Shown here one piece after another: positions 1 through 64,000 of a stretch of DNA of 64,000 nt (position 1 is the first letter of the stretch; each line of letters opens with the position of its first letter). This stretch comes from Actinomadura litoris. GTDB lineage: Bacteria; Actinomycetota; Actinomycetes; Streptosporangiales; Streptosporangiaceae. The notes under the pieces were generated by a model. It had not been told where the DNA came from. It searched no databases and worked only from the letters and a program-made list of their open reading frames with translations. The DNA is taken from NCBI RefSeq assembly GCF_009733595.1, contig NZ_WOFH01000006.1, positions 434,001 to 498,000 on the forward strand, in the 5' to 3' direction. The translations under genes and the position numbers were made by a program.

Positions 1-1
1 C

Positions 2-91
2 GGGACGCCCGTCCTGCTGGAGGACCTGCGGACGGACCGGCGGGTGCGGGCCGCGCTGCGGGGCCTGCCGGTCAGCCGAGCGTCGCGGTGA
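2..91 (+). CDS. 3' end of a gene cut by the window edge
   Basis: Reading from base 2 gives an open frame of 29 codons ending in TGA at 89-91. Nearly every codon ends in G or C, the coding signature of this genome, which the other frames do not show as clearly. The visible peptide is Leu/Arg-rich (it contains LLEDLRTDRRVRAALRGL). It is too short for a family call. It overlaps the end of the convergent gene at 72-1070 by about 20 bp. The function is unknown. Confidence 0.5.
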   Translation, partial: GTPVLLEDLRTDRRVRAALRGLPVSRASR

Positions 92-1070
92 TCCGCGTGC
101 TGACGTCGTGCAGGAGCGTGTCGGGGACGAGCGTCGCGTCCGCGATCTTGGAGAACAGCGCGGGCAGGCCGGGCAGCGGGTAGTGGTCCTTGTCCGCGTC
201 CTGGAGCGCGGCGCGGCCGAGGGGCTGGTGCGCCAGGGACTTGCGGGCGCGGGCCCACGCCGCCTGCACCTCCTCCGGCGAGGGGACGCCGAAGCCGTGC
301 CCGACCGGCGCCGCGTGCCGGAGCTTGACCAGGGCGCTGTCGGTGAAGTCGGCCGCGAGCCTGCACCGCTCGCTCAGCCTCGCGCGGACGCCGTCCTCCA
401 GCCGGGTCATGACCGTGCAGGGGGTGCGGCAGCGGGCGGCGCAGTCGCCGAGCGCGGAGGCGACCTGGCTGTGCTGCCGGTCGAGGTAGGCGCGCCACCC
501 GGGCGGCGGCTCGGTGGAGACCCGCAGCGTCCGCTCGCAGGCGGCGCGCTCGGGACGGGTGTGGTCGCACACCCGCGCCGACCCCGGCTCGACCGGCACC
601 CCGAACCGGCTGCCCTCGCCGTTCACCGCCGGGCCGATCCGCGCCGGGTCGCCCGCGTGGCCGAGGACGGGCTCCCAGGCGAGCATCGCGAGGTACTCGC
701 TGGCGATGTGCACGGCCGCGACCAGCGCCGCCATGTCGCGCCGGTACCAGCGGATCGAGATGACCTCCAGCAGCAGCCGGTAGGCGGGCCGCAGGCTCGC
801 GAGCGCGCCGCGCGGCTGCTCCCGCGGCGCCTGCGGCATCCGGCTGGCCCGCGCGCGGTCGAGGAGGTCGTGCGGGACGTCGCCGACCGCCTCGGGCATG
901 CCGAAGTCCTCCGCGTCCAGGTCGAGGACCCGCTGGCCGAACGCGCACAGCGCCGCCACGCCGTCGGCCCGGCCGTTCGGCGCGAGCGTCCCCCGCGTGA
1001 TCAGCGCCTCCAGGTCGCCGAAGGCGTACCGATGCGCGAGTGCCTTCAGAACGTCCTGTGCTGTCCGCAC
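72..1070 (-). CDS. Hypothetical protein, 332 aa
   Basis: A 332-residue protein that I do not recognise. The GTG start at 1070 has a purine-rich AAGGTGGG stretch just upstream. The protein looks soluble, with no signal peptide or membrane segment. A region around residues 165-225 holds several Cys and His residues (VCDHTRPERAACERT, then GDCAARCRTPC), which could be a metal site or disulfides; this is inference. It stands alone, with aminopeptidase N upstream on the same strand after about 185 bp in which I see no gene. It converges with the partial gene at the window edge. Confidence 0.75.
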   Translation of the reverse strand: MRTAQDVLKALAHRYAFGDLEALITRGTLAPNGRADGVAALCAFGQRVLDLDAEDFGMPEAVGDVPHDLLDRARASRMPQAPREQPRGALASLRPAYRLLLEVISIRWYRRDMAALVAAVHIASEYLAMLAWEPVLGHAGDPARIGPAVNGEGSRFGVPVEPGSARVCDHTRPERAACERTLRVSTEPPPGWRAYLDRQHSQVASALGDCAARCRTPCTVMTRLEDGVRARLSERCRLAADFTDSALVKLRHAAPVGHGFGVPSPEEVQAAWARARKSLAHQPLGRAALQDADKDHYPLPGLPALFSKIADATLVPDTLLHDVSTRITATLG

Positions 1071-1255
1071 GCGCCCACCTTCCCACCTGTCACGATTTCC
1101 ACCCCGCGTCGCATCCGGCTCCCCGTGATGCTTTCCGCGATGATTTCACCTCTCAAGGCCAATGCGCCCCGTGACCATGCATTCCGTCCGGTATGGAGGT
1201 ATCCGGATCCGGTCACACGGCCACGGGGCGCCGGTCGTACCGAGCGGGGGCGCCG

Positions 1256-3790
1256 TCAGGCGGCGGAGCCGTCCTTGGCGCGGGCGCGCAGGGCGCGGGC
1301 CACGCCGTCGCGCCCCTCCGACAGCAGCCGGACGAGCGCCGCCGGGGGCCGCTGCTCGGCGATGTAGGACTCGGTCCGGTCGACCGTGGACTGCTCGATC
1401 ACCAGGAACGGGTAGGCGACCTCCGCGAACGTCTGGGACATGTCGCTGCTCCACTCCTTCCAGATCCGCCCGACCTCGGCGAAGTAGGCGTCCACGTAGG
1501 GGAGCAGCAGCGCGGTCTGCTCGGGCTCGACGAACCCGCCGAGCGTCGCCCGGAACACCGCGTTCGGGAGCTTGCCGGAGACGATCCGCTCCCACGCCGC
1601 CGCCTTGGCCTCCGCCGAGGGGGCGGCGGCCTTGCAGGCGGCGGCGTGCCGTTCGCCCGCGGCGGTGCGGTCCCGCTCGTGCTCGGCGTCGATCTCGGCC
1701 TCGCCCGCCTCGCCGGTGACGACCAGGCGGCGCAGCAGGGCCCAGCGCAGCTCGGTGTCGACCTTGAGCCCCTCCAGGGACTGCGACCCGTCCAGCAGGC
1801 CCCGGACGAACCCCAGGTGGTCGGCGCCGACGGCGGACGCCGAGAACGCCTGCACGTAGGCGAGCTGGAAGTCCGAGCCCGGCTCGGACTCCCGCGCCAG
1901 CTCCGCCAGCGCGTCCGCCATCAGGCGCACGCCCTCGTCCCGCCACGCCGGGTCCGCGTACTGGTGGACGGCCGTGCGCGCCTGCCGCAGCAGCGTCTGC
2001 GTGACGGAGATGTCGGTGACGCCGCGGATGCCCCGCATCACCAGCCGGACGTAGTCGCGGGTCGCCATCTCGGCGTCGCGCGTCATGTCCCAGGCCGCCG
2101 ACCAGCACAGCGCCAGCGGCAGGCCCTCCTTGATGTCGCCGATGCCCTCGACCAGCGTCTTCTGCGAGTGCGCGTCCAGCCGGATCTTCGCGTAGGTGAG
2201 GTCGTCGTCGTTGACCAGGACGAGGTCGGGCCGCTTCCTGCCGACCAGCTCGGGCACCTCGGTGCGGGCGCCGACGACGTCCAGCTCGACCCGCTCCCGC
2301 CGGACGATCCCCTCGCCGGTGCGGTCGTACAGGCCGATCGCGACGCGGTGGGAGCGCAGCGTCGGGTAGTCGGCCTTGGCCTCCTGCGAGACCGCGAACG
2401 AGGAGAAGTTCCCGTCGCCGTCCACCTCGTACTCGGCGCGCAGCGTGTTGACCCCGGCCGTCTCCAGCCACTCCTTCGACCAGGCCGCCAGGTCGCGGCC
2501 GGACGTCTCCTCCAGCGCGCCCAGCAGGTCGGTCAGCACGGTGTTGCCCCACGCGTGCCGGTCGAAGTAGCGCCGCACGCCCTCCAGGAAGTTGTCGCGG
2601 CCCACGTAGGCGACGAGCTGCTTCAGCACGCTCGCGCCCTTGGCGTAGGTGATCCCGTCGAAGTTGACCTCCACCGCGCGGATGTCGGGGATGTCGGCGG
2701 AGATCGGGTGGGTGGAGGGCAGCTGGTCCTGCCGGTAGGCCCACGCCTTCATCAGGTTCGCGAACGTCGTCCAGGACGCCGTCCACTTGGTGGCCTCGGC
2801 CTGGCACAGCACGCTCATGTACGTGGCGAACGACTCGTTCAGCCACAGGTCGTCCCACCAGCGCATGGTGACGAGGTCGCCGAACCACATGTGCGCCATC
2901 TCGTGCAGGATCGTCTCGGCGCGCCGCTCGTAGGCCGCGTCGGTGACCCGGGAACGGAAGACGTAGTCCTCCAGGAACGTGACCGCGCCCGCGTTCTCCA
3001 TCGCGCCCGCGTTGAACTCCGGCACGAAGAGCTGGTCGTACTTGGCGAACGGGTACGGGCGGCCGAACACCTTCTCGAAGTAGGTGAAGCCCTGGCGGGT
3101 CACGTCCACGATCGCGTCCGCGTCCAGGTGCTCGGCGAGCGAGGCGCGGCAGTACACCCCGAGCGGGATCACGGTGCCGTCCTCGCGGCGGTACTCGTCG
3201 CGGACGACGTGGTAGGGGCCCGCGATCAGCGCCGTGATGTAGGTCGAGATCTGCGGGGTCGGCGGGAAGTGCCAGGTCCCGCCCTCGGCGCGGTCGGCCG
3301 CCTCGTTGGTGACGACCTCGAAGTCCTCGGGCGCGCGCACCTCCAGCTCGAACGTCGCCTTGAGGTCGGGCTGGTCGAAGCAGGTGAACATGCGGTGCGC
3401 GTCGGCCGTCTCGAACTGCGTGTACAGGTACACGCTCTGGTCGACCGGGTCGACGAACCGGTGCAGGCCCTCGCCCGAGCGCGAGTACGCGCAGTCGGCG
3501 ACGACCCGGAGCTCGTTGTCGGCCGCGAGGTCCGGCAGCGGGATCCGGCCCTTCTCGGCGTCGTAGGACGCGGGGTCCAGGTCACGCCCGTTCAGCGTCA
3601 CCTCCCGCACGAGCGCGCCATGCAGGTCGATGAAGGTCGAGGCGCCCGGCTCGGCGCTGTCGAACCTCGCCACAGTGGTGGAGCGGAACCGGTCCTCACC
3701 CGTGGTGAGGTCGAGCTCGACCGCGTACGACCGCGCGGTGAGCAGCCGGGCCCGTTCCCGCGCCTCATCGCGCGTGAGGTTGCCTGCCAC
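1256..3790 (-). CDS. pepN: Aminopeptidase N (M1 family)
   Basis: An 844-residue zinc metallo-aminopeptidase that removes N-terminal amino acids from peptides in the cytosol. The exopeptidase motif GAMEN is at about residues 262-266. The zinc site HEMAH is at 296-300, followed by the third ligand Glu in WLNESFA at about 319, giving the M1 pattern HExxH-x18-E. The C-terminal half is the helical domain (ERAP1-C-like) usual for actinobacterial PepN. The length is typical for this group (about 840-860). The GTG start at 3790 has AAGGAG five bases upstream. It is a monocistronic housekeeping gene. Confidence 0.97.
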   Translation of the reverse strand: MAGNLTRDEARERARLLTARSYAVELDLTTGEDRFRSTTVARFDSAEPGASTFIDLHGALVREVTLNGRDLDPASYDAEKGRIPLPDLAADNELRVVADCAYSRSGEGLHRFVDPVDQSVYLYTQFETADAHRMFTCFDQPDLKATFELEVRAPEDFEVVTNEAADRAEGGTWHFPPTPQISTYITALIAGPYHVVRDEYRREDGTVIPLGVYCRASLAEHLDADAIVDVTRQGFTYFEKVFGRPYPFAKYDQLFVPEFNAGAMENAGAVTFLEDYVFRSRVTDAAYERRAETILHEMAHMWFGDLVTMRWWDDLWLNESFATYMSVLCQAEATKWTASWTTFANLMKAWAYRQDQLPSTHPISADIPDIRAVEVNFDGITYAKGASVLKQLVAYVGRDNFLEGVRRYFDRHAWGNTVLTDLLGALEETSGRDLAAWSKEWLETAGVNTLRAEYEVDGDGNFSSFAVSQEAKADYPTLRSHRVAIGLYDRTGEGIVRRERVELDVVGARTEVPELVGRKRPDLVLVNDDDLTYAKIRLDAHSQKTLVEGIGDIKEGLPLALCWSAAWDMTRDAEMATRDYVRLVMRGIRGVTDISVTQTLLRQARTAVHQYADPAWRDEGVRLMADALAELARESEPGSDFQLAYVQAFSASAVGADHLGFVRGLLDGSQSLEGLKVDTELRWALLRRLVVTGEAGEAEIDAEHERDRTAAGERHAAACKAAAPSAEAKAAAWERIVSGKLPNAVFRATLGGFVEPEQTALLLPYVDAYFAEVGRIWKEWSSDMSQTFAEVAYPFLVIEQSTVDRTESYIAEQRPPAALVRLLSEGRDGVARALRARAKDGSAA

Positions 3791-4039
3791 ATGAACTCCT
3801 TGGTCGGCTTATCTGCCTTGTGCCCCCCATGTTTACCAACCGGTCGGTGCACGGGTCCCGGCGCCACGGCCTTCGGTCGCCGCAGACCGACCGGAATCGG
3901 CACGAATCGGCGGGGAATCCGCGCGGACCGGCCCGGGTTGTCGTCTGTGGAAGCCTGGCGGGGAACCCGTGCCCCCTGGTGGGCGCCCTGTTCCGCCCCC
4001 GTTTCATGCGTTTGTGTTCGTTCCCTGAGGAGGCCGACG

Positions 4040-4654
4040 TTGCCGAACGACGCTGTGACACCTGTGGACTTCTGGTTCGACCCGCTCTGCCCGTGGGCGT
4101 GGATGACCTCGCGATGGATCATCGAGGTCGAGCGGCAGCGTCCGATCGAGGTGCGCTGGCATGTGATGAGCCTGTCCGTCCTCAACGAGGACAAGGACGT
4201 CTCCGAGAAGTACCGCCGGATGCTCGACGCGGGCTGGGGCCCGGTGCGGGTCGCGATCGCCGTGGAGCAGAAGTACGGGGCGGACGCGCTCGGCCCCTTC
4301 TACACCGAGATCGGGACGCGCCGCCACCATGACCGGCGCGAGTTCGGCCGGGAGCTGTACGAGGAGGCGCTGACCGCCGCCGGGCTCGACCCGGAGCTCG
4401 CGTCCGCCGCCGACTCCACCACCTACGACGACGCCGTGCGGGCCTCCCACAAGGACGGCATCGACCGGGTGGGCCAGGAGGTCGGCACGCCCGTGATCGA
4501 GGTCGAGGGGCACGCGTTCTTCGGCCCGGTCGTGACGCCCGCGCCGCGCGGGGAGGCGGCGCTGAAGCTGTTCGACGGCGTGCTCGCGGTCGCCTCCACC
4601 GACGGTTTCTTCGAGCTGAAGCGCACCCGCACCCGCGAGCCGATCATCGACTGA
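4040..4654 (+). CDS. DsbA-fold mycothiol-dependent nitroreductase (Rv2466c-like)
   Basis: A 204-residue thioredoxin-fold protein of the DsbA/FrnE group. The opening (DFWFDPLCPW, then RWHVMSLSVLNE) matches the mycothiol-dependent nitroreductase Rv2466c of mycobacteria, whose active site is CPWC. Here the motif at residues 17-20 is CPWA: the resolving Cys is replaced by Ala, so only monothiol chemistry is possible. A cis-Pro segment (GTPVIEV) is present near residue 154. The TTG start at 4040 is chosen because GAGGAGG lies seven bases upstream and it puts the motif at the usual distance from the N-terminus. It is divergent from pepN across about 250 bp. Confidence 0.85.
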   Translation: MPNDAVTPVDFWFDPLCPWAWMTSRWIIEVERQRPIEVRWHVMSLSVLNEDKDVSEKYRRMLDAGWGPVRVAIAVEQKYGADALGPFYTEIGTRRHHDRREFGRELYEEALTAAGLDPELASAADSTTYDDAVRASHKDGIDRVGQEVGTPVIEVEGHAFFGPVVTPAPRGEAALKLFDGVLAVASTDGFFELKRTRTREPIID

Positions 4655-4686
4655 GAGCCCGGCCGGACGGGGCCACGCGAAGGCTA

Positions 4687-4713
4687 GGTAGTTGCGACCG
4701 TATTGCAACTACC
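4687..4713. promoter_or_regulatory. Nur-type (nickel uptake regulator) operator
   Basis: A perfect inverted repeat: GGTAGTTGC (4687-4695), nine bases, then GCAACTACC (4705-4713). Inside it, TTGCGA-N5-TTGCAA (4692-4708) fits the published Streptomyces Nur consensus tTGCaa-N5-ttGCAA with one mismatch. It lies about 60-80 bp before the metal-importer operon, where a Fur-family repressor would block transcription when nickel is sufficient. Seen: the repeat. Known: the Nur consensus. Inferred: the binding protein. Confidence 0.75.
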
Positions 4714-4769
4714 AGGGATGCGCCCCCAAACTGGTCCTACAGCCAGTAACAGGTAGGACGGTGAGGGAC

Positions 4770-5477
4770 GTGCACGTACCGGACGGGTTCATCAATGCTC
4801 CGGTCTCGATCGCGGCGGGCGCGGTCGCGGTGGCGGGGGTCGGAGTGGCGCTGCGCGGCGCCCGGCGCGAGCTGGACGACCGCACCGCCCCGCTCGCGGG
4901 GCTGACCGCCGCGTTCGTGTTCGCCGCGCAGATGCTCAACTTCCCCGTCGCCTCGGGGACCAGCGGGCACCTGCTCGGCGGCACGCTCGCGGCCATCCTG
5001 GTCGGCCCCTACACCGGCGTGCTCTGCGTCTCGGTCGTCCTGCTCATGCAGGGGCTGCTGTTCGCGGACGGCGGCCTCACCGCGCTCGGCGTCAACATCA
5101 CCACGATGGCGCTGGCCACGGTCCTGGTCGGGTACGGGCTGTTCCGGGTGCTGCTGCGGGTGCTGCCGAAGACCCGGGCCTTCGTCGCCGGGGCCTCCTT
5201 CGCGGCCGCCGTGGTCTCGGTCCCGGCCGCCGCCGTCGCGTTCACGCTGATCTACGCCGCCGGCGGCACCACCGACGTGTCGGTGGGCAAGGTCGCCGCC
5301 GCGATGATCGGCGTGCACGTGCTGATCGGCATCGGCGAGGCGCTGATCACCGCCGTGACGGTCTCCAGCGTCCTCGCCGTCCGCCCCGACCTCGTGTACG
5401 GGGCGCGCGACATGATCAAGCCGCTCCAGCTGCGGCCCGCCGGCGCCGACGGCTCGGCCGAGCCGTCCCGCGCCTGA
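4770..5477 (+). CDS. cbiM: ECF nickel/cobalt transporter substrate-binding membrane protein CbiM/NikM
   Basis: A 235-residue integral membrane S component. The N-terminus MHVPDGF is diagnostic: in CbiM/NikM the amino group of Met1 and His2 help coordinate the metal, so translation must begin at the GTG at 4770 and not at the upstream in-frame starts (4761 or 4692). Several hydrophobic segments and a further His-containing loop (SGTSGHLLGG) follow. It is the first gene of a four-gene importer. The Nur box upstream argues for nickel as the main substrate, although the family also carries cobalt. Confidence 0.93.
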   Translation: MHVPDGFINAPVSIAAGAVAVAGVGVALRGARRELDDRTAPLAGLTAAFVFAAQMLNFPVASGTSGHLLGGTLAAILVGPYTGVLCVSVVLLMQGLLFADGGLTALGVNITTMALATVLVGYGLFRVLLRVLPKTRAFVAGASFAAAVVSVPAAAVAFTLIYAAGGTTDVSVGKVAAAMIGVHVLIGIGEALITAVTVSSVLAVRPDLVYGARDMIKPLQLRPAGADGSAEPSRA

Positions 5478-5498
5478 GCCCGGACCTGAAGGAGGACC

Positions 5499-5819
5499 AT
5501 GAACATCAAGCGCTTCTTCGTCGGGTTCCTGCTCGTCTCGCTCGTGCTCGCCGGGGTGGTGAGCTACTACGCCAGCTCCAGCCCCGACGGCCTGGAGAAG
5601 GTCGCCGCCGACAAGGGCATCGACTCCAAGGAGAAGGACCACTCCCTCAAGGACTCCCCGCTCGGCGACTACGGGGTCAAGGGGGTCGGCGACGCCCGGC
5701 TGTCCGGCGGCCTCGCGGGGGTGATCGGCGTCGGCGTCGTGCTGCTCGCCGGCGGCGGCCTGTTCTGGGTGATGCGGCGCCGCGAGCCCTCCTCCGGCCC
5801 GTCCCGGGACGCCTCCTAG
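5499..5819 (+). CDS. cbiN: CbiN-like / PDGLE-domain component of the metal ECF importer
   Basis: A 106-residue protein with an N-terminal membrane helix (about residues 6-25), the signature SSPDGLEKVA at about 27-36, a polar external loop, and a second helix near the C-terminus (about 70-92). The PDGLE domain is the extra component of Co/Ni ECF systems needed for full transport. The ATG is preceded by AAGGAGGA. The next gene starts on its last stop-codon base (GTG at 5819), so translation is coupled. Confidence 0.9.
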   Translation: MNIKRFFVGFLLVSLVLAGVVSYYASSSPDGLEKVAADKGIDSKEKDHSLKDSPLGDYGVKGVGDARLSGGLAGVIGVGVVLLAGGGLFWVMRRREPSSGPSRDAS

Positions 5820-6583
5820 TGGGCGCTGGGCACGCCCACCGCCTCTACGTCCCGCGCGCGTCGCCGGTGCACCGGCTGCCGCCGCAGTGCAAGATCGTCG
5901 CCGTGCTGGCGTTCGTGCTGCTGGTGGTGGCGACGCCGCGGGAGCGGCTGTGGGCCTTCGGCGCGTACGCGGTGCTGCTCGCGGCCGTCGCCGCCACGGC
6001 CCGGGTGCCGTTCGGCACGATCGCGCGGCGGATCGTCATCGAGCTGCCGTTCGTCGCGTTCGCGTTCCTGATGCCGTTCGTGGCGAACGGCGAGAAGGTC
6101 ACCGTGCTCGGGCTGCGGCTCAGCGAGAGCGGGCTGTGGGGCGCCTGGAACGTCCTCGCCAAGGGGAGCCTCGGCGTCGTCGCGTCCATCCTGCTCGCCG
6201 CGACCACCGAGCCCCGGCTGCTGCTGCTCGGCATCGAGCGGCTCCGGATGCCGCAGCTGATCACGCAGATCGCCACGTTCATGCTCCGCTACGGCGACGT
6301 CGTCACGGCCGAGCTGGGCCGGATGCGGGTCGCGCGGGCCTCGCGCGGGTTCGAGGCGCGCGACCTGCGGGCGACCCGCGTGCTCGCCAAGTCGGTCGGG
6401 GCGCTGTTCCTGCGCTCCTACGAGCGGGGCGAGCGCGTCCACCTGGCCATGGTGAGCCGGGGCTACGACGGCCGGATGCCCGCCCTGTACGACGTGGGCG
6501 CGACCTCCGCGCAGTGGACGGCCGCCGCCGCGCTCCCCCTGGCCGCCGCCCTGGTGACCGCGGCCGCTTGGATGCTGTCATGA
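5819..6583 (+). CDS. cbiQ: ECF transporter T component CbiQ
   Basis: A 254-residue energy-coupling membrane protein linking the S component to the ATPase. It has about six hydrophobic segments and two coupling-helix motifs of the Ala-Arg-Gly type (RMRVARASRGFEARDL at about residues 163-178 and MVSRGYDGRMP at about 211-221) that dock into the ATPase dimer. The GTG start overlaps the cbiN stop by one base. Its own stop overlaps the cbiO start as ATGA. Confidence 0.93.
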   Translation: MGAGHAHRLYVPRASPVHRLPPQCKIVAVLAFVLLVVATPRERLWAFGAYAVLLAAVAATARVPFGTIARRIVIELPFVAFAFLMPFVANGEKVTVLGLRLSESGLWGAWNVLAKGSLGVVASILLAATTEPRLLLLGIERLRMPQLITQIATFMLRYGDVVTAELGRMRVARASRGFEARDLRATRVLAKSVGALFLRSYERGERVHLAMVSRGYDGRMPALYDVGATSAQWTAAAALPLAAALVTAAAWMLS

Positions 6584-7392
6584 CCTCCTCGCCGCAAGGC
6601 CCACCGCCCGACGCGTCCTCGCCTGAGGTGCCTTCCCTTGAGGTGCCCTCACTTGAGGTGCGGGGCCTCGCCTACGCCTATCCGGACGGCACGCAGGCCC
6701 TCTTCGGCGTGGACGTGACGATCGGACGCGGCGAGCGCGTCGCGCTGCTCGGGCCCAACGGCGCGGGCAAGACCACGCTCGTCCTGCACCTGAACGGCAT
6801 CCTGCACGGCGGCCTCGGCGAGGTGCGCGTCGGCGGCCTCGCGGTCGACCCGAAGGACCGGGCGTCGCTGCGGGAGATCCGGCGCCGCGTCGGCATCGTC
6901 TTCCAGGACCCCGACGACCAGCTCTTCATGCCGACCGTCCGCGAGGACGTCGCGTTCGGCCCCGTCAACCTCGGCCTGCGCGGCGCCGAACTCGACGCCC
7001 GCGTGCACGACGCGCTGACCCGGGTCGGCATGGCGAACGTCGCCGACCGCCCTCCGCAGCACCTCAGCTTCGGCCAGCGCCGCCGCGTCGCGGTGGCCAC
7101 GGTCCTGGCGATGGAACCGGAGATCCTCGTCCTGGACGAGCCGTCCTCCAACCTCGACCCGGCCAGCCGCCGCGAGCTGGCCGAGATCCTGCTGGGCCTG
7201 GACGTGACCGTCCTGATGGTCACGCACGACCTCCCCTACGCGGCGGAGCTGTGCCCGCGCTCGGTGATCCTGTCCGGCGGCGTGATCGCCGCCGACGCGC
7301 CCACCCGCGACCTGCTCACCGACGCCGACCTGCTCCGGGCGCACCGGCTGGAGCTGCCGTTCGGCTTCGACCCCGCCGCCGCCCTCCGCTGA
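6580..7392 (+). CDS. cbiO: ECF transporter ATPase CbiO
   Basis: A 270-residue ABC ATPase that powers the importer. Walker A is GPNGAGKTT, the Q-loop lies in VFQDPDDQLF, the signature is LSFGQRRR, and Walker B is ILVLDEPSSNLD with a switch His in MVTHDL. The N-terminus carries about 25 extra residues that include a short repeat (PSLEVPSLEV) from a 15-bp DNA duplication. Only one ATPase is encoded, so it should act as a homodimer. It is the last gene of the operon; about 140 bp separate it from the next gene. Confidence 0.95.
   Translation: MTSSPQGPPPDASSPEVPSLEVPSLEVRGLAYAYPDGTQALFGVDVTIGRGERVALLGPNGAGKTTLVLHLNGILHGGLGEVRVGGLAVDPKDRASLREIRRRVGIVFQDPDDQLFMPTVREDVAFGPVNLGLRGAELDARVHDALTRVGMANVADRPPQHLSFGQRRRVAVATVLAMEPEILVLDEPSSNLDPASRRELAEILLGLDVTVLMVTHDLPYAAELCPRSVILSGGVIAADAPTRDLLTDADLLRAHRLELPFGFDPAAALR
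6625..6660 (+). repeat. 15-bp tandem repeat in the cbiO 5' end
   Basis: Two full units (GAGGTGCCTTCCCTT at 6625-6639, GAGGTGCCCTCACTT at 6640-6654) and a partial third. They encode EVPSL-EVPSL-EV, a non-conserved extension ahead of the ATPase core. Confidence 0.85.
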
Positions 7393-7498
7393 GGCGCGGC
7401 GCCGGCGACGGGCGCGTTCACATGGGGTGAATTTTCGGTTCGGGGTTTCTGCTTGCGCGCGCCCCCGAGGCTTGCCACACTCGTGCCGACATTGAAAG

Positions 7499-7513
7499 TG
7501 GCAACGGTTTTCA
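7499..7513. promoter_or_regulatory. Zur-like palindrome before the CooC-like gene
   Basis: TGGCAACGGTTTTCA is a 15-bp imperfect palindrome (AAC-G-GTT core, TG...CA ends). It resembles operators of zinc-responsive Zur repressors in actinobacteria (TGaaA...TttCA type). It ends 20 bp before the GTG start at 7533, where it could overlap the transcription start. The resemblance is by eye only. Confidence 0.4.
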
Positions 7514-7532
7514 TCTCCGAATTGAGGCATTC

Positions 7533-8480
7533 GTGAAGGTTGCGTTCGTCGGCAAGGGCGGCAGCGGCAAGACGACCCTGTCGTCGCTGTTCGTGCGGCA
7601 CCTGGCCCGGCGCGGGCTGCCGGTCGTGGCCATCGACGCCGACATCAACCAGCACCTCGGCGTGGCGCTCGGGCTCGACGAGGAGCGCGCCGCCCGGGTC
7701 CCGGCCCTCGGTGACCACCTGGACGCCATCAAAGACCATCTGCGCGGTGACAACCCGCGGATCACCTCCACCGCCGCGATGGTCAAGACGACGCCGCCCG
7801 GCGCCGGGTCGCGGCTGCTGCGGCTGCGCGGCGACGACCCCGTGCACGCGCTCGGCCACGAGGTGGACGGCATCACGCTGCTGGCCACCGGCCCCTTCAA
7901 CGACGACGACCTCGGCGTGGCCTGCTACCACTCCAAGACCGGCGCGGTCGAGCTCTACCTCAACCACCTGGTCGACGAGCCCGGCGAGTACGTCGTGGTG
8001 GACATGACCGCCGGGGCCGACACGTTCGCGTCCGGCCTGTTCACGCGGTTCGACCTCATGTTCCTGGTGGCCGAGCCCACCCGCAAGGGCGTCGGCGTCT
8101 ACCGCCAGTACACCGACCACGCCCGCGATTATGACGTCGCCATCCGCGTCGTCGGCAACAAGGTGCAGGACGACGAGGACGTCGCCTACCTGCGCGCCCA
8201 CGTCGGCGACGACCTGCTCACCTACGTCGGCCAGTCCTCGGCCGTCCGGGCGCTGGACCAGGGGCGCAGCGGCGTCGTGCTGGAGGAGCGCAACGAGAGC
8301 GCCCTCGACCTGATGCTCGCCGAGGTGGACGCCCGCGCCAAGGACTGGGACGCCTTCCAGCGGCAGGCCGTCGAGTTCCACGTCAAGAACGCGCGGAGCT
8401 GGGCGAACCGCGCGGTGGGCGAGGACCTGGAGAAGCAGGTCGATCCCGGGTTCCGGTTCCCCGTCGCGTACGCGCGGTGA
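7533..8480 (+). CDS. CooC-like P-loop ATPase (metal-centre maturation type)
   Basis: A 315-residue MinD/ParA-class ATPase of the CooC group, whose members insert nickel or assemble metal centres in CO dehydrogenase and related enzymes. The deviant Walker A KGGSGKTT is at residues 8-15, AIDADINQHLG is at about 32-42, and a Walker B-like VVVDMTAG lies mid-protein. CooC dimers bind metal through a CxC motif; here the only Cys in the protein is in ACYHSK, giving C-Y-H. The GTG start has GAGG five bases upstream. It follows a nickel-type importer, which supports a metal role, but no CO dehydrogenase or hydrogenase gene is in view. The client protein is unknown. Confidence 0.8.
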   Translation: MKVAFVGKGGSGKTTLSSLFVRHLARRGLPVVAIDADINQHLGVALGLDEERAARVPALGDHLDAIKDHLRGDNPRITSTAAMVKTTPPGAGSRLLRLRGDDPVHALGHEVDGITLLATGPFNDDDLGVACYHSKTGAVELYLNHLVDEPGEYVVVDMTAGADTFASGLFTRFDLMFLVAEPTRKGVGVYRQYTDHARDYDVAIRVVGNKVQDDEDVAYLRAHVGDDLLTYVGQSSAVRALDQGRSGVVLEERNESALDLMLAEVDARAKDWDAFQRQAVEFHVKNARSWANRAVGEDLEKQVDPGFRFPVAYAR

Positions 8481-8525
8481 TGAGGGCCCTACCGGCGGAC
8501 GGAGATCTTCACTAACCTGCCCGCC

Positions 8526-9662
8526 ATGACGACGCGGCGGATGTTCGTGATGGCGGGCGGCGCGCTCGCGCCCGTGCTCCTGCTCGCCCTGCTGTTCGAC
8601 AACCAGTGGGTGGTCGACGCGACCCGCGAGAGCGACTTCGACTTCCAGAAGGGGATCGGGCCGCTCGTCAGCTGGTCGCAGTACCCGCAGTGGCGTCTCA
8701 CCGGCGGTGAGCAGCACTTCCCCGCCAAGTTCATCCTCGCGCTCGACTTCAGCCTGCTGGTGTTCTTCGCCCTGCTGGCCCTGTTCGCGCTCGCCGCGGT
8801 CCGGGCGGTCGATCCGCGCCGCGGCGCGTTCGGCGTGGTCATCGGCGGATGGTGGGCCACGGTCGCCGCGGGCGGGCTGTCCGGTTTCGTCGCCGGCCCC
8901 CTCCTGCACTGGAGCCTGGACATGTCCGGCCAGCCGATGAGCCGGGCCCTGTGGAGCCTCGTGGGCGACGGGGCGAGCTTCGGCCTGATGTTCGGCTGGC
9001 TGGCCGGGCTCGGCGCGCTGGCCGCCTTCATGGTCACCCGCACGCCGGAGGAGCGCCTCGCCCGGCAGATGGCGCACGCGGCCCCGCACCTCGGCGGCCC
9101 GCTGCCGCCCGCCGGCGCCCTGCCCCCCGGCGGCCCGATCCCGCAGGGCGGCCACATGCAGCCGGGCGCCCCGATGCAGCCGGGCCAGATGTACCCCGGG
9201 CAGATGCAGCAGGCCCCCGGCCAGCCGGGGCAGATGTATCCGGGGCACCCCGGGCAGATGCAGCAGCAGCCGATGGTGCCGCCGCAGGCGCAGGGCGGCC
9301 AGGGGCTTCCTCCGCAGCACCCGGCCGCCGTCCCCTACGTGCCGCCGGGCGGCCCCCAGCAGCCGCAGTGGGGCGCCGCGCCCGTCCCGCCGCAGGGCGG
9401 GCAGTACCCGGGCGGCCCCGTCCCGCAGCCGCCCGCGCAGCCGCCCGTGCCCCGGCAGCCCGCGCAGGCGCCGGTACCGGCCGTCCCGCCGCCGACCCCT
9501 CCCGCGGACGAGGCCGCCGCCGAGCGCCCCGGGGACGAGACCGTCGGCGACGAGGAGCCCGAGGCCGCGCCGCCGAGCGAGGACGCGCCGCCGAAGGGCC
9601 CGGCGGAGGAGACGATGCTCGACGGCAGGCCCGGAGACGACACGCTCCCCCCGCCCCGGTGA
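8526..9662 (+). CDS. Membrane protein with a Pro/Gly/Gln-rich C-terminal tail
   Basis: A 378-residue protein. The N-terminal 170 residues hold about four hydrophobic helices (near 8-24, 76-95, 104-128 and 145-172). The remaining 200 residues are low complexity, with repeated PGQM and MYPGQM elements and then a Pro/Asp/Glu-rich end. It is probably cytoplasmic-membrane anchored with a disordered tail; no family was recognised. A TAACCT -10-like box ends eight bases before the ATG, which fits a leaderless transcript. The tail codons keep the genome's usual codon bias, so it is a real reading frame. Confidence 0.8.
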   Translation: MTTRRMFVMAGGALAPVLLLALLFDNQWVVDATRESDFDFQKGIGPLVSWSQYPQWRLTGGEQHFPAKFILALDFSLLVFFALLALFALAAVRAVDPRRGAFGVVIGGWWATVAAGGLSGFVAGPLLHWSLDMSGQPMSRALWSLVGDGASFGLMFGWLAGLGALAAFMVTRTPEERLARQMAHAAPHLGGPLPPAGALPPGGPIPQGGHMQPGAPMQPGQMYPGQMQQAPGQPGQMYPGHPGQMQQQPMVPPQAQGGQGLPPQHPAAVPYVPPGGPQQPQWGAAPVPPQGGQYPGGPVPQPPAQPPVPRQPAQAPVPAVPPPTPPADEAAAERPGDETVGDEEPEAAPPSEDAPPKGPAEETMLDGRPGDDTLPPPR

Positions 9663-9664
9663 AC

Positions 9665-9710
9665 TGATGACCGGTGACCTGATGACGGGTGACCCGATGA
9701 CGGGGTGACC
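9665..9710. repeat. Three 15-bp tandem units after a gene
   Basis: TGATGACCGGTGACC (9665-9679), TGATGACGGGTGACC (9680-9694) and a third slightly changed copy (9695-9710) begin two bases after the stop of the membrane-protein gene. They are non-coding and contain many in-frame TGA triplets. Confidence 0.85.
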
Positions 9711-9751
9711 CGGGCGCGCGCCGTCCCCGCCCGCCTGCGAGAATCGGGCGC

Positions 9752-10228
9752 ATGCGCGTCTTTCTTGGCACCGACCACGCCGGTTACGAGCTGAAGGAGC
9801 ACCTCGTCTCCTGGCTGAAGGCGAACGGGCACGAGCCCGTCGACTGCGGCGCGTTCGAGTACGACGCCGTCGACGACTACCCCCCGTTCGTGCTGCGCGC
9901 CGCCCAGCGGACCGCGGCCGAGCCGGGGACGCTCGGCATCGTGCTGGGCGGGTCGGGCAACGGCGAGGCGATCGCGGCGAACAAGGTGAAGGGCGTCCGC
10001 GCGGCCCTGGTCTGGAACGAGGAGATCGCGAGGCTCGCCCGCCAGCACAACGACGCGAACGTCATCAGCCTCGGCGCGCGGCAGCACGACGCCGAGACCG
10101 CGACCCGGTTCGTCGAGGTGTTCCTGGAGACGCCCTACTCGCAGGAGGACCGGCACACCCGCCGCATCACGATGCTCAGCGAGTTCGAGACCACGGGCGA
10201 GCTGCCGCCGGAGACGTCCGGGGCCTGA
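9752..10228 (+). CDS. rpiB: Ribose-5-phosphate isomerase B
   Basis: A 158-residue RpiB/LacAB-family enzyme interconverting ribose 5-phosphate and ribulose 5-phosphate in the pentose phosphate pathway. It opens with MRVFLGTDHAGYELKEHL (the phosphate and active-site Asp-His region). It carries GGSGNGEAIAANK, in which Glu takes the place of the catalytic Cys, as in the mycobacterial subgroup. Length and C-terminus are typical. A GAGAAT box seven bases before the ATG suggests leaderless initiation. Confidence 0.95.
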   Translation: MRVFLGTDHAGYELKEHLVSWLKANGHEPVDCGAFEYDAVDDYPPFVLRAAQRTAAEPGTLGIVLGGSGNGEAIAANKVKGVRAALVWNEEIARLARQHNDANVISLGARQHDAETATRFVEVFLETPYSQEDRHTRRITMLSEFETTGELPPETSGA

Positions 10229-10256
10229 CCCGGGCGCCGGATCCCGAGCACCGGCC

Positions 10257-10505
10257 TCAGGCGCCCGGCTCCGGTGACGGTCTGCGACCGGTGCCGCCGC
10301 GCTTGCCGAGGCGGCGCCGCTCGTTCTTGGCGGCCTTCGTGGTCCTGGAGGCGTTCGCGCGCCGCGCGGGCTCACCCGGCCGCGCGGCGGCGCCAGAACC
10401 CGGTGGCGCGGCCGCCAGTGAATCCTCACCCTCCGGCAGCGGCGGTGAGACGTCCCGCGCCCGCATCGCCGCGTCCAGCGTGATCCGCATGCCCGGCTGA
10501 CTCAT
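10257..10505 (-). CDS. Small basic hypothetical protein
   Basis: An 82-residue protein that opens MSQPGMRITLDAAMRARDVS. A Pro/Ala linker follows, and then a very basic C-terminal tail rich in Arg and Lys (KAAKNERRRLGKRGG). The ATG at 10505 is preferred over an upstream in-frame ATG because AGGAGG stands six bases before it. The basic tail hints at nucleic-acid binding; this is inference only. It converges with rpiB. Confidence 0.65.
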   Translation of the reverse strand: MSQPGMRITLDAAMRARDVSPPLPEGEDSLAAAPPGSGAAARPGEPARRANASRTTKAAKNERRRLGKRGGTGRRPSPEPGA

Positions 10506-10706
10506 CCGCCGCCTCCTCGCCGCACGTCCGAAGAACCGTCCGGGGGGAACGATCCCGCCCCGCCCATTGGACACACCGCCCCCGGATCAGGCAAGACCTT
10601 CGATGTCACCGGGTGGTCGAAGTCACGTGGCTGGAGCGCTGCAAGCAGGCACCCCTGGCGCGGATGGGCGACCGCCGCCGCCGATGCTCGGTACAGTGCC
10701 GGAGTC

Positions 10707-11825
10707 ATGCTTCAACGACTGGTGCACCTCATGCCGCCGGGAGTGCGCGCCGTCCTGCGCAGGATCCCGCTGCTGGTGGCGCTGTACCGGTGGCTCCGCA
10801 GAGGGCGGCTGACCAGGGAGCGGTACGTGTTCGCCGCGCTCGCCGTCCTCGCGATCGTGATCGGCGTGACGGCGGCGACCGACACCCGCGGGCTGGCGCC
10901 GTCCGGCGCGCTGGTGCTGATCGTGCTCGGCGGCGGCCTGCTGCTGCGGGTGCGCAGCCTCGTCGCGCTGCTGGTGGTGGTCGTGGCGATGGTGTCCTAC
11001 GACGCCTGGCACGACATCGCGGCGATCGGCCCGGGCATGATCGCGACGCTGGCGATCACGACGGTGCTCGCGCTGACGCTGGCGCGGACCCGGCAGCAGC
11101 TCGGTGTGCAGGGCCTGCGCGGCGACTCGATGCTGCTGGAGCTGCGCGACCGGCTGCGCCGCCAGAGCGAGATGCCCGAGCTGCCGGGCGGCTGGGCCTC
11201 GCAGGTCGTGATGCTCCAGGCGGGCGGCTCCTCCTTCGGCGGCGACTTCGTCGTCTCCACCTGCGACGGCTCGAAGCTGGAGGTCGCGCTGGTCGACGTC
11301 TCCGGGAAGGGGACCGACGCCGGTACGCGGGCGCTGATGCTGTCCGGCGCGTTCGGTGGCCTGCTTGGATCGATCCAACCTGATCGCTTCCTGCCCGCCT
11401 GCAACGGCTATCTGCAACGCCAGCGGTGGGAGGAGGGGTTCGTCACGGCGGTGCACGTCGTCGTCGACCTGAAGACCGGCGAGTACGTCGTGGAGTCGGC
11501 CGGGCACCCGCCCGCCGTCCAGTTCGACGCGGCGACGGGGGAGTGGAAGGTGAGCCCCGCCAAGGGCGTCGTGCTCGGCGTCGTCCCCGACCTGCGCTGC
11601 GTGCCCGAGAGCGGGCAGCTCGGACGCGGCGACGCGCTCCTGCTCTACACCGACGGCCTGGTCGAGTCGCCCGGCAGCGACCTGGACGCCGGGATCGACC
11701 GCCTGCTCGGCGAGGCGGAGCGGCTCGTCCCGCGCGGGTTCGGCCAGGGCGCGAAGGAGCTGGTGGAGACGATGGCGGCGGCCCGCGACGACGACTGCGC
11801 GCTCGTCATCGTCTGGCGCCCCTGA
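10707..11825 (+). CDS. Membrane PP2C/SpoIIE-type Ser/Thr phosphatase
   Basis: A 372-residue protein with N-terminal hydrophobic segments (about residues 43-60, 66-80 and 83-125). A SpoIIE-type PPM phosphatase domain follows from about 160, with metal-binding Asp residues in GGDFVVSTCDG and VALVDVSGKG, then TDGLVE and DDDCALVIV. It should remove phosphate from Ser/Thr on cytoplasmic partners at the membrane. Its last 20 bp overlap the end of the convergent Ser/Thr kinase gene, an arrangement that suggests a kinase/phosphatase pair. A TACAGT box lies nine bases before the ATG. Confidence 0.9.
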   Translation: MLQRLVHLMPPGVRAVLRRIPLLVALYRWLRRGRLTRERYVFAALAVLAIVIGVTAATDTRGLAPSGALVLIVLGGGLLLRVRSLVALLVVVVAMVSYDAWHDIAAIGPGMIATLAITTVLALTLARTRQQLGVQGLRGDSMLLELRDRLRRQSEMPELPGGWASQVVMLQAGGSSFGGDFVVSTCDGSKLEVALVDVSGKGTDAGTRALMLSGAFGGLLGSIQPDRFLPACNGYLQRQRWEEGFVTAVHVVVDLKTGEYVVESAGHPPAVQFDAATGEWKVSPAKGVVLGVVPDLRCVPESGQLGRGDALLLYTDGLVESPGSDLDAGIDRLLGEAERLVPRGFGQGAKELVETMAAARDDDCALVIVWRP

Positions 11826-13002
11826 CCCCGTGCCGGGCGCCGATCCTGCCGAGGACGACCGCGCCGACCAGGATCGTCCCCGCCCCGGCCAGCAGCCGTG
11901 TGCGCGAGGACGACAGGAACTCCGCCACGCTCAGCCCCATCGGTGTGAACGCCTTCGTCGCGCTGCCGGGCTCGTTCGGCTGCTCCGGTCGGCGCGGGGC
12001 GCCACCCTCCCTCCAGAGACCGGCCCTGTTCTCCGTGCCCGCCGCGCGCCCGCCGTCACCTCCCTGCTCGACCAGGGCCAGCAGGAGGTCGGGCGCGGAC
12101 GGGCGGTCGCGCGGATCCCTCGCCAGCGCCGCGCGGACGCAGGGCAGCAGCGCGTCGGGAAGCCCCGCGAGGTCGGGTTCGCCGAGCGCGCCCCGGGTCG
12201 CGGCGAGGTCGTCGCCGAAGGGGAGCCGCCCGGTGCCCGCGTGGGCGATGAGGCAGCCCCAGGCGAAGATGTCGGCGGCCGGGGTCGCGGGCCCGCCGCG
12301 CAGCACCTCGGGCGCCATCCAGCCCGGCGTGCCGAACACCCTGCCGTTGGCGGCGGTGCGGCCGGGCGGGTCCTGCCCGTGCGACCGCTCCGCGGGCGGT
12401 CGCTGACCGCGTGCACCCGGCCCGCGCGAGCTACCCCCGTGCGAGGTGGGGCCGAGCGAGGTGGAGCCGTGCGGGTTGGAGCCGTGTGAGGCGGGGCCGC
12501 GCGCGACGCTGCGCGCGATGCCGAAGTCGATGACGCGGCAGCCGGACAGCGTCAGCATCACGTTGCCGGGCTTGAGGTCGCGGTGCACGAGCCCGGCGGC
12601 GTGGATCGCCGCCAGCGCCGAGGCCACGCCCACGGCCACGCCGTGCAGGTCGGCGGGCGGCAGCGGGCCGTCCCCGCCGAGCCGGTGGTGCAGCGACACG
12701 CCGCCGACGTAGTCGGTGACGAGGTAGGGCCGACCGTCCTCCTCGCCGTGCGCGAGGACCCGCGCGGTGCAGAACGAGGCGACGCGGCCCGCGAGCGCCG
12801 CCTCGTCGCGGAACCGGCGGCGGTAGGACGGGTCGCCCGCCAGATGCGGGTGGATGGTCTTGACCGCGACGCGTCCCCCCGACACCGGGTCGGTCCCGAG
12901 GTAGACGGTGCCCATGCCGCCCGAGCCGAGCCGGCCGAGCAGGCGGTGCCCGCCGACCTCGCGCGGGTCCGCGGGTTCGAGCGGTCGGATGTCTCCGTCC
13001 AT
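11806..13002 (-). CDS. Membrane-anchored Ser/Thr protein kinase with an expanded activation loop
   Basis: A 398-residue Hanks-type kinase. The Gly loop is GRLGSGGMGTVY (about 23-34), the catalytic Lys is in RVAVK (about 48), and the loop HRDLKPGNV begins at 140. DFG is at 159-161 and APE at 230-232. The DFG-APE distance is about 68 residues instead of the usual 20-25. The extra part is low complexity with SHG-type pentapeptides encoded by a 15-bp minisatellite. One hydrophobic helix sits near the C-terminus (about 373-390) with almost nothing outside, so there is no sensor domain. The ATG at 13002 starts just before the conserved domain. It converges with the phosphatase gene. Confidence 0.93.
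   Translation of the reverse strand: MDGDIRPLEPADPREVGGHRLLGRLGSGGMGTVYLGTDPVSGGRVAVKTIHPHLAGDPSYRRRFRDEAALAGRVASFCTARVLAHGEEDGRPYLVTDYVGGVSLHHRLGGDGPLPPADLHGVAVGVASALAAIHAAGLVHRDLKPGNVMLTLSGCRVIDFGIARSVARGPASHGSNPHGSTSLGPTSHGGSSRGPGARGQRPPAERSHGQDPPGRTAANGRVFGTPGWMAPEVLRGGPATPAADIFAWGCLIAHAGTGRLPFGDDLAATRGALGEPDLAGLPDALLPCVRAALARDPRDRPSAPDLLLALVEQGGDGGRAAGTENRAGLWREGGAPRRPEQPNEPGSATKAFTPMGLSVAEFLSSSRTRLLAGAGTILVGAVVLGRIGARHGVRGARR
12439..12498 (-). repeat. Four 15-bp units inside the kinase activation loop
   Basis: Units at 12439-12453, 12454-12468, 12469-12483 and 12484-12498 differ from each other at several of their 15 bases. Read on the minus strand they encode the imperfect pentapeptides GPASH, GSNPH, GSTSL and GPTSH between DFG and APE. 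The reading frame is kept. Confidence 0.85.
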
Positions 13003-13210
13003 GAGGAAATCCTGAATCCGGTGTATCTGGCGCCCCTCCGACCCGTCTCTCCCCGTTTGTCGGCAAAGTATGGCGCCTTCCTGCACGAACAGAGGAAACG
13101 CGTTCGTCACGTCGATGTGGCTCCCAGTGCATCCGCGGGGTGCAGAGTGGGAGGCGTTCCGCAGCGAAGGCCGGTCCGCGGGTGGACCAGGCGGCTGGCG
13201 GCACCGAGAA

Positions 13211-13268
13211 CGATGTCCGCGCGGATCGGCACCCCAGGGGTGGGAGGAGCCGACTCGCGCGGACATCG
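13211..13268. repeat. Nested inverted repeat, 13-bp perfect arms
   Basis: CGATGTCCGCGCG (13211-13223) pairs exactly with CGCGCGGACATCG (13256-13268). The 32-base middle holds its own hairpin, CACCCC-A-GGGGTG (13230-13242). It lies upstream of both flanking kinase genes. Confidence 0.8.
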
Positions 13269-13405
13269 AGCTTTCCAGCCCCTCTCCGGACGGTTTCCCG
13301 ACATAACCTATTGACTTAGTAGGAGATAGCCACCACGATGGAGATCGCGAGTTCCGCGCTCGCCGTCCCCGCTGTTCGGGGCGCTCTTACGGCGGGGACC
13401 CGCCG

Positions 13406-13444
13406 GGTGACCGGGATGGTGCGGCACGGCCTGTCCCGGTCACC
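13406..13444. repeat. Hairpin, 11-bp perfect arms
   Basis: GGTGACCGGGA (13406-13416) pairs with TCCCGGTCACC (13434-13444) around a 17-base loop. It overlaps a second hairpin just upstream (GGCGGG-GA-CCCGCC, 13391-13404), so the two could be alternative folds. The stretch ends 100 bp before the histidine kinase start. Confidence 0.7.
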
Positions 13445-13543
13445 GGCGACCTCGGTCCGCCCGAGGTTTCACGGGCCGCCGCCGGGCAAGAACCACTTTT
13501 GCGCAGGTCCCCCGACGCGCGACGGGCAGGGGAGGGCGCCGGA

Positions 13544-14953
13544 GTGCGGATCGTCGCGGACGGGCTGTCGCCCTCGTGCTGGTCGGTGCGGACACGGGTG
13601 ACCGTCACCGCGACGGTGATCGTCGCGCTGCTGCTGATCGTCGGCGTGGCCGTGTTCTACCAGGCCGTCCGGCACACCGTGCTCCAGGATCTGCGCGCCC
13701 GCGGGGTGCTGGCCGCCGCCGACGTGGTCACGATCGTCCGCAACGAGGACCCGCGCGGCATGCTGGCGGTCCAGGACGCCGACTTCCCCCTCCTCCAGGT
13801 CGTGGACGACCGGGGCCGCGTGCTCGCCTCCAGCGAGGCGCTGCGCGGCCGCGGCGCGCTGGACGTGCCGCGCCCGCCCGCCTCCGGGCGGCCCGAGGTG
13901 CACACCGTGCACGTGCCGGGCGTGTCCGCCGACGTGTACGTGGTCAGCGAGCGGACGTCCAGCCCCTACGGGTTCCGGACCGTGCACGCGGGCGCCCCGA
14001 TCACCGAGCTGACCCGCAACAGGCGGTTCTTCGTCGCGGCGCTCGCGGCGGCGGTGCTGCTCGCGACGGCGGCCGTGGCGTGGATCGTCGCGCTGTCGGT
14101 GCGGCGGGCGCTGAGCCCGGTGCGGGTGATGAGCGCGGAGCTGGCCGACATCACCGACATCGAGGGCGGCGAGGGCGAGCGCCGGGTGACCGTCCCGGAC
14201 CCGGTCGACGAGGTCTCCGACCTGGCCCGCTCGGTGAACCTGACGCTCCACCGGCTGGAGGACGTCCTGCTCCGCCAGCGCGCGTTCGTCGCGGACGTCT
14301 CGCACGAGCTGCGCAGCCCCCTCACCGGCCTGCGCGCCCAGTTGGAGGTGGCGCTGGAGCATCCCGGGGACGAGGACTGGCCGGCGGTCGCGCGGTCCGC
14401 GCTGGCCGACGCCGACCGGCTCCAGGGCATCGTCACGGACCTGCTGATCCTGGCCCGGCTGGGCGCGGGCGTCCCCGCCGGACGGGAGCGGGTGGACCTC
14501 GGCGGGCTGGTCCGAGAGGAGGTGGCGCGGCGGCCGCGGCGGGTCCCGGTCGAGACCGACCTCCAGGAGGGCGTCGTCGTCTGGGTCACCGGCGACCACC
14601 TCGTCCGGGTGCTGACGAACCTGCTCGACAACGCCGAGCGGCACGCCCGCTCCCGCGTCCGCGTGAGCGTGGCCTCCGAGCGGGGGGACGCGGTGCTGGT
14701 GGTCGCCGACGACGGCGCGGGCATCCCGCCCGAGGACCGCGAGCGCGTCTTCCGGCGCTTCCACCGCCTCGCCGAGGGGCGCCGGCGCGACCGCGGCGGC
14801 ACCGGCCTCGGCCTGACGATCTCCCGCGACATCGCCCACGCGCACGGCGGCAGCCTCGTCGCCGAGGGCGGCGGCATCACCGGCACCGGCGGTGCCACGA
14901 ACGCCGCGCACGGCGGTGCCCGGCTGGTCCTCCGGCTCCCGCTGGCGTCATGA
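13544..14953 (+). CDS. Orphan sensor histidine kinase
   Basis: A 469-residue HisKA-type sensor kinase. It has a first membrane helix at about 20-40, an extracellular domain of about 120 residues, and a second helix near 168-188, followed by HAMP, then the phospho-acceptor His in FVADVSHELRSPL. The ATP-binding domain shows the N box (LTNLLDNAERHA), DDGAGIP and GGTGLGL. The GTG at 13544 is chosen because GGGGAGGG sits about eight bases upstream. No response-regulator gene adjoins it on either side, which is unusual for this class; its partner must be encoded elsewhere. Confidence 0.92.
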   Translation: MRIVADGLSPSCWSVRTRVTVTATVIVALLLIVGVAVFYQAVRHTVLQDLRARGVLAAADVVTIVRNEDPRGMLAVQDADFPLLQVVDDRGRVLASSEALRGRGALDVPRPPASGRPEVHTVHVPGVSADVYVVSERTSSPYGFRTVHAGAPITELTRNRRFFVAALAAAVLLATAAVAWIVALSVRRALSPVRVMSAELADITDIEGGEGERRVTVPDPVDEVSDLARSVNLTLHRLEDVLLRQRAFVADVSHELRSPLTGLRAQLEVALEHPGDEDWPAVARSALADADRLQGIVTDLLILARLGAGVPAGRERVDLGGLVREEVARRPRRVPVETDLQEGVVVWVTGDHLVRVLTNLLDNAERHARSRVRVSVASERGDAVLVVADDGAGIPPEDRERVFRRFHRLAEGRRRDRGGTGLGLTISRDIAHAHGGSLVAEGGGITGTGGATNAAHGGARLVLRLPLAS

Positions 14954-14967
14954 CCCCCGGCGCGGGC

Positions 14968-16380
14968 TCACAGCGGAGGGCGGCGGAGGCCGTGCCCGGT
15001 GGCCTGCTCGAAGGCGTGCCCGATCCGCAGGACGGCGAGGTCGGCGCGGTGCGGGCCGACGATCTGGAGGCCGACCGGCAGCCCGCCGGAGGTGAACCCG
15101 GCGGGCACCGACAGCGCGGGGCAGCCGGTCGCCGAGACGAGGAAGCAGGAGCGCATCCACTCCAGGTAGTCGGGCATGGGCCGCCCGGCGACCTCGCCCG
15201 GGTACTCCAGCGACGCCTCGAACGGCGGGACCTGGCTGACCGGCAGCAGCAGGGCGTCGTAGCGCTCGAAGAACGCGCGGACGCGGTGGAACAGCGCCGT
15301 GTGCAGCACCTCCGCCCGCCCGACGTCGGCGCCGGACAGGGCGCGCCCGGCGGCGATGTTCTCCCGGAGCGACGGCTTGATGTCGTCCGGGCGCGCGTCC
15401 AGCAGCGGGCCGAGCGACAGCTCCCACTGCCAGGCGCGCAGCGTGCGGAACACCTCGTCCGCGCCGGAGAGGTCGGGGCACGCCTCCTCGACGACGCAGC
15501 CGAGGTCGGTGAAGACCTTCACCGCGGGTTCCAGGACGCCGGTGACCGCCGGGTCGACCGGGACCATCCCGCCGAGGTCGGGCGACCAGGCCAGCCGCAG
15601 GCCCGCGGGGTCGCGCGCCAGCGGCGCGGCGAACGTCCCGCCGGGCGTGTCCAGCGCGATCGGGCTGCGCGGGTCGGGGCCGGCGAGCACCGACAGCAGC
15701 AGCGCGACGTCGGCGACCTCGCGCGCCATCGGGCCCTGCACGCCCATCGTCGCCCAGCCCGCCGGGACCGGCCACGCCGGCACGCGGCCCGGCGAGGGCC
15801 GGAACCCCACGACGTTGCAGAACGAGGCGGGGTTGCGCAGCGAGCCGCCCATGTCGCTGCCGTCCGCGAGCGGATGCATCCCGCAGGCGAGCGCCGCCGC
15901 CGCGCCGCCGCTGCTCCCGCCCGCCGACCGCGACAGGTCGTAGGGGTTGCGGGTGACGCCGAAGAGCGTGTTGAACGTGTGCGAACCGGCCGCGAACTCC
16001 GGCACGTTCGTCTTGCCGACCGCGATCGCCCCGGCGGCCCGCATCCGCTCGATCACCAGCTCGTCGGTGTCGGGCACGTGGTCGGCGAAGACCGGCGACC
16101 CGGACGTCGTCCTGATCCCGGCGGTGGCGTGGGTGTCCTTGTGCGCGACCGGCAGCCCGTGCAGGGGGCCGGGCTCGGCGCCCGCCGCCAGCCGCTCGTC
16201 GGCCCGCGCGGCCTCCCGGAGCGCCCGCTCGGCCTCCACCGTGACCACGGCGTTGACCTGCGGGTTCACCGCCTCGATCCGGTCGAGATGGGCCTGCACG
16301 ACCTCCCGCGCCGACAGCTCCCGGTCCCGGACGCGGCGTGCCAGCTCACGGGCCGAGGCGAAGTGGATCTCTGGCGACAA
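14968..16380 (-). CDS. Amidase-signature family hydrolase
   Basis: A 470-residue amidase. The Ser-cisSer-Lys triad is visible: Lys in VAHKDTHATAG, the cis-Ser in AGGSSGGAAAAL, and the nucleophile Ser in GSDMGGSLRNPASF. It cleaves amide bonds in a cytosolic substrate that cannot be named from sequence. The TTG start is supported by GGGAGGGG six bases upstream. It converges with the orphan histidine kinase and is divergent from the carboxyltransferase gene. Confidence 0.93.
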   Translation of the reverse strand: MSPEIHFASARELARRVRDRELSAREVVQAHLDRIEAVNPQVNAVVTVEAERALREAARADERLAAGAEPGPLHGLPVAHKDTHATAGIRTTSGSPVFADHVPDTDELVIERMRAAGAIAVGKTNVPEFAAGSHTFNTLFGVTRNPYDLSRSAGGSSGGAAAALACGMHPLADGSDMGGSLRNPASFCNVVGFRPSPGRVPAWPVPAGWATMGVQGPMAREVADVALLLSVLAGPDPRSPIALDTPGGTFAAPLARDPAGLRLAWSPDLGGMVPVDPAVTGVLEPAVKVFTDLGCVVEEACPDLSGADEVFRTLRAWQWELSLGPLLDARPDDIKPSLRENIAAGRALSGADVGRAEVLHTALFHRVRAFFERYDALLLPVSQVPPFEASLEYPGEVAGRPMPDYLEWMRSCFLVSATGCPALSVPAGFTSGGLPVGLQIVGPHRADLAVLRIGHAFEQATGHGLRRPPL

Positions 16381-16460
16381 GGCGTTCCCCTCCCGGCGCG
16401 GCGTGTTCTACGAGGTCATCATGCAGGGAGGGCGCCGCACAAGGCGAGGGAGGAGGCCGC

Positions 16461-17906
16461 GTGACCGGGACGGCCGAGCGGCCGGGCGCGCGCGAGCTGC
16501 TGCGCCGCGTCCTGGACGGCGGATGGACGTCCTGGGACGCCCCGATCGGCGCGGGCGAGAGCGAGGAGCTCGCCGCCGCCCGCGTGCGCAGCGGCTGCGA
16601 CGAGTCCGTGCTCACCGGCGCGGGCCTCCTGCGGGGGCGCCGCGTCGCGTTCGTGGTGTCGGAGTTCCGCTTCCTCGCGGGCTCGATCGGCCGCGCCACC
16701 GCCGACCGGATCGTCGCCGCCGTCGAGCGCGCCACCGCCGAGCGCCTCCCGCTGCTCGCGGCGCCGTGCTCCGGCGGGACGCGCATGCAGGAGGGCACGG
16801 CGGCGTTCGTGGAGATGGCGCGGATCACCGCCGCCGTCATGGCGCACCGCGCCGCCGGGCTGCCCTACCTCGTCCACCTGCGCCACCCCACCACCGGCGG
16901 CGTGTTCGCGTCGTGGGGCTCCCTCGGCCACGTGACCTCCGCCGAACCGGGCGCGCTGATCGGCTTCCTCGGCCCGCGCGTCCACGAGGGGCTGCGCGGC
17001 GAGCCGTTCCCGGCGGGGGTCCAGGTCGCCGAGAACCTCGCCGCGAAGGGCCTGCTGGACGTCGTGGTCGGCGTCGACGGCCTGGCGGACGCCGTGTCCC
17101 GCGCCCTGGACGTCCTGTGCGCGAGGCCGCCCGCCGCCGAGGTGCCGGAGCCGCCGTCCGCGGTCGCGGACGATCCCGTGTGGGACTCGGTCGTCCGGTC
17201 GCGGGCCCCGAACCGTCCGGGTGCGCGCGACCTGATCCACCACGGCGCGACCCTGGTCACCCCGCTCTCGGGCACGGCCGACGCGGCGCCGGGCCTCGTC
17301 CTCGCCCTGGCCCGCTTCGGAGCCGCGCCCTGCGTCCTGGTCGCCCAGGACCGCGCGGGCCAGCGCGGCGGCCACCCCCTCGGGCCCGCCGGTCTGCGTG
17401 TCGCCCGCCGGGGCATGCGCCTGGCCGCCGAACTCGCGCTGCCGCTGGTCACGGTCGTGGACACCCCCGGCGCCGCCCTGTCGGCCGAGGCCGAGGAGGG
17501 CGGTCTGGGCGGTGAGATCGCCCGCTGCCTCGCCGAGATCGTCACCCTTCCCGCTCCCACGCTGAGCCTCCTGCTGGGCGAGGGCGCCGGCGGCGCCGCG
17601 CTGGCCCTCCTCCCGGCCGACCGCGTGCTCGCCGCCCGGCACGCCTGGCTCGCCCCGCTGCCGCCCGAGGGCGCGTCGGTGATCGTCCACCGCACCCCGG
17701 ACCGCGCCGCCGAACTGGCGGCCGACCAGGGCGTCCGCGCGGCGGACCTGCTCCGCGACGGCATCGTGGACGCGATCGTCGACGAGCGCCCCGACGCCTC
17801 CGCCGAACCGGCCGCGTTCTGCCGCCGCGCCGCGCGGGCGGTCGAGCGCGGGCTGTCGGGCCTCGCCCCCGGCACGGCCGCCGCCCGCCTGACCCGCCGC
17901 CGTTGA
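16461..17906 (+). CDS. Fused acetyl-CoA carboxylase carboxyltransferase (beta then alpha)
   Basis: A 481-residue protein combining an AccD-like N-terminal half (GTRMQEGTAAFVEMARI; HPTTGGVFASWGSLGHV) with an AccA-like C-terminal half (GHPLGPAGLRVARRGMRLA; GEGAGGAALALLPADRVLA). It would transfer the carboxyl group from biotin to an acyl-CoA. The four-Cys zinc finger of stand-alone AccD is absent. No biotin carboxylase or biotin-carrier gene lies nearby, so the partner subunits are elsewhere. The GTG start has GGAGGAGG just upstream. The stop codon lies inside the -35 box of the next gene's promoter. Confidence 0.85.
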   Translation: MTGTAERPGARELLRRVLDGGWTSWDAPIGAGESEELAAARVRSGCDESVLTGAGLLRGRRVAFVVSEFRFLAGSIGRATADRIVAAVERATAERLPLLAAPCSGGTRMQEGTAAFVEMARITAAVMAHRAAGLPYLVHLRHPTTGGVFASWGSLGHVTSAEPGALIGFLGPRVHEGLRGEPFPAGVQVAENLAAKGLLDVVVGVDGLADAVSRALDVLCARPPAAEVPEPPSAVADDPVWDSVVRSRAPNRPGARDLIHHGATLVTPLSGTADAAPGLVLALARFGAAPCVLVAQDRAGQRGGHPLGPAGLRVARRGMRLAAELALPLVTVVDTPGAALSAEAEEGGLGGEIARCLAEIVTLPAPTLSLLLGEGAGGAALALLPADRVLAARHAWLAPLPPEGASVIVHRTPDRAAELAADQGVRAADLLRDGIVDAIVDERPDASAEPAAFCRRAARAVERGLSGLAPGTAAARLTRRR

Positions 17907-17932
17907 CCATATTTCGTTTGGGTACGTACGAT
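17903..17932 (+). promoter_or_regulatory. Promoter with shared MarR-type operator, site 1
   Basis: A -35 TTGACC (17903-17908), 18-base spacer, -10 TACGAT (17927-17932). The operator-like TCGTTTGGGTACGTACGAT (17914-17932) covers the spacer end and the -10. The same arrangement recurs before other catabolic units in this window. The amidotransferase start follows 28 bp later. Confidence 0.75.
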
Positions 17933-17959
17933 TTGGGGTCAACGTTCCAAGGAGGTTCC

Positions 17960-18661
17960 GTGCGCGCCCTGCTCATCCACCACGACCACCTGTCGATCCC
18001 CGGCCCGGTGGGCGAGCGCCTGACCGAGCACGGGTGGGACCTCGAAGAGCGCCTGATCGTCCCCGCCGACCTCCACCACGCCCCGGGCGTGGACTTCGAG
18101 TTCCCCGACCCGCTCGCGTGGGACCTGATCATCCCCATGGGCTCCCCGTGGTCGGTCAACGACGCGGTCGTCGCCTCCTGGGTGGCGCCCGAGCTGGCCA
18201 TGCTCGGCAAGGCGCACGCGGCGGGCGTCCCGGTCCTCGGCATCTGCTTCGGCGGCCAGGCGCTCGCGGCGGCGCTCGGCGGCACCGTCGAACGCGCGCC
18301 GCGTCCGGAGATGGGCTGGGTGGAGGTCGAGACCGACGACCCGTCGCTGGTCGGGCCGGGCCCCTGGTTCCAGTTCCACTACGACCGCTGGACGCTGCCG
18401 CCCGGCGCCGTCGAGATCGCCCGCTCGGCCGCCGGTTCCCAGGCCTTCGTCCTCGGGCGCTCGCTGGGCCTCCAGTTCCACCCGGAGATCACCGCCGCCG
18501 AGCTGGAGTCGTGGCTGGTCAACGGCGGGGACGCGCACATGCGCGCCGAGGGCGTCGACCCCGGCGCCGTCCTGGCCGAGGTCCGCCGGACCGAGGCCGC
18601 CTCCGCCGCCCGCACCCACGCCCTCGTGGACGCCTTCCTCACCAAGGTGGCCACCGTCTGA
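17960..18661 (+). CDS. Class I glutamine amidotransferase-like protein
   Basis: A 233-residue GATase1-fold protein. The nucleophile Cys is at about residue 96 in LGICFGGQAL, and the His-Glu pair is in LQFHPEI. It has no synthetase domain, so it probably hydrolyses a gamma-glutamyl amide or supplies ammonia to a separate partner. The GTG start has AAGGAGG four bases upstream. Its promoter carries the same operator as the PuuC/PuuD, glutamine-synthetase-like and permease units, which points to gamma-glutamyl metabolism; that role is inferred from context. Confidence 0.82.
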   Translation: MRALLIHHDHLSIPGPVGERLTEHGWDLEERLIVPADLHHAPGVDFEFPDPLAWDLIIPMGSPWSVNDAVVASWVAPELAMLGKAHAAGVPVLGICFGGQALAAALGGTVERAPRPEMGWVEVETDDPSLVGPGPWFQFHYDRWTLPPGAVEIARSAAGSQAFVLGRSLGLQFHPEITAAELESWLVNGGDAHMRAEGVDPGAVLAEVRRTEAASAARTHALVDAFLTKVATV

Positions 18662-19297
18662 TCAGGGGTCGAGGAGGCCGGCGCGGTGCGCGAGGATCGC
18701 GGCCTGGACCCGGTTGCCGAGGGAGAGCTTGGCGAGGATCCGGCTGACGTGGGTCTTCGCGGTCGCCTCGCTCATCGCCAGCCGGGCCGCGACGTCGGTG
18801 TTGGAGAGCCCGCCGCCGACCGCGGCGAGCACCTCGCGCTCCTTGGGGGTGAGGACGTCCAGCCGGCTCCGCGCCTCGGAGCGCCCGGTGCCGGCGAGGT
18901 CGCGGAGCAGCCGCCGTGTGATCTTGGGGGAGAGCATCGCGTCGCCGCGGGCGGCGCTGCGGACGGCGGTGAGCATCTCCTGCGCCGTGGCGTCCTTCAG
19001 CAGGAACCCGACCGCGCCGTCGGCGAGCGCCGTCCGAACGTAGTCGTCCAGGTCGAAGGTGGTCAGGACCACGACGCGGTGGCGGCCCGCGAGCCGCCTG
19101 GTGGCGGTCAGGCCGTCGTGGCGGGGCATGCGGATGTCCATCAGGACGACGTCCGGACGGTGGGCGGCGGCCCGCTCGACCGCCTCGCCGCCGTCGGCGG
19201 CCTCGCCCACCACGGTCATGTCGGGCGCGGTCTCCATGATGGTGCGGAGCATGGCCCGGACCATCCACTCGTCGTCCACGATCAGCACCCGGATCAC
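18662..19297 (-). CDS. NarL/LuxR-family response regulator
   Basis: A 211-residue regulator. The receiver domain has acidic residues in LIVDDEW, phospho-Asp in VVLMDIRMP (about 54) and Lys in FLLKDAT. A LuxR-type helix-turn-helix follows (LTPKEREVLAAVGGGLSNTDVA). The GTG start overlaps the upstream histidine kinase stop as GTGA. With that kinase it forms a complete two-component system; its targets are unknown. Confidence 0.95.
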   Translation of the reverse strand: MIRVLIVDDEWMVRAMLRTIMETAPDMTVVGEAADGGEAVERAAAHRPDVVLMDIRMPRHDGLTATRRLAGRHRVVVLTTFDLDDYVRTALADGAVGFLLKDATAQEMLTAVRSAARGDAMLSPKITRRLLRDLAGTGRSEARSRLDVLTPKEREVLAAVGGGLSNTDVAARLAMSEATAKTHVSRILAKLSLGNRVQAAILAHRAGLLDP

Positions 19298-20415
19298 AGC
19301 GGCACCTCGGCCCTGACCTCGAAACCGCCCTGCGGCGTGGCGCCGGTGGTCAGCTCCCCGCCGAGGAGCCGGATCCGCTCCGCGATCCCCAGCAGGCCGA
19401 ACCCGCCATCGGGGAGGCCGCCGCCCGGCGGTCCGCCGCCGCGCGCGGCCTGCGGGCTCGCGCCGTTGGCGACGCGCAGCCGCAGGACGCCGGGCCTCTG
19501 AACGACGCGCACCTCGACGCCCGCGCCGCGGGCGTGCTTGTGGGCGTTGGTCAGCGCCTCCTGCACGACCCGGTAGACGGCGTGCTCGACGAGCGCCGAC
19601 GGCGCGGACCCCGGCTCGGCCACCGCCTCGAACCTGACCGGCGTGCCGAGGCGGCGCGTGTCGGAGATCAGGGCGGCCAGGTCGGCGAGGCCGGGCTGCG
19701 GCGCCAGCGGCGCCTCGCCGTCGGCGCGCAGGACCTCGACCAGCGAGCGGAGTTCGCCGAGGGCCTCGCGTCCGATGTCCCCGATCCGGCGGCCCGCCGC
19801 GACGGCGTCGCGCCCCTCGGCGGCCTCCAGGGCGGTGGCGTTCAGCACCATGAGCGACACCCGGTGGGTGACGACGTCGTGCATGTCCCGGGCGATCCGG
19901 GCGCGCTCGTCGGCGCGGGCCTGCCGGACGCGCCGGTGCTGCTCGCGTTCGAGGCGGTCGGCGCGCTCCCGGACGCGGGCGATCAGCTCGCGCCGGGTCC
20001 CGACGTAGAGGCCGAGCAGCGCGGGGGCCAGGCAGATCGCGGCGGTCAGCGGCGCCGCCGCGTCCGGGCCGCCGAGGCGCCAGAGCGGTACGCCGAGGAC
20101 CAGCACCGCGACCAGGGTCGCGGCGGCGGTCCGGCGCCGGGACCGCGTCCGCTCCGCGAGCCGGTACTGCGCGACCATGACGGCGACGAACGCGGCGAGC
20201 GTCGTCCAGGCGAGGAGGGCGAGCGCGAGCGGCACCTCGGGACGGCGGCTCCGGAGCAGCGCGGCGCCGACCAGCAGGCCGAGGGGCACCGCGAGCCAGA
20301 GCGGCGGGTCGAGGCGGGCGATCGTGTGCTCGCCGAGCGAGCGTCCGACGCCGAGGTCGCCGGACGCGGTGCTCACGGCGACGCCGAGCGCCACCGCCAG
20401 GTTCACCGCCCTCAT
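19294..20415 (-). CDS. DesK/NarX-type sensor histidine kinase
   Basis: A 373-residue kinase with several N-terminal membrane segments (to about residue 145) and short loops. HisKA_3 follows, with the phospho-acceptor His in DERARIARDMHDVVTHRVS. A short ATPase domain contains EALTNAHKHA and a GGFGLLGIAERI G-box. This type senses membrane or small-molecule signals and phosphorylates a LuxR-type regulator, here the overlapping downstream gene. A 10-bp palindrome CGCTATAGCG (20425-20434) lies just upstream of the ATG and includes a -10-like TATAGC on the coding strand. Confidence 0.94.
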   Translation of the reverse strand: MRAVNLAVALGVAVSTASGDLGVGRSLGEHTIARLDPPLWLAVPLGLLVGAALLRSRRPEVPLALALLAWTTLAAFVAVMVAQYRLAERTRSRRRTAAATLVAVLVLGVPLWRLGGPDAAAPLTAAICLAPALLGLYVGTRRELIARVRERADRLEREQHRRVRQARADERARIARDMHDVVTHRVSLMVLNATALEAAEGRDAVAAGRRIGDIGREALGELRSLVEVLRADGEAPLAPQPGLADLAALISDTRRLGTPVRFEAVAEPGSAPSALVEHAVYRVVQEALTNAHKHARGAGVEVRVVQRPGVLRLRVANGASPQAARGGGPPGGGLPDGGFGLLGIAERIRLLGGELTTGATPQGGFEVRAEVPL

Positions 20416-20501
20416 GGACGCTCACGCTATAGCGGTGCCGAAAGGCGGTCATCCATAGAAAGTCGTACGGCGATGACGAAGGCGAGTCGTTCCCTGCCGG
20501 G

Positions 20502-20675
20502 TCAGCGGGCCAGGGCCGGCACCGGCGCCGGGCCCGGTGCCGTGCGGCGGCGCGAGCCCCGGCGGTGGCGCCCACCGCGCGGGACGAGCGCCACCAGGGC
20601 CGTCGCCGCGACGCCCGCCAGGACCGCGCCCAGCATGATCTTGAAGCCCCTGCACAGCCCGGCCTTGTCCGCCAT
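20502..20675 (-). CDS. Small membrane protein, 57 aa
   Basis: A short frame from ATG at 20675 to TGA at 20502-20504. Its codons end almost only in G or C. The peptide has a charged start (MADKAGLCRGFK), one membrane helix (IMLGAVLAGVAATALVALV) and an Arg-rich tail, so it would be a single-pass protein with an internal basic segment. The ribosome site is weak (AGGACA about 11 bases upstream). It is a hypothetical gene between the sensor kinase and the PuuD-like gene, with AT-richer promoter-like DNA at 20676-20760. Confidence 0.5.
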   Translation of the reverse strand: MADKAGLCRGFKIMLGAVLAGVAATALVALVPRGGRHRRGSRRRTAPGPAPVPALAR

Positions 20676-20765
20676 AACGTTAGGTGTCCTGTCTTGGGGT
20701 TTATCTCGCCTTTCTTGCGTTACATTCTGTCAGGAACTCGCTACGCACCGCATCGTGGCAAACCC

Positions 20766-21476
20766 TTACAGTGCGTGGCGGCCCCCGCTCGCCGCCCGGA
20801 CCAACGCGGCGAAAAGGGACTGCTGCGCGCGGTCGGTCGCGGCGGTGTCCTCCGGATGCCACTGGACGGCGAGGAACCACCCGCCGGAGGGTTCGGCGAG
20901 TTCGGCGGCCTCGATCGTCCCGTCCGCGGACCGGGCGGTCGGCCGGAGGCCCGGGGCCAGCGTCGCGACCGCCTGGTGGTGGTAGCAGGAGGCGACCGTC
21001 TCCTCGGCGTCGAGGGTCTTGGCCAGCAGGGTGCCGGGGGAGACGGCCACGGGGTGGACGTGGTGGCGGTGGTCGCGCTCCATGTGCTGGTCGAGCGTGC
21101 CGCCGAGCACCGCGTTCACGACCTGGAACCCCCGGCAGACCGCGAGCGTGGGCAGCCCGCTCTCCAGGACGTGGGACGCGAGCGCCAGGTCGAACTCGTC
21201 CTGGAGGTCGTCCACGTCGTAGAGGGTCTCGTGCTCGGACGTGGCCCCGTAGTGCCGGGGGTGGAGGTCGCCGCCGCCCGGCAGCAGCACGCCGTCGCAG
21301 CGCGCCAGCCGGGACGCCTCGAACGGCGCGGCCGGGTGCATGACGAACGGCTCGCCGCCCGCCCGGTGGACGGCCTCCACCAGCGCCCGCGCCGCGACCT
21401 CCGCCGCGTACCGCAGGGCGGAGGCGCCCGCCGAGAACCGGGCCGGGATCGCGATGAGGGGCCTGGCGGCGGTCAC
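20766..21476 (-). CDS. puuD: PuuD-like gamma-glutamyl hydrolase (peptidase C26)
   Basis: A 236-residue class I amidotransferase-fold hydrolase. In E. coli, PuuD splits gamma-glutamyl-GABA in putrescine breakdown. The nucleophile Cys is at residue 114 (LAVCRGFQVV), the same position as in E. coli PuuD, and the His-Glu pair is in VQWHPED. The GTG start overlaps the stop of the PuuC-like gene by four bases (GTGA), so the two are co-translated. This pairing is strong evidence that gamma-glutamylated intermediates are handled here. The real amine may differ from putrescine. Confidence 0.9.
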   Translation of the reverse strand: MTAARPLIAIPARFSAGASALRYAAEVAARALVEAVHRAGGEPFVMHPAAPFEASRLARCDGVLLPGGGDLHPRHYGATSEHETLYDVDDLQDEFDLALASHVLESGLPTLAVCRGFQVVNAVLGGTLDQHMERDHRHHVHPVAVSPGTLLAKTLDAEETVASCYHHQAVATLAPGLRPTARSADGTIEAAELAEPSGGWFLAVQWHPEDTAATDRAQQSLFAALVRAASGGRHAL

Positions 21477-22957
21477 AGCTCGATCCAGGTGGTCTTGAGG
21501 TCGGTGTACTTGTCGAGCGCGTGCAGCGACTTGTCGCGGCCGTGGCCGGACTGCTTCACGCCGCCGAAGGGCACGCTCATGTCGCCCTCCTCGTAGCAGT
21601 TGACCCAGACCGTCCCCGCGCGCAGGGCGCGCGACACCCGGTGCGCGGTGGACAGGTCCGATGTCCACACGGCGGCGGCGAGCCCGTAGTCGCTGTCGTT
21701 GGCGATCGCGAGCGCCTCCTCCACCTCGTCGAACTCCAGCACGGCGAGGACCGGCCCGAAGATCTCGTCGCGCGCCACCGGCATCGACGGCTTGACCCGG
21801 TCGAAGACCGTCGGCGCGAGGTAGAAGCCGTCGCCCTCGGGAAGGGCGCCGCCGCCGGCGCGCAGCCGGGCGCCCGAGCCGAGCGCGGCCTCGACGTGCG
21901 AGGCCACCCGGCCCCGGTGGGCGGCCGAGACGAGCGGCCCCATCTCGGTGGCCGGGTCGAGCGGGTCGCCGACGCGCAGCGACTCGGCGCGGGCCGTGAT
22001 CCGGTCGAGCACCCGGTCCGCGACGGAGCGGTGGACGAGCAGCCGGGACGGGGCGCTGCACATCTCCCCGGCGTTGAAGAAGATGCCCCAGGCGGCGGTG
22101 TCGGCGGCGGCGTCCAGGTCCGGGGCGTCCGGCAGGATGATGTTGGGGGACTTGCCGCCCAGCTCCAGCCAGACGCGCTTCAGGTTGGACCCGGCCGCGT
22201 AGCGCAGGAAGTGCCGGCCGACCTCGGTGGAGCCGGTGAAGGCCAGCACGTCCACGCCGGGGTGCTCGCCGAGGGCGCGCCCGGCGACCTCGCCCGGCCC
22301 GTTGACGACGTTGAACACCCCCGGCGGGAGCCCCGCCTCGGCGGCGAGCGCGGCCAGGTGCAGCGCCGACAGCGGCGACTCCTCGGCGGGCTTCAGCACG
22401 ACCGTGCAGCCCGCGGCGAGCGCCGGGGCGATCTTCCAGGCCGCCATCGTCAGCGGGAAGTTCCACGGGACGACCGCCGCCACCACGCCCGCCGGCTCCC
22501 GGGTGATCAGCGCGAGCGACGAGCCGGACGTGCGGGGCGACTCGTCCAGCTGCTTGTCGGCGGCCTCGGCGTACCAGCGCAGGCAGTTGATCAGGGCGCG
22601 CAGCTCGATCCCGAAGGTGTCCTTGATCGGCTTGCCCATCTCCAGGCTGACCAGGAGCGCGAGGCTCTCGCGGTCCCGCTCGACGAGATCGGCCCAGCGC
22701 AGCATCGCGGCCTTGCGCTCGGCGGGCGCGAGGCGCGGCCAGGGGCCGAGGTCGAAGGCGCCGCGGGCGGCGGCGACGGCGTCCCCGGCGCGGGCGGCGT
22801 CGGCGGAGGCGACGTGCGCGATCGTCCGCCCGTCGCGCGGGGAGACGACGGGAAAGCTCCCCGGGCCGTCGACGAACGCGCCGTCGATGTGGTGTCCGGT
22901 GTGGGGGACGAGCCCGGCGGCACGGCTGCGCCACTCCTCGTACGGGACGTCGGTCAC
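21473..22957 (-). CDS. puuC: PuuC-like aldehyde dehydrogenase
   Basis: A 494-residue NAD(P)-dependent aldehyde dehydrogenase. The general base Glu is in LELGGKSPN and the catalytic Cys in NAGEMCSAPSR. Length and ends match gamma-glutamyl-aminobutyraldehyde dehydrogenase PuuC and related phenylacetaldehyde-type enzymes. The GTG at 22957 is preferred to an upstream in-frame start at 23026, because GAGGAGGGG lies before it and the longer version would read through the operator. It is the first gene of a two-gene operon with the PuuD-like hydrolase. Confidence 0.92.
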   Translation of the reverse strand: MTDVPYEEWRSRAAGLVPHTGHHIDGAFVDGPGSFPVVSPRDGRTIAHVASADAARAGDAVAAARGAFDLGPWPRLAPAERKAAMLRWADLVERDRESLALLVSLEMGKPIKDTFGIELRALINCLRWYAEAADKQLDESPRTSGSSLALITREPAGVVAAVVPWNFPLTMAAWKIAPALAAGCTVVLKPAEESPLSALHLAALAAEAGLPPGVFNVVNGPGEVAGRALGEHPGVDVLAFTGSTEVGRHFLRYAAGSNLKRVWLELGGKSPNIILPDAPDLDAAADTAAWGIFFNAGEMCSAPSRLLVHRSVADRVLDRITARAESLRVGDPLDPATEMGPLVSAAHRGRVASHVEAALGSGARLRAGGGALPEGDGFYLAPTVFDRVKPSMPVARDEIFGPVLAVLEFDEVEEALAIANDSDYGLAAAVWTSDLSTAHRVSRALRAGTVWVNCYEEGDMSVPFGGVKQSGHGRDKSLHALDKYTDLKTTWIEL

Positions 22958-22980
22958 GGAGGCCCCTCCTCGCGCTAATG

Positions 22981-23000
22981 TTCGTTTGAACCCAAACATT
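22981..23000 (-). promoter_or_regulatory. Shared MarR-type operator, site 2 (puuC side)
   Basis: TTCGTTTGAACCCAAACATT contains the palindrome GTTTG-AACC-CAAAC (22984-22997). On the minus strand a -10-like TAATGT (22996-23001) overlaps it. No clear -35 is visible. It lies 24 bp before the puuC start. Confidence 0.65.
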
Positions 23001-23012
23001 AGCGTCGGCGGG

Positions 23013-23056
23013 TTGACCGCCGCCATCCCCGCTTCCTAGATTATTTGGGACCAAAC
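23013..23056 (+). promoter_or_regulatory. Promoter with shared operator, site 3 (hpaE side)
   Basis: A -35 TTGACC (23013-23018), 18-base spacer, -10 TAGATT (23037-23042), then the palindrome TTTGG-GA-CCAAA (23044-23055) at the expected transcription start. The hpaE ATG follows at 23076 with GGAGGTG as ribosome site. Confidence 0.72.
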
Positions 23057-23075
23057 AAACTGGAGGTGCACAGCG

Positions 23076-24530
23076 ATGGCAACAGTCGCGGGCGTCGCCG
23101 TCGATACCGGGCACTGGATCGGAGGTGAGCGCGTCCCCGCCGGGGGCGGCGCGACGTTCACCGACGTCTCGCCGATCGACGAGCGGCCGATCGCCGAGAT
23201 CGCGCGCGGCGGGGCCGCGGAGGCGGAGGCGGCGGTGGCCGCCGCGCACCGGGCCTTCCCCTCCTGGTCCCGGACGAGCCGGGAGGAGCGGGCGCGGATC
23301 CTGCACGCGGTCGCCGACGGCGTCGAGAAGCGGATCGAGGAGCTGGCGCAGGTCGAGACCGCCGACAACGGCGCGCTGATCCGCTCCCACCGGCGCGGCG
23401 TCATGCCCCGGGTCGCCCACAACTTCCGGTTCTTCGCCGACTGGCTGCTGAACCTCGGCCACGACGACTTCGAGACGCGCGGCCACACCAACCACGTCAG
23501 CTGGGACCCGGCGGGCGTCTGCGCGCTGATCACCCCGTGGAACGCCCCGCTGATGCTGGCCACCTGGAAGATCGCGCCCGCGCTGGCGGCCGGGAACACG
23601 GTCGTGCTCAAGCCCGCCGAGTGGACGCCGCTGACCGCCTCCCTCCTCGCCGACATCGCGGCCGAGGCCGGGCTGCCGGACGGGGTGTTCAACGTCGTCC
23701 AAGGCTACGGCGCCGAGGTCGGCGGCCCGCTGACCGCGCACCCCGACGTCAGGCGGATCAGCTTCACCGGCTCGGTGCCGACCGCGCGGACGATCGCCGC
23801 CGCGGCGGCCCCCAACCTGACGCCGCTGTCGCTGGAGCTGGGCGGCAAGTCGCCGCTGATCGTCTTCGCGGACGCCGACCTCGACCTCGCCGTCGACCTC
23901 GCCGTGGAGCAGTACGACAACGCCGGGCAGGTCTGCCTCGCCGCGACGCGGCTGCTCGTGGAGTCCTCGATCGCCGAGGAGTTCACCCGGCGGTTCCTGG
24001 AGAAGGCGGGCCGGCTCACGCAGGGCGACCCGCGCGACGAGGCGACCGATATCGGCCCGCAGATCCACCGCCGCCACCTGGAGCGCGTCGACGGCTTCGT
24101 CCGGCGCGCCAGGGACGCGGGCGCCCGCGCGCTGATCGGCGGCGGCCCCAACGAGGACCTCGGCGGCCTGTACTACCGCCCGACCCTCTTCGCGGACGCC
24201 CCGGAGGGCGCGGAGATCCTCACCGAGGAGGTCTTCGGGCCCGTCCTGACGCTCCAGACCTTCGAAACCGAGGAGCAGGCCGTCGCGATGGCGAACGGCA
24301 CCCGCTTCGGCCTCGCCGCGACGCTCGCGACGGGCGACCGGGAGCGCGCGCGGCGCGTCACCGAGCGGCTCGTGGCCGGGACGGTCTGGGTGAACTGCTT
24401 CTTCGTCCGCGACCTGAAGGCGCCGTTCGGCGGCGCCCGGCAGTCCGGCGTGGGACGCGAGGGCGGCGACTGGAGCTTCGACTTCTACTGCGACCTCAAG
24501 AACACGGTGACGGCGCCATGGGCGAGGTAG
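23076..24530 (+). CDS. hpaE: HpaE-like 5-carboxymethyl-2-hydroxymuconate semialdehyde dehydrogenase
   Basis: A 484-residue aldehyde dehydrogenase. Glu is in LELGGKSPL and Cys in NAGQVCLAATR. The C-terminal stretch VNCFFVRDLKAPFGG is typical of HpaE/HpcC of homoprotocatechuate breakdown, which oxidises the semialdehyde made by ring cleavage. It is first in an operon with an extradiol dioxygenase and a FAH-family enzyme, the matching neighbours for that pathway. The next gene overlaps its end by 13 bp. Confidence 0.88.
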   Translation: MATVAGVAVDTGHWIGGERVPAGGGATFTDVSPIDERPIAEIARGGAAEAEAAVAAAHRAFPSWSRTSREERARILHAVADGVEKRIEELAQVETADNGALIRSHRRGVMPRVAHNFRFFADWLLNLGHDDFETRGHTNHVSWDPAGVCALITPWNAPLMLATWKIAPALAAGNTVVLKPAEWTPLTASLLADIAAEAGLPDGVFNVVQGYGAEVGGPLTAHPDVRRISFTGSVPTARTIAAAAAPNLTPLSLELGGKSPLIVFADADLDLAVDLAVEQYDNAGQVCLAATRLLVESSIAEEFTRRFLEKAGRLTQGDPRDEATDIGPQIHRRHLERVDGFVRRARDAGARALIGGGPNEDLGGLYYRPTLFADAPEGAEILTEEVFGPVLTLQTFETEEQAVAMANGTRFGLAATLATGDRERARRVTERLVAGTVWVNCFFVRDLKAPFGGARQSGVGREGGDWSFDFYCDLKNTVTAPWAR

Positions 24531-25420
24531 TCGGCGCGGGGCTGCTCGCGCACGTCCCGACGATCGTGCTCCCCGAGGTGACGCGGCGCGAGCTGAACCA
24601 CGGCGAGGACACCACGCTCGTCCCGGGCCTGAAGCGGCTGCGCGCGGACGTCTTCGAGCGCGACGACTACGACACCGTCGTCGTCCTGGACTCGCACTGG
24701 GCCACGACCGTCGAGTTCGTCACCACGGCGCACGACCGGCGCGCGGGGCTCTACACCTCCGAGGAGCTGCCGCGGGGCATGTCCCGCATGCCCTACGACT
24801 TCCCGGGCGACCCCGAGCTGGCCCGCGCCGTCGCCGACTACGCCGGCAAGCACGGGACCTACATCACCCCGATCGACGACCCGTACCTGCCGATCTACTA
24901 CGCGACCGTCAACCTGTGGACGCACCTCGGCGTCCGCGACGACCCCTACCTGGGCGACCCCGGCCGCCGGTGGATCTCGATCGGCGTCTGCCAGACCGCC
25001 GACACCGAGGACTTCCTGCGCCTCGGCCGCGCCCTCGGCGACGCGATCGCGGCCGTGGACCGCCGCGTGCTGCTGATCGCGTCGGGCGCGCTGTCGCACA
25101 CGTTCTGGCCGCTGCGCGTGATCCGCGACCACGAGGCGGCCGGACCGGAGCACATCTTCACCCCCGAGGCCCGCGCGGCCGACGAGGAGCGCATCGGCTG
25201 GCTTGAGGCGGGCGACCACGCCCGCGTCCTGGACACCATGCCGGAGTTCCTCAAGTTCAAGCCCGAGGCCCGCTTCGGCCACTACCTCATGATGATCGGG
25301 GCGCTCGGGGAGCACGCCTGCACGGCCCCCGGCCGCCTCTACAGCGAGTACGAGAACTCCGTCGGTACCGGCCAGGTGCACATCTGGTTCGACCGCCCCG
25401 AGCATGGATGGACCAGCTGA
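24518..25420 (+). CDS. hpaD: Class III extradiol dioxygenase, HpaD-like (3,4-dihydroxyphenylacetate 2,3-dioxygenase)
   Basis: A 300-residue LigB-superfamily dioxygenase that opens the ring of a catechol next to the hydroxyls, using Fe(II). Likely metal or active-site residues are seen in LLAHVPTI (His near 11), VVLDSHW (about 57-63), IASGALSH and the C-terminal Glu/His region. Homology style and flanking HpaE and FAH genes point to homoprotocatechuate as substrate. The ATG lies inside the end of hpaE, so the two are coupled. Confidence 0.88.
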   Translation: MGEVVGAGLLAHVPTIVLPEVTRRELNHGEDTTLVPGLKRLRADVFERDDYDTVVVLDSHWATTVEFVTTAHDRRAGLYTSEELPRGMSRMPYDFPGDPELARAVADYAGKHGTYITPIDDPYLPIYYATVNLWTHLGVRDDPYLGDPGRRWISIGVCQTADTEDFLRLGRALGDAIAAVDRRVLLIASGALSHTFWPLRVIRDHEAAGPEHIFTPEARAADEERIGWLEAGDHARVLDTMPEFLKFKPEARFGHYLMMIGALGEHACTAPGRLYSEYENSVGTGQVHIWFDRPEHGWTS

Positions 25421-25421
25421 C

Positions 25422-26267
25422 GTGACCGAATACCGGAGGATCCTCCTCGACGGCGCCGCGACCCAGGTCGTGCGGGACGGAGAGGAGCTGGTCGGCGCGG
25501 ACGGGCGCCGCGTCCGCGCCGACGAGGCCGTGCACCTGCCGCCGTGCGAGCCGTCCAAGGTCATCGCGGTGCACCTCAACCACCGCAGCCGCGTGGAGGA
25601 GTTCCAGACCAGCCTGCCGCCCGCGCCCACGTTCTTCCACAAGCCGATCTCGGCGCTGAACGCGCACGGCGGCGCGGTCGTCCGCCCGGAGCGGTGCAAG
25701 TACCTCAACTACGAGGGCGAGATCGCGATCGTCATCGGCCGGACGGCGCGCAACGTGTCGCCGAAGGAGGCGGGCGAGTACATCGCGGGCTACACCGTCG
25801 CCAACGACTACGGCCTGCACGACTTCCGCGACACCGACGCCGGGTCGATGCTGCGGGTCAAGGGCTCGGACACGCTGTGCCCGCTCGGCCCCGGCCTCGT
25901 CACCGGCTGGGACTTCCACGGCAAGTACCTGCGCACCTACGTCAACGGCGAGCTGGTGCAGGACGGCAGCACCGACGAGATGGAGTGGGACATGCACTAC
26001 CTCGTCGCCGACATCGCCCGCACGATCACCCTCTACCCCGGGGACGTGCTGCTGTCGGGCACCCCGGCCAACTCGCGGCCCGTCCAGCCGGGCGACGTCG
26101 TCGAGGTCGAGGCCGAGGGCCTCGGACGGCTCCGCAACCACATCGTCGCCGGTCCCGTCCCGATCCGGGACGACTGCGGCGCGCAGCCGACCGAGTCCGA
26201 GGAGGTCATCTCGACCACGTTCGGCGGCGACTGGGAGTTCCGGGGCATCCGCGCCCCCCGCCGCTGA
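25422..26267 (+). CDS. hpaG: Fumarylacetoacetate-hydrolase family protein, HpaG-like
   Basis: A 281-residue FAH-fold enzyme. It has metal-binding acidic residues in NYEGEIAIVIG and NDYGLHDFRDTD, a Lys in RVKGSDTLCPLG, and SGTPANS near the end. In meta-cleavage pathways this family decarboxylates or isomerises 5-oxo-pent-3-ene-1,2,5-tricarboxylate (HpaG). The start is taken at GTG 25422, directly after the hpaD stop; an ATG at 25404 in the same frame is an alternative. It is last in the operon, with a strong hairpin at 26300-26333. Genes for the later hydratase (HpaH) and aldolase (HpaI) are not in the window. Confidence 0.83.
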   Translation: MTEYRRILLDGAATQVVRDGEELVGADGRRVRADEAVHLPPCEPSKVIAVHLNHRSRVEEFQTSLPPAPTFFHKPISALNAHGGAVVRPERCKYLNYEGEIAIVIGRTARNVSPKEAGEYIAGYTVANDYGLHDFRDTDAGSMLRVKGSDTLCPLGPGLVTGWDFHGKYLRTYVNGELVQDGSTDEMEWDMHYLVADIARTITLYPGDVLLSGTPANSRPVQPGDVVEVEAEGLGRLRNHIVAGPVPIRDDCGAQPTESEEVISTTFGGDWEFRGIRAPRR

Positions 26268-26299
26268 CAGGCTCCCTCCCAGACGCCCTCAGCGTCCCC

Positions 26300-26333
26300 G
26301 CGCCCCTTCCGGACGGCCGTCCGGAAGGGGCGC
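26300..26333. terminator. 34-bp perfect palindrome, terminator of the hpa operon
   Basis: The two 17-base halves are exact complements (left half GCGCCCCTTCCGGACGG). It begins 33 bp after the hpaG stop. There is no U-tract, as is usual in this kind of genome. Confidence 0.8.
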
Positions 26334-26402
26334 CTCCGTGTATCGCGGACTTATCGTTTCCCGCATACGCCGTGGCAACAGCCTTCCGTCTTCAGTGGAG
26401 GC

Positions 26403-27038
26403 ATGCACCGCAGCGCGAATCCACCTCTGGCGATCAAGGCGCGTGTCCTCGCGTCCCTCACCCGGCTCGTCGCCGTGTCGCTGGTCCCGGTCGCCTTCTG
26501 CCGCGCACCGGGCCGCGCCCGCTTCACGGCCTGCCAATGGGCCCTGGCCCTGCGCTTCCCGGCCGAGGACCTGCGCGGGCTGGCGCCGCAGACGCTCGCG
26601 GCGTTCACCCACGCGCGGGCCGAGGCGTTCTGGCGCGACAAGCAGCTGATCGGCCTCACCTCCGGATACCGCGACCCGGCGGAGCAGCACCGGATCTTCG
26701 CCGCGGAGGTGGCGCGCACCGGCTCGGTGGCCGCCGCGCGGCTCCGGGTGCTGCCGCCGGAGGAGTCCGGCCACGTGCGGGGGCTCGCCCTCGACGTCCG
26801 TCCCACCGAGGGCGCGCTGTGGCTCGAACGGCACGGCTGGCGGTACGGCCTCTACCGCATCTACGACAACGAGTGGTGGCACTTCGAGTACCGCACGGTC
26901 GCGCCCGTCCGGCTGCCGAGCCCGGCCGCCGCGCGGTGGCCGCGCCGCACCCACGGCGACGAGCCCTGGCGCCGCGCGCCGCGTCCCGACGGCGGCCGCC
27001 CACCGTACATGAACGCGACCGCGGGACCGGCGGCGTGA
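26403..27038 (+). CDS. VanY/M15-type D-alanyl-D-alanine carboxypeptidase
   Basis: A 211-residue M15B peptidase that trims the terminal D-Ala of peptidoglycan peptides. The zinc site is formed by SGHVRGLALDV (His and Asp) and WWHFEY (His); the substrate-binding SGYRD is upstream. The N-terminus (about 15-35) is hydrophobic and may be an uncleaved anchor or a poor signal. The ribosome site GGAGG lies too close to the ATG (one base), so the true start could differ. A D-Ala-D-Ala ligase gene follows after 14 bp, suggesting a cell-wall unit. Confidence 0.82.
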   Translation: MHRSANPPLAIKARVLASLTRLVAVSLVPVAFCRAPGRARFTACQWALALRFPAEDLRGLAPQTLAAFTHARAEAFWRDKQLIGLTSGYRDPAEQHRIFAAEVARTGSVAAARLRVLPPEESGHVRGLALDVRPTEGALWLERHGWRYGLYRIYDNEWWHFEYRTVAPVRLPSPAAARWPRRTHGDEPWRRAPRPDGGRPPYMNATAGPAA

Positions 27039-27052
27039 AAGGGAGTGTCGGA

Positions 27053-28072
27053 ATGATCAGGGAGCACCGGGTGAACGGGGAGCGGCGGATGGCGCGGCGG
27101 GTCGCGGTGATCGGCGGCGGGGAGAACGCCGAGCACGAGGTGTCGCTGGCCACGGCGGCGGGGATCGCGGGGGCGCTCCGCCGCGGCGGGTTCGACGTCG
27201 ACGAGCTGACCATCGACCGCGACGGGACGTGGCGGCGCGGCACGGAGGTGCTCGGGGCGCGGGCCGCCGGCTCGGTGGCGGCGGCGCTGGGCGTGATGGA
27301 GCGCGCCGACGCCGTCTTCCCCGCGGTCCACGGCCCGCGCGGCGAGGACGGGACGCTGGCGGCGCTGTGCGCGCTGGCCCACACGCCGATGGTGGGCTCC
27401 GGCGTGCGCGCCGGCGCGGTCGGCATGGACAAGTGGACGACCAAGCTCGTCGCCGACGCCGTCGGGATCCGCACCGCCCCCGCCCGGCTGGTGGACGCGG
27501 CGGACATCGCGGACATCGAGTTCGAGGTCCCCGTGGTGGTCAAGCCCGCCTCGGCCGGGTCGAGCCACGGCGTCGCCCTGGCCCGCGACGCGGCCGGCCT
27601 CCGCGAGGCGCTGCGCGAGGCGGCCCGCTACGACGACCGGATCCTGGTGGAGCGCCTCGTCGCGGGCCGGGAGATCGATCTGGCCGTGCTGCGGGAGGCG
27701 GGCGGCCGCCGGTGGGCGGCGCCGCCGCTGGAGATCCACACCGACGGGCTGTTCGACACCGAGACCAAGTACGACGGCTCCGCCCGGTTCTCCGTGCCCG
27801 CCGAGATCTCCGACGCGGAGCGGGAGGCCCTGACCGGCGCGGCGGTACGGATGTTCGACGCCCTCGGCTGCGCGGGCCTCGCCCGCGTCGACTTCTTCCT
27901 CACCGACCAGGGGCCCGTGCTCAACGAGATCAACACGATGCCGGGGATGACCGCCGAGTCCCAGGTGCCGAGGATGTTCGCCGCCGCCGGGCTGTCCTAC
28001 GAGGAGCTGGTCGCGCGCATGGTCGACGCCGCGACCGTGCCCGGCCCGGCGCACCCGGTCCTGAGCGTGTGA
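27053..28072 (+). CDS. ddl: D-alanine-D-alanine ligase family protein
   Basis: A 339-residue ATP-grasp ligase. It has the N-terminal GGENAEHEVSLATA (family GGxSxEHEVS), ATP-grasp Lys in VVVKPASAGSSHGV, the omega-loop ETKYDGSA, and Mg ligands in ARVDFFL and LNEINTMPGMT. The Lys-Tyr pair in the omega-loop is the D-Ala-D-Ala type; D-lactate ligases such as VanA lack it. The ATG at 27053 has AAAGGGAG in front; ATG 27089 is a shorter alternative. It lies with the VanY-like gene but without VanH or VanX. Confidence 0.9.
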   Translation: MIREHRVNGERRMARRVAVIGGGENAEHEVSLATAAGIAGALRRGGFDVDELTIDRDGTWRRGTEVLGARAAGSVAAALGVMERADAVFPAVHGPRGEDGTLAALCALAHTPMVGSGVRAGAVGMDKWTTKLVADAVGIRTAPARLVDAADIADIEFEVPVVVKPASAGSSHGVALARDAAGLREALREAARYDDRILVERLVAGREIDLAVLREAGGRRWAAPPLEIHTDGLFDTETKYDGSARFSVPAEISDAEREALTGAAVRMFDALGCAGLARVDFFLTDQGPVLNEINTMPGMTAESQVPRMFAAAGLSYEELVARMVDAATVPGPAHPVLSV

Positions 28073-28075
28073 GGC

Positions 28076-28102
28076 GGCGGGGCGTCCCCGGGACGCCCCG
28101 CC
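28076..28102. terminator. Bidirectional hairpin between convergent genes
   Basis: Arms of 13 bases (GGCGGGGCGTCCC and its complement) meet around a single C at 28089; in practice a stem with a small loop. It sits between the ddl stop and the convergent luciferase-like gene. A 12-bp direct duplication (CCGTCTCAGGAC, 28118 and 28130) follows and includes that gene's stop. Confidence 0.75.
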
Positions 28103-28134
28103 TCGTACCTGTACGCCCCGTCTCAGGACCCGTC

Positions 28135-29067
28135 TCAGGACATGAGCGCGTCGGTGCGCTTCACCACCTCGCGGCAGAAGGCGCCGACCCCGTCGGGGTC
28201 GTCGGTGAACTGGGACGGCTTGATGCAGAACGTCGTGAACCCCTGCGCGACCTGCTCGGGGATGCTCTCCAGCGCCGGTGCGAGCGGCGAGACCGAGTGG
28301 TCGTCGGGGAACACCGGGCGGCAGCCGCCGATCCGCTCCAGGTCGGCGAGGTCGCGCCCGGCGGCCGACATCGCGGCGGAGAGCGTCTCCAGCTCCTCCG
28401 GCGTCGGACGGCCCAGCGGGTGGAAGCCGTGGGCGTACTTGACGATCCGGTCCAGGAGCCTCGGGTGCAGGTGCTGGCCGCCGAACCACATGCGCGGCCC
28501 GTCCGGGCGGTAGGCGCGCGGCTCGAAGTAGACGTCCTCGAAGGAGAAGTGCTCGCCGCTGTAGGAGACGGGGGAGCCGCGCCAGAGCAGGTCCCAGATC
28601 TCCAGCTGCTCGTCGAGGATGGCGCCGCGCTTGGTGAAGGGGACCTGCATCGCCGCGTACTCGTCCCGGCTCCAGCTCACCGTCGGCTGGACGACGAGCC
28701 GCCCCTCCGACAGCAGGTCGAGCGTGCCGATGTCGCGGGCGAGCGCGAGCGGGTGCCTGAGCGGGGCGAGGATCGCGGCGGCGGCCAGCCGGATCCGGGT
28801 GGTGACCGAGGCGATGGCGCCGAGCAGCATCAGCGAGCCGGGCCAGGGCGTGAACGGGTCCTGGTTGCCGGGCAGCGCGTACTCGCGCGGGTTGCCCATC
28901 ACGCCGTCCGCGCCCGCGTCCGGGCCGAGGACGACGTGCTCGCTGACCATCACGGCGTCGAACCCCGCGTCCTCGGCCTCCCGCGCCCAGCGGACGAGCG
29001 TGGGCAGGTCACGGCCGGTGGTCAGCGTCCAGTTCTCGCTCAGCACGAGTACGAAGCGTGGCGTCAT
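28135..29067 (-). CDS. Luciferase-like (LLM class) flavin/F420-dependent oxidoreductase
   Basis: A 310-residue TIM-barrel monooxygenase-fold protein: RFVLVLSENW at the start, WAREAEDAGFDAVMVSEHV, then RIRLAAAAILAPLRHPLALARDIGTLD (given as separate family landmarks) and a flavin/F420 pocket near SEGRLVVQPTVSW. The substrate is unknown. The ATG at 29067 lies only six bases after the operator and seven bases from a TACGAT -10 box, so the transcript is probably leaderless. It belongs to the MarR-type regulon. Confidence 0.85.
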   Translation of the reverse strand: MTPRFVLVLSENWTLTTGRDLPTLVRWAREAEDAGFDAVMVSEHVVLGPDAGADGVMGNPREYALPGNQDPFTPWPGSLMLLGAIASVTTRIRLAAAAILAPLRHPLALARDIGTLDLLSEGRLVVQPTVSWSRDEYAAMQVPFTKRGAILDEQLEIWDLLWRGSPVSYSGEHFSFEDVYFEPRAYRPDGPRMWFGGQHLHPRLLDRIVKYAHGFHPLGRPTPEELETLSAAMSAAGRDLADLERIGGCRPVFPDDHSVSPLAPALESIPEQVAQGFTTFCIKPSQFTDDPDGVGAFCREVVKRTDALMS

Positions 29068-29073
29068 CCGGTC

Positions 29074-29103
29074 ATCGTACGGGCCCAAACGATCGCCGGG
29101 CAA
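29074..29103 (-). promoter_or_regulatory. Promoter with shared operator, site 4 (LLM gene)
   Basis: On the minus strand: -35 TTGCCC (29103-29098), 18-base spacer, -10 TACGAT (29079-29074). The operator ATCGTTTGGGCCCGTACGAT fills 29093-29074, over the -10. The start codon is seven bases away, consistent with a leaderless message. Confidence 0.75.
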
Positions 29104-29122
29104 GGCTCTCCGGCGGCCGTCC

Positions 29123-29698
29123 TCAGGAGCGGGGGCGGCGGCCCGAGCGGCGCGGCGGGGGCGGCGGGGAGTCGGCCCGCAGCGCCGCCCGCCGCTCGTC
29201 GCCCTCCTCCTCCAGGTGCTCGACGACCGACCGGAGCGTCTGCGCGAGCGCCCGGTTCTCCTCCCCGTCCAGCCGCTCGACCACGAACGCCTCCTCGGCG
29301 TTGAAGGCCGGGAACAGCGTCCGCATGAGGTCCTGCCCCTTGTCGGTCAGCCGCAGCAGGACGAGCCGCCCGTCGCGCGCGTGCGCGCCGCGCTCGATCA
29401 GCCCGCGCCCCTCCAGCGTCTTCACGACCCCCGTGAGCGTCCCCTTGGAGATGCCCGCCTCCTCGGCGACGTGGCGGGTCTCCATCTCCTCCCAGATCCA
29501 CACCACCCAGAGCACGACGAACGAGGTCCAGGTGAGGTCGGCGCCGCGCAGCACCGAGCTCTCGAAGTGCTGCCGGATCGCGGCGGCCGCGCGGTAGATG
29601 TTGGAGACCGCCATCATCGCGTCGTGGCGCAGGGGCACGTCGCCGAGCCGCCGCTGGATCGCCTGCTCGGTCTCTTGCAGTGTGTGATGCCCGGTCAC
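29123..29698 (-). CDS. MarR-family regulator, candidate master regulator of the amine regulon
   Basis: A 191-residue winged-helix protein. The helix-turn-helix lies at about residues 75-105 (RHVAEEAGISKGTLTGVVKTLEGRGLI), and the wing includes ARDGRLVLLRLT. A low-complexity Pro/Arg C-terminus (about 172-191) is extra. The GTG start has GGGGAGGA in front. Two copies of the repeated operator lie in its upstream region, and its transcription unit sits among the other marked promoters. MarR proteins usually repress until a phenolic or other ligand binds, and usually control their own gene. The link to the motif is inference. Confidence 0.88.
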   Translation of the reverse strand: MTGHHTLQETEQAIQRRLGDVPLRHDAMMAVSNIYRAAAAIRQHFESSVLRGADLTWTSFVVLWVVWIWEEMETRHVAEEAGISKGTLTGVVKTLEGRGLIERGAHARDGRLVLLRLTDKGQDLMRTLFPAFNAEEAFVVERLDGEENRALAQTLRSVVEHLEEEGDERRAALRADSPPPPPRRSGRRPRS

Positions 29699-29760
29699 GT
29701 ACGTCCTCCCCTGGAGCCCTGCGTAGTCGAATACTCGCGGGCCGAAAGGTGAATCTACTC

Positions 29761-29789
29761 TTGTCCGTCATTGTTCGGGCCCGTACGAT
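29761..29789 (+). promoter_or_regulatory. Promoter with shared operator, site 5 (permease)
   Basis: A -35 TTGTCC (29761-29766), 17-base spacer, -10 TACGAT (29784-29789). Operator ATTGTTCGGGCCCGTACGAT (29770-29789). It points toward the APC permease at 29863. Confidence 0.72.
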
Positions 29790-29807
29790 CTCCCGCAATC
29801 CGCATCT

Positions 29808-29823
29808 CGTGCGGGCCCAAACG
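29808..29823 (-). promoter_or_regulatory. Shared operator, site 6 (between marR and permease)
   Basis: CGTGCGGGCCCAAACG, the reverse orientation of site 5. Centre-to-centre distance between sites 5 and 6 is about 36 bp. It would serve autoregulation of marR or be a second roadblock in the permease leader. Confidence 0.65.
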
Positions 29824-29862
29824 AATATTCCCCGAGGGTCCGCACCGGCACTGGAGCTGCCC

Positions 29863-31323
29863 ATGGCGATCCCGGAAGCCGCGCCCCCCTCGTCCCCGTC
29901 GCCCCCCTCGTCCGGCGCGTCCGGACGGCGCCGCATCGGCGCCCCCGAGATCGTATTCTTCGTCGTCGCCGCGTCCGCCCCGCTGACCGTCGCCGCCGGC
30001 GGCCTGCCGACCTCCTTCGCCGTCACCGGGGTGACCGGAATCCCGCTGCTGTACGTCGTGCTGGCGGTGCTGCTCACCGTTTTCACCGGCGGCTACGCGG
30101 CGATGAGCCGCTCGGTCGCGAACGCGGGCGCGTTCTACGCCTACGTGACCCACGGCCTCGGGCGCGTCGCCGGCGTCGGCGCCGCGTTCGTGGCCCTCAT
30201 CTCCTACAACACCATGCAGATCGGCCTGTACGGCCTGTTCGGCTTCACCACCGCCGACTTCCTCAGGACCAAGACCGACCTCGACCCGCCCTGGTGGGCG
30301 GTCGCGCTCGCCGGGGTCGCGGTGGTCGCGGTCCTCGGCTTCCGCCGCGTCGATCTCAACGCCCGCGTCCTCGGCGTGTTGCTCGCCGTCGAGTTCCTGA
30401 CCGTCCTTGTGTTCGACGCCGCCCAACTCGCGGACGCGCCGGACGGCGTGTCGGCCGCCCCGCTCGGCCTCGACGCCGCCACCACCGGCGCGACCGGGGC
30501 CGCGTTCTGCTTCGCGATGGCGAGCTTCATGGGCTTCGAGGCCGCCGCCCTCTACAGCGAGGAGTGCCGCGACCCGCGCCGGACCGTCGGCCGCGCCACC
30601 TACGTCGCCGTCGCCGTGATCGGCGTGTTCTACGCGTTCACCGCGTGGGCGATGACCGTGGGGACCGGCTCGTCCCAGATCATCGCGCGGGCGCGGAAGG
30701 ACGGGCCCGCGCTCGTGTTCGTCCTGGCCGAGGAGCACGTCGGCGGGCTCTTCTCCGACCTCGCGCAGATCTTCCTGATCACGAGCCTGTTCGCGGCGCT
30801 GCTGTCGTTCCACAACGCCGTCGCGCGCTACTTCTTCTCACTCGGACGCGAGGGCGTGCTGCCGTCCCCGCTCAGCCGCACCCACGCCCGGCACGGGTCC
30901 CCGCACGTCGGCTCGGCGACCCAGACCGCCCTGGCGGCAGGGGTGGTCGCGGTGTTCGCGCTCGCGGGCGAGGACCCGGTGCTGAGCCTGTTCAACTGGT
31001 TCACCAACCTCGGCGCCCTCGGCGTGATCGCGCTGCTGGCCCTCACCTCGGCCTCGGTGGTCGGCTACTTCGCGCGCGACCACCGGGGCGAGAACACCTG
31101 GAACCGCCTCGCGGCGCCCGCGCTGGCCTTCCTCGGCCTGGGCGCCGTCTTCGTCGTCAGCCTGCTCAACTTCGACGCGCTGCTCGGCGCCGAGAAGGGC
31201 TCGCCGCTCACCTGGGTGCTGCCGGGGCTGATCTTCGTCGCCGCCGCGCTGGGCGCGGCGTTCGCCGCGTACCTGCGCGCCGCCCGCCCCGACGCCTACG
31301 CCCGCATCGGCGCGGGAGCCTAG
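29863..31323 (+). CDS. APC-family amino acid/amine permease
   Basis: A 486-residue transporter with about 12 membrane helices beginning near residue 28 (IVFFVVAASAPLTVAAGG, the substrate-site helix 1 of the APC fold) and the conserved FMGFEAAALYSEE in helix 6. APC members such as PuuP import amines and amino acids with protons. It is expressed from its own operator-bearing promoter and is divergent from the MarR gene. Its stop overlaps the convergent acetoacetate-decarboxylase-like gene by four bases. Substrate: an amine is likely, from context. Confidence 0.9.
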   Translation: MAIPEAAPPSSPSPPSSGASGRRRIGAPEIVFFVVAASAPLTVAAGGLPTSFAVTGVTGIPLLYVVLAVLLTVFTGGYAAMSRSVANAGAFYAYVTHGLGRVAGVGAAFVALISYNTMQIGLYGLFGFTTADFLRTKTDLDPPWWAVALAGVAVVAVLGFRRVDLNARVLGVLLAVEFLTVLVFDAAQLADAPDGVSAAPLGLDAATTGATGAAFCFAMASFMGFEAAALYSEECRDPRRTVGRATYVAVAVIGVFYAFTAWAMTVGTGSSQIIARARKDGPALVFVLAEEHVGGLFSDLAQIFLITSLFAALLSFHNAVARYFFSLGREGVLPSPLSRTHARHGSPHVGSATQTALAAGVVAVFALAGEDPVLSLFNWFTNLGALGVIALLALTSASVVGYFARDHRGENTWNRLAAPALAFLGLGAVFVVSLLNFDALLGAEKGSPLTWVLPGLIFVAAALGAAFAAYLRAARPDAYARIGAGA

Positions 31324-32108
31324 GCGAGGCGGCGGCCGCCGTTCCAGACCACGCCGACCTGGCGGTAGTAGGCGCCGATGACCTCCTCCACCGCGAGGTC
31401 GGTCAGCTCCTCGGTGGGGGAGTCGAACAGGCGGAGGTCGGCCTCGCCCCTCCAGGCGGGGCCGGCCTCGAACGACGCGGCGCCCGACTCGACCAGCTCG
31501 TCCAGCGCGGGCGGCTGACCGGGCTCGATCGAGGGCAGGAAGCGGTGGTGCGCCATCGGGTGCCCGTTGACGAACCCGTTGGTCTCCGACGGCTCGCGCA
31601 GCGTCACGACGGCCTCGGCGAGGCGGCGGTCGGCGGCGGCGAGCGTCGCGCCGAACCGGCCGCCGGCGGCGATGCGGGGCGCGCCCCGCCCGTAGGGGTG
31701 GGGGCGGGTCTGGTGGATCGAGCCGAGCTTCTTCGGGTAGCCCTGGTGCAGGCCGCGCCCGATGGCGAAGTCCTTGTCGACCCAGATGTAGACGCAGCGG
31801 GAGTACGTCCGGCCCTCGAACGAGCAGCGGACCACGACGAAGCACTCCTTGTACTGCGCCCGGACGGGGTCGAGCAGCTCCTCGCCGGACTCCGAGCACG
31901 ACTGCCAGTCGGCCCAGATGATCGCGACGGCGCCCGGGTCCTCGGGGGCCGGGGACAGGGGCGCGGGCAGCAGCGCGGCGACGCGGGCCGGGTCGGTGCG
32001 GTACTCGACGGTGAGCAGGTCGCCCGAGTAGTGCCACGGCGGGTTCGGGATCAGCGACGACCGGCCTGTCGCGGTCTTCGGGAACAGGAAACCTCGGACG
32101 GATGCCAC
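31320..32108 (-). CDS. Acetoacetate decarboxylase family protein
   Basis: A 262-residue Adc-fold protein with the expected active-site Lys region GYPKKLGSI. The family includes acetoacetate decarboxylases and also Schiff-base enzymes with other reactions, so the substrate is open. The GTG start has AGGAGGAG in front. It shares the intergenic region and operator site 7 with the divergent glutamine-synthetase-like gene. Confidence 0.85.
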   Translation of the reverse strand: MASVRGFLFPKTATGRSSLIPNPPWHYSGDLLTVEYRTDPARVAALLPAPLSPAPEDPGAVAIIWADWQSCSESGEELLDPVRAQYKECFVVVRCSFEGRTYSRCVYIWVDKDFAIGRGLHQGYPKKLGSIHQTRPHPYGRGAPRIAAGGRFGATLAAADRRLAEAVVTLREPSETNGFVNGHPMAHHRFLPSIEPGQPPALDELVESGAASFEAGPAWRGEADLRLFDSPTEELTDLAVEEVIGAYYRQVGVVWNGGRRLA

Positions 32109-32125
32109 CGCGCTCCTCCTGGAAT

Positions 32126-32145
32126 GTCGTTTGGGTCCGTACGAT
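32126..32145. promoter_or_regulatory. Shared operator, site 7
   Basis: GTCGTTTGGGTCCGTACGAT, 18 bp upstream of the Adc-like GTG. The TACGAT end faces the glutamine-synthetase-like gene, but no good -35 stands upstream in that direction, so it may mainly control the Adc-like gene. Confidence 0.65.
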
Positions 32146-32207
32146 AGGCCCTGCGGTGCGGTTTCGCCACCCGGCCACTGGTGATCAGTACCCGTGGCCG
32201 GGGAGTC

Positions 32208-32248
32208 TTGTCACAGACCCCGGGCCGCCATATGGTTTGAGCCCAAAC
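32208..32248 (+). promoter_or_regulatory. Promoter with shared operator, site 8 (GS-like gene)
   Basis: A -35 TTGTCA (32208-32213), 17-base spacer, -10 TATGGT (32231-32236). The palindrome GTTTG-AGCC-CAAAC (32235-32248) covers the start of transcription. The GTG start is at 32277. Confidence 0.74.
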
Positions 32249-32276
32249 GAAAGCCCGTCGAGAGGGAGAGCCCGGC

Positions 32277-33638
32277 GTGAGTCGACAGGACCCCGCAGCA
32301 GACCGCGACGTCCACCAGGTGGTGGAACGGCTCACCGCGCACGGCGTCGACGTCGTCCGCGTCTCCTTCACCGACCTGATCGGCGTCGAACGCGCGCGGG
32401 ACGTGCTCGTGGAGCGGCTGCCGTCGGTGATGGAGCACGGCCTGTCGTTCTGCCGGGCGATCTACCACACGACCCCCCGGGGCGACACGGTCGAGGTCGC
32501 GGGCGGGCTCGACGCGGGCCTGCCGGACATCTGCATCCGCCCCGACCTGTCGACGCTGGTGACCATGCCGTGGGAGGAGGGCGTCGCGTCCTGCCTGGGC
32601 GACGCCTTCGAGCCGGACGGCGCCGAGCCCGCCGCCGAGGCGCCGCGCGAGGTGCTGCGCCGCGCCATCGACAAGATCGCCGAACTCGGGCTCGACCCGG
32701 TCGTCGGGCCCGAGCTGGAGTACTACGTCTGCGAGCCCGACCCCTCCGCGCCGTCCGGCTGGCGCCGCTACAGCGACGCGCCCGGGAACGTCTACACCGC
32801 CGGACGCAAGGGCGACACCGGCGGGCACCTGCTGCGCACCCTGCGCCACCTGCGCGACCTCGGGCTCGGCGTCACGATGGGCAACCACGAGTTCGGCGGC
32901 GGCCAGTTCGAGATCAACCTCGACCACTCCGCCGCGCTGGACGCCGCCGACCGCGCGTTCCGGTTCAAGGCCGCCGTCCAGGAGCTCGCGCGGGCCGACG
33001 GCCTGCTCGCCACGTTCATGGCCAAGCCGTTCAACGACGAGGGCGGCTCCGGCTTCCACGTCCACCTGTCGTGCCTGGACGCCGAGGGCCGCAACCTCTT
33101 CCAGGGCGAGGGCCCCGACGGCCTGTCCGAGACCGCGCACCAGGCCATCGCGGGCGTCCTGGAGCACGCGCCCGCGCTCGCCGCGCTGTTCAACCCGACG
33201 ATCAACTCCTACAAGCGGTTCGGCCCCGACTCGCTCGCGCCCTGGCTGATCGACTGGGGCCTGGACAACCGCAGCGCGATGGTGCGGATCCCGCCCGAGC
33301 GCGGCGCCGCGTCCCGCCTGGAGGTCCGCCTCGGGGACGCCTCCGCCAACCCCTACCTCGGCATCGCGGGCCTGCTCGCCGCCGTCTACCTGGGCGTCCG
33401 CGACAAGCTCAGCGCGCCCGCGCCGCTCGAAGGCTACGGCTACGACGCCACCAAGGCCCCCGTCCTGCCCGGCGACCTGCCGACCGCGCTGGACGCCCTC
33501 GCCGCCGACACCGCCCTGGTCGAGGTGCTCGGCGAGGAGTTCGTCTCGGCGTTCCTCACCTACAAGCGCGACGAGGTCGCCCGCTTCCACCGCCACGTGA
33601 CCGACTGGGAGTTCGGCGAGTACGCCTACCACCTGTGA
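32277..33638 (+). CDS. Glutamine-synthetase-like gamma-glutamyl-amine ligase (PuuA/IpuC type)
   Basis: A 453-residue glutamine synthetase-fold ligase. It has Mg/Glu sites in VGPELEYYV and NHEFGGGQFEINL, ATP and ammonia-site regions in GSGFHVHLS and NSYKRF, and the Arg-rich RGAASRLEVRLGDASANPYL. The adenylylation loop of housekeeping GlnA is absent. Members such as PuuA and IpuC join glutamate to an amine instead of ammonia. The neighbouring P450, PuuC and PuuD genes and the common operator favour that role. GTG start; ribosome site GAGAGGGAGA lies a few bases upstream. Confidence 0.87.
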   Translation: MSRQDPAADRDVHQVVERLTAHGVDVVRVSFTDLIGVERARDVLVERLPSVMEHGLSFCRAIYHTTPRGDTVEVAGGLDAGLPDICIRPDLSTLVTMPWEEGVASCLGDAFEPDGAEPAAEAPREVLRRAIDKIAELGLDPVVGPELEYYVCEPDPSAPSGWRRYSDAPGNVYTAGRKGDTGGHLLRTLRHLRDLGLGVTMGNHEFGGGQFEINLDHSAALDAADRAFRFKAAVQELARADGLLATFMAKPFNDEGGSGFHVHLSCLDAEGRNLFQGEGPDGLSETAHQAIAGVLEHAPALAALFNPTINSYKRFGPDSLAPWLIDWGLDNRSAMVRIPPERGAASRLEVRLGDASANPYLGIAGLLAAVYLGVRDKLSAPAPLEGYGYDATKAPVLPGDLPTALDALAADTALVEVLGEEFVSAFLTYKRDEVARFHRHVTDWEFGEYAYHL

Positions 33639-33660
33639 CCCCCGGACAAGGAGCCCCCCG

Positions 33661-34908
33661 TTGCCGATCGACACCTTCGTCGACCTCGCCGACCCCGACC
33701 ACTTCCTGGACGACGAGACCCCCTGGCGGATGTTCGAGACGCTGCGCCGCTCCGCGCCCGTCCACTGGAACCCCGAGGAGGACGGCGGCGGCTTCTGGTC
33801 GCTGACCCGGCACGCCGACATCGTCGCCGCCGACCGCGACCAGGCCACCTTCACCTCGGAGAGGTTCGTCAACCTCGAAGAGGTGGACGAGCGGCAGGCC
33901 GCGATCCGCCGCTCGATGCTGGAGACCGACGGCCCCCGCCACCTGGCGCTCCGCCGGATCCTGTCCCGCGAGTTCACCCCCCGCGCCGTCGCCGGCTACG
34001 AGACGTTCCTGCGCGGCCTCACCGCCCGCACCCTCGACAGGGCGCTGGCCAAGGGCACCTTCGACTTCGTCGAGGAGGTCGCGGCCGACTTCCCGATCAA
34101 CGTCCTGGCCCGCATGCTGGACGTCCCGGACGGCGACACCCAGCGCCTCATCGACTGGGGCAACCGGATCATCGCCAACACCGACCCCGACTACGCCGAC
34201 GTCCTGCTGCACAGCGCCGAGAGCGAGCGCTACCGCGACCTGCCCTTCCGCAGCCCCGCGTCGCTGGAGGTCTTCGAATACGGCCGCGAGCTGGCCGCCC
34301 GGCGGCGCGGCGGCGCGGCCACCGACCTCGTCAGCCGCCTGGTCAACCAGGCCCCGATCGACGGCGAGCCCCTCTCGGCCCGCGACTTCGACAACTACTT
34401 CCTGCTGCTGGTCGTCGCGGGCAACGAGACCACCCGGCACGCCATCACCCACACCATGCGCGCGCTGATCGACCACCCCGACCAGGCGGACCTGCTGCGC
34501 GCCGACCTCGCCCGGATGCCCACCGCCGTGGAGGAGTTCCTCCGCTGGTCCTCGCCCGTCTACCACTTCCGCCGCACCGCGACCCGCGACACCGAGGTGA
34601 ACGGCACCGCGATCCGCGAGGGCGACAAGGTCGTCCTGTGGTTCGCCTCCGGCAACCGCGACGAGGACGTCTTCGCGGACGCCGGCCGGTTCGACGTCAC
34701 CCGCACCCCGAACGACCACATCACGTTCGGGAAGGGCGGCCCGCACTACTGCATGGGCGCCGCGCTGGCCCGCCTGGAGATGCGCGTGATGTTCGAGGAG
34801 CTGCTGCCCCGCCTGGCCGGCATCAGCCTCGCGGGGGACGTCCGCCGCGTCCGCTCCAACTTCGTGAACGGCATCAAGGAGATGCCGGTGACCGTGACCC
34901 TCGCCTGA
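33661..34908 (+). CDS. Cytochrome P450
   Basis: A 415-residue bacterial P450. The I-helix is VVAGNETTRHAI, ExxR is seen in the K-helix region, and the heme loop FGKGGPHYCMG has its Cys at about residue 364. The style (NETTRHAITH, FVNGIKEMPV) resembles CYP125/142-like actinobacterial enzymes, though the substrate need not be a steroid. The TTG start is 22 bp after the ligase stop with AAGGAG seven bases upstream, so it is co-transcribed with the ligase. No ferredoxin or reductase gene is adjacent. A role in oxidising the gamma-glutamyl amine is a hypothesis. Confidence 0.92.
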   Translation: MPIDTFVDLADPDHFLDDETPWRMFETLRRSAPVHWNPEEDGGGFWSLTRHADIVAADRDQATFTSERFVNLEEVDERQAAIRRSMLETDGPRHLALRRILSREFTPRAVAGYETFLRGLTARTLDRALAKGTFDFVEEVAADFPINVLARMLDVPDGDTQRLIDWGNRIIANTDPDYADVLLHSAESERYRDLPFRSPASLEVFEYGRELAARRRGGAATDLVSRLVNQAPIDGEPLSARDFDNYFLLLVVAGNETTRHAITHTMRALIDHPDQADLLRADLARMPTAVEEFLRWSSPVYHFRRTATRDTEVNGTAIREGDKVVLWFASGNRDEDVFADAGRFDVTRTPNDHITFGKGGPHYCMGAALARLEMRVMFEELLPRLAGISLAGDVRRVRSNFVNGIKEMPVTVTLA

Positions 34909-34918
34909 ACAGACGAAA

Positions 34919-34941
34919 GCGGGGCCCTGTACGGGCCCCGC
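34919..34941. terminator. Bidirectional terminator hairpin
   Basis: GCGGGGCCC-TGTAC-GGGCCCCGC, nine-base perfect arms, lying between the convergent P450 and aldehyde dehydrogenase stops. Confidence 0.85.
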
Positions 34942-34951
34942 GTCCGGCGTT

Positions 34952-36379
34952 TCAGAGGGGGAGGCCGGTGAAGATCAGGACCTTCTCCTCCGTGTAGTCG
35001 GCCATGGCGGAGCGGAGGCCCTCGCGGCCCACGCCCGAGTCCTTGACGCCGCCGTAGGGCATCTGGTCGGCGCGGTAGGACGGCACGTCGCCGATGACGA
35101 CGCCGCCGACCTCCAGCTCGCGGTGGGCGCGGAACGCGATGTCGAGGCTCCGGGTGAACACGCCCGCCTGGAGGCCGAACTTGGAGTCGTTGACCAGCGC
35201 GAACGCCTCGTCGACACCGTCCACGGGCTGGACGACCATGACCGGGCCGAAGATCTCCTCGCGCGACACCTTGGCGTCGGCGGGGACGTCGGTGAGGACG
35301 GTCGGCGCGTAGGCCGCGCCCTCGCGGGTGCCGCCGGCCAGGATCTTCGCCCCGGCGGCGACGGCCTCGTCCACCCAGGACTCGACGCGCTCGGCGGCGT
35401 CCTGGCTGACCAGCGGGCCGACCTGGGTCTTGTCGTCCCACGGGTCGCCGGTGACCAGGCCGCCGACGGTCTCGACCAGCTTCGGCAGGAACGCCTCGTA
35501 GACGGAGCGGTCCACGTAGACGCGCTGGACGGCGATGCAGCTCTGCCCGGCCTGGTAGTTGGAGAACAGGCCGATCCGCTTGGCGGCCCAGTCGAGGTCG
35601 GCGTCGGGCAGGACGACCGCCGCGCCGTTGCCGCCGAGTTCGAGCGTGACGTGCTTGCGGGGCACCTGGTCGTTGATCGCCCAGCCGACGGGCACCGAGC
35701 CGGTGAACGACACGATCGGCAGGCGCGGGTCGTCCACGAGCGCGGCGGCGCGGTCGTTCGGGACGGTCAGGACGGAGAACATCCCGGCGGGCAGGTCGGT
35801 CTCGGCGAGCAGCTCGCCGAGCAGGAGCGCCGACAGCGGCGTCGCGGGGGCGGGCTTCAGCACGATCGGCGTGCCCACCGCGATCGCCGGGGCGATCTTG
35901 TGCGCGGCCAGGTTGAGCGGGAAGTTGAACGGGGAGATGCCGAGCACCGGGCCCTTGGGGACGCGGGTGATGTAGGCCATCCGCCCCTCGGCCGCGGGGT
36001 CGGTGTCGAGCCGCTGGGTGGTGGCGCTGAACCGGCGGGTCTCCTCGGCCGCGAACCGGAACGTGGAGACCGCGCGGGCCACCTCGCCGCGCGCCCACAG
36101 CAGCGGCTTGCCGTTCTCGGCGGTGATCAGCCGGGCGACCTCGTCGGCGCGCTCGGCGAGCCGCGCCGACACGTGCGCGAGGGCCTCGGCGCGGACGTGC
36201 AGGGGCAGCGCCGCCGCCTCGGCGCGGACCGCGTCGGCCGCCGCCAGCGCCTCCTCCACCTGCTCCGGCGTCGGCACGGCGACGGTCCCGACCACCCGGC
36301 CGTCGTAGGGGTGCGTCACGGTCAGCTCGCCGGCACCGGTCTCGGCCCGGCCGGCCAGCCAGAATGGGGTCACGTTCAT
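34952..36379 (-). CDS. NAD(P)-dependent aldehyde dehydrogenase (succinate-semialdehyde type likely)
   Basis: A 475-residue aldehyde dehydrogenase. The general base is in LELGGNGAAVV and the catalytic Cys in AGQSCIAVQRV. The ATG is four bases after the stop of the PucR-type regulator, so the two form one operon. An omega-amino-acid aminotransferase is divergently encoded beyond the regulator; together they could turn GABA into succinate. No copy of the MarR-type operator is seen here, so control is probably by the PucR protein. Confidence 0.88.
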   Translation of the reverse strand: MNVTPFWLAGRAETGAGELTVTHPYDGRVVGTVAVPTPEQVEEALAAADAVRAEAAALPLHVRAEALAHVSARLAERADEVARLITAENGKPLLWARGEVARAVSTFRFAAEETRRFSATTQRLDTDPAAEGRMAYITRVPKGPVLGISPFNFPLNLAAHKIAPAIAVGTPIVLKPAPATPLSALLLGELLAETDLPAGMFSVLTVPNDRAAALVDDPRLPIVSFTGSVPVGWAINDQVPRKHVTLELGGNGAAVVLPDADLDWAAKRIGLFSNYQAGQSCIAVQRVYVDRSVYEAFLPKLVETVGGLVTGDPWDDKTQVGPLVSQDAAERVESWVDEAVAAGAKILAGGTREGAAYAPTVLTDVPADAKVSREEIFGPVMVVQPVDGVDEAFALVNDSKFGLQAGVFTRSLDIAFRAHRELEVGGVVIGDVPSYRADQMPYGGVKDSGVGREGLRSAMADYTEEKVLIFTGLPL

Positions 36380-36383
36380 GCGC

Positions 36384-37997
36384 TCACGCTATCTCCGGCG
36401 GGCCGGAACGCGAGGCTCCAGGATGTCCAATCCGGTCGTCCTCGCTGGACGCCACGGCCAGCGCGATCCACAGCTCAGCGCGGACGGCCGGGTCGTCGGG
36501 GTCGCGGTCGAGGAGCTCGGCGGCCTTGCGCATCCGCGCCCGCAGCGTGTGCCGGTGGACGCCGAGCGCCCGCGCCGCCGCCTCGCCCTGCCCGTTCGCC
36601 GCGACGTAGGCCCGCAGCGTCTCCACCAGGCCCTCCGCGCGCAGCGGCGCGAGCAGGCCGGTTGCGAAGCCGCGGGCCGCGCCGGGGTCGAGCAGGCCGA
36701 GCAGCCCCTGGCCGGGGAGGTCGGCGTAGCGGAGCACGGGCCTTCCGTGGCGCCGGGCCGCGCTCCGCGCCTCCTCCGCCTGCTGGAGGGCGGTCTCCAG
36801 CTCGCCGCCCCGCGCGGTCGCCATGGTGACCGGGTCGCTCACCCCGACCGGGCCGGTGACGGCCGGGGGGCTTGAGGTCGGCGCGGTCGAGGTCGGCGCG
36901 GTCGAGGCCGGTGGCGCCGACACCGGCGGGGCTGACGCCGGTGGCGCCGACGCCGGTGGGGGCGGGGCCAGGAGCGAGGTGACGGCGTCGGTCAGGTCGT
37001 CGGGGACGATGACGGCGGTCCGGCGGCCGGGGCCAGGCAGCGGGACGGCCAGGCAGCGCTCGCCGGACGGGTCGGAGTCCAGCGCGTCCAGGACGGGGCC
37101 CGCGCACGCCAGCACGCGGACGGGCCCGCGCGGCACGGCCGGGCCCGCCGGGGGCAGCCCGAGCAGCAGCGCGCCGAGCGCCGCCCGGGTCTCGCGGCCC
37201 GTACGCGGCGCCTCGGACTGGAGGGTCAGCAGCGCGACGGCCGCGCCCACGATCGTGTGCGCGACATGGGGGAGGGGCGCCTCGGTGCCCACCGCGAGGA
37301 AGCCGCGCGGCCTGCCGCTCAGCCCGACCCGCTGCAAAACGATGTTCTCACCCGGCACCGACAGCGCGACGCTCGCCAGCGCGCCGTCGGCGGGGCGGGC
37401 GTTCGGGCCGCGCAGCCGCGCCAGGTCGGCGGCCAGGGCCCCGGCGCGGTCGCGGGCGGCGGCGGGCTCGGCGTGCCGGACGGCGCCGGACGGGTCGAGC
37501 AGCAGCGCCCAGCCGTCGAGCAGCCGCGCGAGGCGGGCGACGAGGGGGCCGGGCCCGGCGAGCGCGGCGCGGGTCAGCTCGCGCTGGGCCCCGAAGGCGC
37601 GGGTGACGTCCTCGTACCACTCGGCCGCCAGCATGCGGGACACGGCCTTGCCGACCGCGATGAACGGGGTCGGGCGCGGCACCTCCAGCAGCACGAGGCC
37701 GCGGTCGCGGGCGGCGGCGAGCAGCTCGGGCGGGACCTCGGCGTGGATCACCCCGACCGCGAAGCCGAGCCCGGCGACACCGCGCCCGACCAGCCGGTCG
37801 ACGTAGCGGGCGGCGCCCGCCGGGGTCAGCCGCATTCCGGTGGTGAGCACCAGCTCGCCGCCCTCCAGGAAGGGCGTCGGGTCCTCCAGCTCGCTGACCG
37901 CGACCCAGACGACCGGCGTGTCGGGGACGCGCGGGCCGGTGAGCACCCGCAGGCCGAGCTGCGGCAGCGCGGCCACGGCGGCGAGGGTGGGCGGCAT
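36384..37997 (-). CDS. PucR-family transcriptional regulator
   Basis: A 537-residue regulator with an N-terminal PucR domain (about 1-125), a middle GGDEF-like region, and a C-terminal PucR-type helix-turn-helix (AAARALGVHRHTLRARMRKAAELL, about 485-508). Residues about 345-375 are a Pro/Ala/Ser/Thr linker encoded by 15-bp DNA repeats. Such proteins control purine, GABA or amine genes. It is upstream of the aldehyde dehydrogenase in the same operon and divergent from the aminotransferase, the usual place for a local activator. Confidence 0.9.
   Translation of the reverse strand: MPPTLAAVAALPQLGLRVLTGPRVPDTPVVWVAVSELEDPTPFLEGGELVLTTGMRLTPAGAARYVDRLVGRGVAGLGFAVGVIHAEVPPELLAAARDRGLVLLEVPRPTPFIAVGKAVSRMLAAEWYEDVTRAFGAQRELTRAALAGPGPLVARLARLLDGWALLLDPSGAVRHAEPAAARDRAGALAADLARLRGPNARPADGALASVALSVPGENIVLQRVGLSGRPRGFLAVGTEAPLPHVAHTIVGAAVALLTLQSEAPRTGRETRAALGALLLGLPPAGPAVPRGPVRVLACAGPVLDALDSDPSGERCLAVPLPGPGRRTAVIVPDDLTDAVTSLLAPPPPASAPPASAPPVSAPPASTAPTSTAPTSSPPAVTGPVGVSDPVTMATARGGELETALQQAEEARSAARRHGRPVLRYADLPGQGLLGLLDPGAARGFATGLLAPLRAEGLVETLRAYVAANGQGEAAARALGVHRHTLRARMRKAAELLDRDPDDPAVRAELWIALAVASSEDDRIGHPGASRSGPPEIA
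36874..36963 (-). repeat. Six 15-bp units in the PucR linker
   Basis: Two identical copies of GAGGTCGGCGCGGTC (36874-36888, 36889-36903) are followed by four diverged copies to 36963. They encode a flexible Pro/Ala/Ser/Thr linker on the minus strand. Confidence 0.85.
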
Positions 37998-38103
37998 CGC
38001 GGTTCCTTAGTCCGGCGGTTCTGTGCAGGGTGTCCATCCGGGCGGGCGGATTTCGCCGTCCCGTACGGTTCATCGTAGGCGCGGTCCGGCTTATGTTCGC
38101 GCC

Positions 38104-39456
38104 ATGACCAGCCAGGATTCCGGCGGTTCGAGCCGCCTGCCGCAGGAGCGCCGCGTCGTGACCGAGATCCCGGGGCCGCGCTCCCGGGAGTTGCAGGAGC
38201 GCCGCGCCGCGGCGGTGCCGCCGGGGGTCGGCAGCGTCCTGCCGGTCTACGTGACGGACGCGGGCGGCGGCGTGGTCGTCGACGCGGACGGCAACAGCCT
38301 GATCGACTTCGGCTCGGGCATCGCGGTGACCGGCGTCGGCAACGCCAACCCGCGCGTCGCCGAGCGGGTCAAGGCGCAGGCGGACCGGTTCACGCACACG
38401 TGCTTCATGGTCGCGCCCTACGAGTCCTACGTGCGGGTCTGCGAGAACCTCAACCGGATCACGCCCGGCGACCACGAGAAGCGGTCGTTCCTGGTCAACA
38501 GCGGCGCGGAGGCGGTGGAGAACGCCGTCAAGATCGCGCGGTACGCGACCGGGCGGCAGGCCGTGGTGGTGTTCGACCACGGCTACCACGGCCGGACGCT
38601 GCTGACGATGACGCTGACCGCCAAGAGCATGCCCTACAAGCACGGGTTCGGCCCGTACGCGCCCGAGGTGTACCGGATGCCGCTGGCGTACCCGTTCCGG
38701 TGGCCGTCCGGGCCGGAGAACTGCGGCCCGGAGGCGGCGGCGCAGGCGATCGACCAGATCTCCAAGCAGATCGGCGCGCGGAGCGTGGCGGCGGTCGTGG
38801 TGGAGCCGATCCAGGGCGAGGGCGGGTTCATCGAGCCCGCGCCCGGGTTCCTGCCCGCGATCGCGGAGTTCTGCCGGGCCAACGGCATCGTGTTCGTCGC
38901 CGACGAGGTGCAGACCGGGTTCGCGCGGACGGGCGACCTGTTCGCCTGCGAGCACGAGGGGATCGTCCCCGACCTCGTCGTGACGGCGAAGGGCATCGCG
39001 GGCGGGCTGCCGCTGGCGGGCGTCACCGGCCGCGCCGAGATCATGGACAGCGTGCACGGCGGCGGCCTCGGCGGCACCTACGGCGGCAACCCGCTGGCCT
39101 GCGAGGCGGCGCTGGCCGTCCTGGAGGAGATCGAGGAGGGCAAGCTCACCGAGCGGGCCCGCCGGATCGGCGAGGTCATGCTGCCCCGGCTCCGCGCGCT
39201 GGCGGGACGGTACGGCGCGATCGGCGACGTGCGCGGGCGCGGCGCGATGGTGGCGATCGAACTCGTCCGGGAGGGCACCAAGGAGCCCGACCCGGCGCTC
39301 ACCGCCGAGATCGCCCGCCGCTGCCACGCGAAGGGGCTGCTCGTGCTCACGGCCGGGACGTACGGGAACGTCCTGAGGTTCCTGCCGCCGCTCGTCATCC
39401 CGGAGCACCTGCTGCTGGAGGGCCTCGACGTCCTTGAGGAGGCGTTCGCGGGCTGA
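38104..39456 (+). CDS. gabT: 4-aminobutyrate-type aminotransferase (class III)
   Basis: A 450-residue PLP enzyme. It has SGAEAVENAVKIAR, FDHGYHGRT, the Asp motif FVADEVQTGFARTG, and the PLP Lys in VVTAKGIAGGLPL. Length and motifs match GABA or other omega-amino-acid aminotransferases. A TTATGT -10-like box ends seven bases before the ATG, so a leaderless message is likely. It is divergent from the PucR regulator. Confidence 0.93.
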   Translation: MTSQDSGGSSRLPQERRVVTEIPGPRSRELQERRAAAVPPGVGSVLPVYVTDAGGGVVVDADGNSLIDFGSGIAVTGVGNANPRVAERVKAQADRFTHTCFMVAPYESYVRVCENLNRITPGDHEKRSFLVNSGAEAVENAVKIARYATGRQAVVVFDHGYHGRTLLTMTLTAKSMPYKHGFGPYAPEVYRMPLAYPFRWPSGPENCGPEAAAQAIDQISKQIGARSVAAVVVEPIQGEGGFIEPAPGFLPAIAEFCRANGIVFVADEVQTGFARTGDLFACEHEGIVPDLVVTAKGIAGGLPLAGVTGRAEIMDSVHGGGLGGTYGGNPLACEAALAVLEEIEEGKLTERARRIGEVMLPRLRALAGRYGAIGDVRGRGAMVAIELVREGTKEPDPALTAEIARRCHAKGLLVLTAGTYGNVLRFLPPLVIPEHLLLEGLDVLEEAFAG

Positions 39457-39470
39457 CCTGCGCAAACGCC

Positions 39471-39503
39471 GGCCACCGGCCCCCGGTAGGGGGACCGGTG
39501 GCC
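39471..39503 (+). terminator. Terminator after the aminotransferase
   Basis: GGCCACCGG plus a C-run pairs with a G-run plus CCGGTGGCC (one bulged base), followed by TTAT. It begins 15 bp after the stop codon. Confidence 0.8.
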
Positions 39504-39554
39504 TTATGCTGCCCAGTGGGAAGTGAAGTGCGTCACTCTGTTATAGGTTCGTGA

Positions 39555-39607
39555 TTGACCGTTCATCGTTTGGCCCCATACGTTCGCCATACGTTTGGGC
39601 CCAAATT
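39555..39607 (+). promoter_or_regulatory. Promoter with two shared operators, sites 9 and 10 (amidohydrolase-ABC unit)
   Basis: A -35 TTGACC (39555-39560), 18-base spacer, -10 TACGTT (39579-39584). Site 9, ATCGTTTGGCCCCATACGTT (39565-39584), covers the -10. Site 10 contains the perfect palindrome TTTGGGCCCAAA (39594-39605) just downstream. The ATG follows at 39625 after an AAGGAG ribosome site. Confidence 0.75.
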
Positions 39608-39624
39608 AAGGAGCAGGGGCGCAC

Positions 39625-41325
39625 ATGAACCACTCCCCGGACCTGGTGCTACTGGACGGCGAGGTCCTCACGGCCGACGCGCGGTTCTCGGTGGCGCAGG
39701 CTGTGGCCATCACCGGCGGGAAGATCACAGCGGTCGGTTCGACCGAGGACGTACGCGCGCTGGCCGGCCCCCGCACCCAGGTCGTCGACCTGCGCGGGCG
39801 CACGGCCCTGCCCGGCATCAACGACTCGCACCTGCACGGCTGCGCGTTCGGCGTCAACCGCCCGCCGCTCGCCCTGGACGTGGCGCACCCGGCGGTCCTC
39901 TCGATCGCCGACATCGTCGCCACCGTGAAGGAGGCGGCGTCCCGCACCCCCGAGGGCGAGTGGATCCGCGGGAACGGCTGGGACCCCGGCTACCTGACCG
40001 AGTGCCTCGACGGCGGGCGGATGCCGAACCGCACCGACCTCGACGCGGTCGCCCCGTCCCACCCCGTGTACCTCCAGGACTTCAGCGGCCACCTCACCTG
40101 GGCCAACACGCGGGCGCTGGAACTCGCCGGGATCACCGCCGACAGCGAGTCGCCGGAGGGCGGCCGCATCCACGTGGACGGCGCCGGCAACCCGACCGGC
40201 CTGCTCGCCGAGGGCGCGCAGGACCTCCTCCAGCGGCACCTGCCCGCCTACACCCGCGCCCAGATCGAGCAGGCGATCCGCGAGGCGGTGGGCGCCCTCC
40301 AGCGGGAGGGCATCACCAGCTACACCGAGCCGGGCCTCGGTCCGGGCGGCAAGAGCCTGTTCGCGGGCGCCGCGAGCCAGCTCACCCTGGACGTCTACGG
40401 CGACCTCGCCCGCGCCGGCGACCTCGGCGCGCGCGTCAGCGTCCTGCTGCTGCTGACCGGGATGAGCGGCTCGGCCGCCGAGATCGCCGAGGGGCTCGCG
40501 AACGCGAAGACCCCGCAGGACGTCGACCCGCGCATCCTCAACGTCATCGGCGTGAAGCTGTTCGCCGACGGCATCCCGCCCAACGAGACCGCGTGGATGC
40601 GCGACCAGTACCCCGGCGGCGACTTCGGCTGCCTGTGCGTGCACGGCGCCGCCGACGCGCTGCGCACCCGCGAGCTGAACGAGATGATCCGGCTCGCGCA
40701 CGTCGCCGGCCACCAGCTCGGCGTGCACGTCACCGGGGACCGTGCCATCGACGCCGTCGTGGACGCCTTCGAGGCCGCGCAGGCCGAGCACCCCCGCGAC
40801 GACCCGCGCCACTACGTGATCCACGCCGACCTGCTCGGGCCGCAGAGCATGCGCAAGCTCGCCCGGCACGGCTTCGGCGCGAACATGAACCCGGCGATCA
40901 AATGGATGATCGTTGACATGCTGGAGGAGCAGCTCGGCCATGAGCGGGCGGCCTACCAGTATCCCGTCCGATCGGCGATCGAGGCCGGTATCCCGGTCAC
41001 CGCCAGCTCGGACGCGCCCGTCGCCTCGCCCAACTGGCGGCAGGGCGTGGCGGCGATGCTGCTGCGCGAGTCCAAGGCCAGCGGCCGGACGTTCGGCCCC
41101 GAGCAGCGCGTCGGGCTGCCGGAGGCCGTCCGCGCCTACACCGTGAACGCCGCCTGGCAGGACTTCGCCGAGGACTGGAAGGGCACCCTCGAACCCGGCA
41201 AGGCCGCCGACGTCACCGTCCTGGACGGGACGCTCACCGCCCTCGACCCCCACGACCTCCCGGACGTCCCCGTCGCCCTGACCGTCTTCGACGGCGGGAT
41301 CGTCCACAGCACCGAAGGTCTCTGA
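39625..41325 (+). CDS. YtcJ-like metal-dependent amidohydrolase
   Basis: A 566-residue amidohydrolase-superfamily enzyme. The metal motif is NDSHLHG (about 66-72), GVKLFADG carries the bridging Lys region, HVTGDRA and HADLL give further His ligands, and SSDAPV carries the Asp. YtcJ/NfdA-type members hydrolyse N-formyl or other amide bonds, so it may release the amine or acid from an N-acyl substrate. It is first in a six-gene unit; the binding-protein gene starts two bases after its stop. Confidence 0.88.
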   Translation: MNHSPDLVLLDGEVLTADARFSVAQAVAITGGKITAVGSTEDVRALAGPRTQVVDLRGRTALPGINDSHLHGCAFGVNRPPLALDVAHPAVLSIADIVATVKEAASRTPEGEWIRGNGWDPGYLTECLDGGRMPNRTDLDAVAPSHPVYLQDFSGHLTWANTRALELAGITADSESPEGGRIHVDGAGNPTGLLAEGAQDLLQRHLPAYTRAQIEQAIREAVGALQREGITSYTEPGLGPGGKSLFAGAASQLTLDVYGDLARAGDLGARVSVLLLLTGMSGSAAEIAEGLANAKTPQDVDPRILNVIGVKLFADGIPPNETAWMRDQYPGGDFGCLCVHGAADALRTRELNEMIRLAHVAGHQLGVHVTGDRAIDAVVDAFEAAQAEHPRDDPRHYVIHADLLGPQSMRKLARHGFGANMNPAIKWMIVDMLEEQLGHERAAYQYPVRSAIEAGIPVTASSDAPVASPNWRQGVAAMLLRESKASGRTFGPEQRVGLPEAVRAYTVNAAWQDFAEDWKGTLEPGKAADVTVLDGTLTALDPHDLPDVPVALTVFDGGIVHSTEGL

Positions 41326-41326
41326 C

Positions 41327-42499
41327 ATGCGAATCGCACCTCTCCTCGCCGCGGCCGTCCTGGTCGCGCCCCTGGCGGCATGCGCGGACGACAGCTCCGG
41401 CTCCGCCTCCGGGCCCATCAACATCGGCTCGGTCTCGACGCTGAGCGGCCCGGTCACCTTTCCCGAGGCGTCCCAGGCCGCCCGCGCCGTGTTCGACGAC
41501 GTCAACGCGAACGGCGGCATCAACGGCCGCAAGATCGCCTACACCGCCGCCGACGACAAGGGCGACCCGGCCAGCGCCGCGCTCGCCGCCCGCGACGTCA
41601 TCCAGAACAAGAAGGCCGTCGCGCTCGCGGGCGGCGCGAGCCTCGTCGACTGCCAGGTCAACGGCCCGCTCTACAAGCGCAACAAGATCACCGACGTGCG
41701 CGGCATCGGGGTGGACCCCGGCTGCTTCACCTCGCCGAACATCTCGCCGGTCAACACCGGCCCGTTCTTCGGCTCGACCGTGACGCTGTACTACGCGTCC
41801 GAGAAGCTGAAGCTGAACAAGATCTGCGCGTTCTTCTCCATCATCGGCAGCACCGCGAACGCCTACCGCGAGGGCGTCGACCGCTGGTCCAAGATCACCG
41901 GTAAGAAGCTGCTGGTCAACGACCTGAGCCTGTCGGCCTCCACCACCGACTTCACCCCCTACGTGCTGCGCGCCCGCAGCGCCGGCTGCGAGGCCGTGCT
42001 GTTCAACGGCGTCGAGCCGATGTCGATCGGCTGGGTCAAGGCCGCGCAGGCGCAGAAGATCAACAACATCAAGTGGCTGTTCCTCGCCTCCACCTACACG
42101 GTCGAGGCGTCCAAGGCCCTCGGCCCGGCGGGCAAGAACGTCGTGGCGCTGTCGGAGTTCGAGCCCTACACCGACGAGCAGTCCGCCGCGAACAAGGACT
42201 GGCGGGCGACGATGACCAAGCACAAGGTGCCCCTCACCGCGTTCGCGCAGGGCGGCTACCTCGCGGCCCAGCACCTGGTCACGGTGCTGCGCTCGATCAA
42301 GGGCGACATCACCCGCGAGAAGGTCACCAAGGCGATGGAGGACCTCAAGCCGCTGCCCTCGGGCATGACGGGCATGCCGTTCGCGTTCGGCACCGGCGAC
42401 GCGCACGCCTCCAACCTCGCCGCCAAGTTCGTGAAGCCGGACGCGAAGGGCGGTTGGAGCGTCCTGACGCCCGAGTGGGTCAAGCTGCCCAATGCTTGA
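41327..42499 (+). CDS. ABC transporter substrate-binding lipoprotein (LivK type)
   Basis: A 390-residue binding protein with a signal peptide and lipobox (LAAC, Cys near residue 19). The Leu/Ile/Val-binding-protein fold follows (INIGSVSTLSGPVTFPE; VNANGGINGRK). Such proteins bind amino acids, amides, urea or aromatic acids outside the membrane. Its operon neighbours are both permeases and both ATPases, so the importer is complete. The permease ATG lies inside its last codons. Confidence 0.92.
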   Translation: MRIAPLLAAAVLVAPLAACADDSSGSASGPINIGSVSTLSGPVTFPEASQAARAVFDDVNANGGINGRKIAYTAADDKGDPASAALAARDVIQNKKAVALAGGASLVDCQVNGPLYKRNKITDVRGIGVDPGCFTSPNISPVNTGPFFGSTVTLYYASEKLKLNKICAFFSIIGSTANAYREGVDRWSKITGKKLLVNDLSLSASTTDFTPYVLRARSAGCEAVLFNGVEPMSIGWVKAAQAQKINNIKWLFLASTYTVEASKALGPAGKNVVALSEFEPYTDEQSAANKDWRATMTKHKVPLTAFAQGGYLAAQHLVTVLRSIKGDITREKVTKAMEDLKPLPSGMTGMPFAFGTGDAHASNLAAKFVKPDAKGGWSVLTPEWVKLPNA

Positions 42500-43349
42500 G
42501 GGAGCGATCGCCGGACTCGCCGGCGGCGGCGCCTACGCCGCACTCGGGCTCTGCCTCACGCTCATGTTCCGCCTGGTCAGGGTCGTCAACTTCGCCCAGG
42601 TCGCGATCGGCGTGATCGGCGTCTACACGATGGCGATCGCCTCCGAGCACGGCTGGCCCTACGGGGCCGCCGCGCTCGCGGGGCTGCTCGCCGCGACGCT
42701 GGTCGCCGCCGTGCTCGGCTGGGTGATGGGCAAGTGGTTCGGGGAGGCGGGCGCCGACCAGCGCTCGGCGATCTCCATCGCGTTCCTCGTCGGCCTGCTC
42801 GCCGTCTCCTACCTGGTGTTCGGCACCGACCCGCGCCGGATGCCCGGCAAGTTCGGCGGCTCGCTGTTCACCGTGGACGGCATCACGGTCACGCAGGCGG
42901 CGGCCGTCTGCGCGGTCGGCTCGGTGGTGGTCGCGGGCGCGGCGTGGCTCGTCCTCACCCGGACGGTCCTCGGGCTGCGGCTGCGGGCACTGTCGGAGCG
43001 GCCGACGACCGCCGAGCTGCACGCGATCCCCTCCCGCCGCCTCGGCGTCGGGATGTGGGCGGTCACCGGGCTGCTCGCGGCGGCCGTGCTGCTGGTCGTC
43101 GCGCCGCAGCAGACCAGTGACCAGACGTCGCTGGCGCTGATGGTGATCCCGGCGGGCGCCGCGGCGCTGGTCGGCGGCTTCACCAGCCTCGGCCGGACGG
43201 TCGCGGGCGGCCTCGGGCTCGGCGCGCTCCAGGGCGCGCTGGCCCACGTCACCGAGTTGCAGCAGTACCGCGACACGGTGCCGTTCCTGGCGATCCTCGC
43301 CATCTTGATCTGGTCCCAGAGGCGGGAGGTGTGGGATGCGGCTCGCTGA
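42492..43349 (+). CDS. Branched-chain-type ABC permease (LivH type)
   Basis: A 285-residue membrane protein with about eight helices and the family start GLAGGGAYAALGLCLTLMFR followed by VVNFAQ. It forms half of the membrane channel. It overlaps the binding-protein gene by eight bases and the next gene by 14 bases. Confidence 0.92.
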   Translation: MLEGAIAGLAGGGAYAALGLCLTLMFRLVRVVNFAQVAIGVIGVYTMAIASEHGWPYGAAALAGLLAATLVAAVLGWVMGKWFGEAGADQRSAISIAFLVGLLAVSYLVFGTDPRRMPGKFGGSLFTVDGITVTQAAAVCAVGSVVVAGAAWLVLTRTVLGLRLRALSERPTTAELHAIPSRRLGVGMWAVTGLLAAAVLLVVAPQQTSDQTSLALMVIPAGAAALVGGFTSLGRTVAGGLGLGALQGALAHVTELQQYRDTVPFLAILAILIWSQRREVWDAAR

Positions 43350-45060
43350 CAAGCAGGCCAACCCGGCCGCGTCGGTGCTCGGCCCGCTCGCCCAGCCGGC
43401 CGTCGCGCTGCTGGTCATCGCGGTCGCGGCGGCGGTCGTCCCGCAGTACTGGCTGTTCCTCGCGACGTCGGTGCTGGTGTCGGCGGTCGCGCTGCTCGGC
43501 CTCGGCATCGTCGGACGCGCCGGGATGAACTCGCTGTGCCAACTCGCGTTCGCGGCGGTCGGCGCGTGGACGGTCGCCCAGCTCAACGTCTGGCAGGCGC
43601 CGGGCGGGCTGATCGTCTGGACGATCGCGGGCGGTGTCGCCGCGATGCCGTTCGGCGTGCTGATCGGGCTTCCGGCGCTGCGGCTGCGGGGGGTCCACCT
43701 CGCGGTCGTCACGCTCGGGTTCGCGGCGGCCGCCGACGTGGTGATCGCGGCGGTCAACTTCCCCGGCGTGGAGACGTTCGAGCAGGTCGAGCGGCCGATG
43801 TTCATCGCCACCGACCGGCAGTACTTCGTCTACGCGGGCGTGCTGTTCGTCGTCGCCGCGATCGGCGTCGAGTGGCTCGGCCGCACCCGGATGGGCGCCG
43901 CGTGGCGCGCCGTCCGGTTCTCCGAGCGCGCGACCGCCGCGTCCGGGACGAGCGTCGCCCGCGCCAAGCTGTCGGCGTTCGCGCTGAGCGCGTTCGGCGC
44001 GGGCCTGGCGGGCGGGCTGCTCGCCGGGCAGGTCGGCATGATCACGGCGCAGAACTTCACCACGATCAGCTCGCTGGCGCTGTTCGTCGTCGCCGTCATG
44101 GCGGGCAGCGAGTACGTGGGCGGCGCGCTGTTCGGCGGCGTCCTGATCGCGTTCGTGCCGGAGATCTTCCGCCGCGCCGGGATCAACCAGGACTGGGCGA
44201 ACGTGCTGTTCGGCGTCGGCGCCGTCCAGGCGCTCTCGCAGGGCAGCAGCGTCAGCGAGGGGCTGGCCCGCAGGCTGCGGGCGCGCAGACCCGCGCGCGT
44301 CCCCGAACCCCGGCCGTCGCAGGACGTCGGCGCGCCGCCGCTGGGGACCAGGCCGCTGCTGGAGGTCGAGGGCCTCGGCGTCCGGTTCGGGCAGGTCGTC
44401 GCGCTGGAGAACGTGGACCTCGTCGTCCCCGAGGGCACCGTCATGGGGCTGATCGGGCCGAACGGCGCGGGCAAGTCCACGCTCACCGACGCGCTGTCGG
44501 GGTTCCTCACGTCCGCGACGGGGTCGGTCACGCTCGACGGCCGCAAGCTGGACGGGATGCCCGTGCACCGCCGCGCCGCCGCCGGGCTGCGCCGCACCTT
44601 CCAGCAGGACCGCGTCCCGACCGGCCTCACCGTCGGCGCCTACCTGCGCTTCGCCGCGCACCGCTCGGTCACCCGGGAGGAACTGGAGGAGGTCCGCACG
44701 TTCCTCGGCTGCCCGGCCCTGAACGCGCACGTCTTCGACCTGGACGTCGGCAGCCGCCGCCTGCTGGAGGTGGCCGCCGCGCTGCTGGCCCGGCCGAAGC
44801 TGATCATCCTGGACGAGCCCGCCGCCGGCCTCGCGCACGCCGAGTCGCTCGCCCTCGCCGACCGGCTCGTGGAGGTGCCCGCCCGGTTCGGCGCGTCCGT
44901 GCTGCTGATCGAGCACGACCTCGACATGGTCCGGCGGGCCTGCGCGAGCGTCGTCGTCCTCGACTTCGGCTCGGTCATCGCCTCGGGACCGCCCGCCGAG
45001 GTGCTCGCCAGGCCCGAGGTCGCCCGCGCCTACCTGGGAGACGAGGTGGCACTCACGTGA
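43336..45060 (+). CDS. Fused ABC permease-ATPase (LivM-LivG type)
   Basis: A 574-residue fusion: a LivM-like membrane part (about 1-305, with the GLIG-type core LRLRGVHLAVVTLGFAAA), a Pro/Arg linker, then a LivG-like ATPase (about 335-574). Walker A is GPNGAGKST and Walker B is IILDEPAAGL. The signature region reads LDVGSRRLLEVAAALL instead of the usual LSYGQ, so the second ATP site may be weakened. Such fusions are known in this importer class. The next gene starts inside its stop (GTGA). Confidence 0.9.
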   Translation: MRLADKQANPAASVLGPLAQPAVALLVIAVAAAVVPQYWLFLATSVLVSAVALLGLGIVGRAGMNSLCQLAFAAVGAWTVAQLNVWQAPGGLIVWTIAGGVAAMPFGVLIGLPALRLRGVHLAVVTLGFAAAADVVIAAVNFPGVETFEQVERPMFIATDRQYFVYAGVLFVVAAIGVEWLGRTRMGAAWRAVRFSERATAASGTSVARAKLSAFALSAFGAGLAGGLLAGQVGMITAQNFTTISSLALFVVAVMAGSEYVGGALFGGVLIAFVPEIFRRAGINQDWANVLFGVGAVQALSQGSSVSEGLARRLRARRPARVPEPRPSQDVGAPPLGTRPLLEVEGLGVRFGQVVALENVDLVVPEGTVMGLIGPNGAGKSTLTDALSGFLTSATGSVTLDGRKLDGMPVHRRAAAGLRRTFQQDRVPTGLTVGAYLRFAAHRSVTREELEEVRTFLGCPALNAHVFDLDVGSRRLLEVAAALLARPKLIILDEPAAGLAHAESLALADRLVEVPARFGASVLLIEHDLDMVRRACASVVVLDFGSVIASGPPAEVLARPEVARAYLGDEVALT

Positions 45061-45773
45061 AGGAACTGAAGCTGGAGGACGTCGCGGTCGCGCGCGGCGC
45101 CGCACCGATCGTCCGCGACGTGACGCTCACCGTGCCCGCCGGGGAGGTGACCGTCCTGCTCGGCCCGAACGGCGCCGGGAAGACGACGCTGCTGGAGGCG
45201 GTGGCGGGCGTGCTGCCGATCGCCTCGGGCCGGCTGACCGGCGACGGCGACGACCTCGCCGGGCTCGACCGGGTCGCGCGGGCCCGGCGCGGCATCGCGC
45301 TCGTCGAGCAGGGCCGGACGGTGTTCACCCAGCTCACCGTCGCCGAGAACCTGCGGGTCGTGCGGCGCGGCGGCGGCCCCGACCGGACCGCCGAGCTGTT
45401 CCCCGAGCTGGACAAGCGGATGGACGTCCCGGCCGGGCTGCTGTCGGGCGGCGAGCAGCAGATGGTCGTGCTCGCCCGCGCGCTCGCGATGTCGCCGTCG
45501 GTGCTGCTGATCGACGAGATGTCGCTCGGCCTCGCCCCGGTGATCGTGAAGCGGCTGCTGCCCGCCGTCCGGCAGCTCGCCGACGAGGGCGTCGCGGTGC
45601 TGCTCGTCGAGCAGTTCGCGACGCTCGCGCTGGAGATCGCCGACACCGCGCACGTGCTGGCGGGCGGCCGGGTCACCCACAGCGGCCCGGCGGCCCCGCT
45701 GCGCAAGTCGCCGGAGCTCCTGCACGCCGCCTACCTGGGCGAACCTGGCCGAGTCGATGAAGAGGGAGCGTGA
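45057..45773 (+). CDS. ABC transporter ATPase (LivF type)
   Basis: A 238-residue ATPase. Walker A is GPNGAGKTT, the Q-loop is IALVEQGRTVF, the normal signature is LSGGEQQMVV, and Walker B is VLLIDEMSLGLAP. It pairs with the ATPase half of the fused subunit, which has the degenerate signature, so the heterodimer would have one standard and one altered site. The SDR gene follows after one base. Confidence 0.93.
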   Translation: MKELKLEDVAVARGAAPIVRDVTLTVPAGEVTVLLGPNGAGKTTLLEAVAGVLPIASGRLTGDGDDLAGLDRVARARRGIALVEQGRTVFTQLTVAENLRVVRRGGGPDRTAELFPELDKRMDVPAGLLSGGEQQMVVLARALAMSPSVLLIDEMSLGLAPVIVKRLLPAVRQLADEGVAVLLVEQFATLALEIADTAHVLAGGRVTHSGPAAPLRKSPELLHAAYLGEPGRVDEEGA

Positions 45774-45774
45774 G

Positions 45775-46563
45775 ATGGGACGGGTGCTGATCGTCACCGG
45801 CGGCGGCAGCGGGATCGGGGCGGCCGTCGCGCGCGGCGCCGCCGCGGACGACCACGTGGTGATCTGCGGGCGCCGCAAGGAGGCGCTGGAGCGGGTCGCG
45901 GCCGACAGCGGCGCCGAGCCGCGGGTCTGCGACGTCGCCTCCCCGGGCGCGGTCGCCGAGCTGGTCGAGGACGTCGTCGCCGCGCACGGACGGCTGGACG
46001 GCGTCGTCGCCAACGCGGGCGCGCTGCGCAACGGCGCCGTGCTCGACCTCTCGCCGCAGGACTGGCAGCTCACCATCGACACCAACCTGACGTCGGTGTT
46101 CCTGCTGGCCAAGGCCGCGCTGCCGCACCTGATCGAGGCGCGCGGGTCGCTGGTCGCGGTCTCCTCGGTGGCGGCGCTGCGGGTCCCGACGGGCGTCGCC
46201 GCGTATGCGACGTCCAAGGCGGGGCTGACCATGCTCACCCAGACCATCGCGGCGGACTACGGGCCGCGCGGCGTCCGCGCGAACGTGGTGTGCCCCGGCT
46301 GGATCCGCACCGAGATGTCCGACCGGGAGATGGAGGAGTTCGGCGCGCCGCACGGCATCGGGCGCGAGGAAGCCTACGAGGAGGTCACCCGGCTCGTCCC
46401 GCAGCGCAGGGCGGGCACGCCCGAGGAGGCCGCGGCGGCGGTGCTGTGGCTGCTCGGGCCCGAGGCGTCCTACGTCAACGGCGCCGTGCTGAGCGTCGAC
46501 GGCGGCACCGCGCTCCCCGACCCGGGCACGGTGCCGTTCGAGTTCCAGATCCGTCCGCGTTAG
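45775..46563 (+). CDS. Short-chain dehydrogenase/reductase
   Basis: A 262-residue classical SDR. The NAD(P) motif is TGGGSGIG (about 8-15), NAG is in VVANAGALRNG, and the Ser-Tyr-Lys triad is in VSSVAAL and AYATSKAG. The C-terminus (VNGAVLSVDGG) is standard. The ATG at 45775 is chosen because it follows a GAGGGAG ribosome site and the cofactor motif starts at the right distance. It is the last gene of the amidohydrolase-importer unit, so it probably works on a product of that route. Confidence 0.92.
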   Translation: MGRVLIVTGGGSGIGAAVARGAAADDHVVICGRRKEALERVAADSGAEPRVCDVASPGAVAELVEDVVAAHGRLDGVVANAGALRNGAVLDLSPQDWQLTIDTNLTSVFLLAKAALPHLIEARGSLVAVSSVAALRVPTGVAAYATSKAGLTMLTQTIAADYGPRGVRANVVCPGWIRTEMSDREMEEFGAPHGIGREEAYEEVTRLVPQRRAGTPEEAAAAVLWLLGPEASYVNGAVLSVDGGTALPDPGTVPFEFQIRPR

Positions 46564-46582
46564 CCCCGGGCTAGGCGGGGCT
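46562..46582. terminator. Weak hairpin between convergent genes
   Basis: AGCCCC (46562-46567) pairs with GGGGCT (46577-46582), overlapping a 10-bp direct duplication CTAGGCGGGG. Short, but placed between two convergent stops. Confidence 0.4.
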
Positions 46583-47576
46583 AGGCGGGGCTCGGCGCCA
46601 GGGCGTCCTGGTACAGCTCCGCGAGGATGTCATAGGAGCGCAGGCGGTCGGCGTGGTCGTACACCATCGTGGTGACCATGACCTCGTCGACCGCCGTCCG
46701 CTCGATGAGCGCGTCCATCTGCCGGCGGACGGTCTCCGGGCCGCCGATCACCTGGTCGGCGAGCCGCGCGTCGATCATCTGGCGCTCCAGCGGCGTGTAG
46801 GGGTGCGCGGCGGTCTCCTCGGGCGTCGGCATCAGCCCCGGGTTCCCCTGCCGCAGCCGCAGGAACGCGAGCGCCTGCGGGGCGGCCATCTCGCGGGCCG
46901 CCTCGTCGGTCTCGGCGGCGGTGACCGAGACGCCGATCATCGAGTACGGCTCCCGCAGCGCGCCCGGCCGGAACGACTCGCGGTACAGCGCCAGCGCGGG
47001 CACCGTGTTCTCGGCGCTGAAGTGGTGCGCGAACGCGAACGGCAGCCCGAGCAGCCCGGCCAGCCGCGCGCTGTAGCCGCTGGACCCGAGCAGCCAGACC
47101 GGCGGCTCGTTGCCCGCGGCGGGGGTCACCTTGCTCGCGGCGTCGAAGTAGGCGCGCAGCTCGACGACCTGCTCGGGGAAGTCGTCCACCGAGAGCGCGT
47201 CGGGGGAGCGGCGCAGGGCCCGCGCGGTCGCCTGGTCGGTGCCGGGGGCACGGCCGAGGCCGAGGTCGATGCGTCCCGGGAACAGGGCCTCAAGCGTCCC
47301 GAACTGCTCGGCCACCACCATCGGCGCGTGGTTCGGCAGCATGATCCCGCCCGATCCGACCCGGAGCGCCGACGTGGCCGCCGCGACCTGCCCGATCAGC
47401 ACGGCGGTCGCGGAGCTGGCGATCCCCGGCATCGCGTGGTGCTCGGCGAGCCAGTAGCGGTGGAAGCCGAGCCGCTCGGCGTGCCGGGCCAGGTCGAGGG
47501 TGTTGCGCAGGGCCTGGCCGGACGTGGAGCCGCTGACGACGGGGGTCAGGTCGAGAACGGAGAAGGGGACGCTCAT
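46581..47576 (-). CDS. Luciferase-like flavin-dependent oxidoreductase (MsnO8-like)
   Basis: A 331-residue LLM-class protein beginning [13 protein letters not shown]. It carries [20 protein letters not shown] and [23 protein letters not shown], landmarks of the flavin-dependent branch. The substrate is unknown. A TTG 12 bases upstream is an alternative start; the ATG is preferred because the family begins there. No clear ribosome site was seen. It converges with the SDR gene and is outside the operator-marked set. Confidence 0.87.
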
Positions 47577-47640
47577 AACGGGTGACAACCCGCCCGGCGG
47601 CCGTCCTCTTCCCGTTCCGAACCACCCGGTCCGCTCCGGC

Positions 47641-47967
47641 CTACCCGACGAGCATGGCGACCGCGGCCAGCGCCCCGCCGACGAGGGCGAGGGCGGGCAG
47701 CGGCGTGATGCACACCCACGACCACATCACCAGCCGGCGTCCGCGCTCCACCTCGCCCGAGGCGAACCGCTCCTCGGCGCGGGTGTAGAGCAGCGCGGCG
47801 ACCACGATCAGGGGGAAGAAGAGGAGCATCGTGAGCACGCCGAGCAGGAACGCGGCGACCTGGCCGCCGAGCGTGTAGGTGCCGTCCGCGCCGACGCCGA
47901 GCGCGAGGTGGTCAGAGGCGGCGGGGCGGTAGACGGGCTGCTGGGGGACGGCCTCGTACATGTGCAC
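47641..47967 (-). CDS. Small two-helix membrane protein
   Basis: A 108-residue protein. A short N-terminal cytoplasmic part is followed by helix 1 (about 36-61, [23 protein letters not shown]) and helix 2 (about 82-107). The loop is charged. The GTG at 47967 or the ATG at 47961 could be the start. The family is not recognised. Confidence 0.7.
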
Positions 47968-47970
47968 ACC

Positions 47971-48000
47971 GATCTGGTCGTCGGAAATGTGACCCAGATC
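47971..48000. repeat. Short inverted repeat upstream of the small membrane protein
   Basis: GATCTGG (47971-47977) and CCAGATC (47994-48000) flank 16 bases immediately upstream of the start of the two-helix protein; a possible operator. Confidence 0.4.
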
Positions 48001-48161
48001 ATACGCTCGGTCACCGTCGTTCGCGAGACCCGCACGTCCTCTTTCCGGTAACTGGAAGCGGGCTGTGGTAACGGCCTGCGAAACGGGGGCGTGTCCAGCG
48101 TCGATTACCGGCCGGGGACGCGTCGCGAGGGCGCTGCGAGGGCGCGCCCAGAAGGAGGGCC

Positions 48162-48956
48162 GTGACCGAGTCGCCGGTCGGATCCGAGTACGCCCGTCCC
48201 CGGGACATCGTCGCCGCGTCCGCCGTCCTGCTGGTCTACGTGGTGGTGCTGGTGGTCGTGCTGGTGCAGGCGTGGCCGTCCGCGCCCGGCATCGGGCCGG
48301 ACGGGCGGGTGCGCCCCCAGCCGGAGACGGTCGCCGTCCACCTGCCGGGCTGGACGCCGCACCTGACGCGGGAGGCGAGCCTGTTCGTCGTGGTGATGGC
48401 CGCCGGGGCGCTCGGCTCGGTCGTGCACGCGCTGCGCTCGCTGTACTGGTATGTCGGGAACCGCGCGCTGCGCCGGAGCTGGCTGATGATGTACCTGTTC
48501 CTGCCGCTGGTCGGCGCGCTGCTCGGGCTGGTGGTGTACCTCGTGCTGCGCGGCGGGCTGACGAGCCCGGTGGGCGGGTCGGCCGAGATCAACCCCTACG
48601 GCGTCGCGGCGATCGCCGCGCTGGTCGGGTTGTTCTCCCGGGAGACGGCGGAGAAGCTGCGGGCGGTCTTCGCGACGCTGTTCGCCCCCGCCCAGCCCGG
48701 CCGCGACCAGGCGCTGCCGCCCCGGATCACCCGGATCGAGCCGGGGTCGGGGCCGGTCGGGACCGTCGTCACGGTCCACGGCACGGGCCTCGGGGCGGCG
48801 ACCGGCGTCCGGTTCGGCGACGCGGACGCGGCCGCCACCGACGTCACCGACACGCTGCTGCGGGCGAGGGTGCCGGAGGGCGCCACGACCGGCCGCGTCG
48901 TCGTCCACACCCCCGGCGGCCCGGCCACCGCCCCCGGCACCTTCACGGTGGGCTGA
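48162..48956 (+). CDS. Membrane protein with a C-terminal IPT/TIG domain
   Basis: A 264-residue protein with helices at about 16-37, 68-85, 103-130 and 144-160. An IPT/TIG immunoglobulin-like domain follows at about 185-263 (PPRITRIEPGSGPVGTVVTVHGTGL). TIG domains are binding modules. If the last helix exits the cell, the domain is outside; the topology is not certain. The GTG start has AAGGAGGG only three bases upstream. It converges with the nitrilase-superfamily gene 15 bp away. Confidence 0.8.
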   Translation: MTESPVGSEYARPRDIVAASAVLLVYVVVLVVVLVQAWPSAPGIGPDGRVRPQPETVAVHLPGWTPHLTREASLFVVVMAAGALGSVVHALRSLYWYVGNRALRRSWLMMYLFLPLVGALLGLVVYLVLRGGLTSPVGGSAEINPYGVAAIAALVGLFSRETAEKLRAVFATLFAPAQPGRDQALPPRITRIEPGSGPVGTVVTVHGTGLGAATGVRFGDADAAATDVTDTLLRARVPEGATTGRVVVHTPGGPATAPGTFTVG

Positions 48957-48971
48957 TGCGTTACTGAGCCG

Positions 48972-50423
48972 CTACTTCGTGCCGGGCAGGTGCGCGTGCC
49001 AGACGTCGTAGGCGGCGCCGGGCAGGACGCGGGGCAGCTCGGCGGTCGCGAGCCTGCCCAGCTCGGCGCCCGTGCTGGCGCTGCCGAACTGGAGCTCGGT
49101 CCCGTAGGCGGCGCGCTCCAGGTCGGCGGGGCCGGCGACCAGGCAGGTGTGGCGGGTGCCCTGGAGGTCCTCGTCCGGGATCGCCGCGCCGACGGCCAGG
49201 CTGTTGGACACCACGACCCAGCTGCCGAGGCCCGACACCTGCCGCTCGGCGCCCTGCTGCTCCCAGCGGTACTCGATGATCGGCTTGGAGAAGATCGGGA
49301 CGAGCAGGTGCGACACCCCGCACGCCTGCACCTCGCGCTCCCAGCCGATCGAGCGGCTGAGGTCCTCGCAGATCAGCGTGGCCAGCCGGCCGAGGGAGGA
49401 GTCGAGCACGGCGACCCGGGTGCCGGTCGCGGTGTACTCCTCGGCGGTGCCCTCCCGCGGCGCGTCCGGCAGCCGCCACAGCCGCATCTGCGCCGCGTCC
49501 AGCGTGAAGCCCGACAGCTTGTCCTGGACGAGCAGCTCCCGGCCCGTCCAGCGGTCGATGAGCACGGCGCGGTTCGGGGGCGGGTCGCCGCCGCCGACCG
49601 GGCCGGTGCCGACCAGCAGGAACCGCAGCGGATGCCGGTCGCGGTCGCGCCCGGCGGTGTCGAAGGCGACCTCCTTCCAGTGCTCCAGCAGCGCCTCCGA
49701 CAGCGAGGACTCGGGCATCACCGCGAGCTGCGCGCCCGACTCGTCCAGCCGCCGGACGATCGCCTTGATGCGGGAGCGGATCCCGGCCGAGTCCATCGGG
49801 CGGAGCCGGTAGACGGTCATGCCGAGCCGTTCCTCGAACTCGATCTCGATGTCGTCGAAGGTCTCCAGCACCGGCGCGCAGCCGACCGGGACCGGCGCGT
49901 CCCGGGAGAAGTGCGGGTCGTGGACGGCGGGCAGCACCCGGTGGTCGATCCGCTCCCACTCGGCCTGCGGGACGCGGTGGACGCCGAAGAACTCGGCCTT
50001 GGAGCGGCGCCCGAGCGGGCGGCCGGGGAAGGCGCAGCGGGGCAGCAGCGCGCCGGAGGTCTCCGGCCCGTTCAGCCTGCCCTCGGTCAGGTAGGTGACC
50101 AGGAGCCCGGTCAGCCGGGGGGCGTCGTAGTAGGGCCCGTAGGGGCTGGCGTGCGCGAGCGCGATGTCGAGCCCGAGCAGCAGCACGAACCGGCCGAGGT
50201 CGCCGCGCTCGGTGATGGTCTCCTCGACCTGCCCGGGGGGCAGTGAGCCGGTGTCGAGGACGGTCGAGGCGATGCGCTCCGCCTCCTGCCGGATCTGCGG
50301 GTCCTCGTACCAGCGGGTGGCCGTCCAGTCCTGGAAGACGCCGTCGCCGATGGCGTCGTACAGCAGGACGAACAGGTCGGCCGGTCCGATGGTGCGAGCG
50401 GATTCCGGCACATGGTCGGTCAT
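48972..50423 (-). CDS. Nitrilase-superfamily (carbon-nitrogen hydrolase) protein with an extended N-terminus
   Basis: A 483-residue protein, against 260-340 for most of the family. The C-terminal 270 residues carry the Glu-Lys-Cys triad: Glu in AVMPESSLSEA, Lys in LVQDKLSGF, Cys in ATLICEDLSRS. The N-terminal 180 residues are a separate unrecognised region. The motif order predicts amide or nitrile hydrolysis, with substrate unknown. The ATG at 50423 is preferred over a GTG further upstream. It is divergent from a winged-helix gene across about 200 bp that holds a direct repeat. Confidence 0.82.
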   Translation of the reverse strand: MTDHVPESARTIGPADLFVLLYDAIGDGVFQDWTATRWYEDPQIRQEAERIASTVLDTGSLPPGQVEETITERGDLGRFVLLLGLDIALAHASPYGPYYDAPRLTGLLVTYLTEGRLNGPETSGALLPRCAFPGRPLGRRSKAEFFGVHRVPQAEWERIDHRVLPAVHDPHFSRDAPVPVGCAPVLETFDDIEIEFEERLGMTVYRLRPMDSAGIRSRIKAIVRRLDESGAQLAVMPESSLSEALLEHWKEVAFDTAGRDRDRHPLRFLLVGTGPVGGGDPPPNRAVLIDRWTGRELLVQDKLSGFTLDAAQMRLWRLPDAPREGTAEEYTATGTRVAVLDSSLGRLATLICEDLSRSIGWEREVQACGVSHLLVPIFSKPIIEYRWEQQGAERQVSGLGSWVVVSNSLAVGAAIPDEDLQGTRHTCLVAGPADLERAAYGTELQFGSASTGAELGRLATAELPRVLPGAAYDVWHAHLPGTK

Positions 50424-50547
50424 AGGCGGCCCCCGGGGACGGCGTGCGTGTGTCACGAACGGTGGCCCGATCGTAACTCCGGTGACCGCCGCCTTTCAGT
50501 GGCATTCGCTACAGAGTCATGTGGCCGGTGGGGGAGCGTGCCCAGCA

Positions 50548-50568
50548 TCACTTGACAGTCACTTGGCA
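50548..50568. promoter_or_regulatory. Direct repeat TCACTTG(A/G)CA with 11-bp period
   Basis: Copies at 50548-50557 and 50559-50568 in the divergent region between the nitrilase-like and winged-helix genes. The first includes a TTGACA hexamer. One-turn spacing is typical of protein sites on one face of DNA. Confidence 0.45.
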
Positions 50569-50620
50569 TCGAGCGCACCCTGAAGGGGTCCGGTTTCTGT
50601 TCAGCGACCGAGGAGCCGCC

Positions 50621-51166
50621 GTGAGCACTGGGGACGACCGCCGGGCCGAGGTCCGGCGTCTCATCGACGCGATGGAGCACAACAAGATCATCAGTGACGG
50701 CCACTTCAGCGCGCTCGGCATGCTGATCACCGACGCCTCGCTCAGCGCCGACGAGCCCGCCCTGGTCGAATGCCAGGACGGGCTCCAGTGGCTGCACCGC
50801 CACTACCTCGACGTGGAGGCGCTGGACGGCCCGCAGCGCGAGCAGCGCGGGCGCATCCTCGGCCTGATCGACGTCGTGCACTGGGCGCTGCGGCGGCTGC
50901 CGTCCGGTCTCCAGCTCGCGCTCCAGCCGGGCGGTCACGCGGCCCGCTTCCTCGTCGCGGTCGCGCGCCGGCAGGGCCTGTCGAACCAGCAGCTCGCCGC
51001 CGAACTCGGCACCGACGAGACCGAGATCAGCCGGGTGGGCCGCAGGCTGCTGTCGGCCGGCGTCGTGTGGCGCCGCAAGGAATGGCGCCACAACGCGTGG
51101 GACATCACACCCCGGGGCCGCCAGTACCTGGAGAGCTCCGGCCTGCTCCCGAACGCCCCCGCCTAG
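50621..51166 (+). CDS. Winged-helix DNA-binding protein, unassigned family
   Basis: A 181-residue protein. The N-terminal 90 residues are helical and unrecognised. The C-terminal part (about 110-172) is a winged helix: RQGLSNQQLAAELGTDETEISRVGRRLLSAGVV is followed by a wing with WRRKEWRHNAWDITPRG. The GTG start has AGGAG five bases upstream. It is divergent from the nitrilase-like gene and probably controls it; this is inference from arrangement. Its last four bases overlap the convergent imine-reductase-like gene. Confidence 0.75.
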   Translation: MSTGDDRRAEVRRLIDAMEHNKIISDGHFSALGMLITDASLSADEPALVECQDGLQWLHRHYLDVEALDGPQREQRGRILGLIDVVHWALRRLPSGLQLALQPGGHAARFLVAVARRQGLSNQQLAAELGTDETEISRVGRRLLSAGVVWRRKEWRHNAWDITPRGRQYLESSGLLPNAPA

Positions 51167-52035
51167 CCCTTCCCGGTTTCGAGGAGCGGGATCAGGCGGT
51201 GGAGGCCGTCGGCGCCGTGGCCGTCGGCGACGGCGCGGTCGAGGAGGTCGCGCATCGGCAGCAGCGGCGCGGGGTCCACGCCCTGCCGGACGCTCGTCTC
51301 GATGAGGGTGGGGAAGGCGATCTGGCTGGTCGCGACGCTGGAGACGTCGGTGCCGAACTCGCCCGCGTCCAGCGCCCGCGCCTGCTCGGGGAACGCGTGC
51401 ATCATCGCCGCGAGCCAGTCGGTGATCATCGGTGTGGACTCCGACGCCGTGACGCCCCCGGAGCGGGCGAGCGCGATCGCGTGGTAGACGCCCGCGTACA
51501 TCCCGTACATCGCGTCCAGCAGCGCGAAGTCGAGCAGCGGCGCGAGGCCGGGGTCGGCGCCCACGTGGCGCGCCTCGCCGAACGCGGCGAGGACGTCCTT
51601 GTGGCGGGTGAAGGCGTCCTCGTCGCCGGAGTACAGGATCAGCGCGCCGGGGCCCCCGATCATCTGCGGGACGGCCATGATCCCGCCGTCGAGGTAGCGG
51701 GCGCCGCGCCCGGTGACCAGGCCCGCCATCGCGCGGGCCTGGTCGGGCGCGCCGCTGGTGAGCTGGACGACCGTGCGCCCCGCGAGGGCGTCGCTCGCGA
51801 GGATCTCCTCCGCGTTCGCATAGACGGACAGGCACACGACCACCAGCGGGCTCGCCGCGATCGCCGCACCGGCGTCCGGGGCCTGGACGGCGCCCTTCGC
51901 GACCAGCGGCGCCGCCTTGGCGGCGGAGCGGTTCCAGACCGTGACCGTGTGGCCGTCCCTCAGCAGGGCCTCGGCCAGCGCCGCTCCCATCAGGCCCAGC
52001 CCGAGAACCGTCACCGACGTCGTTCGAGTTTGCAT
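51163..52035 (-). CDS. Imine-reductase-like NAD(P)-dependent oxidoreductase
   Basis: A 290-residue beta-hydroxyacid-dehydrogenase-fold protein. The NADP motif is GLGLMGAALAEALL (about 12-25) with WNRSAAK for phosphate binding, and a helical C-terminal dimerisation domain follows. The pattern (GGIMAVPQMIG, then LLDFALLDAMYG) fits the imine reductase branch more than 3-hydroxyisobutyrate dehydrogenase. It reduces C=N or C=O bonds of an unknown substrate. The ATG at 52035 has AAAGGGAG in front. It is divergent from the BTAD regulator. Confidence 0.83.
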   Translation of the reverse strand: MQTRTTSVTVLGLGLMGAALAEALLRDGHTVTVWNRSAAKAAPLVAKGAVQAPDAGAAIAASPLVVVCLSVYANAEEILASDALAGRTVVQLTSGAPDQARAMAGLVTGRGARYLDGGIMAVPQMIGGPGALILYSGDEDAFTRHKDVLAAFGEARHVGADPGLAPLLDFALLDAMYGMYAGVYHAIALARSGGVTASESTPMITDWLAAMMHAFPEQARALDAGEFGTDVSSVATSQIAFPTLIETSVRQGVDPAPLLPMRDLLDRAVADGHGADGLHRLIPLLETGKG

Positions 52036-52115
52036 ATCGGGTCTCCCTTTCGTTGTCGCCCCCAGCCTGGGACGGCGCGCTTCGGGAACCCTTCGGGCGG
52101 CATTACGGTGGCGGT

Positions 52116-55100
52116 ATGCGCTTCGGGGTGCTCGGTCCGCTGGAGGTGCGGACCGGGGAGGGCGTGCCGGTCCGGGTCGCCGACCTCAAGGTGCGCGCGC
52201 TGCTGGCGGATCTGCTCGCGCACGCGGGACGGGTCGTCCCGTCCGCGCGGCTGATCGACGACCTGTGGGGGGACGCGCTGCCCGCCAATCCGGCGGCGAC
52301 GCTCCAGGCGCGCGTCTCCCAGCTCCGCCGCGCCCTGGAGGACGCCGAGCCCGGCGCCCGCGCGCTGGTGGAGTCGCGGCCGCCCGGCTACCGGCTGGAC
52401 GCCCGCGCCGGCGACGCGGCGCGGTTCGAGGAGCTGGTGGCGCGGAGCCGGGAGGCGGCGGAGCCGTCCGTCCGCGCCGCGCTGCTGGACGAGGCGCTCG
52501 GGCTGTGGCGCGGGCCCGCCTACGCCGGGTTCGAGGACGCGGCGTTCGCCGCCCCCGAGGTCGCGCGGCTGGACGAGCTGCGCCTCTCGGCCGTGGAAGG
52601 CCGGGCCGAGGCGCGGCTGGACCTCGGCGGGCACGAGGCCCTGGCCGCCGAGCTGCGCCCGCTGGTGGCGGAGCATCCGCTGCGCGAACGGCTCCGCGCC
52701 GCCCACATGCGCGCCCTGTACCGGACGGGCCGTCCCGCCGAGGCGCTCGCGGCCTTCGAGGAGCACCGCCGCAGGCTGCGCGACGACCTCGGCGCCGACC
52801 CCGGCCCCGGGCTCACCGCCCTGCACCGCGCGATCCTGCGGCAGGACGACGAGGCGCCGGGGGCGGCGGCGTTCAACCTGCCCGCCGAGGTGAGCCCGCT
52901 CATCGGCCGCGACGCGGACGTGCGGGACGTCGCCGGCCTGCTGGGCGCCGCGCGGCTGGTGACGCTGCACGGCCCCGGCGGCGTCGGCAAGACGCGGCTG
53001 GCGGTCGCGGCGGCGCGGCGGCACCCCGGCGCGGCCTGGCTGGTCGCGCTGGACGAGGGGGCCGCGTCCGGCGCGTCGGCCGAGGAGATCGCCACGCTGG
53101 TCGCGGGCGTGCTGGGGCTGCGCGAGGACGCGGGCATCCCGGGCGGCCCGGCGGGGCGGCTCGCCGGGGCGCTGCGCGGCAGGCGGGCGCTGCTCGTCCT
53201 GGACAACTGCGAGCATGTGGTCGAGGCGGTGGCGGGGCTGGCGGCGGCGCTGCTGCGCGACGTCCCCGACCTGCGGATACTCGCGACGAGCCGGGAGCCG
53301 CTCGGGATCGGCGGCGAGCGGCTGCGCGCGGTCGCGCCGCTGCCCGCCGAGGCGGCGGCGGAGCTGTTCACGGCGCGCGCCGGGCTCACCGAGAGATCGG
53401 CGGCGGTCGCGGTGATCTGCGCGCGGCTCGACGGGGTCCCGCTGGCGCTGGAGCTGGCGGCCACCCGCGTGCGGGCGCTCGGCGTGGAGGAGCTGGCGCG
53501 GCGGCTGGACGACCGGTTCCGGCTGCTGTCCTCGGGCGCCCGGGACGCCCCCGCCCGGCAGCGGACGCTGCGCGCGGTCATCGACTGGAGCTACGAGCCG
53601 CTCGCCGAGGCCGAGCGGGCGATGCTGCGCCGCCTCGCCGTCCACACGGGCGGCGCGTCGCTCGACGCGGCCCTGCGCGTGAGCGCCCAGAGCGGTGTCG
53701 AGGTCCTGGCGCGGCTCGTGGACCGGTCGCTGGTCGTGGTCGGGGAGGGCCCGCGCTACCGCATGCTGGAGTCGGTCGCCGCGTACTGCGTCGAGCGGCT
53801 GCGGGAGGCGGGCGAGTACGAGGAGACGCGGCGCCGCCACGTCCGCTACTACACGGCGCTCGCCGAAGAGGCCGAGACCCGCCTGCGCGGCGCGGACCAG
53901 CGGCAGGCCCTCACCCGGATGCGCATGGAGACGGGCAACCTCAGGACCGCGCTGGACACGGCCGTCCACGAGGGCGACGCCGATTCCGCGCTGCGGCTCG
54001 TGAACGCCATGGGATGGTGCTGGTTCCTGTGGGGCCGTCCGAGCGAGGCGTGCCGCGCGCTGGCGCAGGCCCTGGCCGTCCCGGGAGGGGCGCCCGCCGC
54101 GCTGGCCAGGGCGCGGACCTGGCACGCCGGCTTCACCATGCTCGACGGCGACGGCTCCGACCGCGACGCGCGCTGCCGGGCCGCGCTCGCCGCCTACGAC
54201 GCCGCCGACGCCGACGGCGGCGTGGACGGCGGCGGCGTGGACGATCCGTGGGGGAGGGCCTGGGCGCACTGGTTCCTCGGCTTCGCCCGGACCGGGTTCG
54301 GCGACCTCGCGGTGATCGACGATCTGACCGGCGTCGCGCTGGAGGGGTTCCGGTCGCTCGGCGACGGCTGGGGCGAGGCGGCGGCGCTCGCGACCCGCGC
54401 CGCGCAGGCGGTCGCCGGGGGCGATCCCGGCGCGGCGGCCCGCGACGGCGCGCGCGCCCTGGAGCTGTTCGGCGCGGAAGGCGACCGCTGGGGGCGCCTC
54501 CAGGTCTCCGACACGCTCGGCCTGATCGCGGAGGCGACCGGCGACTACGCCCGCGCCGCCGCGCTGCACGAGGACGCGCTGCGCGACGCCGAGGGGCTCG
54601 GCCTGTGGACCGAGGCGTCCGTGCGGCTCTCCCGCCTCGGCCGGATCGCGCTGCTCACCGGCGACCATGAACGCGCCGACGACCTGCACGAGCGCGGCCG
54701 GAGGCTGGCCGTGCGCGAGTCGCACCGGCGGGCGGAGCACTTCGCCGACATCGGGCTGGCGCTCGCGGAACGGCGGCGCGGACGGCTGGAGGAGGCCGAG
54801 ACCCGGCTGCGCGGCTGGCTCGACTGGTGCCGCGCCATCGACGGCGCGCCCGGCCTGGCGTTCCTGCTCGCCGAACTCGGGTTCATCGCCGAGCTGCGCG
54901 GCGACGCGGACGCGGCCCTCGCGCTGCACGCCGAGGGGCTCGCGGCGGCCCGCGCCACCGGCCACCCGCGCGCGGTCGCGCTCGCCCTCGAAGGCACGGC
55001 CGGGGCGCACGCGCTCGCCGGGCGTGTCGAGGACGCCGCCGAGGCGCTGGACGCCGCGTCCGCCGCCCGCGCCGCCGCCGGGGCACCGCTGCCCCCGGGC

Positions 55101-55190
55101 GAGCGCGGCGACGTCCAGCGCATCGCGCGGCGCATCGAGCAGCGCGTCGAGGCCCGGGTCAGGAGCGGCGGACCACCAGCGGGAGCGTGA
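52116..55190 (+). CDS. AfsR/SARP-type regulator with BTAD, NB-ARC and TPR domains
   Basis: A 1,024-residue regulator: an OmpR-type winged helix (about 1-90), the BTAD helical domain (about 95-240), an AAA/NB-ARC ATPase (Walker A GPGGVGKTRLA near 288, LLVLDNCEHV), and TPR repeats to the end. Such proteins activate nearby genes in response to ATP-dependent signalling. The only plausible local target is the divergent imine-reductase-like gene. A TACGGT box ends six bases before the ATG, which fits leaderless initiation. The end overlaps the convergent MFS gene by 32 bp. Confidence 0.9.
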   Translation: MRFGVLGPLEVRTGEGVPVRVADLKVRALLADLLAHAGRVVPSARLIDDLWGDALPANPAATLQARVSQLRRALEDAEPGARALVESRPPGYRLDARAGDAARFEELVARSREAAEPSVRAALLDEALGLWRGPAYAGFEDAAFAAPEVARLDELRLSAVEGRAEARLDLGGHEALAAELRPLVAEHPLRERLRAAHMRALYRTGRPAEALAAFEEHRRRLRDDLGADPGPGLTALHRAILRQDDEAPGAAAFNLPAEVSPLIGRDADVRDVAGLLGAARLVTLHGPGGVGKTRLAVAAARRHPGAAWLVALDEGAASGASAEEIATLVAGVLGLREDAGIPGGPAGRLAGALRGRRALLVLDNCEHVVEAVAGLAAALLRDVPDLRILATSREPLGIGGERLRAVAPLPAEAAAELFTARAGLTERSAAVAVICARLDGVPLALELAATRVRALGVEELARRLDDRFRLLSSGARDAPARQRTLRAVIDWSYEPLAEAERAMLRRLAVHTGGASLDAALRVSAQSGVEVLARLVDRSLVVVGEGPRYRMLESVAAYCVERLREAGEYEETRRRHVRYYTALAEEAETRLRGADQRQALTRMRMETGNLRTALDTAVHEGDADSALRLVNAMGWCWFLWGRPSEACRALAQALAVPGGAPAALARARTWHAGFTMLDGDGSDRDARCRAALAAYDAADADGGVDGGGVDDPWGRAWAHWFLGFARTGFGDLAVIDDLTGVALEGFRSLGDGWGEAAALATRAAQAVAGGDPGAAARDGARALELFGAEGDRWGRLQVSDTLGLIAEATGDYARAAALHEDALRDAEGLGLWTEASVRLSRLGRIALLTGDHERADDLHERGRRLAVRESHRRAEHFADIGLALAERRRGRLEEAETRLRGWLDWCRAIDGAPGLAFLLAELGFIAELRGDADAALALHAEGLAAARATGHPRAVALALEGTAGAHALAGRVEDAAEALDAASAARAAAGAPLPPGERGDVQRIARRIEQRVEARVRSGGPPAGA

Positions 55191-56334
55191 GCAGCATGAG
55201 CACGCCGGTCAGCAGGAACGCGGGCGGGTAGCCGGTCTGCGCGGCGACCAGCCCGAACCCGGTGCCGCCGACGCCCATCCCGCCGTCGAAGGCGAGGTTC
55301 CACACGGCGCTGACGGTCCCGTACCCGGAGAGCGGCACCTGGTCGTACATGACGGCGAGGCTCGCGTTCTGCATGACGCCGAAGCCCGCGCCGAACAGCG
55401 CCATCGCGGCCACGACCAGGGCGGGGCTGTCGGTGGCGGCGAGCCCGGCCATGCCCGTGCCCGCGGCCAGCAGCCCGGGGACGAGGAGCCGCCGGGAGCC
55501 GTGCCGGTCCCCGACCCGTCCGGCCCACCAGCGCGACAGCGTCGCGGCCGCCGCCTGGACGAGCAGCGCCGCCGCCGCGACGCCCCCGACGGCCGTCGGC
55601 AGAAACGTGACAACGATCCCCGCGCCCATCGCGGCCGCGGCGAACACGATCCCCATGCGGCGCAGCACCGGGGACCGCAGCCCGGCCAGCATCCCGAACA
55701 CCTCCTCCCGCGCCTCCCCGCCGGAGGGGCGGCCGGGCAGCGCGAGCAGCGGCGGCAGCGCGGCCAGCGCCGCGACCGCGCCCGCCGCGAACACGCAGGT
55801 GTAGCCGACGTGCCCGGCGAGCCAGACGCCGAGCGGCAGCGCGCACACCGCCGGGACGCCGACGACGATCCCGGACACGCCGAGGCCCTCGGCGCGCCGC
55901 TCCGCCGGGACCAGCGACGCCACCAGCGCGCCCGTCACCACGACCATCACCGCGAAGCCCAGCCCGCGCACCAGGCTGACCGTGAGCACCGTGGGCAGGC
56001 CCGCCGAGGCCGGCAGCGCGAGCGCGGGCGGACCGAGCAGCACCAGGCCGACCGCCAGGACCCGCCGGGGGCCGTACCGGAGGACGAGTCCGGGCGTGAC
56101 CAGCTCGGCCGCCACGGTCGACAGCATCAGCGCGCCGGTCGCCAGCCCGGCCGCGACGCCGTTCTCGCCGTCCCCCGCCCCGCCGGACGCCGCGTACATG
56201 GGGACGACCGAGAACAGCAGGTGGAAGCTCGTCGTCGCGCAGAAGGTGGAGACGAACAAGAGGGCCAGCGGCCTGCTGACGAGTGGGGGGCGGGTGACCG
56301 GAGCCCCCCGGGCGGGCCGGACCTGCTCGCTCAT
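55159..56334 (-). CDS. MFS transporter
   Basis: A 391-residue major facilitator with 12 predicted helices and a conserved loop 2-3 motif variant (LRYGPRRVLAVG) and loop 8-9 variant (GRVGDRHGSRRLL). Such proteins are usually proton-driven exporters of small molecules. The ATG at 56334 is preferred to far longer readings. The upstream patch at 56360-56380 is AT-rich and promoter-like. It overlaps the regulator gene end to end. Confidence 0.9.
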   Translation of the reverse strand: MSEQVRPARGAPVTRPPLVSRPLALLFVSTFCATTSFHLLFSVVPMYAASGGAGDGENGVAAGLATGALMLSTVAAELVTPGLVLRYGPRRVLAVGLVLLGPPALALPASAGLPTVLTVSLVRGLGFAVMVVVTGALVASLVPAERRAEGLGVSGIVVGVPAVCALPLGVWLAGHVGYTCVFAAGAVAALAALPPLLALPGRPSGGEAREEVFGMLAGLRSPVLRRMGIVFAAAAMGAGIVVTFLPTAVGGVAAAALLVQAAAATLSRWWAGRVGDRHGSRRLLVPGLLAAGTGMAGLAATDSPALVVAAMALFGAGFGVMQNASLAVMYDQVPLSGYGTVSAVWNLAFDGGMGVGGTGFGLVAAQTGYPPAFLLTGVLMLLTLPLVVRRS

Positions 56335-56426
56335 GCCGCTGACCGTAAGGGGTGAATGATCTCCTGTATAACCAATTTTTATGGCGCTCGGGTGGGCCGG
56401 TTCGCGGCCGCCGAACCGGTGCGCCG

Positions 56427-57287
56427 CTAAGGGCCCGGCAGCGTCAACAGGACGACGGCGGAACCCGCGCCGACGAGGCCGGCCGCCTGCGCGGCCGAGA
56501 GGCGCTCGCGCAGGGCGGTGACGCCGAGCAGCACCGGCACCACCGGGTACAGCGACGACAGCACGACCGCGACGACGACGAGCTGCTGCCGCGTGGCCAG
56601 CAGGTAGAGGACGAGCGCCGCCGCCGCGATCCCGCCGGTCAGCGCCGAACCGGCCGCGACCCGGCCCGCCGGGAACCGCCGCGCGTCCTCCGCGCCCCGG
56701 ACGTCCGGCCAGGCGGCGGGGGCGATCGCGAGGACCGCGGCGACCCGTCCGATCGCGACGGGCCAGATCCCGGCGTCCGCGCCCGTCCGGGCGAGCGCGA
56801 GGTACTGCACGCCGATCCCGGCTCCCGCGAGGAGCCCGTTCACGACCGCCGGGCGGGTGGTCCCCTCGCCGTCCGGCGCCGACCGCGACACCAGCCACAG
56901 CGCGGGCAGCACCACGGCGATCCCCGTCCAGGCCGCCGCCGTCGGGCGGTCGCCGAGGAAGGCCACCCCGGCGGCGACCGGCAGCGCCACCCCGCCGACC
57001 GCGCTGACCGGCACCGTCACGCTCATGTGCCCCCGGCTGAGCCCCCGGTAGAGGAACACCATGCCGAAGCCCGTCCCGACGCCGGAGAGCGCGCCCCAGC
57101 CGAGGTCGGCGGCGGTGACGCCCGGCGCGGGCACGAGCAGCGCGGCGACCAGCGCGCAGGCGAGGCCGCCGAGCTGGCCGAGCAGCGCGACGCCCGCGAA
57201 CCCCGCGCGCCGCGACAGCAGCCCGCCCGCCACGTCGGCGACGCCGTAGGCGAACGCCGAGCCCAGCGCGGCCCAGGCTCCCGTCAC
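56427..57287 (-). CDS. EamA/DMT-family transporter
   Basis: A 286-residue drug/metabolite transporter with ten helices in two EamA repeats (first from about residue 3, second from about 145). Cargo unknown; many are amino acid or metabolite exporters. The GTG start overlaps the stop of the upstream MarR gene as GTGA, so the pair forms a translation-coupled operon. Confidence 0.9.
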   Translation of the reverse strand: MTGAWAALGSAFAYGVADVAGGLLSRRAGFAGVALLGQLGGLACALVAALLVPAPGVTAADLGWGALSGVGTGFGMVFLYRGLSRGHMSVTVPVSAVGGVALPVAAGVAFLGDRPTAAAWTGIAVVLPALWLVSRSAPDGEGTTRPAVVNGLLAGAGIGVQYLALARTGADAGIWPVAIGRVAAVLAIAPAAWPDVRGAEDARRFPAGRVAAGSALTGGIAAAALVLYLLATRQQLVVVAVVLSSLYPVVPVLLGVTALRERLSAAQAAGLVGAGSAVVLLTLPGP

Positions 57288-57802
57288 CGTTCCGCCGCGT
57301 CGCGTTCGGCCTGGCCGACGGGGCAGACGGCGCCCTCGGTGCAGCAGGCCCGGTCGCACATGCGGCACAGGACATCGGCGTCGCCGATCTGCCCGTACAG
57401 GCGGGTGAGCAGCTTCGACAGCAGCGCGGTCAGCGCCTCGCGCTCGTCGTCCCCAAGGACCGTGAGCGTTCCGGCGAGCGGGGCGGCGCGGGCGCCGAGC
57501 ATCCGCGCCGCCGCCTCCTCGCCCCGCCGGGTGAGGCGGACGTGGACCGCGCGCCCCCCGGACCGGCGGCGTTCGGCGAGGCCCGCCGCCTCCAGCCCGT
57601 CCACCATGCGCGCGGCGGCGGACTGGGTGAGGCCGACCCGCCGCCCGAGTTCGGTGACGCCGAGGCCGGGCGCGGCCGACAGCACGATCAGCGCCGCGGC
57701 GCCGCTCGCGCTCACCCCGGCCGCCTCGGTGGCCTCGGCGAGCACGAGGTCGGTCACCGCCAGCGCGGTGGCCCCGAGCAGGTTCGCCAGGCGTTCATGC
57801 AT
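57284..57802 (-). CDS. MarR-family regulator with a Cys-rich tail
   Basis: A 172-residue MarR protein with the winged helix at about 48-95 (GVTELGRRVGLTQSAAARMVDGLEAAGL, wing with SGGRAVHVRLT). The C-terminus holds five Cys within about 14 residues (LCRMCDRACCTEGAVCPV), a likely metal or redox site. The start codon lies inside a 17-bp palindrome, which suggests tight autoregulation. It probably controls the coupled EamA transporter gene. Confidence 0.88.
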   Translation of the reverse strand: MHERLANLLGATALAVTDLVLAEATEAAGVSASGAAALIVLSAAPGLGVTELGRRVGLTQSAAARMVDGLEAAGLAERRRSGGRAVHVRLTRRGEEAAARMLGARAAPLAGTLTVLGDDEREALTALLSKLLTRLYGQIGDADVLCRMCDRACCTEGAVCPVGQAERDAAER

Positions 57803-57813
57803 GACTCATGCAT
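57797..57813. promoter_or_regulatory. 17-bp perfect palindrome over the marR start codon
   Basis: ATGCATGACTCATGCAT; the two 8-base arms are exact complements around a central C. The MarR ATG is inside it. MarR dimers bind such palindromes, so this is a candidate autoregulatory operator in the divergent region shared with selA. Confidence 0.72.
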
Positions 57814-57869
57814 AACAAGCGGGCCGGGTGGAACGCAACCCGCGCGTCCGGGCGTGCGATGCTGGCGGC

Positions 57870-59189
57870 ATGGAGCGTGAGGCACCGGTCACTCCCGGAG
57901 ACGGACGGCGGCGCATCCCCCGCACCGACGTGCTGCTCGCCGACCCGCGCCTCACCGCCGCGGCCGGCCGGCTCGGCCGCGGCGTCGTGAAGGCGGCCGT
58001 GGTCACCGCGCAGCGGCGGGCGCGGGCGGGCGAGATCCCGGTGGACACCGTGGCGGACGCGGCGGTCGCGGCGCTGCCGGGCACCGCGTCGGGGCTGCGG
58101 GCCGTGGTCAACGCGACCGGCGTCCTGCTGCACACCAACCTCGGGCGGGCGCCGCTGTCGGCGGCGGCGCGGGAGGCCGTCCTGCTCGCCTCCGGCGCGA
58201 CCGACGTCGAACTCGACCTGGCGACCGGGACGCGGGCGCGGCGCGGCCGGTCGGCGCTGGCCGCGCTGCTGGAGCGGGTGCCGCCCGCCGGGGCGGCGCA
58301 CATCGTCAACAACGGCGCGGCGGCGCTCGTGCTGGCCGCGACCGCGCTCGCCCCCGGCCGGGAGATCATCGTCAGCCGGGGCGAGCTGGTGGAGATCGGC
58401 GACGGCTTCCGCATCCCCGAACTGCTCGCCGCGACCGGCGCGCGGCTGCGGGAGGTCGGCACCACCAACCGCACCTCGCCCGAGGACTACGCGGCGGCGG
58501 TCGGCGCCGAGACGGGCTTCGTGCTGAAGGTCCACCCGTCCAACTTCCGGATGACCGGGTTCACGCGCGAGGCCGAGGTGGCGGAGCTGACCGGCCTCGG
58601 CGTCCCGGTCGTCGTCGACATCGGCTCCGGGCTGCTCGCCCCCGACCCGCTGCTGCCGGACGAGCCCGACGCCTCCGGACGGCTCGCGGCGGGCGCCGAC
58701 CTCGTCACGGCCTCGGGCGACAAGCTGCTCGGCGGCCCGCAGTGCGGGATCGTCCTCGGCCGCGACGACCTCGTGCGGCGGATGGCGCGGCATCCGCTGG
58801 CGCGGGCGCTGCGCGTCGACAAGATGACGCTTGCGGCGCTGGAGGCGACGCTCCGGGGCCCGCGCACGCCCACCGCCGAGGCCCTGCACGCCGACGCCGC
58901 CGTGCTGCGCGACCGGGCGGAGCGGCTCGCCGCCGCGCTCCGCGACGAGGGCGTGGACGCGCGCGCCGTGGCCAGCGAGGCCGCCGTCGGCGGCGGCGGC
59001 GCGCCGGGCGTCGTGCTGCCGAGCGCGGCGGTGTCGCTGCCGGAGCCCTACGCGGCGCGGCTCCGCCGGGGCGACCCGGCGGTCATGGGACGGGTGGAGG
59101 ACGGCCGGTGCCTGCTCGACCTGCGCGCCGTCCCCGAAGCGCGGGACACCGACATCCACGCGGCGGTGAGCGCCCGGAAAGGGATCTGA
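57870..59189 (+). CDS. selA: L-seryl-tRNA(Sec) selenium transferase
   Basis: A 439-residue PLP enzyme converting seryl-tRNA(Sec) to selenocysteinyl-tRNA(Sec). It has RAVVNATGVLLHTNLGRAPLS, GRSALAAL, the PLP Lys in ASGDKLLGGPQCGI, and the KMTLAALEATL end motif. The ATG at 57870 gives the normal N-terminal length (PRTDVLLADPRL); a GTG at 57828 would add an unusual stretch. No ribosome site is clear, so leaderless initiation is possible. The selB ATG directly follows its stop. Confidence 0.95.
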   Translation: MEREAPVTPGDGRRRIPRTDVLLADPRLTAAAGRLGRGVVKAAVVTAQRRARAGEIPVDTVADAAVAALPGTASGLRAVVNATGVLLHTNLGRAPLSAAAREAVLLASGATDVELDLATGTRARRGRSALAALLERVPPAGAAHIVNNGAAALVLAATALAPGREIIVSRGELVEIGDGFRIPELLAATGARLREVGTTNRTSPEDYAAAVGAETGFVLKVHPSNFRMTGFTREAEVAELTGLGVPVVVDIGSGLLAPDPLLPDEPDASGRLAAGADLVTASGDKLLGGPQCGIVLGRDDLVRRMARHPLARALRVDKMTLAALEATLRGPRTPTAEALHADAAVLRDRAERLAAALRDEGVDARAVASEAAVGGGGAPGVVLPSAAVSLPEPYAARLRRGDPAVMGRVEDGRCLLDLRAVPEARDTDIHAAVSARKGI

Positions 59190-60971
59190 ATGCATGTCGT
59201 CGCCACCGCCGGCCACGTCGACCACGGCAAGTCGACGCTGGTCAGGGCGCTCACCGGGATGGAGCCCGACCGGCTGGAGGAGGAGCGGCGCCGCGGCCTG
59301 ACGATCGAGCTGGGCTTCGCCTGGACCGAACTCGCCGGTGCGCCGCTCGCGTTCGTGGACGTGCCGGGGCACGAGCGGCTCGTCACCACGATGCTCGCGG
59401 GCGTCGGGCCCGTCCCGGCGGTGATGTTCGTGGTCGCCGCCGACCAGGGCTGGCAGCGGCAGTCCACCGAGCACCTGGAGGTGCTGGACGCGCTCGGCGT
59501 GCGGCACGGGCTGCTCGTCGTCTCGCGCGCGGACCTCGCCGAACCGGGCGCCGCCGCCCGCGTCCGCGACGACGCGCTGTCCCGGATCGCCGCCACATCC
59601 CTCGGCGAGGTCGAGGACGCGGCGGTCAGCGGCGTCACCGGCCACGGCATGGACGGCCTGCGCGCCGCCCTCCACCGGCTGACCGGCGCGCTGCCCCCGC
59701 CCGACGCCGGCGCGGACGTGCGCCTCTGGGTGGACCGGGTGTTCACCGTCCAGGGCCGGGGCACGGTCGTGACCGGCACGCTCGGCGCCGGAACGATCCG
59801 CGTCGGCGACCGCCTCGCGTCCGCGACCGGCGGCGGCCGCTACCGCGTGCGGGGCCTGCAAAGCCTCAAACGCGACCGGGACGAGGTCGGCGGCGTCGCC
59901 CGCGTCGCCGTCAACCTGCACGGCGGCGCCGACGGGCTGCGGCGCGGCGACGCGCTCCTGGCGCCGGAGCGCTGGCTCACCGCCGACGTGATCGACGTCC
60001 GGCTGCGCGGCGACGCGTCCCCCGACCTGCCGAGGGAGCTGACGCTGCACGTGGGGACGGCGGCCGTGCCGGTGCGCGTCCGCCCGCTCGGCGGCGACAC
60101 GGCGCGGCTGACGCTCGCCCGGCCGCTGCCTCTGCGCGTCGGCGACGCCGCGTTGCTGCGCGACCCGGGGCGGCACCGCGTCCCGGCGGGCGTCACGGTG
60201 CTGGACGTCCGGCCGGGCCGGTTCGCGCGGCGCGGCGCGGCGGCGGCGCGGGCGCGCGAGCTGGCGGCCATGACCGGCGTCCCCGACGGGGCGGACGAGC
60301 TGCGCCGCCGCGGCCTGGTCCGCCGCCCCGACCTGGTCGCGATGGGCGTCCCGGCGCCGTCGGAGCCGGTCGCGGGGGACTGGCTCGCCGACCCCGGCCA
60401 CTGGGCCGCGCTCGGCGACCGGCTCGCCGCGGTCGTCGAGGAGCACGCGGCCCGCCACCCGACCGACCCTGGGATGCCCGCCGACGCCGCCCGCCACGCG
60501 CTCGGCCTGCCCGACCGCGCCCTCGTCGAGGCGCTGGCCGCACGGGCCGCGCTGCGGACGCGCGGCGGCCGGATCTACGGCAGCGCCACCGCGCCCGCGC
60601 TGCCGCCGCCCGTCCAGGCGGCGGTGGACGCCGTCCGGCGCGACCTCGCGGACGACCCGTTCCGCGCGCCCGACGCGGGCCGGCTCGCCGACCTCGGTCT
60701 CACCCCGAAGCTGCTCGCGGCGGCGGCAGCGGCGGGCGCGCTGCTGCGGATCGCCGACGGGATCGTGCTGCTGCCGGGCGCGGACGAGCGGGCCGCCGGG
60801 ATCCTCGCGGGACTGGGCCGGCCCTTCACGGTCAGTGACGCTCGGCGCACGCTGGGTACCACTCGTCGCGTCGCCGTCCCGCTCATGGAGCATCTCGACG
60901 CGCGCGGGTACACCGTACGGGTGGACGACCTCCGGCGGCGTTGCCGCGTTCACCCCGAAAGGACACCATGA
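59190..60971 (+). CDS. selB: Selenocysteine-specific elongation factor
   Basis: A 593-residue GTPase that brings Sec-tRNA to UGA codons marked by a SECIS hairpin. G1 is GHVDHGKST, G2 is RRGLTIELGFAW, G3 is DVPGHE, and G4 reads SRAD rather than the NKxD of EF-Tu. EF-Tu-like beta-barrels come next, then winged-helix repeats at the C-terminus (about 400-593) for SECIS binding. It is immediately downstream of selA; its stop overlaps the selD start as ATGA. Confidence 0.95.
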   Translation: MHVVATAGHVDHGKSTLVRALTGMEPDRLEEERRRGLTIELGFAWTELAGAPLAFVDVPGHERLVTTMLAGVGPVPAVMFVVAADQGWQRQSTEHLEVLDALGVRHGLLVVSRADLAEPGAAARVRDDALSRIAATSLGEVEDAAVSGVTGHGMDGLRAALHRLTGALPPPDAGADVRLWVDRVFTVQGRGTVVTGTLGAGTIRVGDRLASATGGGRYRVRGLQSLKRDRDEVGGVARVAVNLHGGADGLRRGDALLAPERWLTADVIDVRLRGDASPDLPRELTLHVGTAAVPVRVRPLGGDTARLTLARPLPLRVGDAALLRDPGRHRVPAGVTVLDVRPGRFARRGAAAARARELAAMTGVPDGADELRRRGLVRRPDLVAMGVPAPSEPVAGDWLADPGHWAALGDRLAAVVEEHAARHPTDPGMPADAARHALGLPDRALVEALAARAALRTRGGRIYGSATAPALPPPVQAAVDAVRRDLADDPFRAPDAGRLADLGLTPKLLAAAAAAGALLRIADGIVLLPGADERAAGILAGLGRPFTVSDARRTLGTTRRVAVPLMEHLDARGYTVRVDDLRRRCRVHPERTP

Positions 60972-61981
60972 CGACGATCGACCATCAGCGGCTCACCGGC
61001 TACGCGAGCGGCGGGGGCTGCGCCTCCAAGATCCCGCCGGGCGAGCTGGAGGAGGTCGTGGGCCGCCTCGCCGCGCTCGCCTCCCCCGCCCCCCGGGCGG
61101 AGCTGCTGATCGGGTTCGACACCGGCGACGACGCGGCCGTGGTCCGGCTGCCGGGCGCCGCGGACGGCCTCGCCGCCGTCGCCACCGCCGACTTCTTCAC
61201 CCCCGTCGTCGACGACCCCTACGACTGGGGGCGGATCGCCGCCGCCAACGCGCTCTCCGACGTGTACGCGGTCGGCGGCCGCCCGCTCGTCGCGGTGAAC
61301 CTGCTCGCCTGGCCGCGCGACACGCTCCCCTTCGAGCTGGCCCGCGAGGTGCTGCGCGGCGGCCTGCACGTCGCGACCGAGGCGGGCTGCCTGGTCGGCG
61401 GCGGCCACAGCGTGGACGACGTCGAGCCGAAGTACGGGATGGCGGTGACCGGCGTCGCCGACCCCGACCTGCTGCTCCGCAACGACCGGGGCCGGCCGGG
61501 GATGCCGCTGACGCTGACCAAGCCGCTCGGCGTCGGCGTCCTGAACAACCGCCACAAGGCGACCGGCGAGGTGTTCGAGCACGCCGTGGAGACGATGGCC
61601 GAGCTGAACCGGGCCGCCTGCGCGGCCGCGCTCGACGCGGGCGCCGTCTGCGCCACCGACGTCACCGGGTTCGGGCTGCTCGGGCACCTGTACAAGCTGG
61701 CCCGCGCGTCCGGGGTGACCGCCGTGCTCGACTCCGCCGCCGTCCCCTACCTGCACGGGGCGCGCGAGTCCGCCCGCGCGGGCTACGTCAGCGGCGGCAC
61801 CCGCCGCAACCTCGACTGGGTCGCCCCGCACACCGACTTCGGCGCGGCCGACGAGGTCACGCGGCTGCTGCTCGCCGACGCCCAGACCTCCGGCGGCCTG
61901 CTCGTCGCGGGCGAGATCCCCGGCGCGCCCGTCATCGGCGAGCTGGTGCCCGCCGGTGAGCACGCCATCGTGGTCCGCTGA
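60968..61981 (+). CDS. selD: Selenophosphate synthetase
   Basis: A 337-residue ATP-dependent enzyme making selenophosphate from selenide. The catalytic position is a Cys (SGGGCASKIPPGEL near residue 17), so this SelD is not itself a selenoprotein. Also seen are FDTGDDAAV, the Asp-rich TADFFTPVVDDPYDWGRIAAANALSDVYA region and GGHSVDD. The ATG at 60968 is chosen for its GAAAGGA site and the ATGA overlap with selB. Its 3' end lies in a 15-bp repeat. Confidence 0.95.
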   Translation: MTTIDHQRLTGYASGGGCASKIPPGELEEVVGRLAALASPAPRAELLIGFDTGDDAAVVRLPGAADGLAAVATADFFTPVVDDPYDWGRIAAANALSDVYAVGGRPLVAVNLLAWPRDTLPFELAREVLRGGLHVATEAGCLVGGGHSVDDVEPKYGMAVTGVADPDLLLRNDRGRPGMPLTLTKPLGVGVLNNRHKATGEVFEHAVETMAELNRAACAAALDAGAVCATDVTGFGLLGHLYKLARASGVTAVLDSAAVPYLHGARESARAGYVSGGTRRNLDWVAPHTDFGAADEVTRLLLADAQTSGGLLVAGEIPGAPVIGELVPAGEHAIVVR

Positions 61982-62014
61982 TTCGTGGTCCGCCGACTCG
62001 TGGTCCGCTGACCC
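61970..62014. repeat. Three 15-bp tandem units across the selD stop
   Basis: GTGGTCCGCTGATTC (61970-61984), GTGGTCCGCCGACTC (61985-61999) and GTGGTCCGCTGACCC (62000-62014). The first unit holds the last codons and TGA of selD; the rest is non-coding and fills the gap to the convergent dehydrogenase gene. Confidence 0.88.
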
Positions 62015-62023
62015 GCGCCCGGG

Positions 62024-64000
62024 TCACATCCGCGTGCCGGTCCGGTCGGTGATCCCGGCGCGCTCGCGGTAGGCGCGCAGGAGCGCGAGGGCGTCCGGCC
62101 CGCGCGGGCGGCGCCCCGGCCGGATGTCGCAGGCGAGCGCCTTCGCCTCCTGGATGTGGGTGTTCGGGTCCAGGACGAGGTGCAGCAGCTCGTTGGCGGC
62201 GTCGCCGGTGCTGAGGCCGTTCGGCCCCCAGTGGTAGGGCAGGCCGACCTGGTGCAGCGTCCGGCCGTCCACGGTGAGCGGCGCCATCCGCGCGGTGACC
62301 ATGACCCGCGCCTCGATCACGCCGCGCGCCGACACGATCGTGGCCCAGCCGCCGTGCTCCAGGCCCCGCTCGTCCGCCAGCCCGGGCGAGACCTCGCAGA
62401 AGAACTCCGGTTGCAGCTCGGCCAGGTAGGGCTGCCAGCGCGACATGCCGCCCGCCGTGTGGTGCTCGGTCAGCCGGTAGGTCGTCGCCACGTACGGGAA
62501 CACCTCCGAGCCGGGGTCGGCGCCGCTCGGCGCCGACCGGTCGTCGGGATGCGGTTTCAGCAGGTGCCGGACGGGGTTGCGCTGCTGCCCGTACAGCGGG
62601 TTCGTGAACGGCGACTCCTGCGGCTCGTAGTGCGCGGGGAGCGGCCCGTCCACGAGGCCCGCCGGGACGTGCAGCCACGCCTTGCCGTCGGCCTGCATGA
62701 TGAACGGGTCGTCGCCGGCGAGGGCGTCCGGCCCCCGCGCGCCCGGCGGCGGCCGGTAGTCGGGCGGGCGGTCGGCGACGAAGTCGGGCACGTCGTGGCC
62801 CGTCCACCTGCCCTGCTCGGCGTCCCACCAGATGAGCGCCTTGCGTTCGCTCCACGGTCTGCCGTCGGGGTCGGCGGACGCGCGGTTGTACAGGACGCGC
62901 CGGTTCGCGGGCCACGCCCAGCCCCACTCGGGCGCCACCCAGCTCTGGTCGCGGCCGGGCTTGCGGCGCGCGGCCTGGTTGACGCCGTCCGCGTACACGC
63001 CCGCGTAGATCCAGCACCCGCACGAGGTGGACCCGTCGGGCTTCAGCTGGGTGTAGGCCGAGATCGGCCTCCCCTCCGCGTCCCGGCCGTTGATCTCGGC
63101 GAGCACGGCCTCGGCGTCCGGCTCGGCGAGGTCGCCGTGCGTGGGGTAGTCCCAGGTCAGGTCCAGCAGGGGACGGTCCATCTCGTCCTCGGACCCGGCG
63201 AGCTTCTCCCGGATGATCCGGCCGAGGTGGTAGGTGAACCACAGGTCGCTGCGGATGTCCCCGGCCGGTTCGACGGCCTGGCTGTGCCACTGGAGCATCC
63301 GCTGGGTGTTGGTGAAGCTGCCGTCCTTCTCGGTGTGCGCGGCGGCGGGCAGGAAGAACACCTCGGTGCCGATGTCCTCGGGCCGCGTCTCGCCGGTCTC
63401 TACCTCGGGGCCGTCCTGCCACCACGTCGCGGACTCGATCAGCGAGAAGTCGCGGACGACCAGCCAGTCCAGGTTCGCCATGCCGAGCCGCTGGATCTTG
63501 GCGTTGGCCGACCCGACCGCCGGGTTCTCGCCCAGCAGGAAGTAGCCCTTGCACACCCCGTCGATCTGCGCCATCGCGGTCTCGTAGGTGCTGTGGGTGC
63601 CGGTCAGCCGGGGCAGGTAGTCGAACCGGAAGTCGTTGTCGGCCGTGGCCGCGTCGCCCCAGTACGACTTGAGCAGGCTCACGAAGTAGGAGCGCATGTC
63701 GCCCCAGAAGCCCTTGTGCGCCGCCTCCGCCTCGATGAACGCGTCCAGGTTCTCGTTGGTGTGCGCGTGCGGCATCGGGATGTACCCGGGCAGCAGGTTG
63801 AACAGCGTCGGGATGTCGGTCGAGCCCTGGATGGACGCGTGCCCGCGCAGCGCCAGGATCCCTCCGCCGGGGCGCCCGATGTTGCCGAGCAGCGTCTGCA
63901 GGATCGACGCCGCCCGGATGTACTGGACGCCCACCGTGTGCTGCGTCCAGCCGACCGCGTAGGCGAACGCGGTCGTCCGGTCGCGCCCGGAGTTCTCGCT
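62024..64000 (-). CDS. Formate dehydrogenase alpha subunit, 3' part
   Basis: About 658 codons of the catalytic subunit, open to the window edge; the N-terminal 350-400 residues (Fe-S cluster and the Sec/Cys position) lie beyond it. Conserved stretches NSGRDRTTAFAYAVGW, GNIGRPGGGILALRGHA and QGSTDIPTLFNLLPGY match the molybdopterin (bis-MGD) formate dehydrogenase family. The C-terminal domain (about the last 120 residues, DERGLEHGGWATIVSARG and YHWGPNGLSTGD) binds the pterin. No in-frame UGA is present in the visible part. The neighbouring selABD operon makes it likely that the missing part carries selenocysteine. Confidence 0.92.
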   Translation of the reverse strand, partial: SENSGRDRTTAFAYAVGWTQHTVGVQYIRAASILQTLLGNIGRPGGGILALRGHASIQGSTDIPTLFNLLPGYIPMPHAHTNENLDAFIEAEAAHKGFWGDMRSYFVSLLKSYWGDAATADNDFRFDYLPRLTGTHSTYETAMAQIDGVCKGYFLLGENPAVGSANAKIQRLGMANLDWLVVRDFSLIESATWWQDGPEVETGETRPEDIGTEVFFLPAAAHTEKDGSFTNTQRMLQWHSQAVEPAGDIRSDLWFTYHLGRIIREKLAGSEDEMDRPLLDLTWDYPTHGDLAEPDAEAVLAEINGRDAEGRPISAYTQLKPDGSTSCGCWIYAGVYADGVNQAARRKPGRDQSWVAPEWGWAWPANRRVLYNRASADPDGRPWSERKALIWWDAEQGRWTGHDVPDFVADRPPDYRPPPGARGPDALAGDDPFIMQADGKAWLHVPAGLVDGPLPAHYEPQESPFTNPLYGQQRNPVRHLLKPHPDDRSAPSGADPGSEVFPYVATTYRLTEHHTAGGMSRWQPYLAELQPEFFCEVSPGLADERGLEHGGWATIVSARGVIEARVMVTARMAPLTVDGRTLHQVGLPYHWGPNGLSTGDAANELLHLVLDPNTHIQEAKALACDIRPGRRPRGPDALALLRAYRERAGITDRTGTRM

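Follow-up and report, generated by a model that had tools for sequence, protein, structure and literature searches.

The 64-kb stretch of DNA analysed here (the window) contains a module in which genes resembling those of amine utilization lie next to genes resembling those of aromatic meta-cleavage, together with a gene for a MarR-family protein and ten putative operators (Table 1). All hpa, puu and GS labels used here denote protein families, since each falls short of the NCBIfam equivalog cut-off for its name, and the substrate can therefore be proposed in general terms only. The PuuD-like protein scores 68.1 of the 266 bits required for PuuD, the PuuC-like protein 560.9 of 850 (PuuC), the HpaD-like protein 118 of 315.95 (HpaD_Fe), the HpaG-like protein 209.6 of 276.4 (HpaG) and the GS-like ligase 296.1 of 429.15 (GlnA); the GGputSyn equivalog is likewise missed by the ligase. 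The MarR protein reaches 50.3 of the 121.2 bits of the HpaR equivalog (TIGR02337). Besides its best structural match, the P450 aligns with CYP124 (285 bits) and CYP125 (260 bits).

Table 1 Genes and putative operators of the module, with positions in the window
Feature	Position	Strand	Evidence and remarks
gat1, class I glutamine amidotransferase-like, candidate gamma-glutamyl amide hydrolase	17960..18661	+	Pfam GATase 44.7 bits on longer ORF
puuD-like peptidase C26, candidate gamma-glutamyl amide hydrolase	20766..21470	-	Peptidase_C26 166.1 bits; stretch scanned, approximate start
puuC-like aldehyde dehydrogenase	21473..22957	-	Aldedh 573.5 bits; likely GTG start 22957, longest ORF to 23026
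hpaE-like semialdehyde dehydrogenase	23076..24530	+	HpaE model 536.1 bits, below cut-off 638.35
hpaD-like LigB-type extradiol dioxygenase	24527..25420	+	LigB 84.8 bits; PDB 8iq8 73.8 bits; stretch scanned, approximate start
hpaG-like FAH-family isomerase/decarboxylase	25404..26267	+	FAA_hydrolase 191 bits; PDB 1gtt 226.5 bits
LLM1, luciferase-like (F420/FMN) oxidoreductase	28135..29067	-	TIGR03619 168.3 bits, over cut-off 166.9
marR, 191-aa protein with MarR winged helix, presumed repressor	29123..29698	-	Pfam MarR PF01047 47.8 bits, cut-off 24.6
APC-family amine/amino-acid permease	29863..31323	+	AA_permease_2 87.4 bits; longest ORF from 29680
ADC-fold protein, candidate replacement of HpaH+HpaI	31320..32108	-	PF06314 204 bits
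GS-like ligase, candidate glutamate-amine ligase	32277..33638	+	Gln-synt_C 330.1 bits
Cytochrome P450, CYP124/125 neighbourhood, directly 3' of ligase	33661..34908	+	PDB 8vxi (CYP125MRCA) 414 bits
PucR-type regulator	36384-37997		Inside span
Accessory genes: Amidohydro_3, Liv-type binding protein, permease, fused permease-ATPase, SDR	39625..46563	+	
Putative operator of gat1	17913..17932	+	27.6 bits; embedded in promoter-like TTGACC-18-TACGAT
Putative operator, puuC/hpaE divergent promoter	22981..23000	.	29.8 bits
Putative operator, hpaE promoter	23040..23059	.	30.5 bits; overlaps -10 TAGATT of TTGACC-18-TAGATT
Putative operator of LLM1	29074..29093	-	31.2 bits; embedded in TTGCCC-18-TACGAT
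Putative operator, marR/APC divergent promoter	29770..29789	+	28.3 bits; TTGTCC-17-TACGAT directed to APC
Second putative operator, marR/APC promoter	29806..29825	.	23.2 bits
Putative operator, ADC/GS divergent promoter	32126..32145	.	26.2 bits
Putative operator, GS promoter	32232..32251	.	30.1 bits; overlaps -10 TATGGT of TTGTCA-17-TATGGT
Putative operator, amidohydrolase/ABC unit	39565..39584	+	28.2 bits; embedded in TTGACC-18-TACGTT
Second putative operator, amidohydrolase/ABC promoter	39590..39609	.	28.1 bits

Start codons were read from the sequence. The likely start of gat1 is a GTG (17960) preceded by AGGAGG, which places the 17.9-kb site upstream of the gene, and the likely ATG of the APC permease lies downstream of both operators of its promoter. 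LLM1 is possibly leaderless from the ATG at 29067 (longest ORF to 29103). Within the accessory unit, the SDR gene is separated from the preceding genes by about 0.7 kb and its co-transcription is uncertain; the accessory genes were not found near marR in several relatives. A block of ALDH, PucR and GabT genes (34952-39456) lies inside the cluster span yet has no operator.

All ten predicted operators fit a 20-bp palindrome, ATCGTTTGGGCCCAAACGAT, the consensus of our re-registered matrix in the window. They score 23.2-31.2 bits (20.4-30.2 bits in leave-one-out scoring), every other position of the window stays below 8 bits in the 20-bp matrix scan, and no site of at least 20 bits arose when the window was shuffled 50 times. 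Because the matrix rewards A/T and the DNA here is 75% G+C, AT-rich positions look better matched in these scores than they are. The original prediction had placed ten sites in front of nine units; the sites lie where it put them, with offsets of a few bases only, and the nine units stand, served by sites that fall into six regulatory regions, three of which are divergent promoters. The pattern it gave holds as a full palindrome and fails as the half-site CGTWYGG by itself, which matches 51 window positions against 36.5 expected (reached in 2 of 100 shuffles) and was dropped as a detector. With the half-site near chance, the information resides in the full palindrome. The predicted 16-mer, at up to two mismatches, has 14 matches in the window against 2.9 expected, a count reached in none of 100 shuffles.

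Across the 9.16-Mb genome, the exact 16-mer occurs three times, always within the cluster. At two mismatches it no longer discriminates at genome scale, where it has 177 matches and the reversed control 212, and was set aside. Searches with the 20-mer pattern, for which our figures come from 100 of the 105 matches with at most three mismatches, place 12 of 13 matches with zero or one mismatch and 8 of 16 with two mismatches in the cluster, among the matches listed. The motif is concentrated in the cluster in both searches; equal density elsewhere, which the original prediction named as evidence against itself, was not seen. Seven positions outside the cluster lie within two mismatches of the 20-mer pattern among the matches listed, and two of them exceed 20 bits (C33:149825, 26.2 bits; C6:230060, 23.4 bits); ten hand-picked outside matches with three mismatches score at most 18.8 bits. 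Both high-scoring outliers lie outside listed ORFs; the short ORFs that begin 56-67 bp downstream of them belong to no Pfam family. The two may be further targets of the regulon.

Six of the ten sites overlap sigma70-like promoters, which makes repression the likely mode of control. The right half of the sites (..TACGAT) is asymmetric because a -10 hexamer is embedded there. In the genus, a TTG is found 16-19 nt upstream of 40 of 73 TAnnnT halves, compared with 1 of 107 control halves. Elsewhere the embedding was not replicated, with 0 of 4 halves in the class loci and 4 of 15 in the named loci from other genera than Actinomadura, and we dropped the idea of a universal embedding in favour of one that holds within Actinomadura only.

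A marR orthologue of at least 58% identity is present in 31 of 60 genus genomes, our own included. All 28 genus relatives examined carry a site of at least 19 bits at orthologous promoters, so the motif does recur in genomes with the same MarR, where the original prediction suggested looking for it. The class-level sample (20 loci, own genome excluded) contains 47 sites of at least 20 bits against 0.3 expected; every locus has a site, and 39 of the 47 lie in the promoter zones of module genes, which make up 13% of the sequence. This MarR accompanies the dioxygenase in all 28 genomes of the genus sample that have the enzyme and in 20 of 21 of the class sample; both counts include our own genome, and the Fisher p values, which ignore relatedness, are 4e-14 and 4e-26, respectively. 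The pairing of MarR, operator and gene set is common to Actinomadura, Streptomyces, Yinghuangia and Actinophytocola.

In three genomes marR lies 0.57-6.9 Mb from the dioxygenase (G077, G320, G250) and in a fourth on another contig (G104), with sites of 19.7-29.1 bits at or near the enzyme genes; in G077, G320 and G104 the distant marR adjoins other module-like genes and is thus not wholly separate. Three genomes with marR and no module (G001, G055, G059) have just one site in the 40 kb examined, and it lies at marR. A Novosphingobium plasmid encodes homologous enzymes with a different MarR, and its best motif score is at most 12.3 bits.

The promoter of marR itself carries an operator in the window. 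Six of the 28 relatives (G020, G023, G028, G037, G043, G051) have no site of at least 12 bits beside marR. In each of these, marR lies 0-0.1 kb 3' of the ADC gene on the same strand and a site is found at the ADC promoter, so that readthrough may serve marR. The marR site is weak (16-18 bits) in G077, G320, G250 and G267. G187 has a site at ADC/GS and none at marR, G262 has marR with one site only (17.4 bits), and G311 has marR with no site of at least 15 bits in 20 kb. Among the 54 named loci listed, 23 of Lentzea type keep MarR and the GS-like gene with degenerate elements of at most 13.9 bits between them; a variant operator was sought in Lentzea, and only weak conserved elements were present. 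Five further named loci in that list (L144, L175, L177, L180, L191) have marR and no site of at least 17 bits.

Our data make it very probable that a single MarR-family repressor (29123-29698) controls the nine units as a local regulon. The comparison strongly supports this reading, which was that of the original prediction: the motif is not scattered over the genome, the sites are conserved at orthologous promoters, MarR and dioxygenase co-occur, and a lone marR keeps its own site. Support comes also from the enzyme genes, which retain operators where marR lies 0.57-6.9 Mb from the dioxygenase. From the observed sites, their promoter-like overlap, their conservation and the co-occurrence with MarR, we infer binding, repression and a ligand. 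A MarR dimer would bind the 20-bp palindrome, which overlaps or is built into the promoters of the nine units, and would hold all of them off, its own gene included (autorepression), and a ligand, either aromatic or derived from an amine, would release it.

The regulon may be real and yet serve homoprotocatechuate degradation in the manner of HpaR, with the amine part as a side branch. HpaR is itself a MarR protein of the hpa-meta operon (PMC7180172), and the three ring-cleavage genes have HpaE-, HpaD- and HpaG-type models among their highest-ranking NCBIfam names. However, the HpaR, HpaE, HpaD and HpaG cut-offs are all missed, and our own genome has no HpaI-family match. Both the reduced G045 cluster and the Novosphingobium plasmid keep the GS-like ligase and P450, which suggests that the amine part belongs to the core, and we consider this alternative rather unlikely. 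It is improbable that a different regulator, such as the PucR-type protein or an unlinked one, uses the palindrome as its operator, with MarR merely co-travelling. The PucR gene does lie inside the span, near module genes, and in G260 the module genes come with one weak site (20.8 bits) and no MarR match at E 1e-10. Against this, no PucR orthologue (40% identity over half length) was found in the stretch examined around the module in five genomes that keep the operators (G020, G023, G031, G045, G046), and G001, G055 and G059 keep both PucR and marR without the module, their sole site of at least 12 bits being at marR. Moreover, marR accompanies the dioxygenase across the class, and Novosphingobium, with the enzymes and another MarR, lacks the operator. 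That the motif is a promoter element for an alternative or ordinary sigma factor is very improbable: in many genus sites a -10-like hexamer does occupy a constant position, with a TTG 17-18 nt upstream of it, but the motif is palindromic, many symmetric sites without a TAnnnT half stand beside the promoter-embedded ones, and class loci keep the palindrome and not the TTG spacing.

For the regulon of the MarR protein, the proposed label of amine catabolism is plausible but incomplete, since enzymes that cleave aromatic rings are encoded there too. The module is probably an amine route (permease, glutamate-amine ligase, P450, hydrolases) joined to a meta-cleavage route, with a ring-bearing amine as substrate. 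The order of steps and the role of the ADC-fold protein given here are what we infer. The APC permease would take up the amine, the GS-like ligase would couple it to the gamma-carboxyl of glutamate, and the P450 would oxidize the amine in its masked form. Completion of the side chain and release of glutamate would then fall to the PuuC-like dehydrogenase and two hydrolases, the PuuD-like protein and GAT1. The LigB dioxygenase would cut the exposed catechol-type ring, HpaE- and HpaG-like enzymes would process the product, and the ADC-fold protein would hydrate and cleave it to pyruvate and an aldehyde. We rest this proposal on the Ipu precedent, the ligase alignment, the ADC relatives with their aligned lysine, the co-occurrence of ADC and dioxygenase, and the lack of an HpaI-family match in our own genome. 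Judged against the canonical flap motif of glutamine synthetase, which stands outside the alignment, the ligase has a Leu, within GPDSLAP, at the position that probably corresponds to the flap glutamate E327; loss of such ammonia-site residues would be expected of a glutamate-amine ligase. As drawn, with Ipu-like masking leading into Hpa-like meta-cleavage and the ADC-fold protein last, the route has in our view an even chance of being correct. A more tentative extension is a route, common among actinomycetes, for glutamate-masked arylalkylamines, with a CYP124/125-like P450, meta-cleavage in which one ADC-fold enzyme acts as hydratase and aldolase, one dedicated MarR, and an operator that in Actinomadura contains the promoter -10 box.

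The ADC-fold protein is a candidate replacement for HpaH and HpaI together. Its closest solved relatives are 4jm3 (MppR; 188 bits) and 4zbo (183 bits), the latter presumably Sbi00515, an aldolase-dehydratase. Its motif GYPKKLG aligns with GMPKQFG and GFPKKLG of these relatives, and we take the lysine to be the Schiff-base lysine; the endura_MppR equivalog is missed (209.3 of 380 bits). Among the 60 genus genomes, ADC is present in exactly the 28 that have the dioxygenase, and HpaI is over its cut-off in none. The two HpaH matches of our own genome are on another contig, both below cut-off. Below-cut-off HpaI-like proteins occur in 13 of the 28 module genomes, so the argument from a missing aldolase is firm only for the other 15. 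In G045, an HpaI-like gene (155 bits, cut-off 368.8) without an operator lies about 5 kb from marR, which weakens there the idea that ADC alone replaces HpaI.

We found no description of this regulon or of a combined amine/meta-cleavage route in the open-licence literature. The analysis gives an uncharacterized MarR clade a putative operator, promoter architecture and gene set, and suggests functions for many 'unknown' genes, among them several that flank the lunaemycin cluster and are given as Unknown in PMC9866976. The MarR protein with its operator would be a ready sensor for substrate discovery, and the shared switch makes an uncharacterized breakdown pathway testable as one unit. That an ADC fold replaces two classic meta-pathway enzymes is now a directly testable idea.

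Several known systems resemble parts of the module. MppR and 4zbo share with the ADC protein the fold and the aligned lysine motif; unlike it, MppR belongs, by its model name, to enduracididine biosynthesis. GlnA2, GlnA3 and GlnA4 of Streptomyces coelicolor, GS-like proteins whose ammonia sites are altered, join glutamate to amines according to PMC8998196 and PMC6529630, and the candidate ligase of the module may be comparable to them. In contrast to the module, repression of glnA4 by EpuRI is reported in the latter, and a text search of PMC6529630 found no mention of MarR or cytochrome. The HpaR-controlled hpa-meta operon of E. coli W and Yersinia likewise combines a MarR repressor with HpaE/D/G-family extradiol ring-cleavage genes (PMC7180172). 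The module differs in that no equivalog cut-off is met, an amine-ligase/P450 front end is present, and an ADC-fold protein takes the place of HpaH/HpaI. The Ipu isopropylamine route of Pseudomonas KIE171 and Paenarthrobacter aurescens TC1 (pTC1, pTC2) differs in that its pTC2 stretch has no ring-cleavage genes, MarR match or operator. The pTC2 proteins are 31-43% identical to those of the module (GS 36, PuuD 37, P450 31, APC 39, PuuC 43), which is not close homology for IpuC (36%) and the Ipu P450 (31%). Like the module, where the ligase is a candidate, the Ipu route comprises a permease, a glutamate-amine ligase, a P450, an amidotransferase-type hydrolase and an aldehyde dehydrogenase, and PMC6776027 places gamma-glutamyl masking before P450 oxidation. 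By gene content, the GS-like ligase, P450, amidotransferase hydrolase and permease of pTC2 all occur together in the module.

The ten sites from which the original prediction drew a MarR regulon for amine catabolism are real, and when dyad-aligned they form one 20-bp palindrome. Each scores 23.2-31.2 bits against the matrix built from them and 20.4-30.2 bits when left out of training; no further window position reaches 8 bits with the ten-site matrix, and no site was found at 20 bits in 50 shuffled windows. Nor is the motif spread through the 9.16-Mb genome. All three exact matches to the proposed asymmetric 16-mer fall inside the cluster, as do 12 of 13 rows at zero or one mismatch to the 20-mer pattern and 8 of 16 at two mismatches; seven positions outside the cluster lie within two mismatches, two of them above 20 bits. 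These two operator-like palindromes, far from the cluster, are followed by short ORFs without a Pfam family.

Positions of the features discussed
Feature	Record	Position
Dyads with TACGAT or TACGTT in the right half	window	17922, 29083, 29779, 39574
Dyads of sites whose left edge overlaps a -10	window	23049, 32241
VanY-type carboxypeptidase gene	window	26403-27038
marR	window	29123-29698 (-)
ALDH/PucR/GabT block	window	34952-39456
Operator-like palindrome, 23.4 bits	L115 (own genome)	C6:230060 (L115 position 4070)
Operator-like palindrome, 26.2 bits	L114 (own genome)	C33:149825 (L114 position 3835)
HpcH/HpaI-type aldolase gene of G045	L113	14604-16166
Alphaproteobacterial module version, Novosphingobium sp. 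EMRT-2 plasmid	L239	9970-20432
Module genes and operators, Streptomyces lunaelactis pSLUN1	L241	5758-18983

The region at about 17.9-46.6 kb contains genes for GATase-like, PuuD-like, PuuC-like and HpaE/D/G-like proteins, LLM1 (a luciferase-like oxidoreductase), MarR, an APC permease, an acetoacetate-decarboxylase-fold (ADC) protein, a GS-like ligase and a P450, together with an ALDH/PucR/GabT block and amidohydrolase/ABC/SDR genes. For puu, hpa and GS the naming holds at family level; none of these genes reaches the curated equivalog cut-off for its name. Because the ALDH/PucR/GabT block is operator-free and is kept together in three genomes without the module (G001, G055, G059), we exclude it from the regulon; it forms a unit of its own, probably GABA-related. 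The amidohydrolase/ABC/SDR genes, preceded by two operators in the window but not detected in the neighbourhood of marR in several relatives, are accessory. A VanY-type gene between hpaG and LLM1 (232 bits with the vanY_far model, cut-off 250) is present also in G054; the remaining 27 cluster maps do not list it.

Among 60 genus genomes searched, 30 others have a MarR of at least 58% identity, and 28 of these were examined (G004 and G025 were left out). Every one of the 28 has a site scoring at least 19 bits, and sites are seen repeatedly at gat1, puuC/hpaE, LLM1, marR/APC, ADC/GS and the amidohydrolase. Six (G020, G023, G028, G037, G043, G051) have no site of at least 12 bits at marR; in each, marR lies close behind ADC on the same strand, with a site at the ADC promoter. 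In G045 (MarR 57-60% identical), where the gene order has changed to hpaGDE-ADC, GS-P450 and marR, operators are still present. The MarR/operator pairing also occurs in Streptomyces, Actinophytocola, Microtetraspora, Yinghuangia and Sphaerimonospora loci. Twenty class-level loci, picked by dioxygenase alone, hold 47 sites of at least 20 bits against 0.3 expected, with at least one per locus; 39 of the 47 lie inside module-gene promoter zones, which make up 13% of the DNA.

Judged from its sequence, the operator in Actinomadura is often built around a predicted -10 box, which would explain the asymmetric pattern first proposed. At four sites the right half holds TACGAT or TACGTT, always at the same position, and a TTG hexamer starts 17-18 bases upstream; at two others a -10 overlaps the left edge. 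In genus relatives, which are not independent of one another, TTG lies 16-19 bases upstream of 40/73 TAnnnT halves (all 40 at 17 or 18) versus 1/107 AAnnnT halves. Outside the genus the same spacing is found in 0/4 cases in class loci and 4/15 in named non-Actinomadura loci. Repression would proceed by blocking RNA polymerase, and LLM1 may be leaderless.

The hpaD-like extradiol dioxygenase occurs in 28 and MarR in 31 of the 60 genus genomes (own genome included), and all 28 dioxygenase genomes have MarR. In the class sample (n = 296, own genome included) the counts are 21 and 24, with both in 20; the exception is G260, with dioxygenase and no MarR match at E 1e-10. Four class-sample genomes have MarR without dioxygenase: G187 and G306 keep other module genes beside marR, while G262 and G311 have none in the stretch around it and best sites of 17.4 and 12.8 bits. 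The marR and dioxygenase genes lie 0.57-6.9 Mb apart on one contig in G077, G320 and G250 and on separate contigs in G104. Even so, the enzyme genes of these four genomes have sites of 19.7-29.1 bits in front of them or close by, and the distant marR has its own upstream site (17.1, 16.4, 17.4 and 23.5/27.1 bits, respectively), with other module-like genes alongside in G077, G320 and G104. G001, G055 and G059, lacking dioxygenase and ADC, retain marR, preceded by a single site. A Novosphingobium plasmid encodes homologues of HpaG (79%), ADC (58%) and the dioxygenase (55%); its MarR is a different one (30% over 87 residues), and the operator matrix gives no score above 12.3 bits there. Thus the operator goes with this MarR and not with the enzymes, and MarR is its putative binder. 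The module version on the Novosphingobium plasmid comprises dioxygenase, P450, ligase, two dehydrogenases, ADC, FAH and a 2Fe-2S protein.

Some MarR relatives do not fit. In 23 Lentzea-type loci (L148-L176; 22 Lentzea records and one labelled Nocardia), the MarR/GS-like interval holds nothing above 13.9 bits. Here a 63-65% identical MarR is divergent from an adjoining GS-like gene (64-66%), the interval has degenerate conserved elements only, and the remaining module genes are absent from the stretch examined. L144, L175, L177, L180 and L191 have no 17-bit site within the stretch examined.

Repressor-operator regulons as such are ordinary. The original prediction knew of no described regulon with this exact content, and we likewise found no description of this gene content among the matches listed in searches of open-licence literature. 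On pSLUN1 the module genes and operators adjoin the lunaemycin peptide cluster, with no P450 match; a table in PMC9866976 lists part of the same gene set beside that cluster, mostly as 'Unknown'.

The second half of the module is a meta-cleavage set. A Sphingobium plasmid has homologous E/D/G genes (52, 39 and 50%) with annotated HpcH aldolase and HpcG hydratase genes alongside, whereas the window has the ADC-fold gene instead. ADC is present in exactly the 28 genus genomes having dioxygenase. The HpaI family gives no match in the own genome and none above cut-off in the 60 genus genomes; counting matches at any level, 13 of the 28 module genomes have one and 15 have none. G045 has an operator-free HpcH/HpaI-type aldolase gene (155 bits) about 5 kb from marR. 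Among solved structures, those closest to the ADC protein are MppR and 4zbo (presumably Sbi00515), in which a lysine aligns, and we propose that it could act as a hydratase-aldolase.

In the amine half, the GS-like ligase has LAP at the position of EAP, which we take to be the ammonia-site flap motif of glutamine synthetases. The flap glutamate is likewise missing from GlnA4 and PauA7, according to PMC6529630. Most simply, the substrate would be an arylalkylamine or another aromatic amine. In P. aurescens TC1 the Ipu route, as described in PMC6776027, begins with the uptake of isopropylamine; IpuC joins it to glutamate, a P450 oxidises the amide, and final release is thought to be by an amidotransferase. 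The pTC2 cluster, in which we found neither a MarR match nor the operator, nevertheless has counterparts of the window's ligase (36%), P450 (31%), PuuD (37%), permease (39%) and PuuC dehydrogenase (43%).
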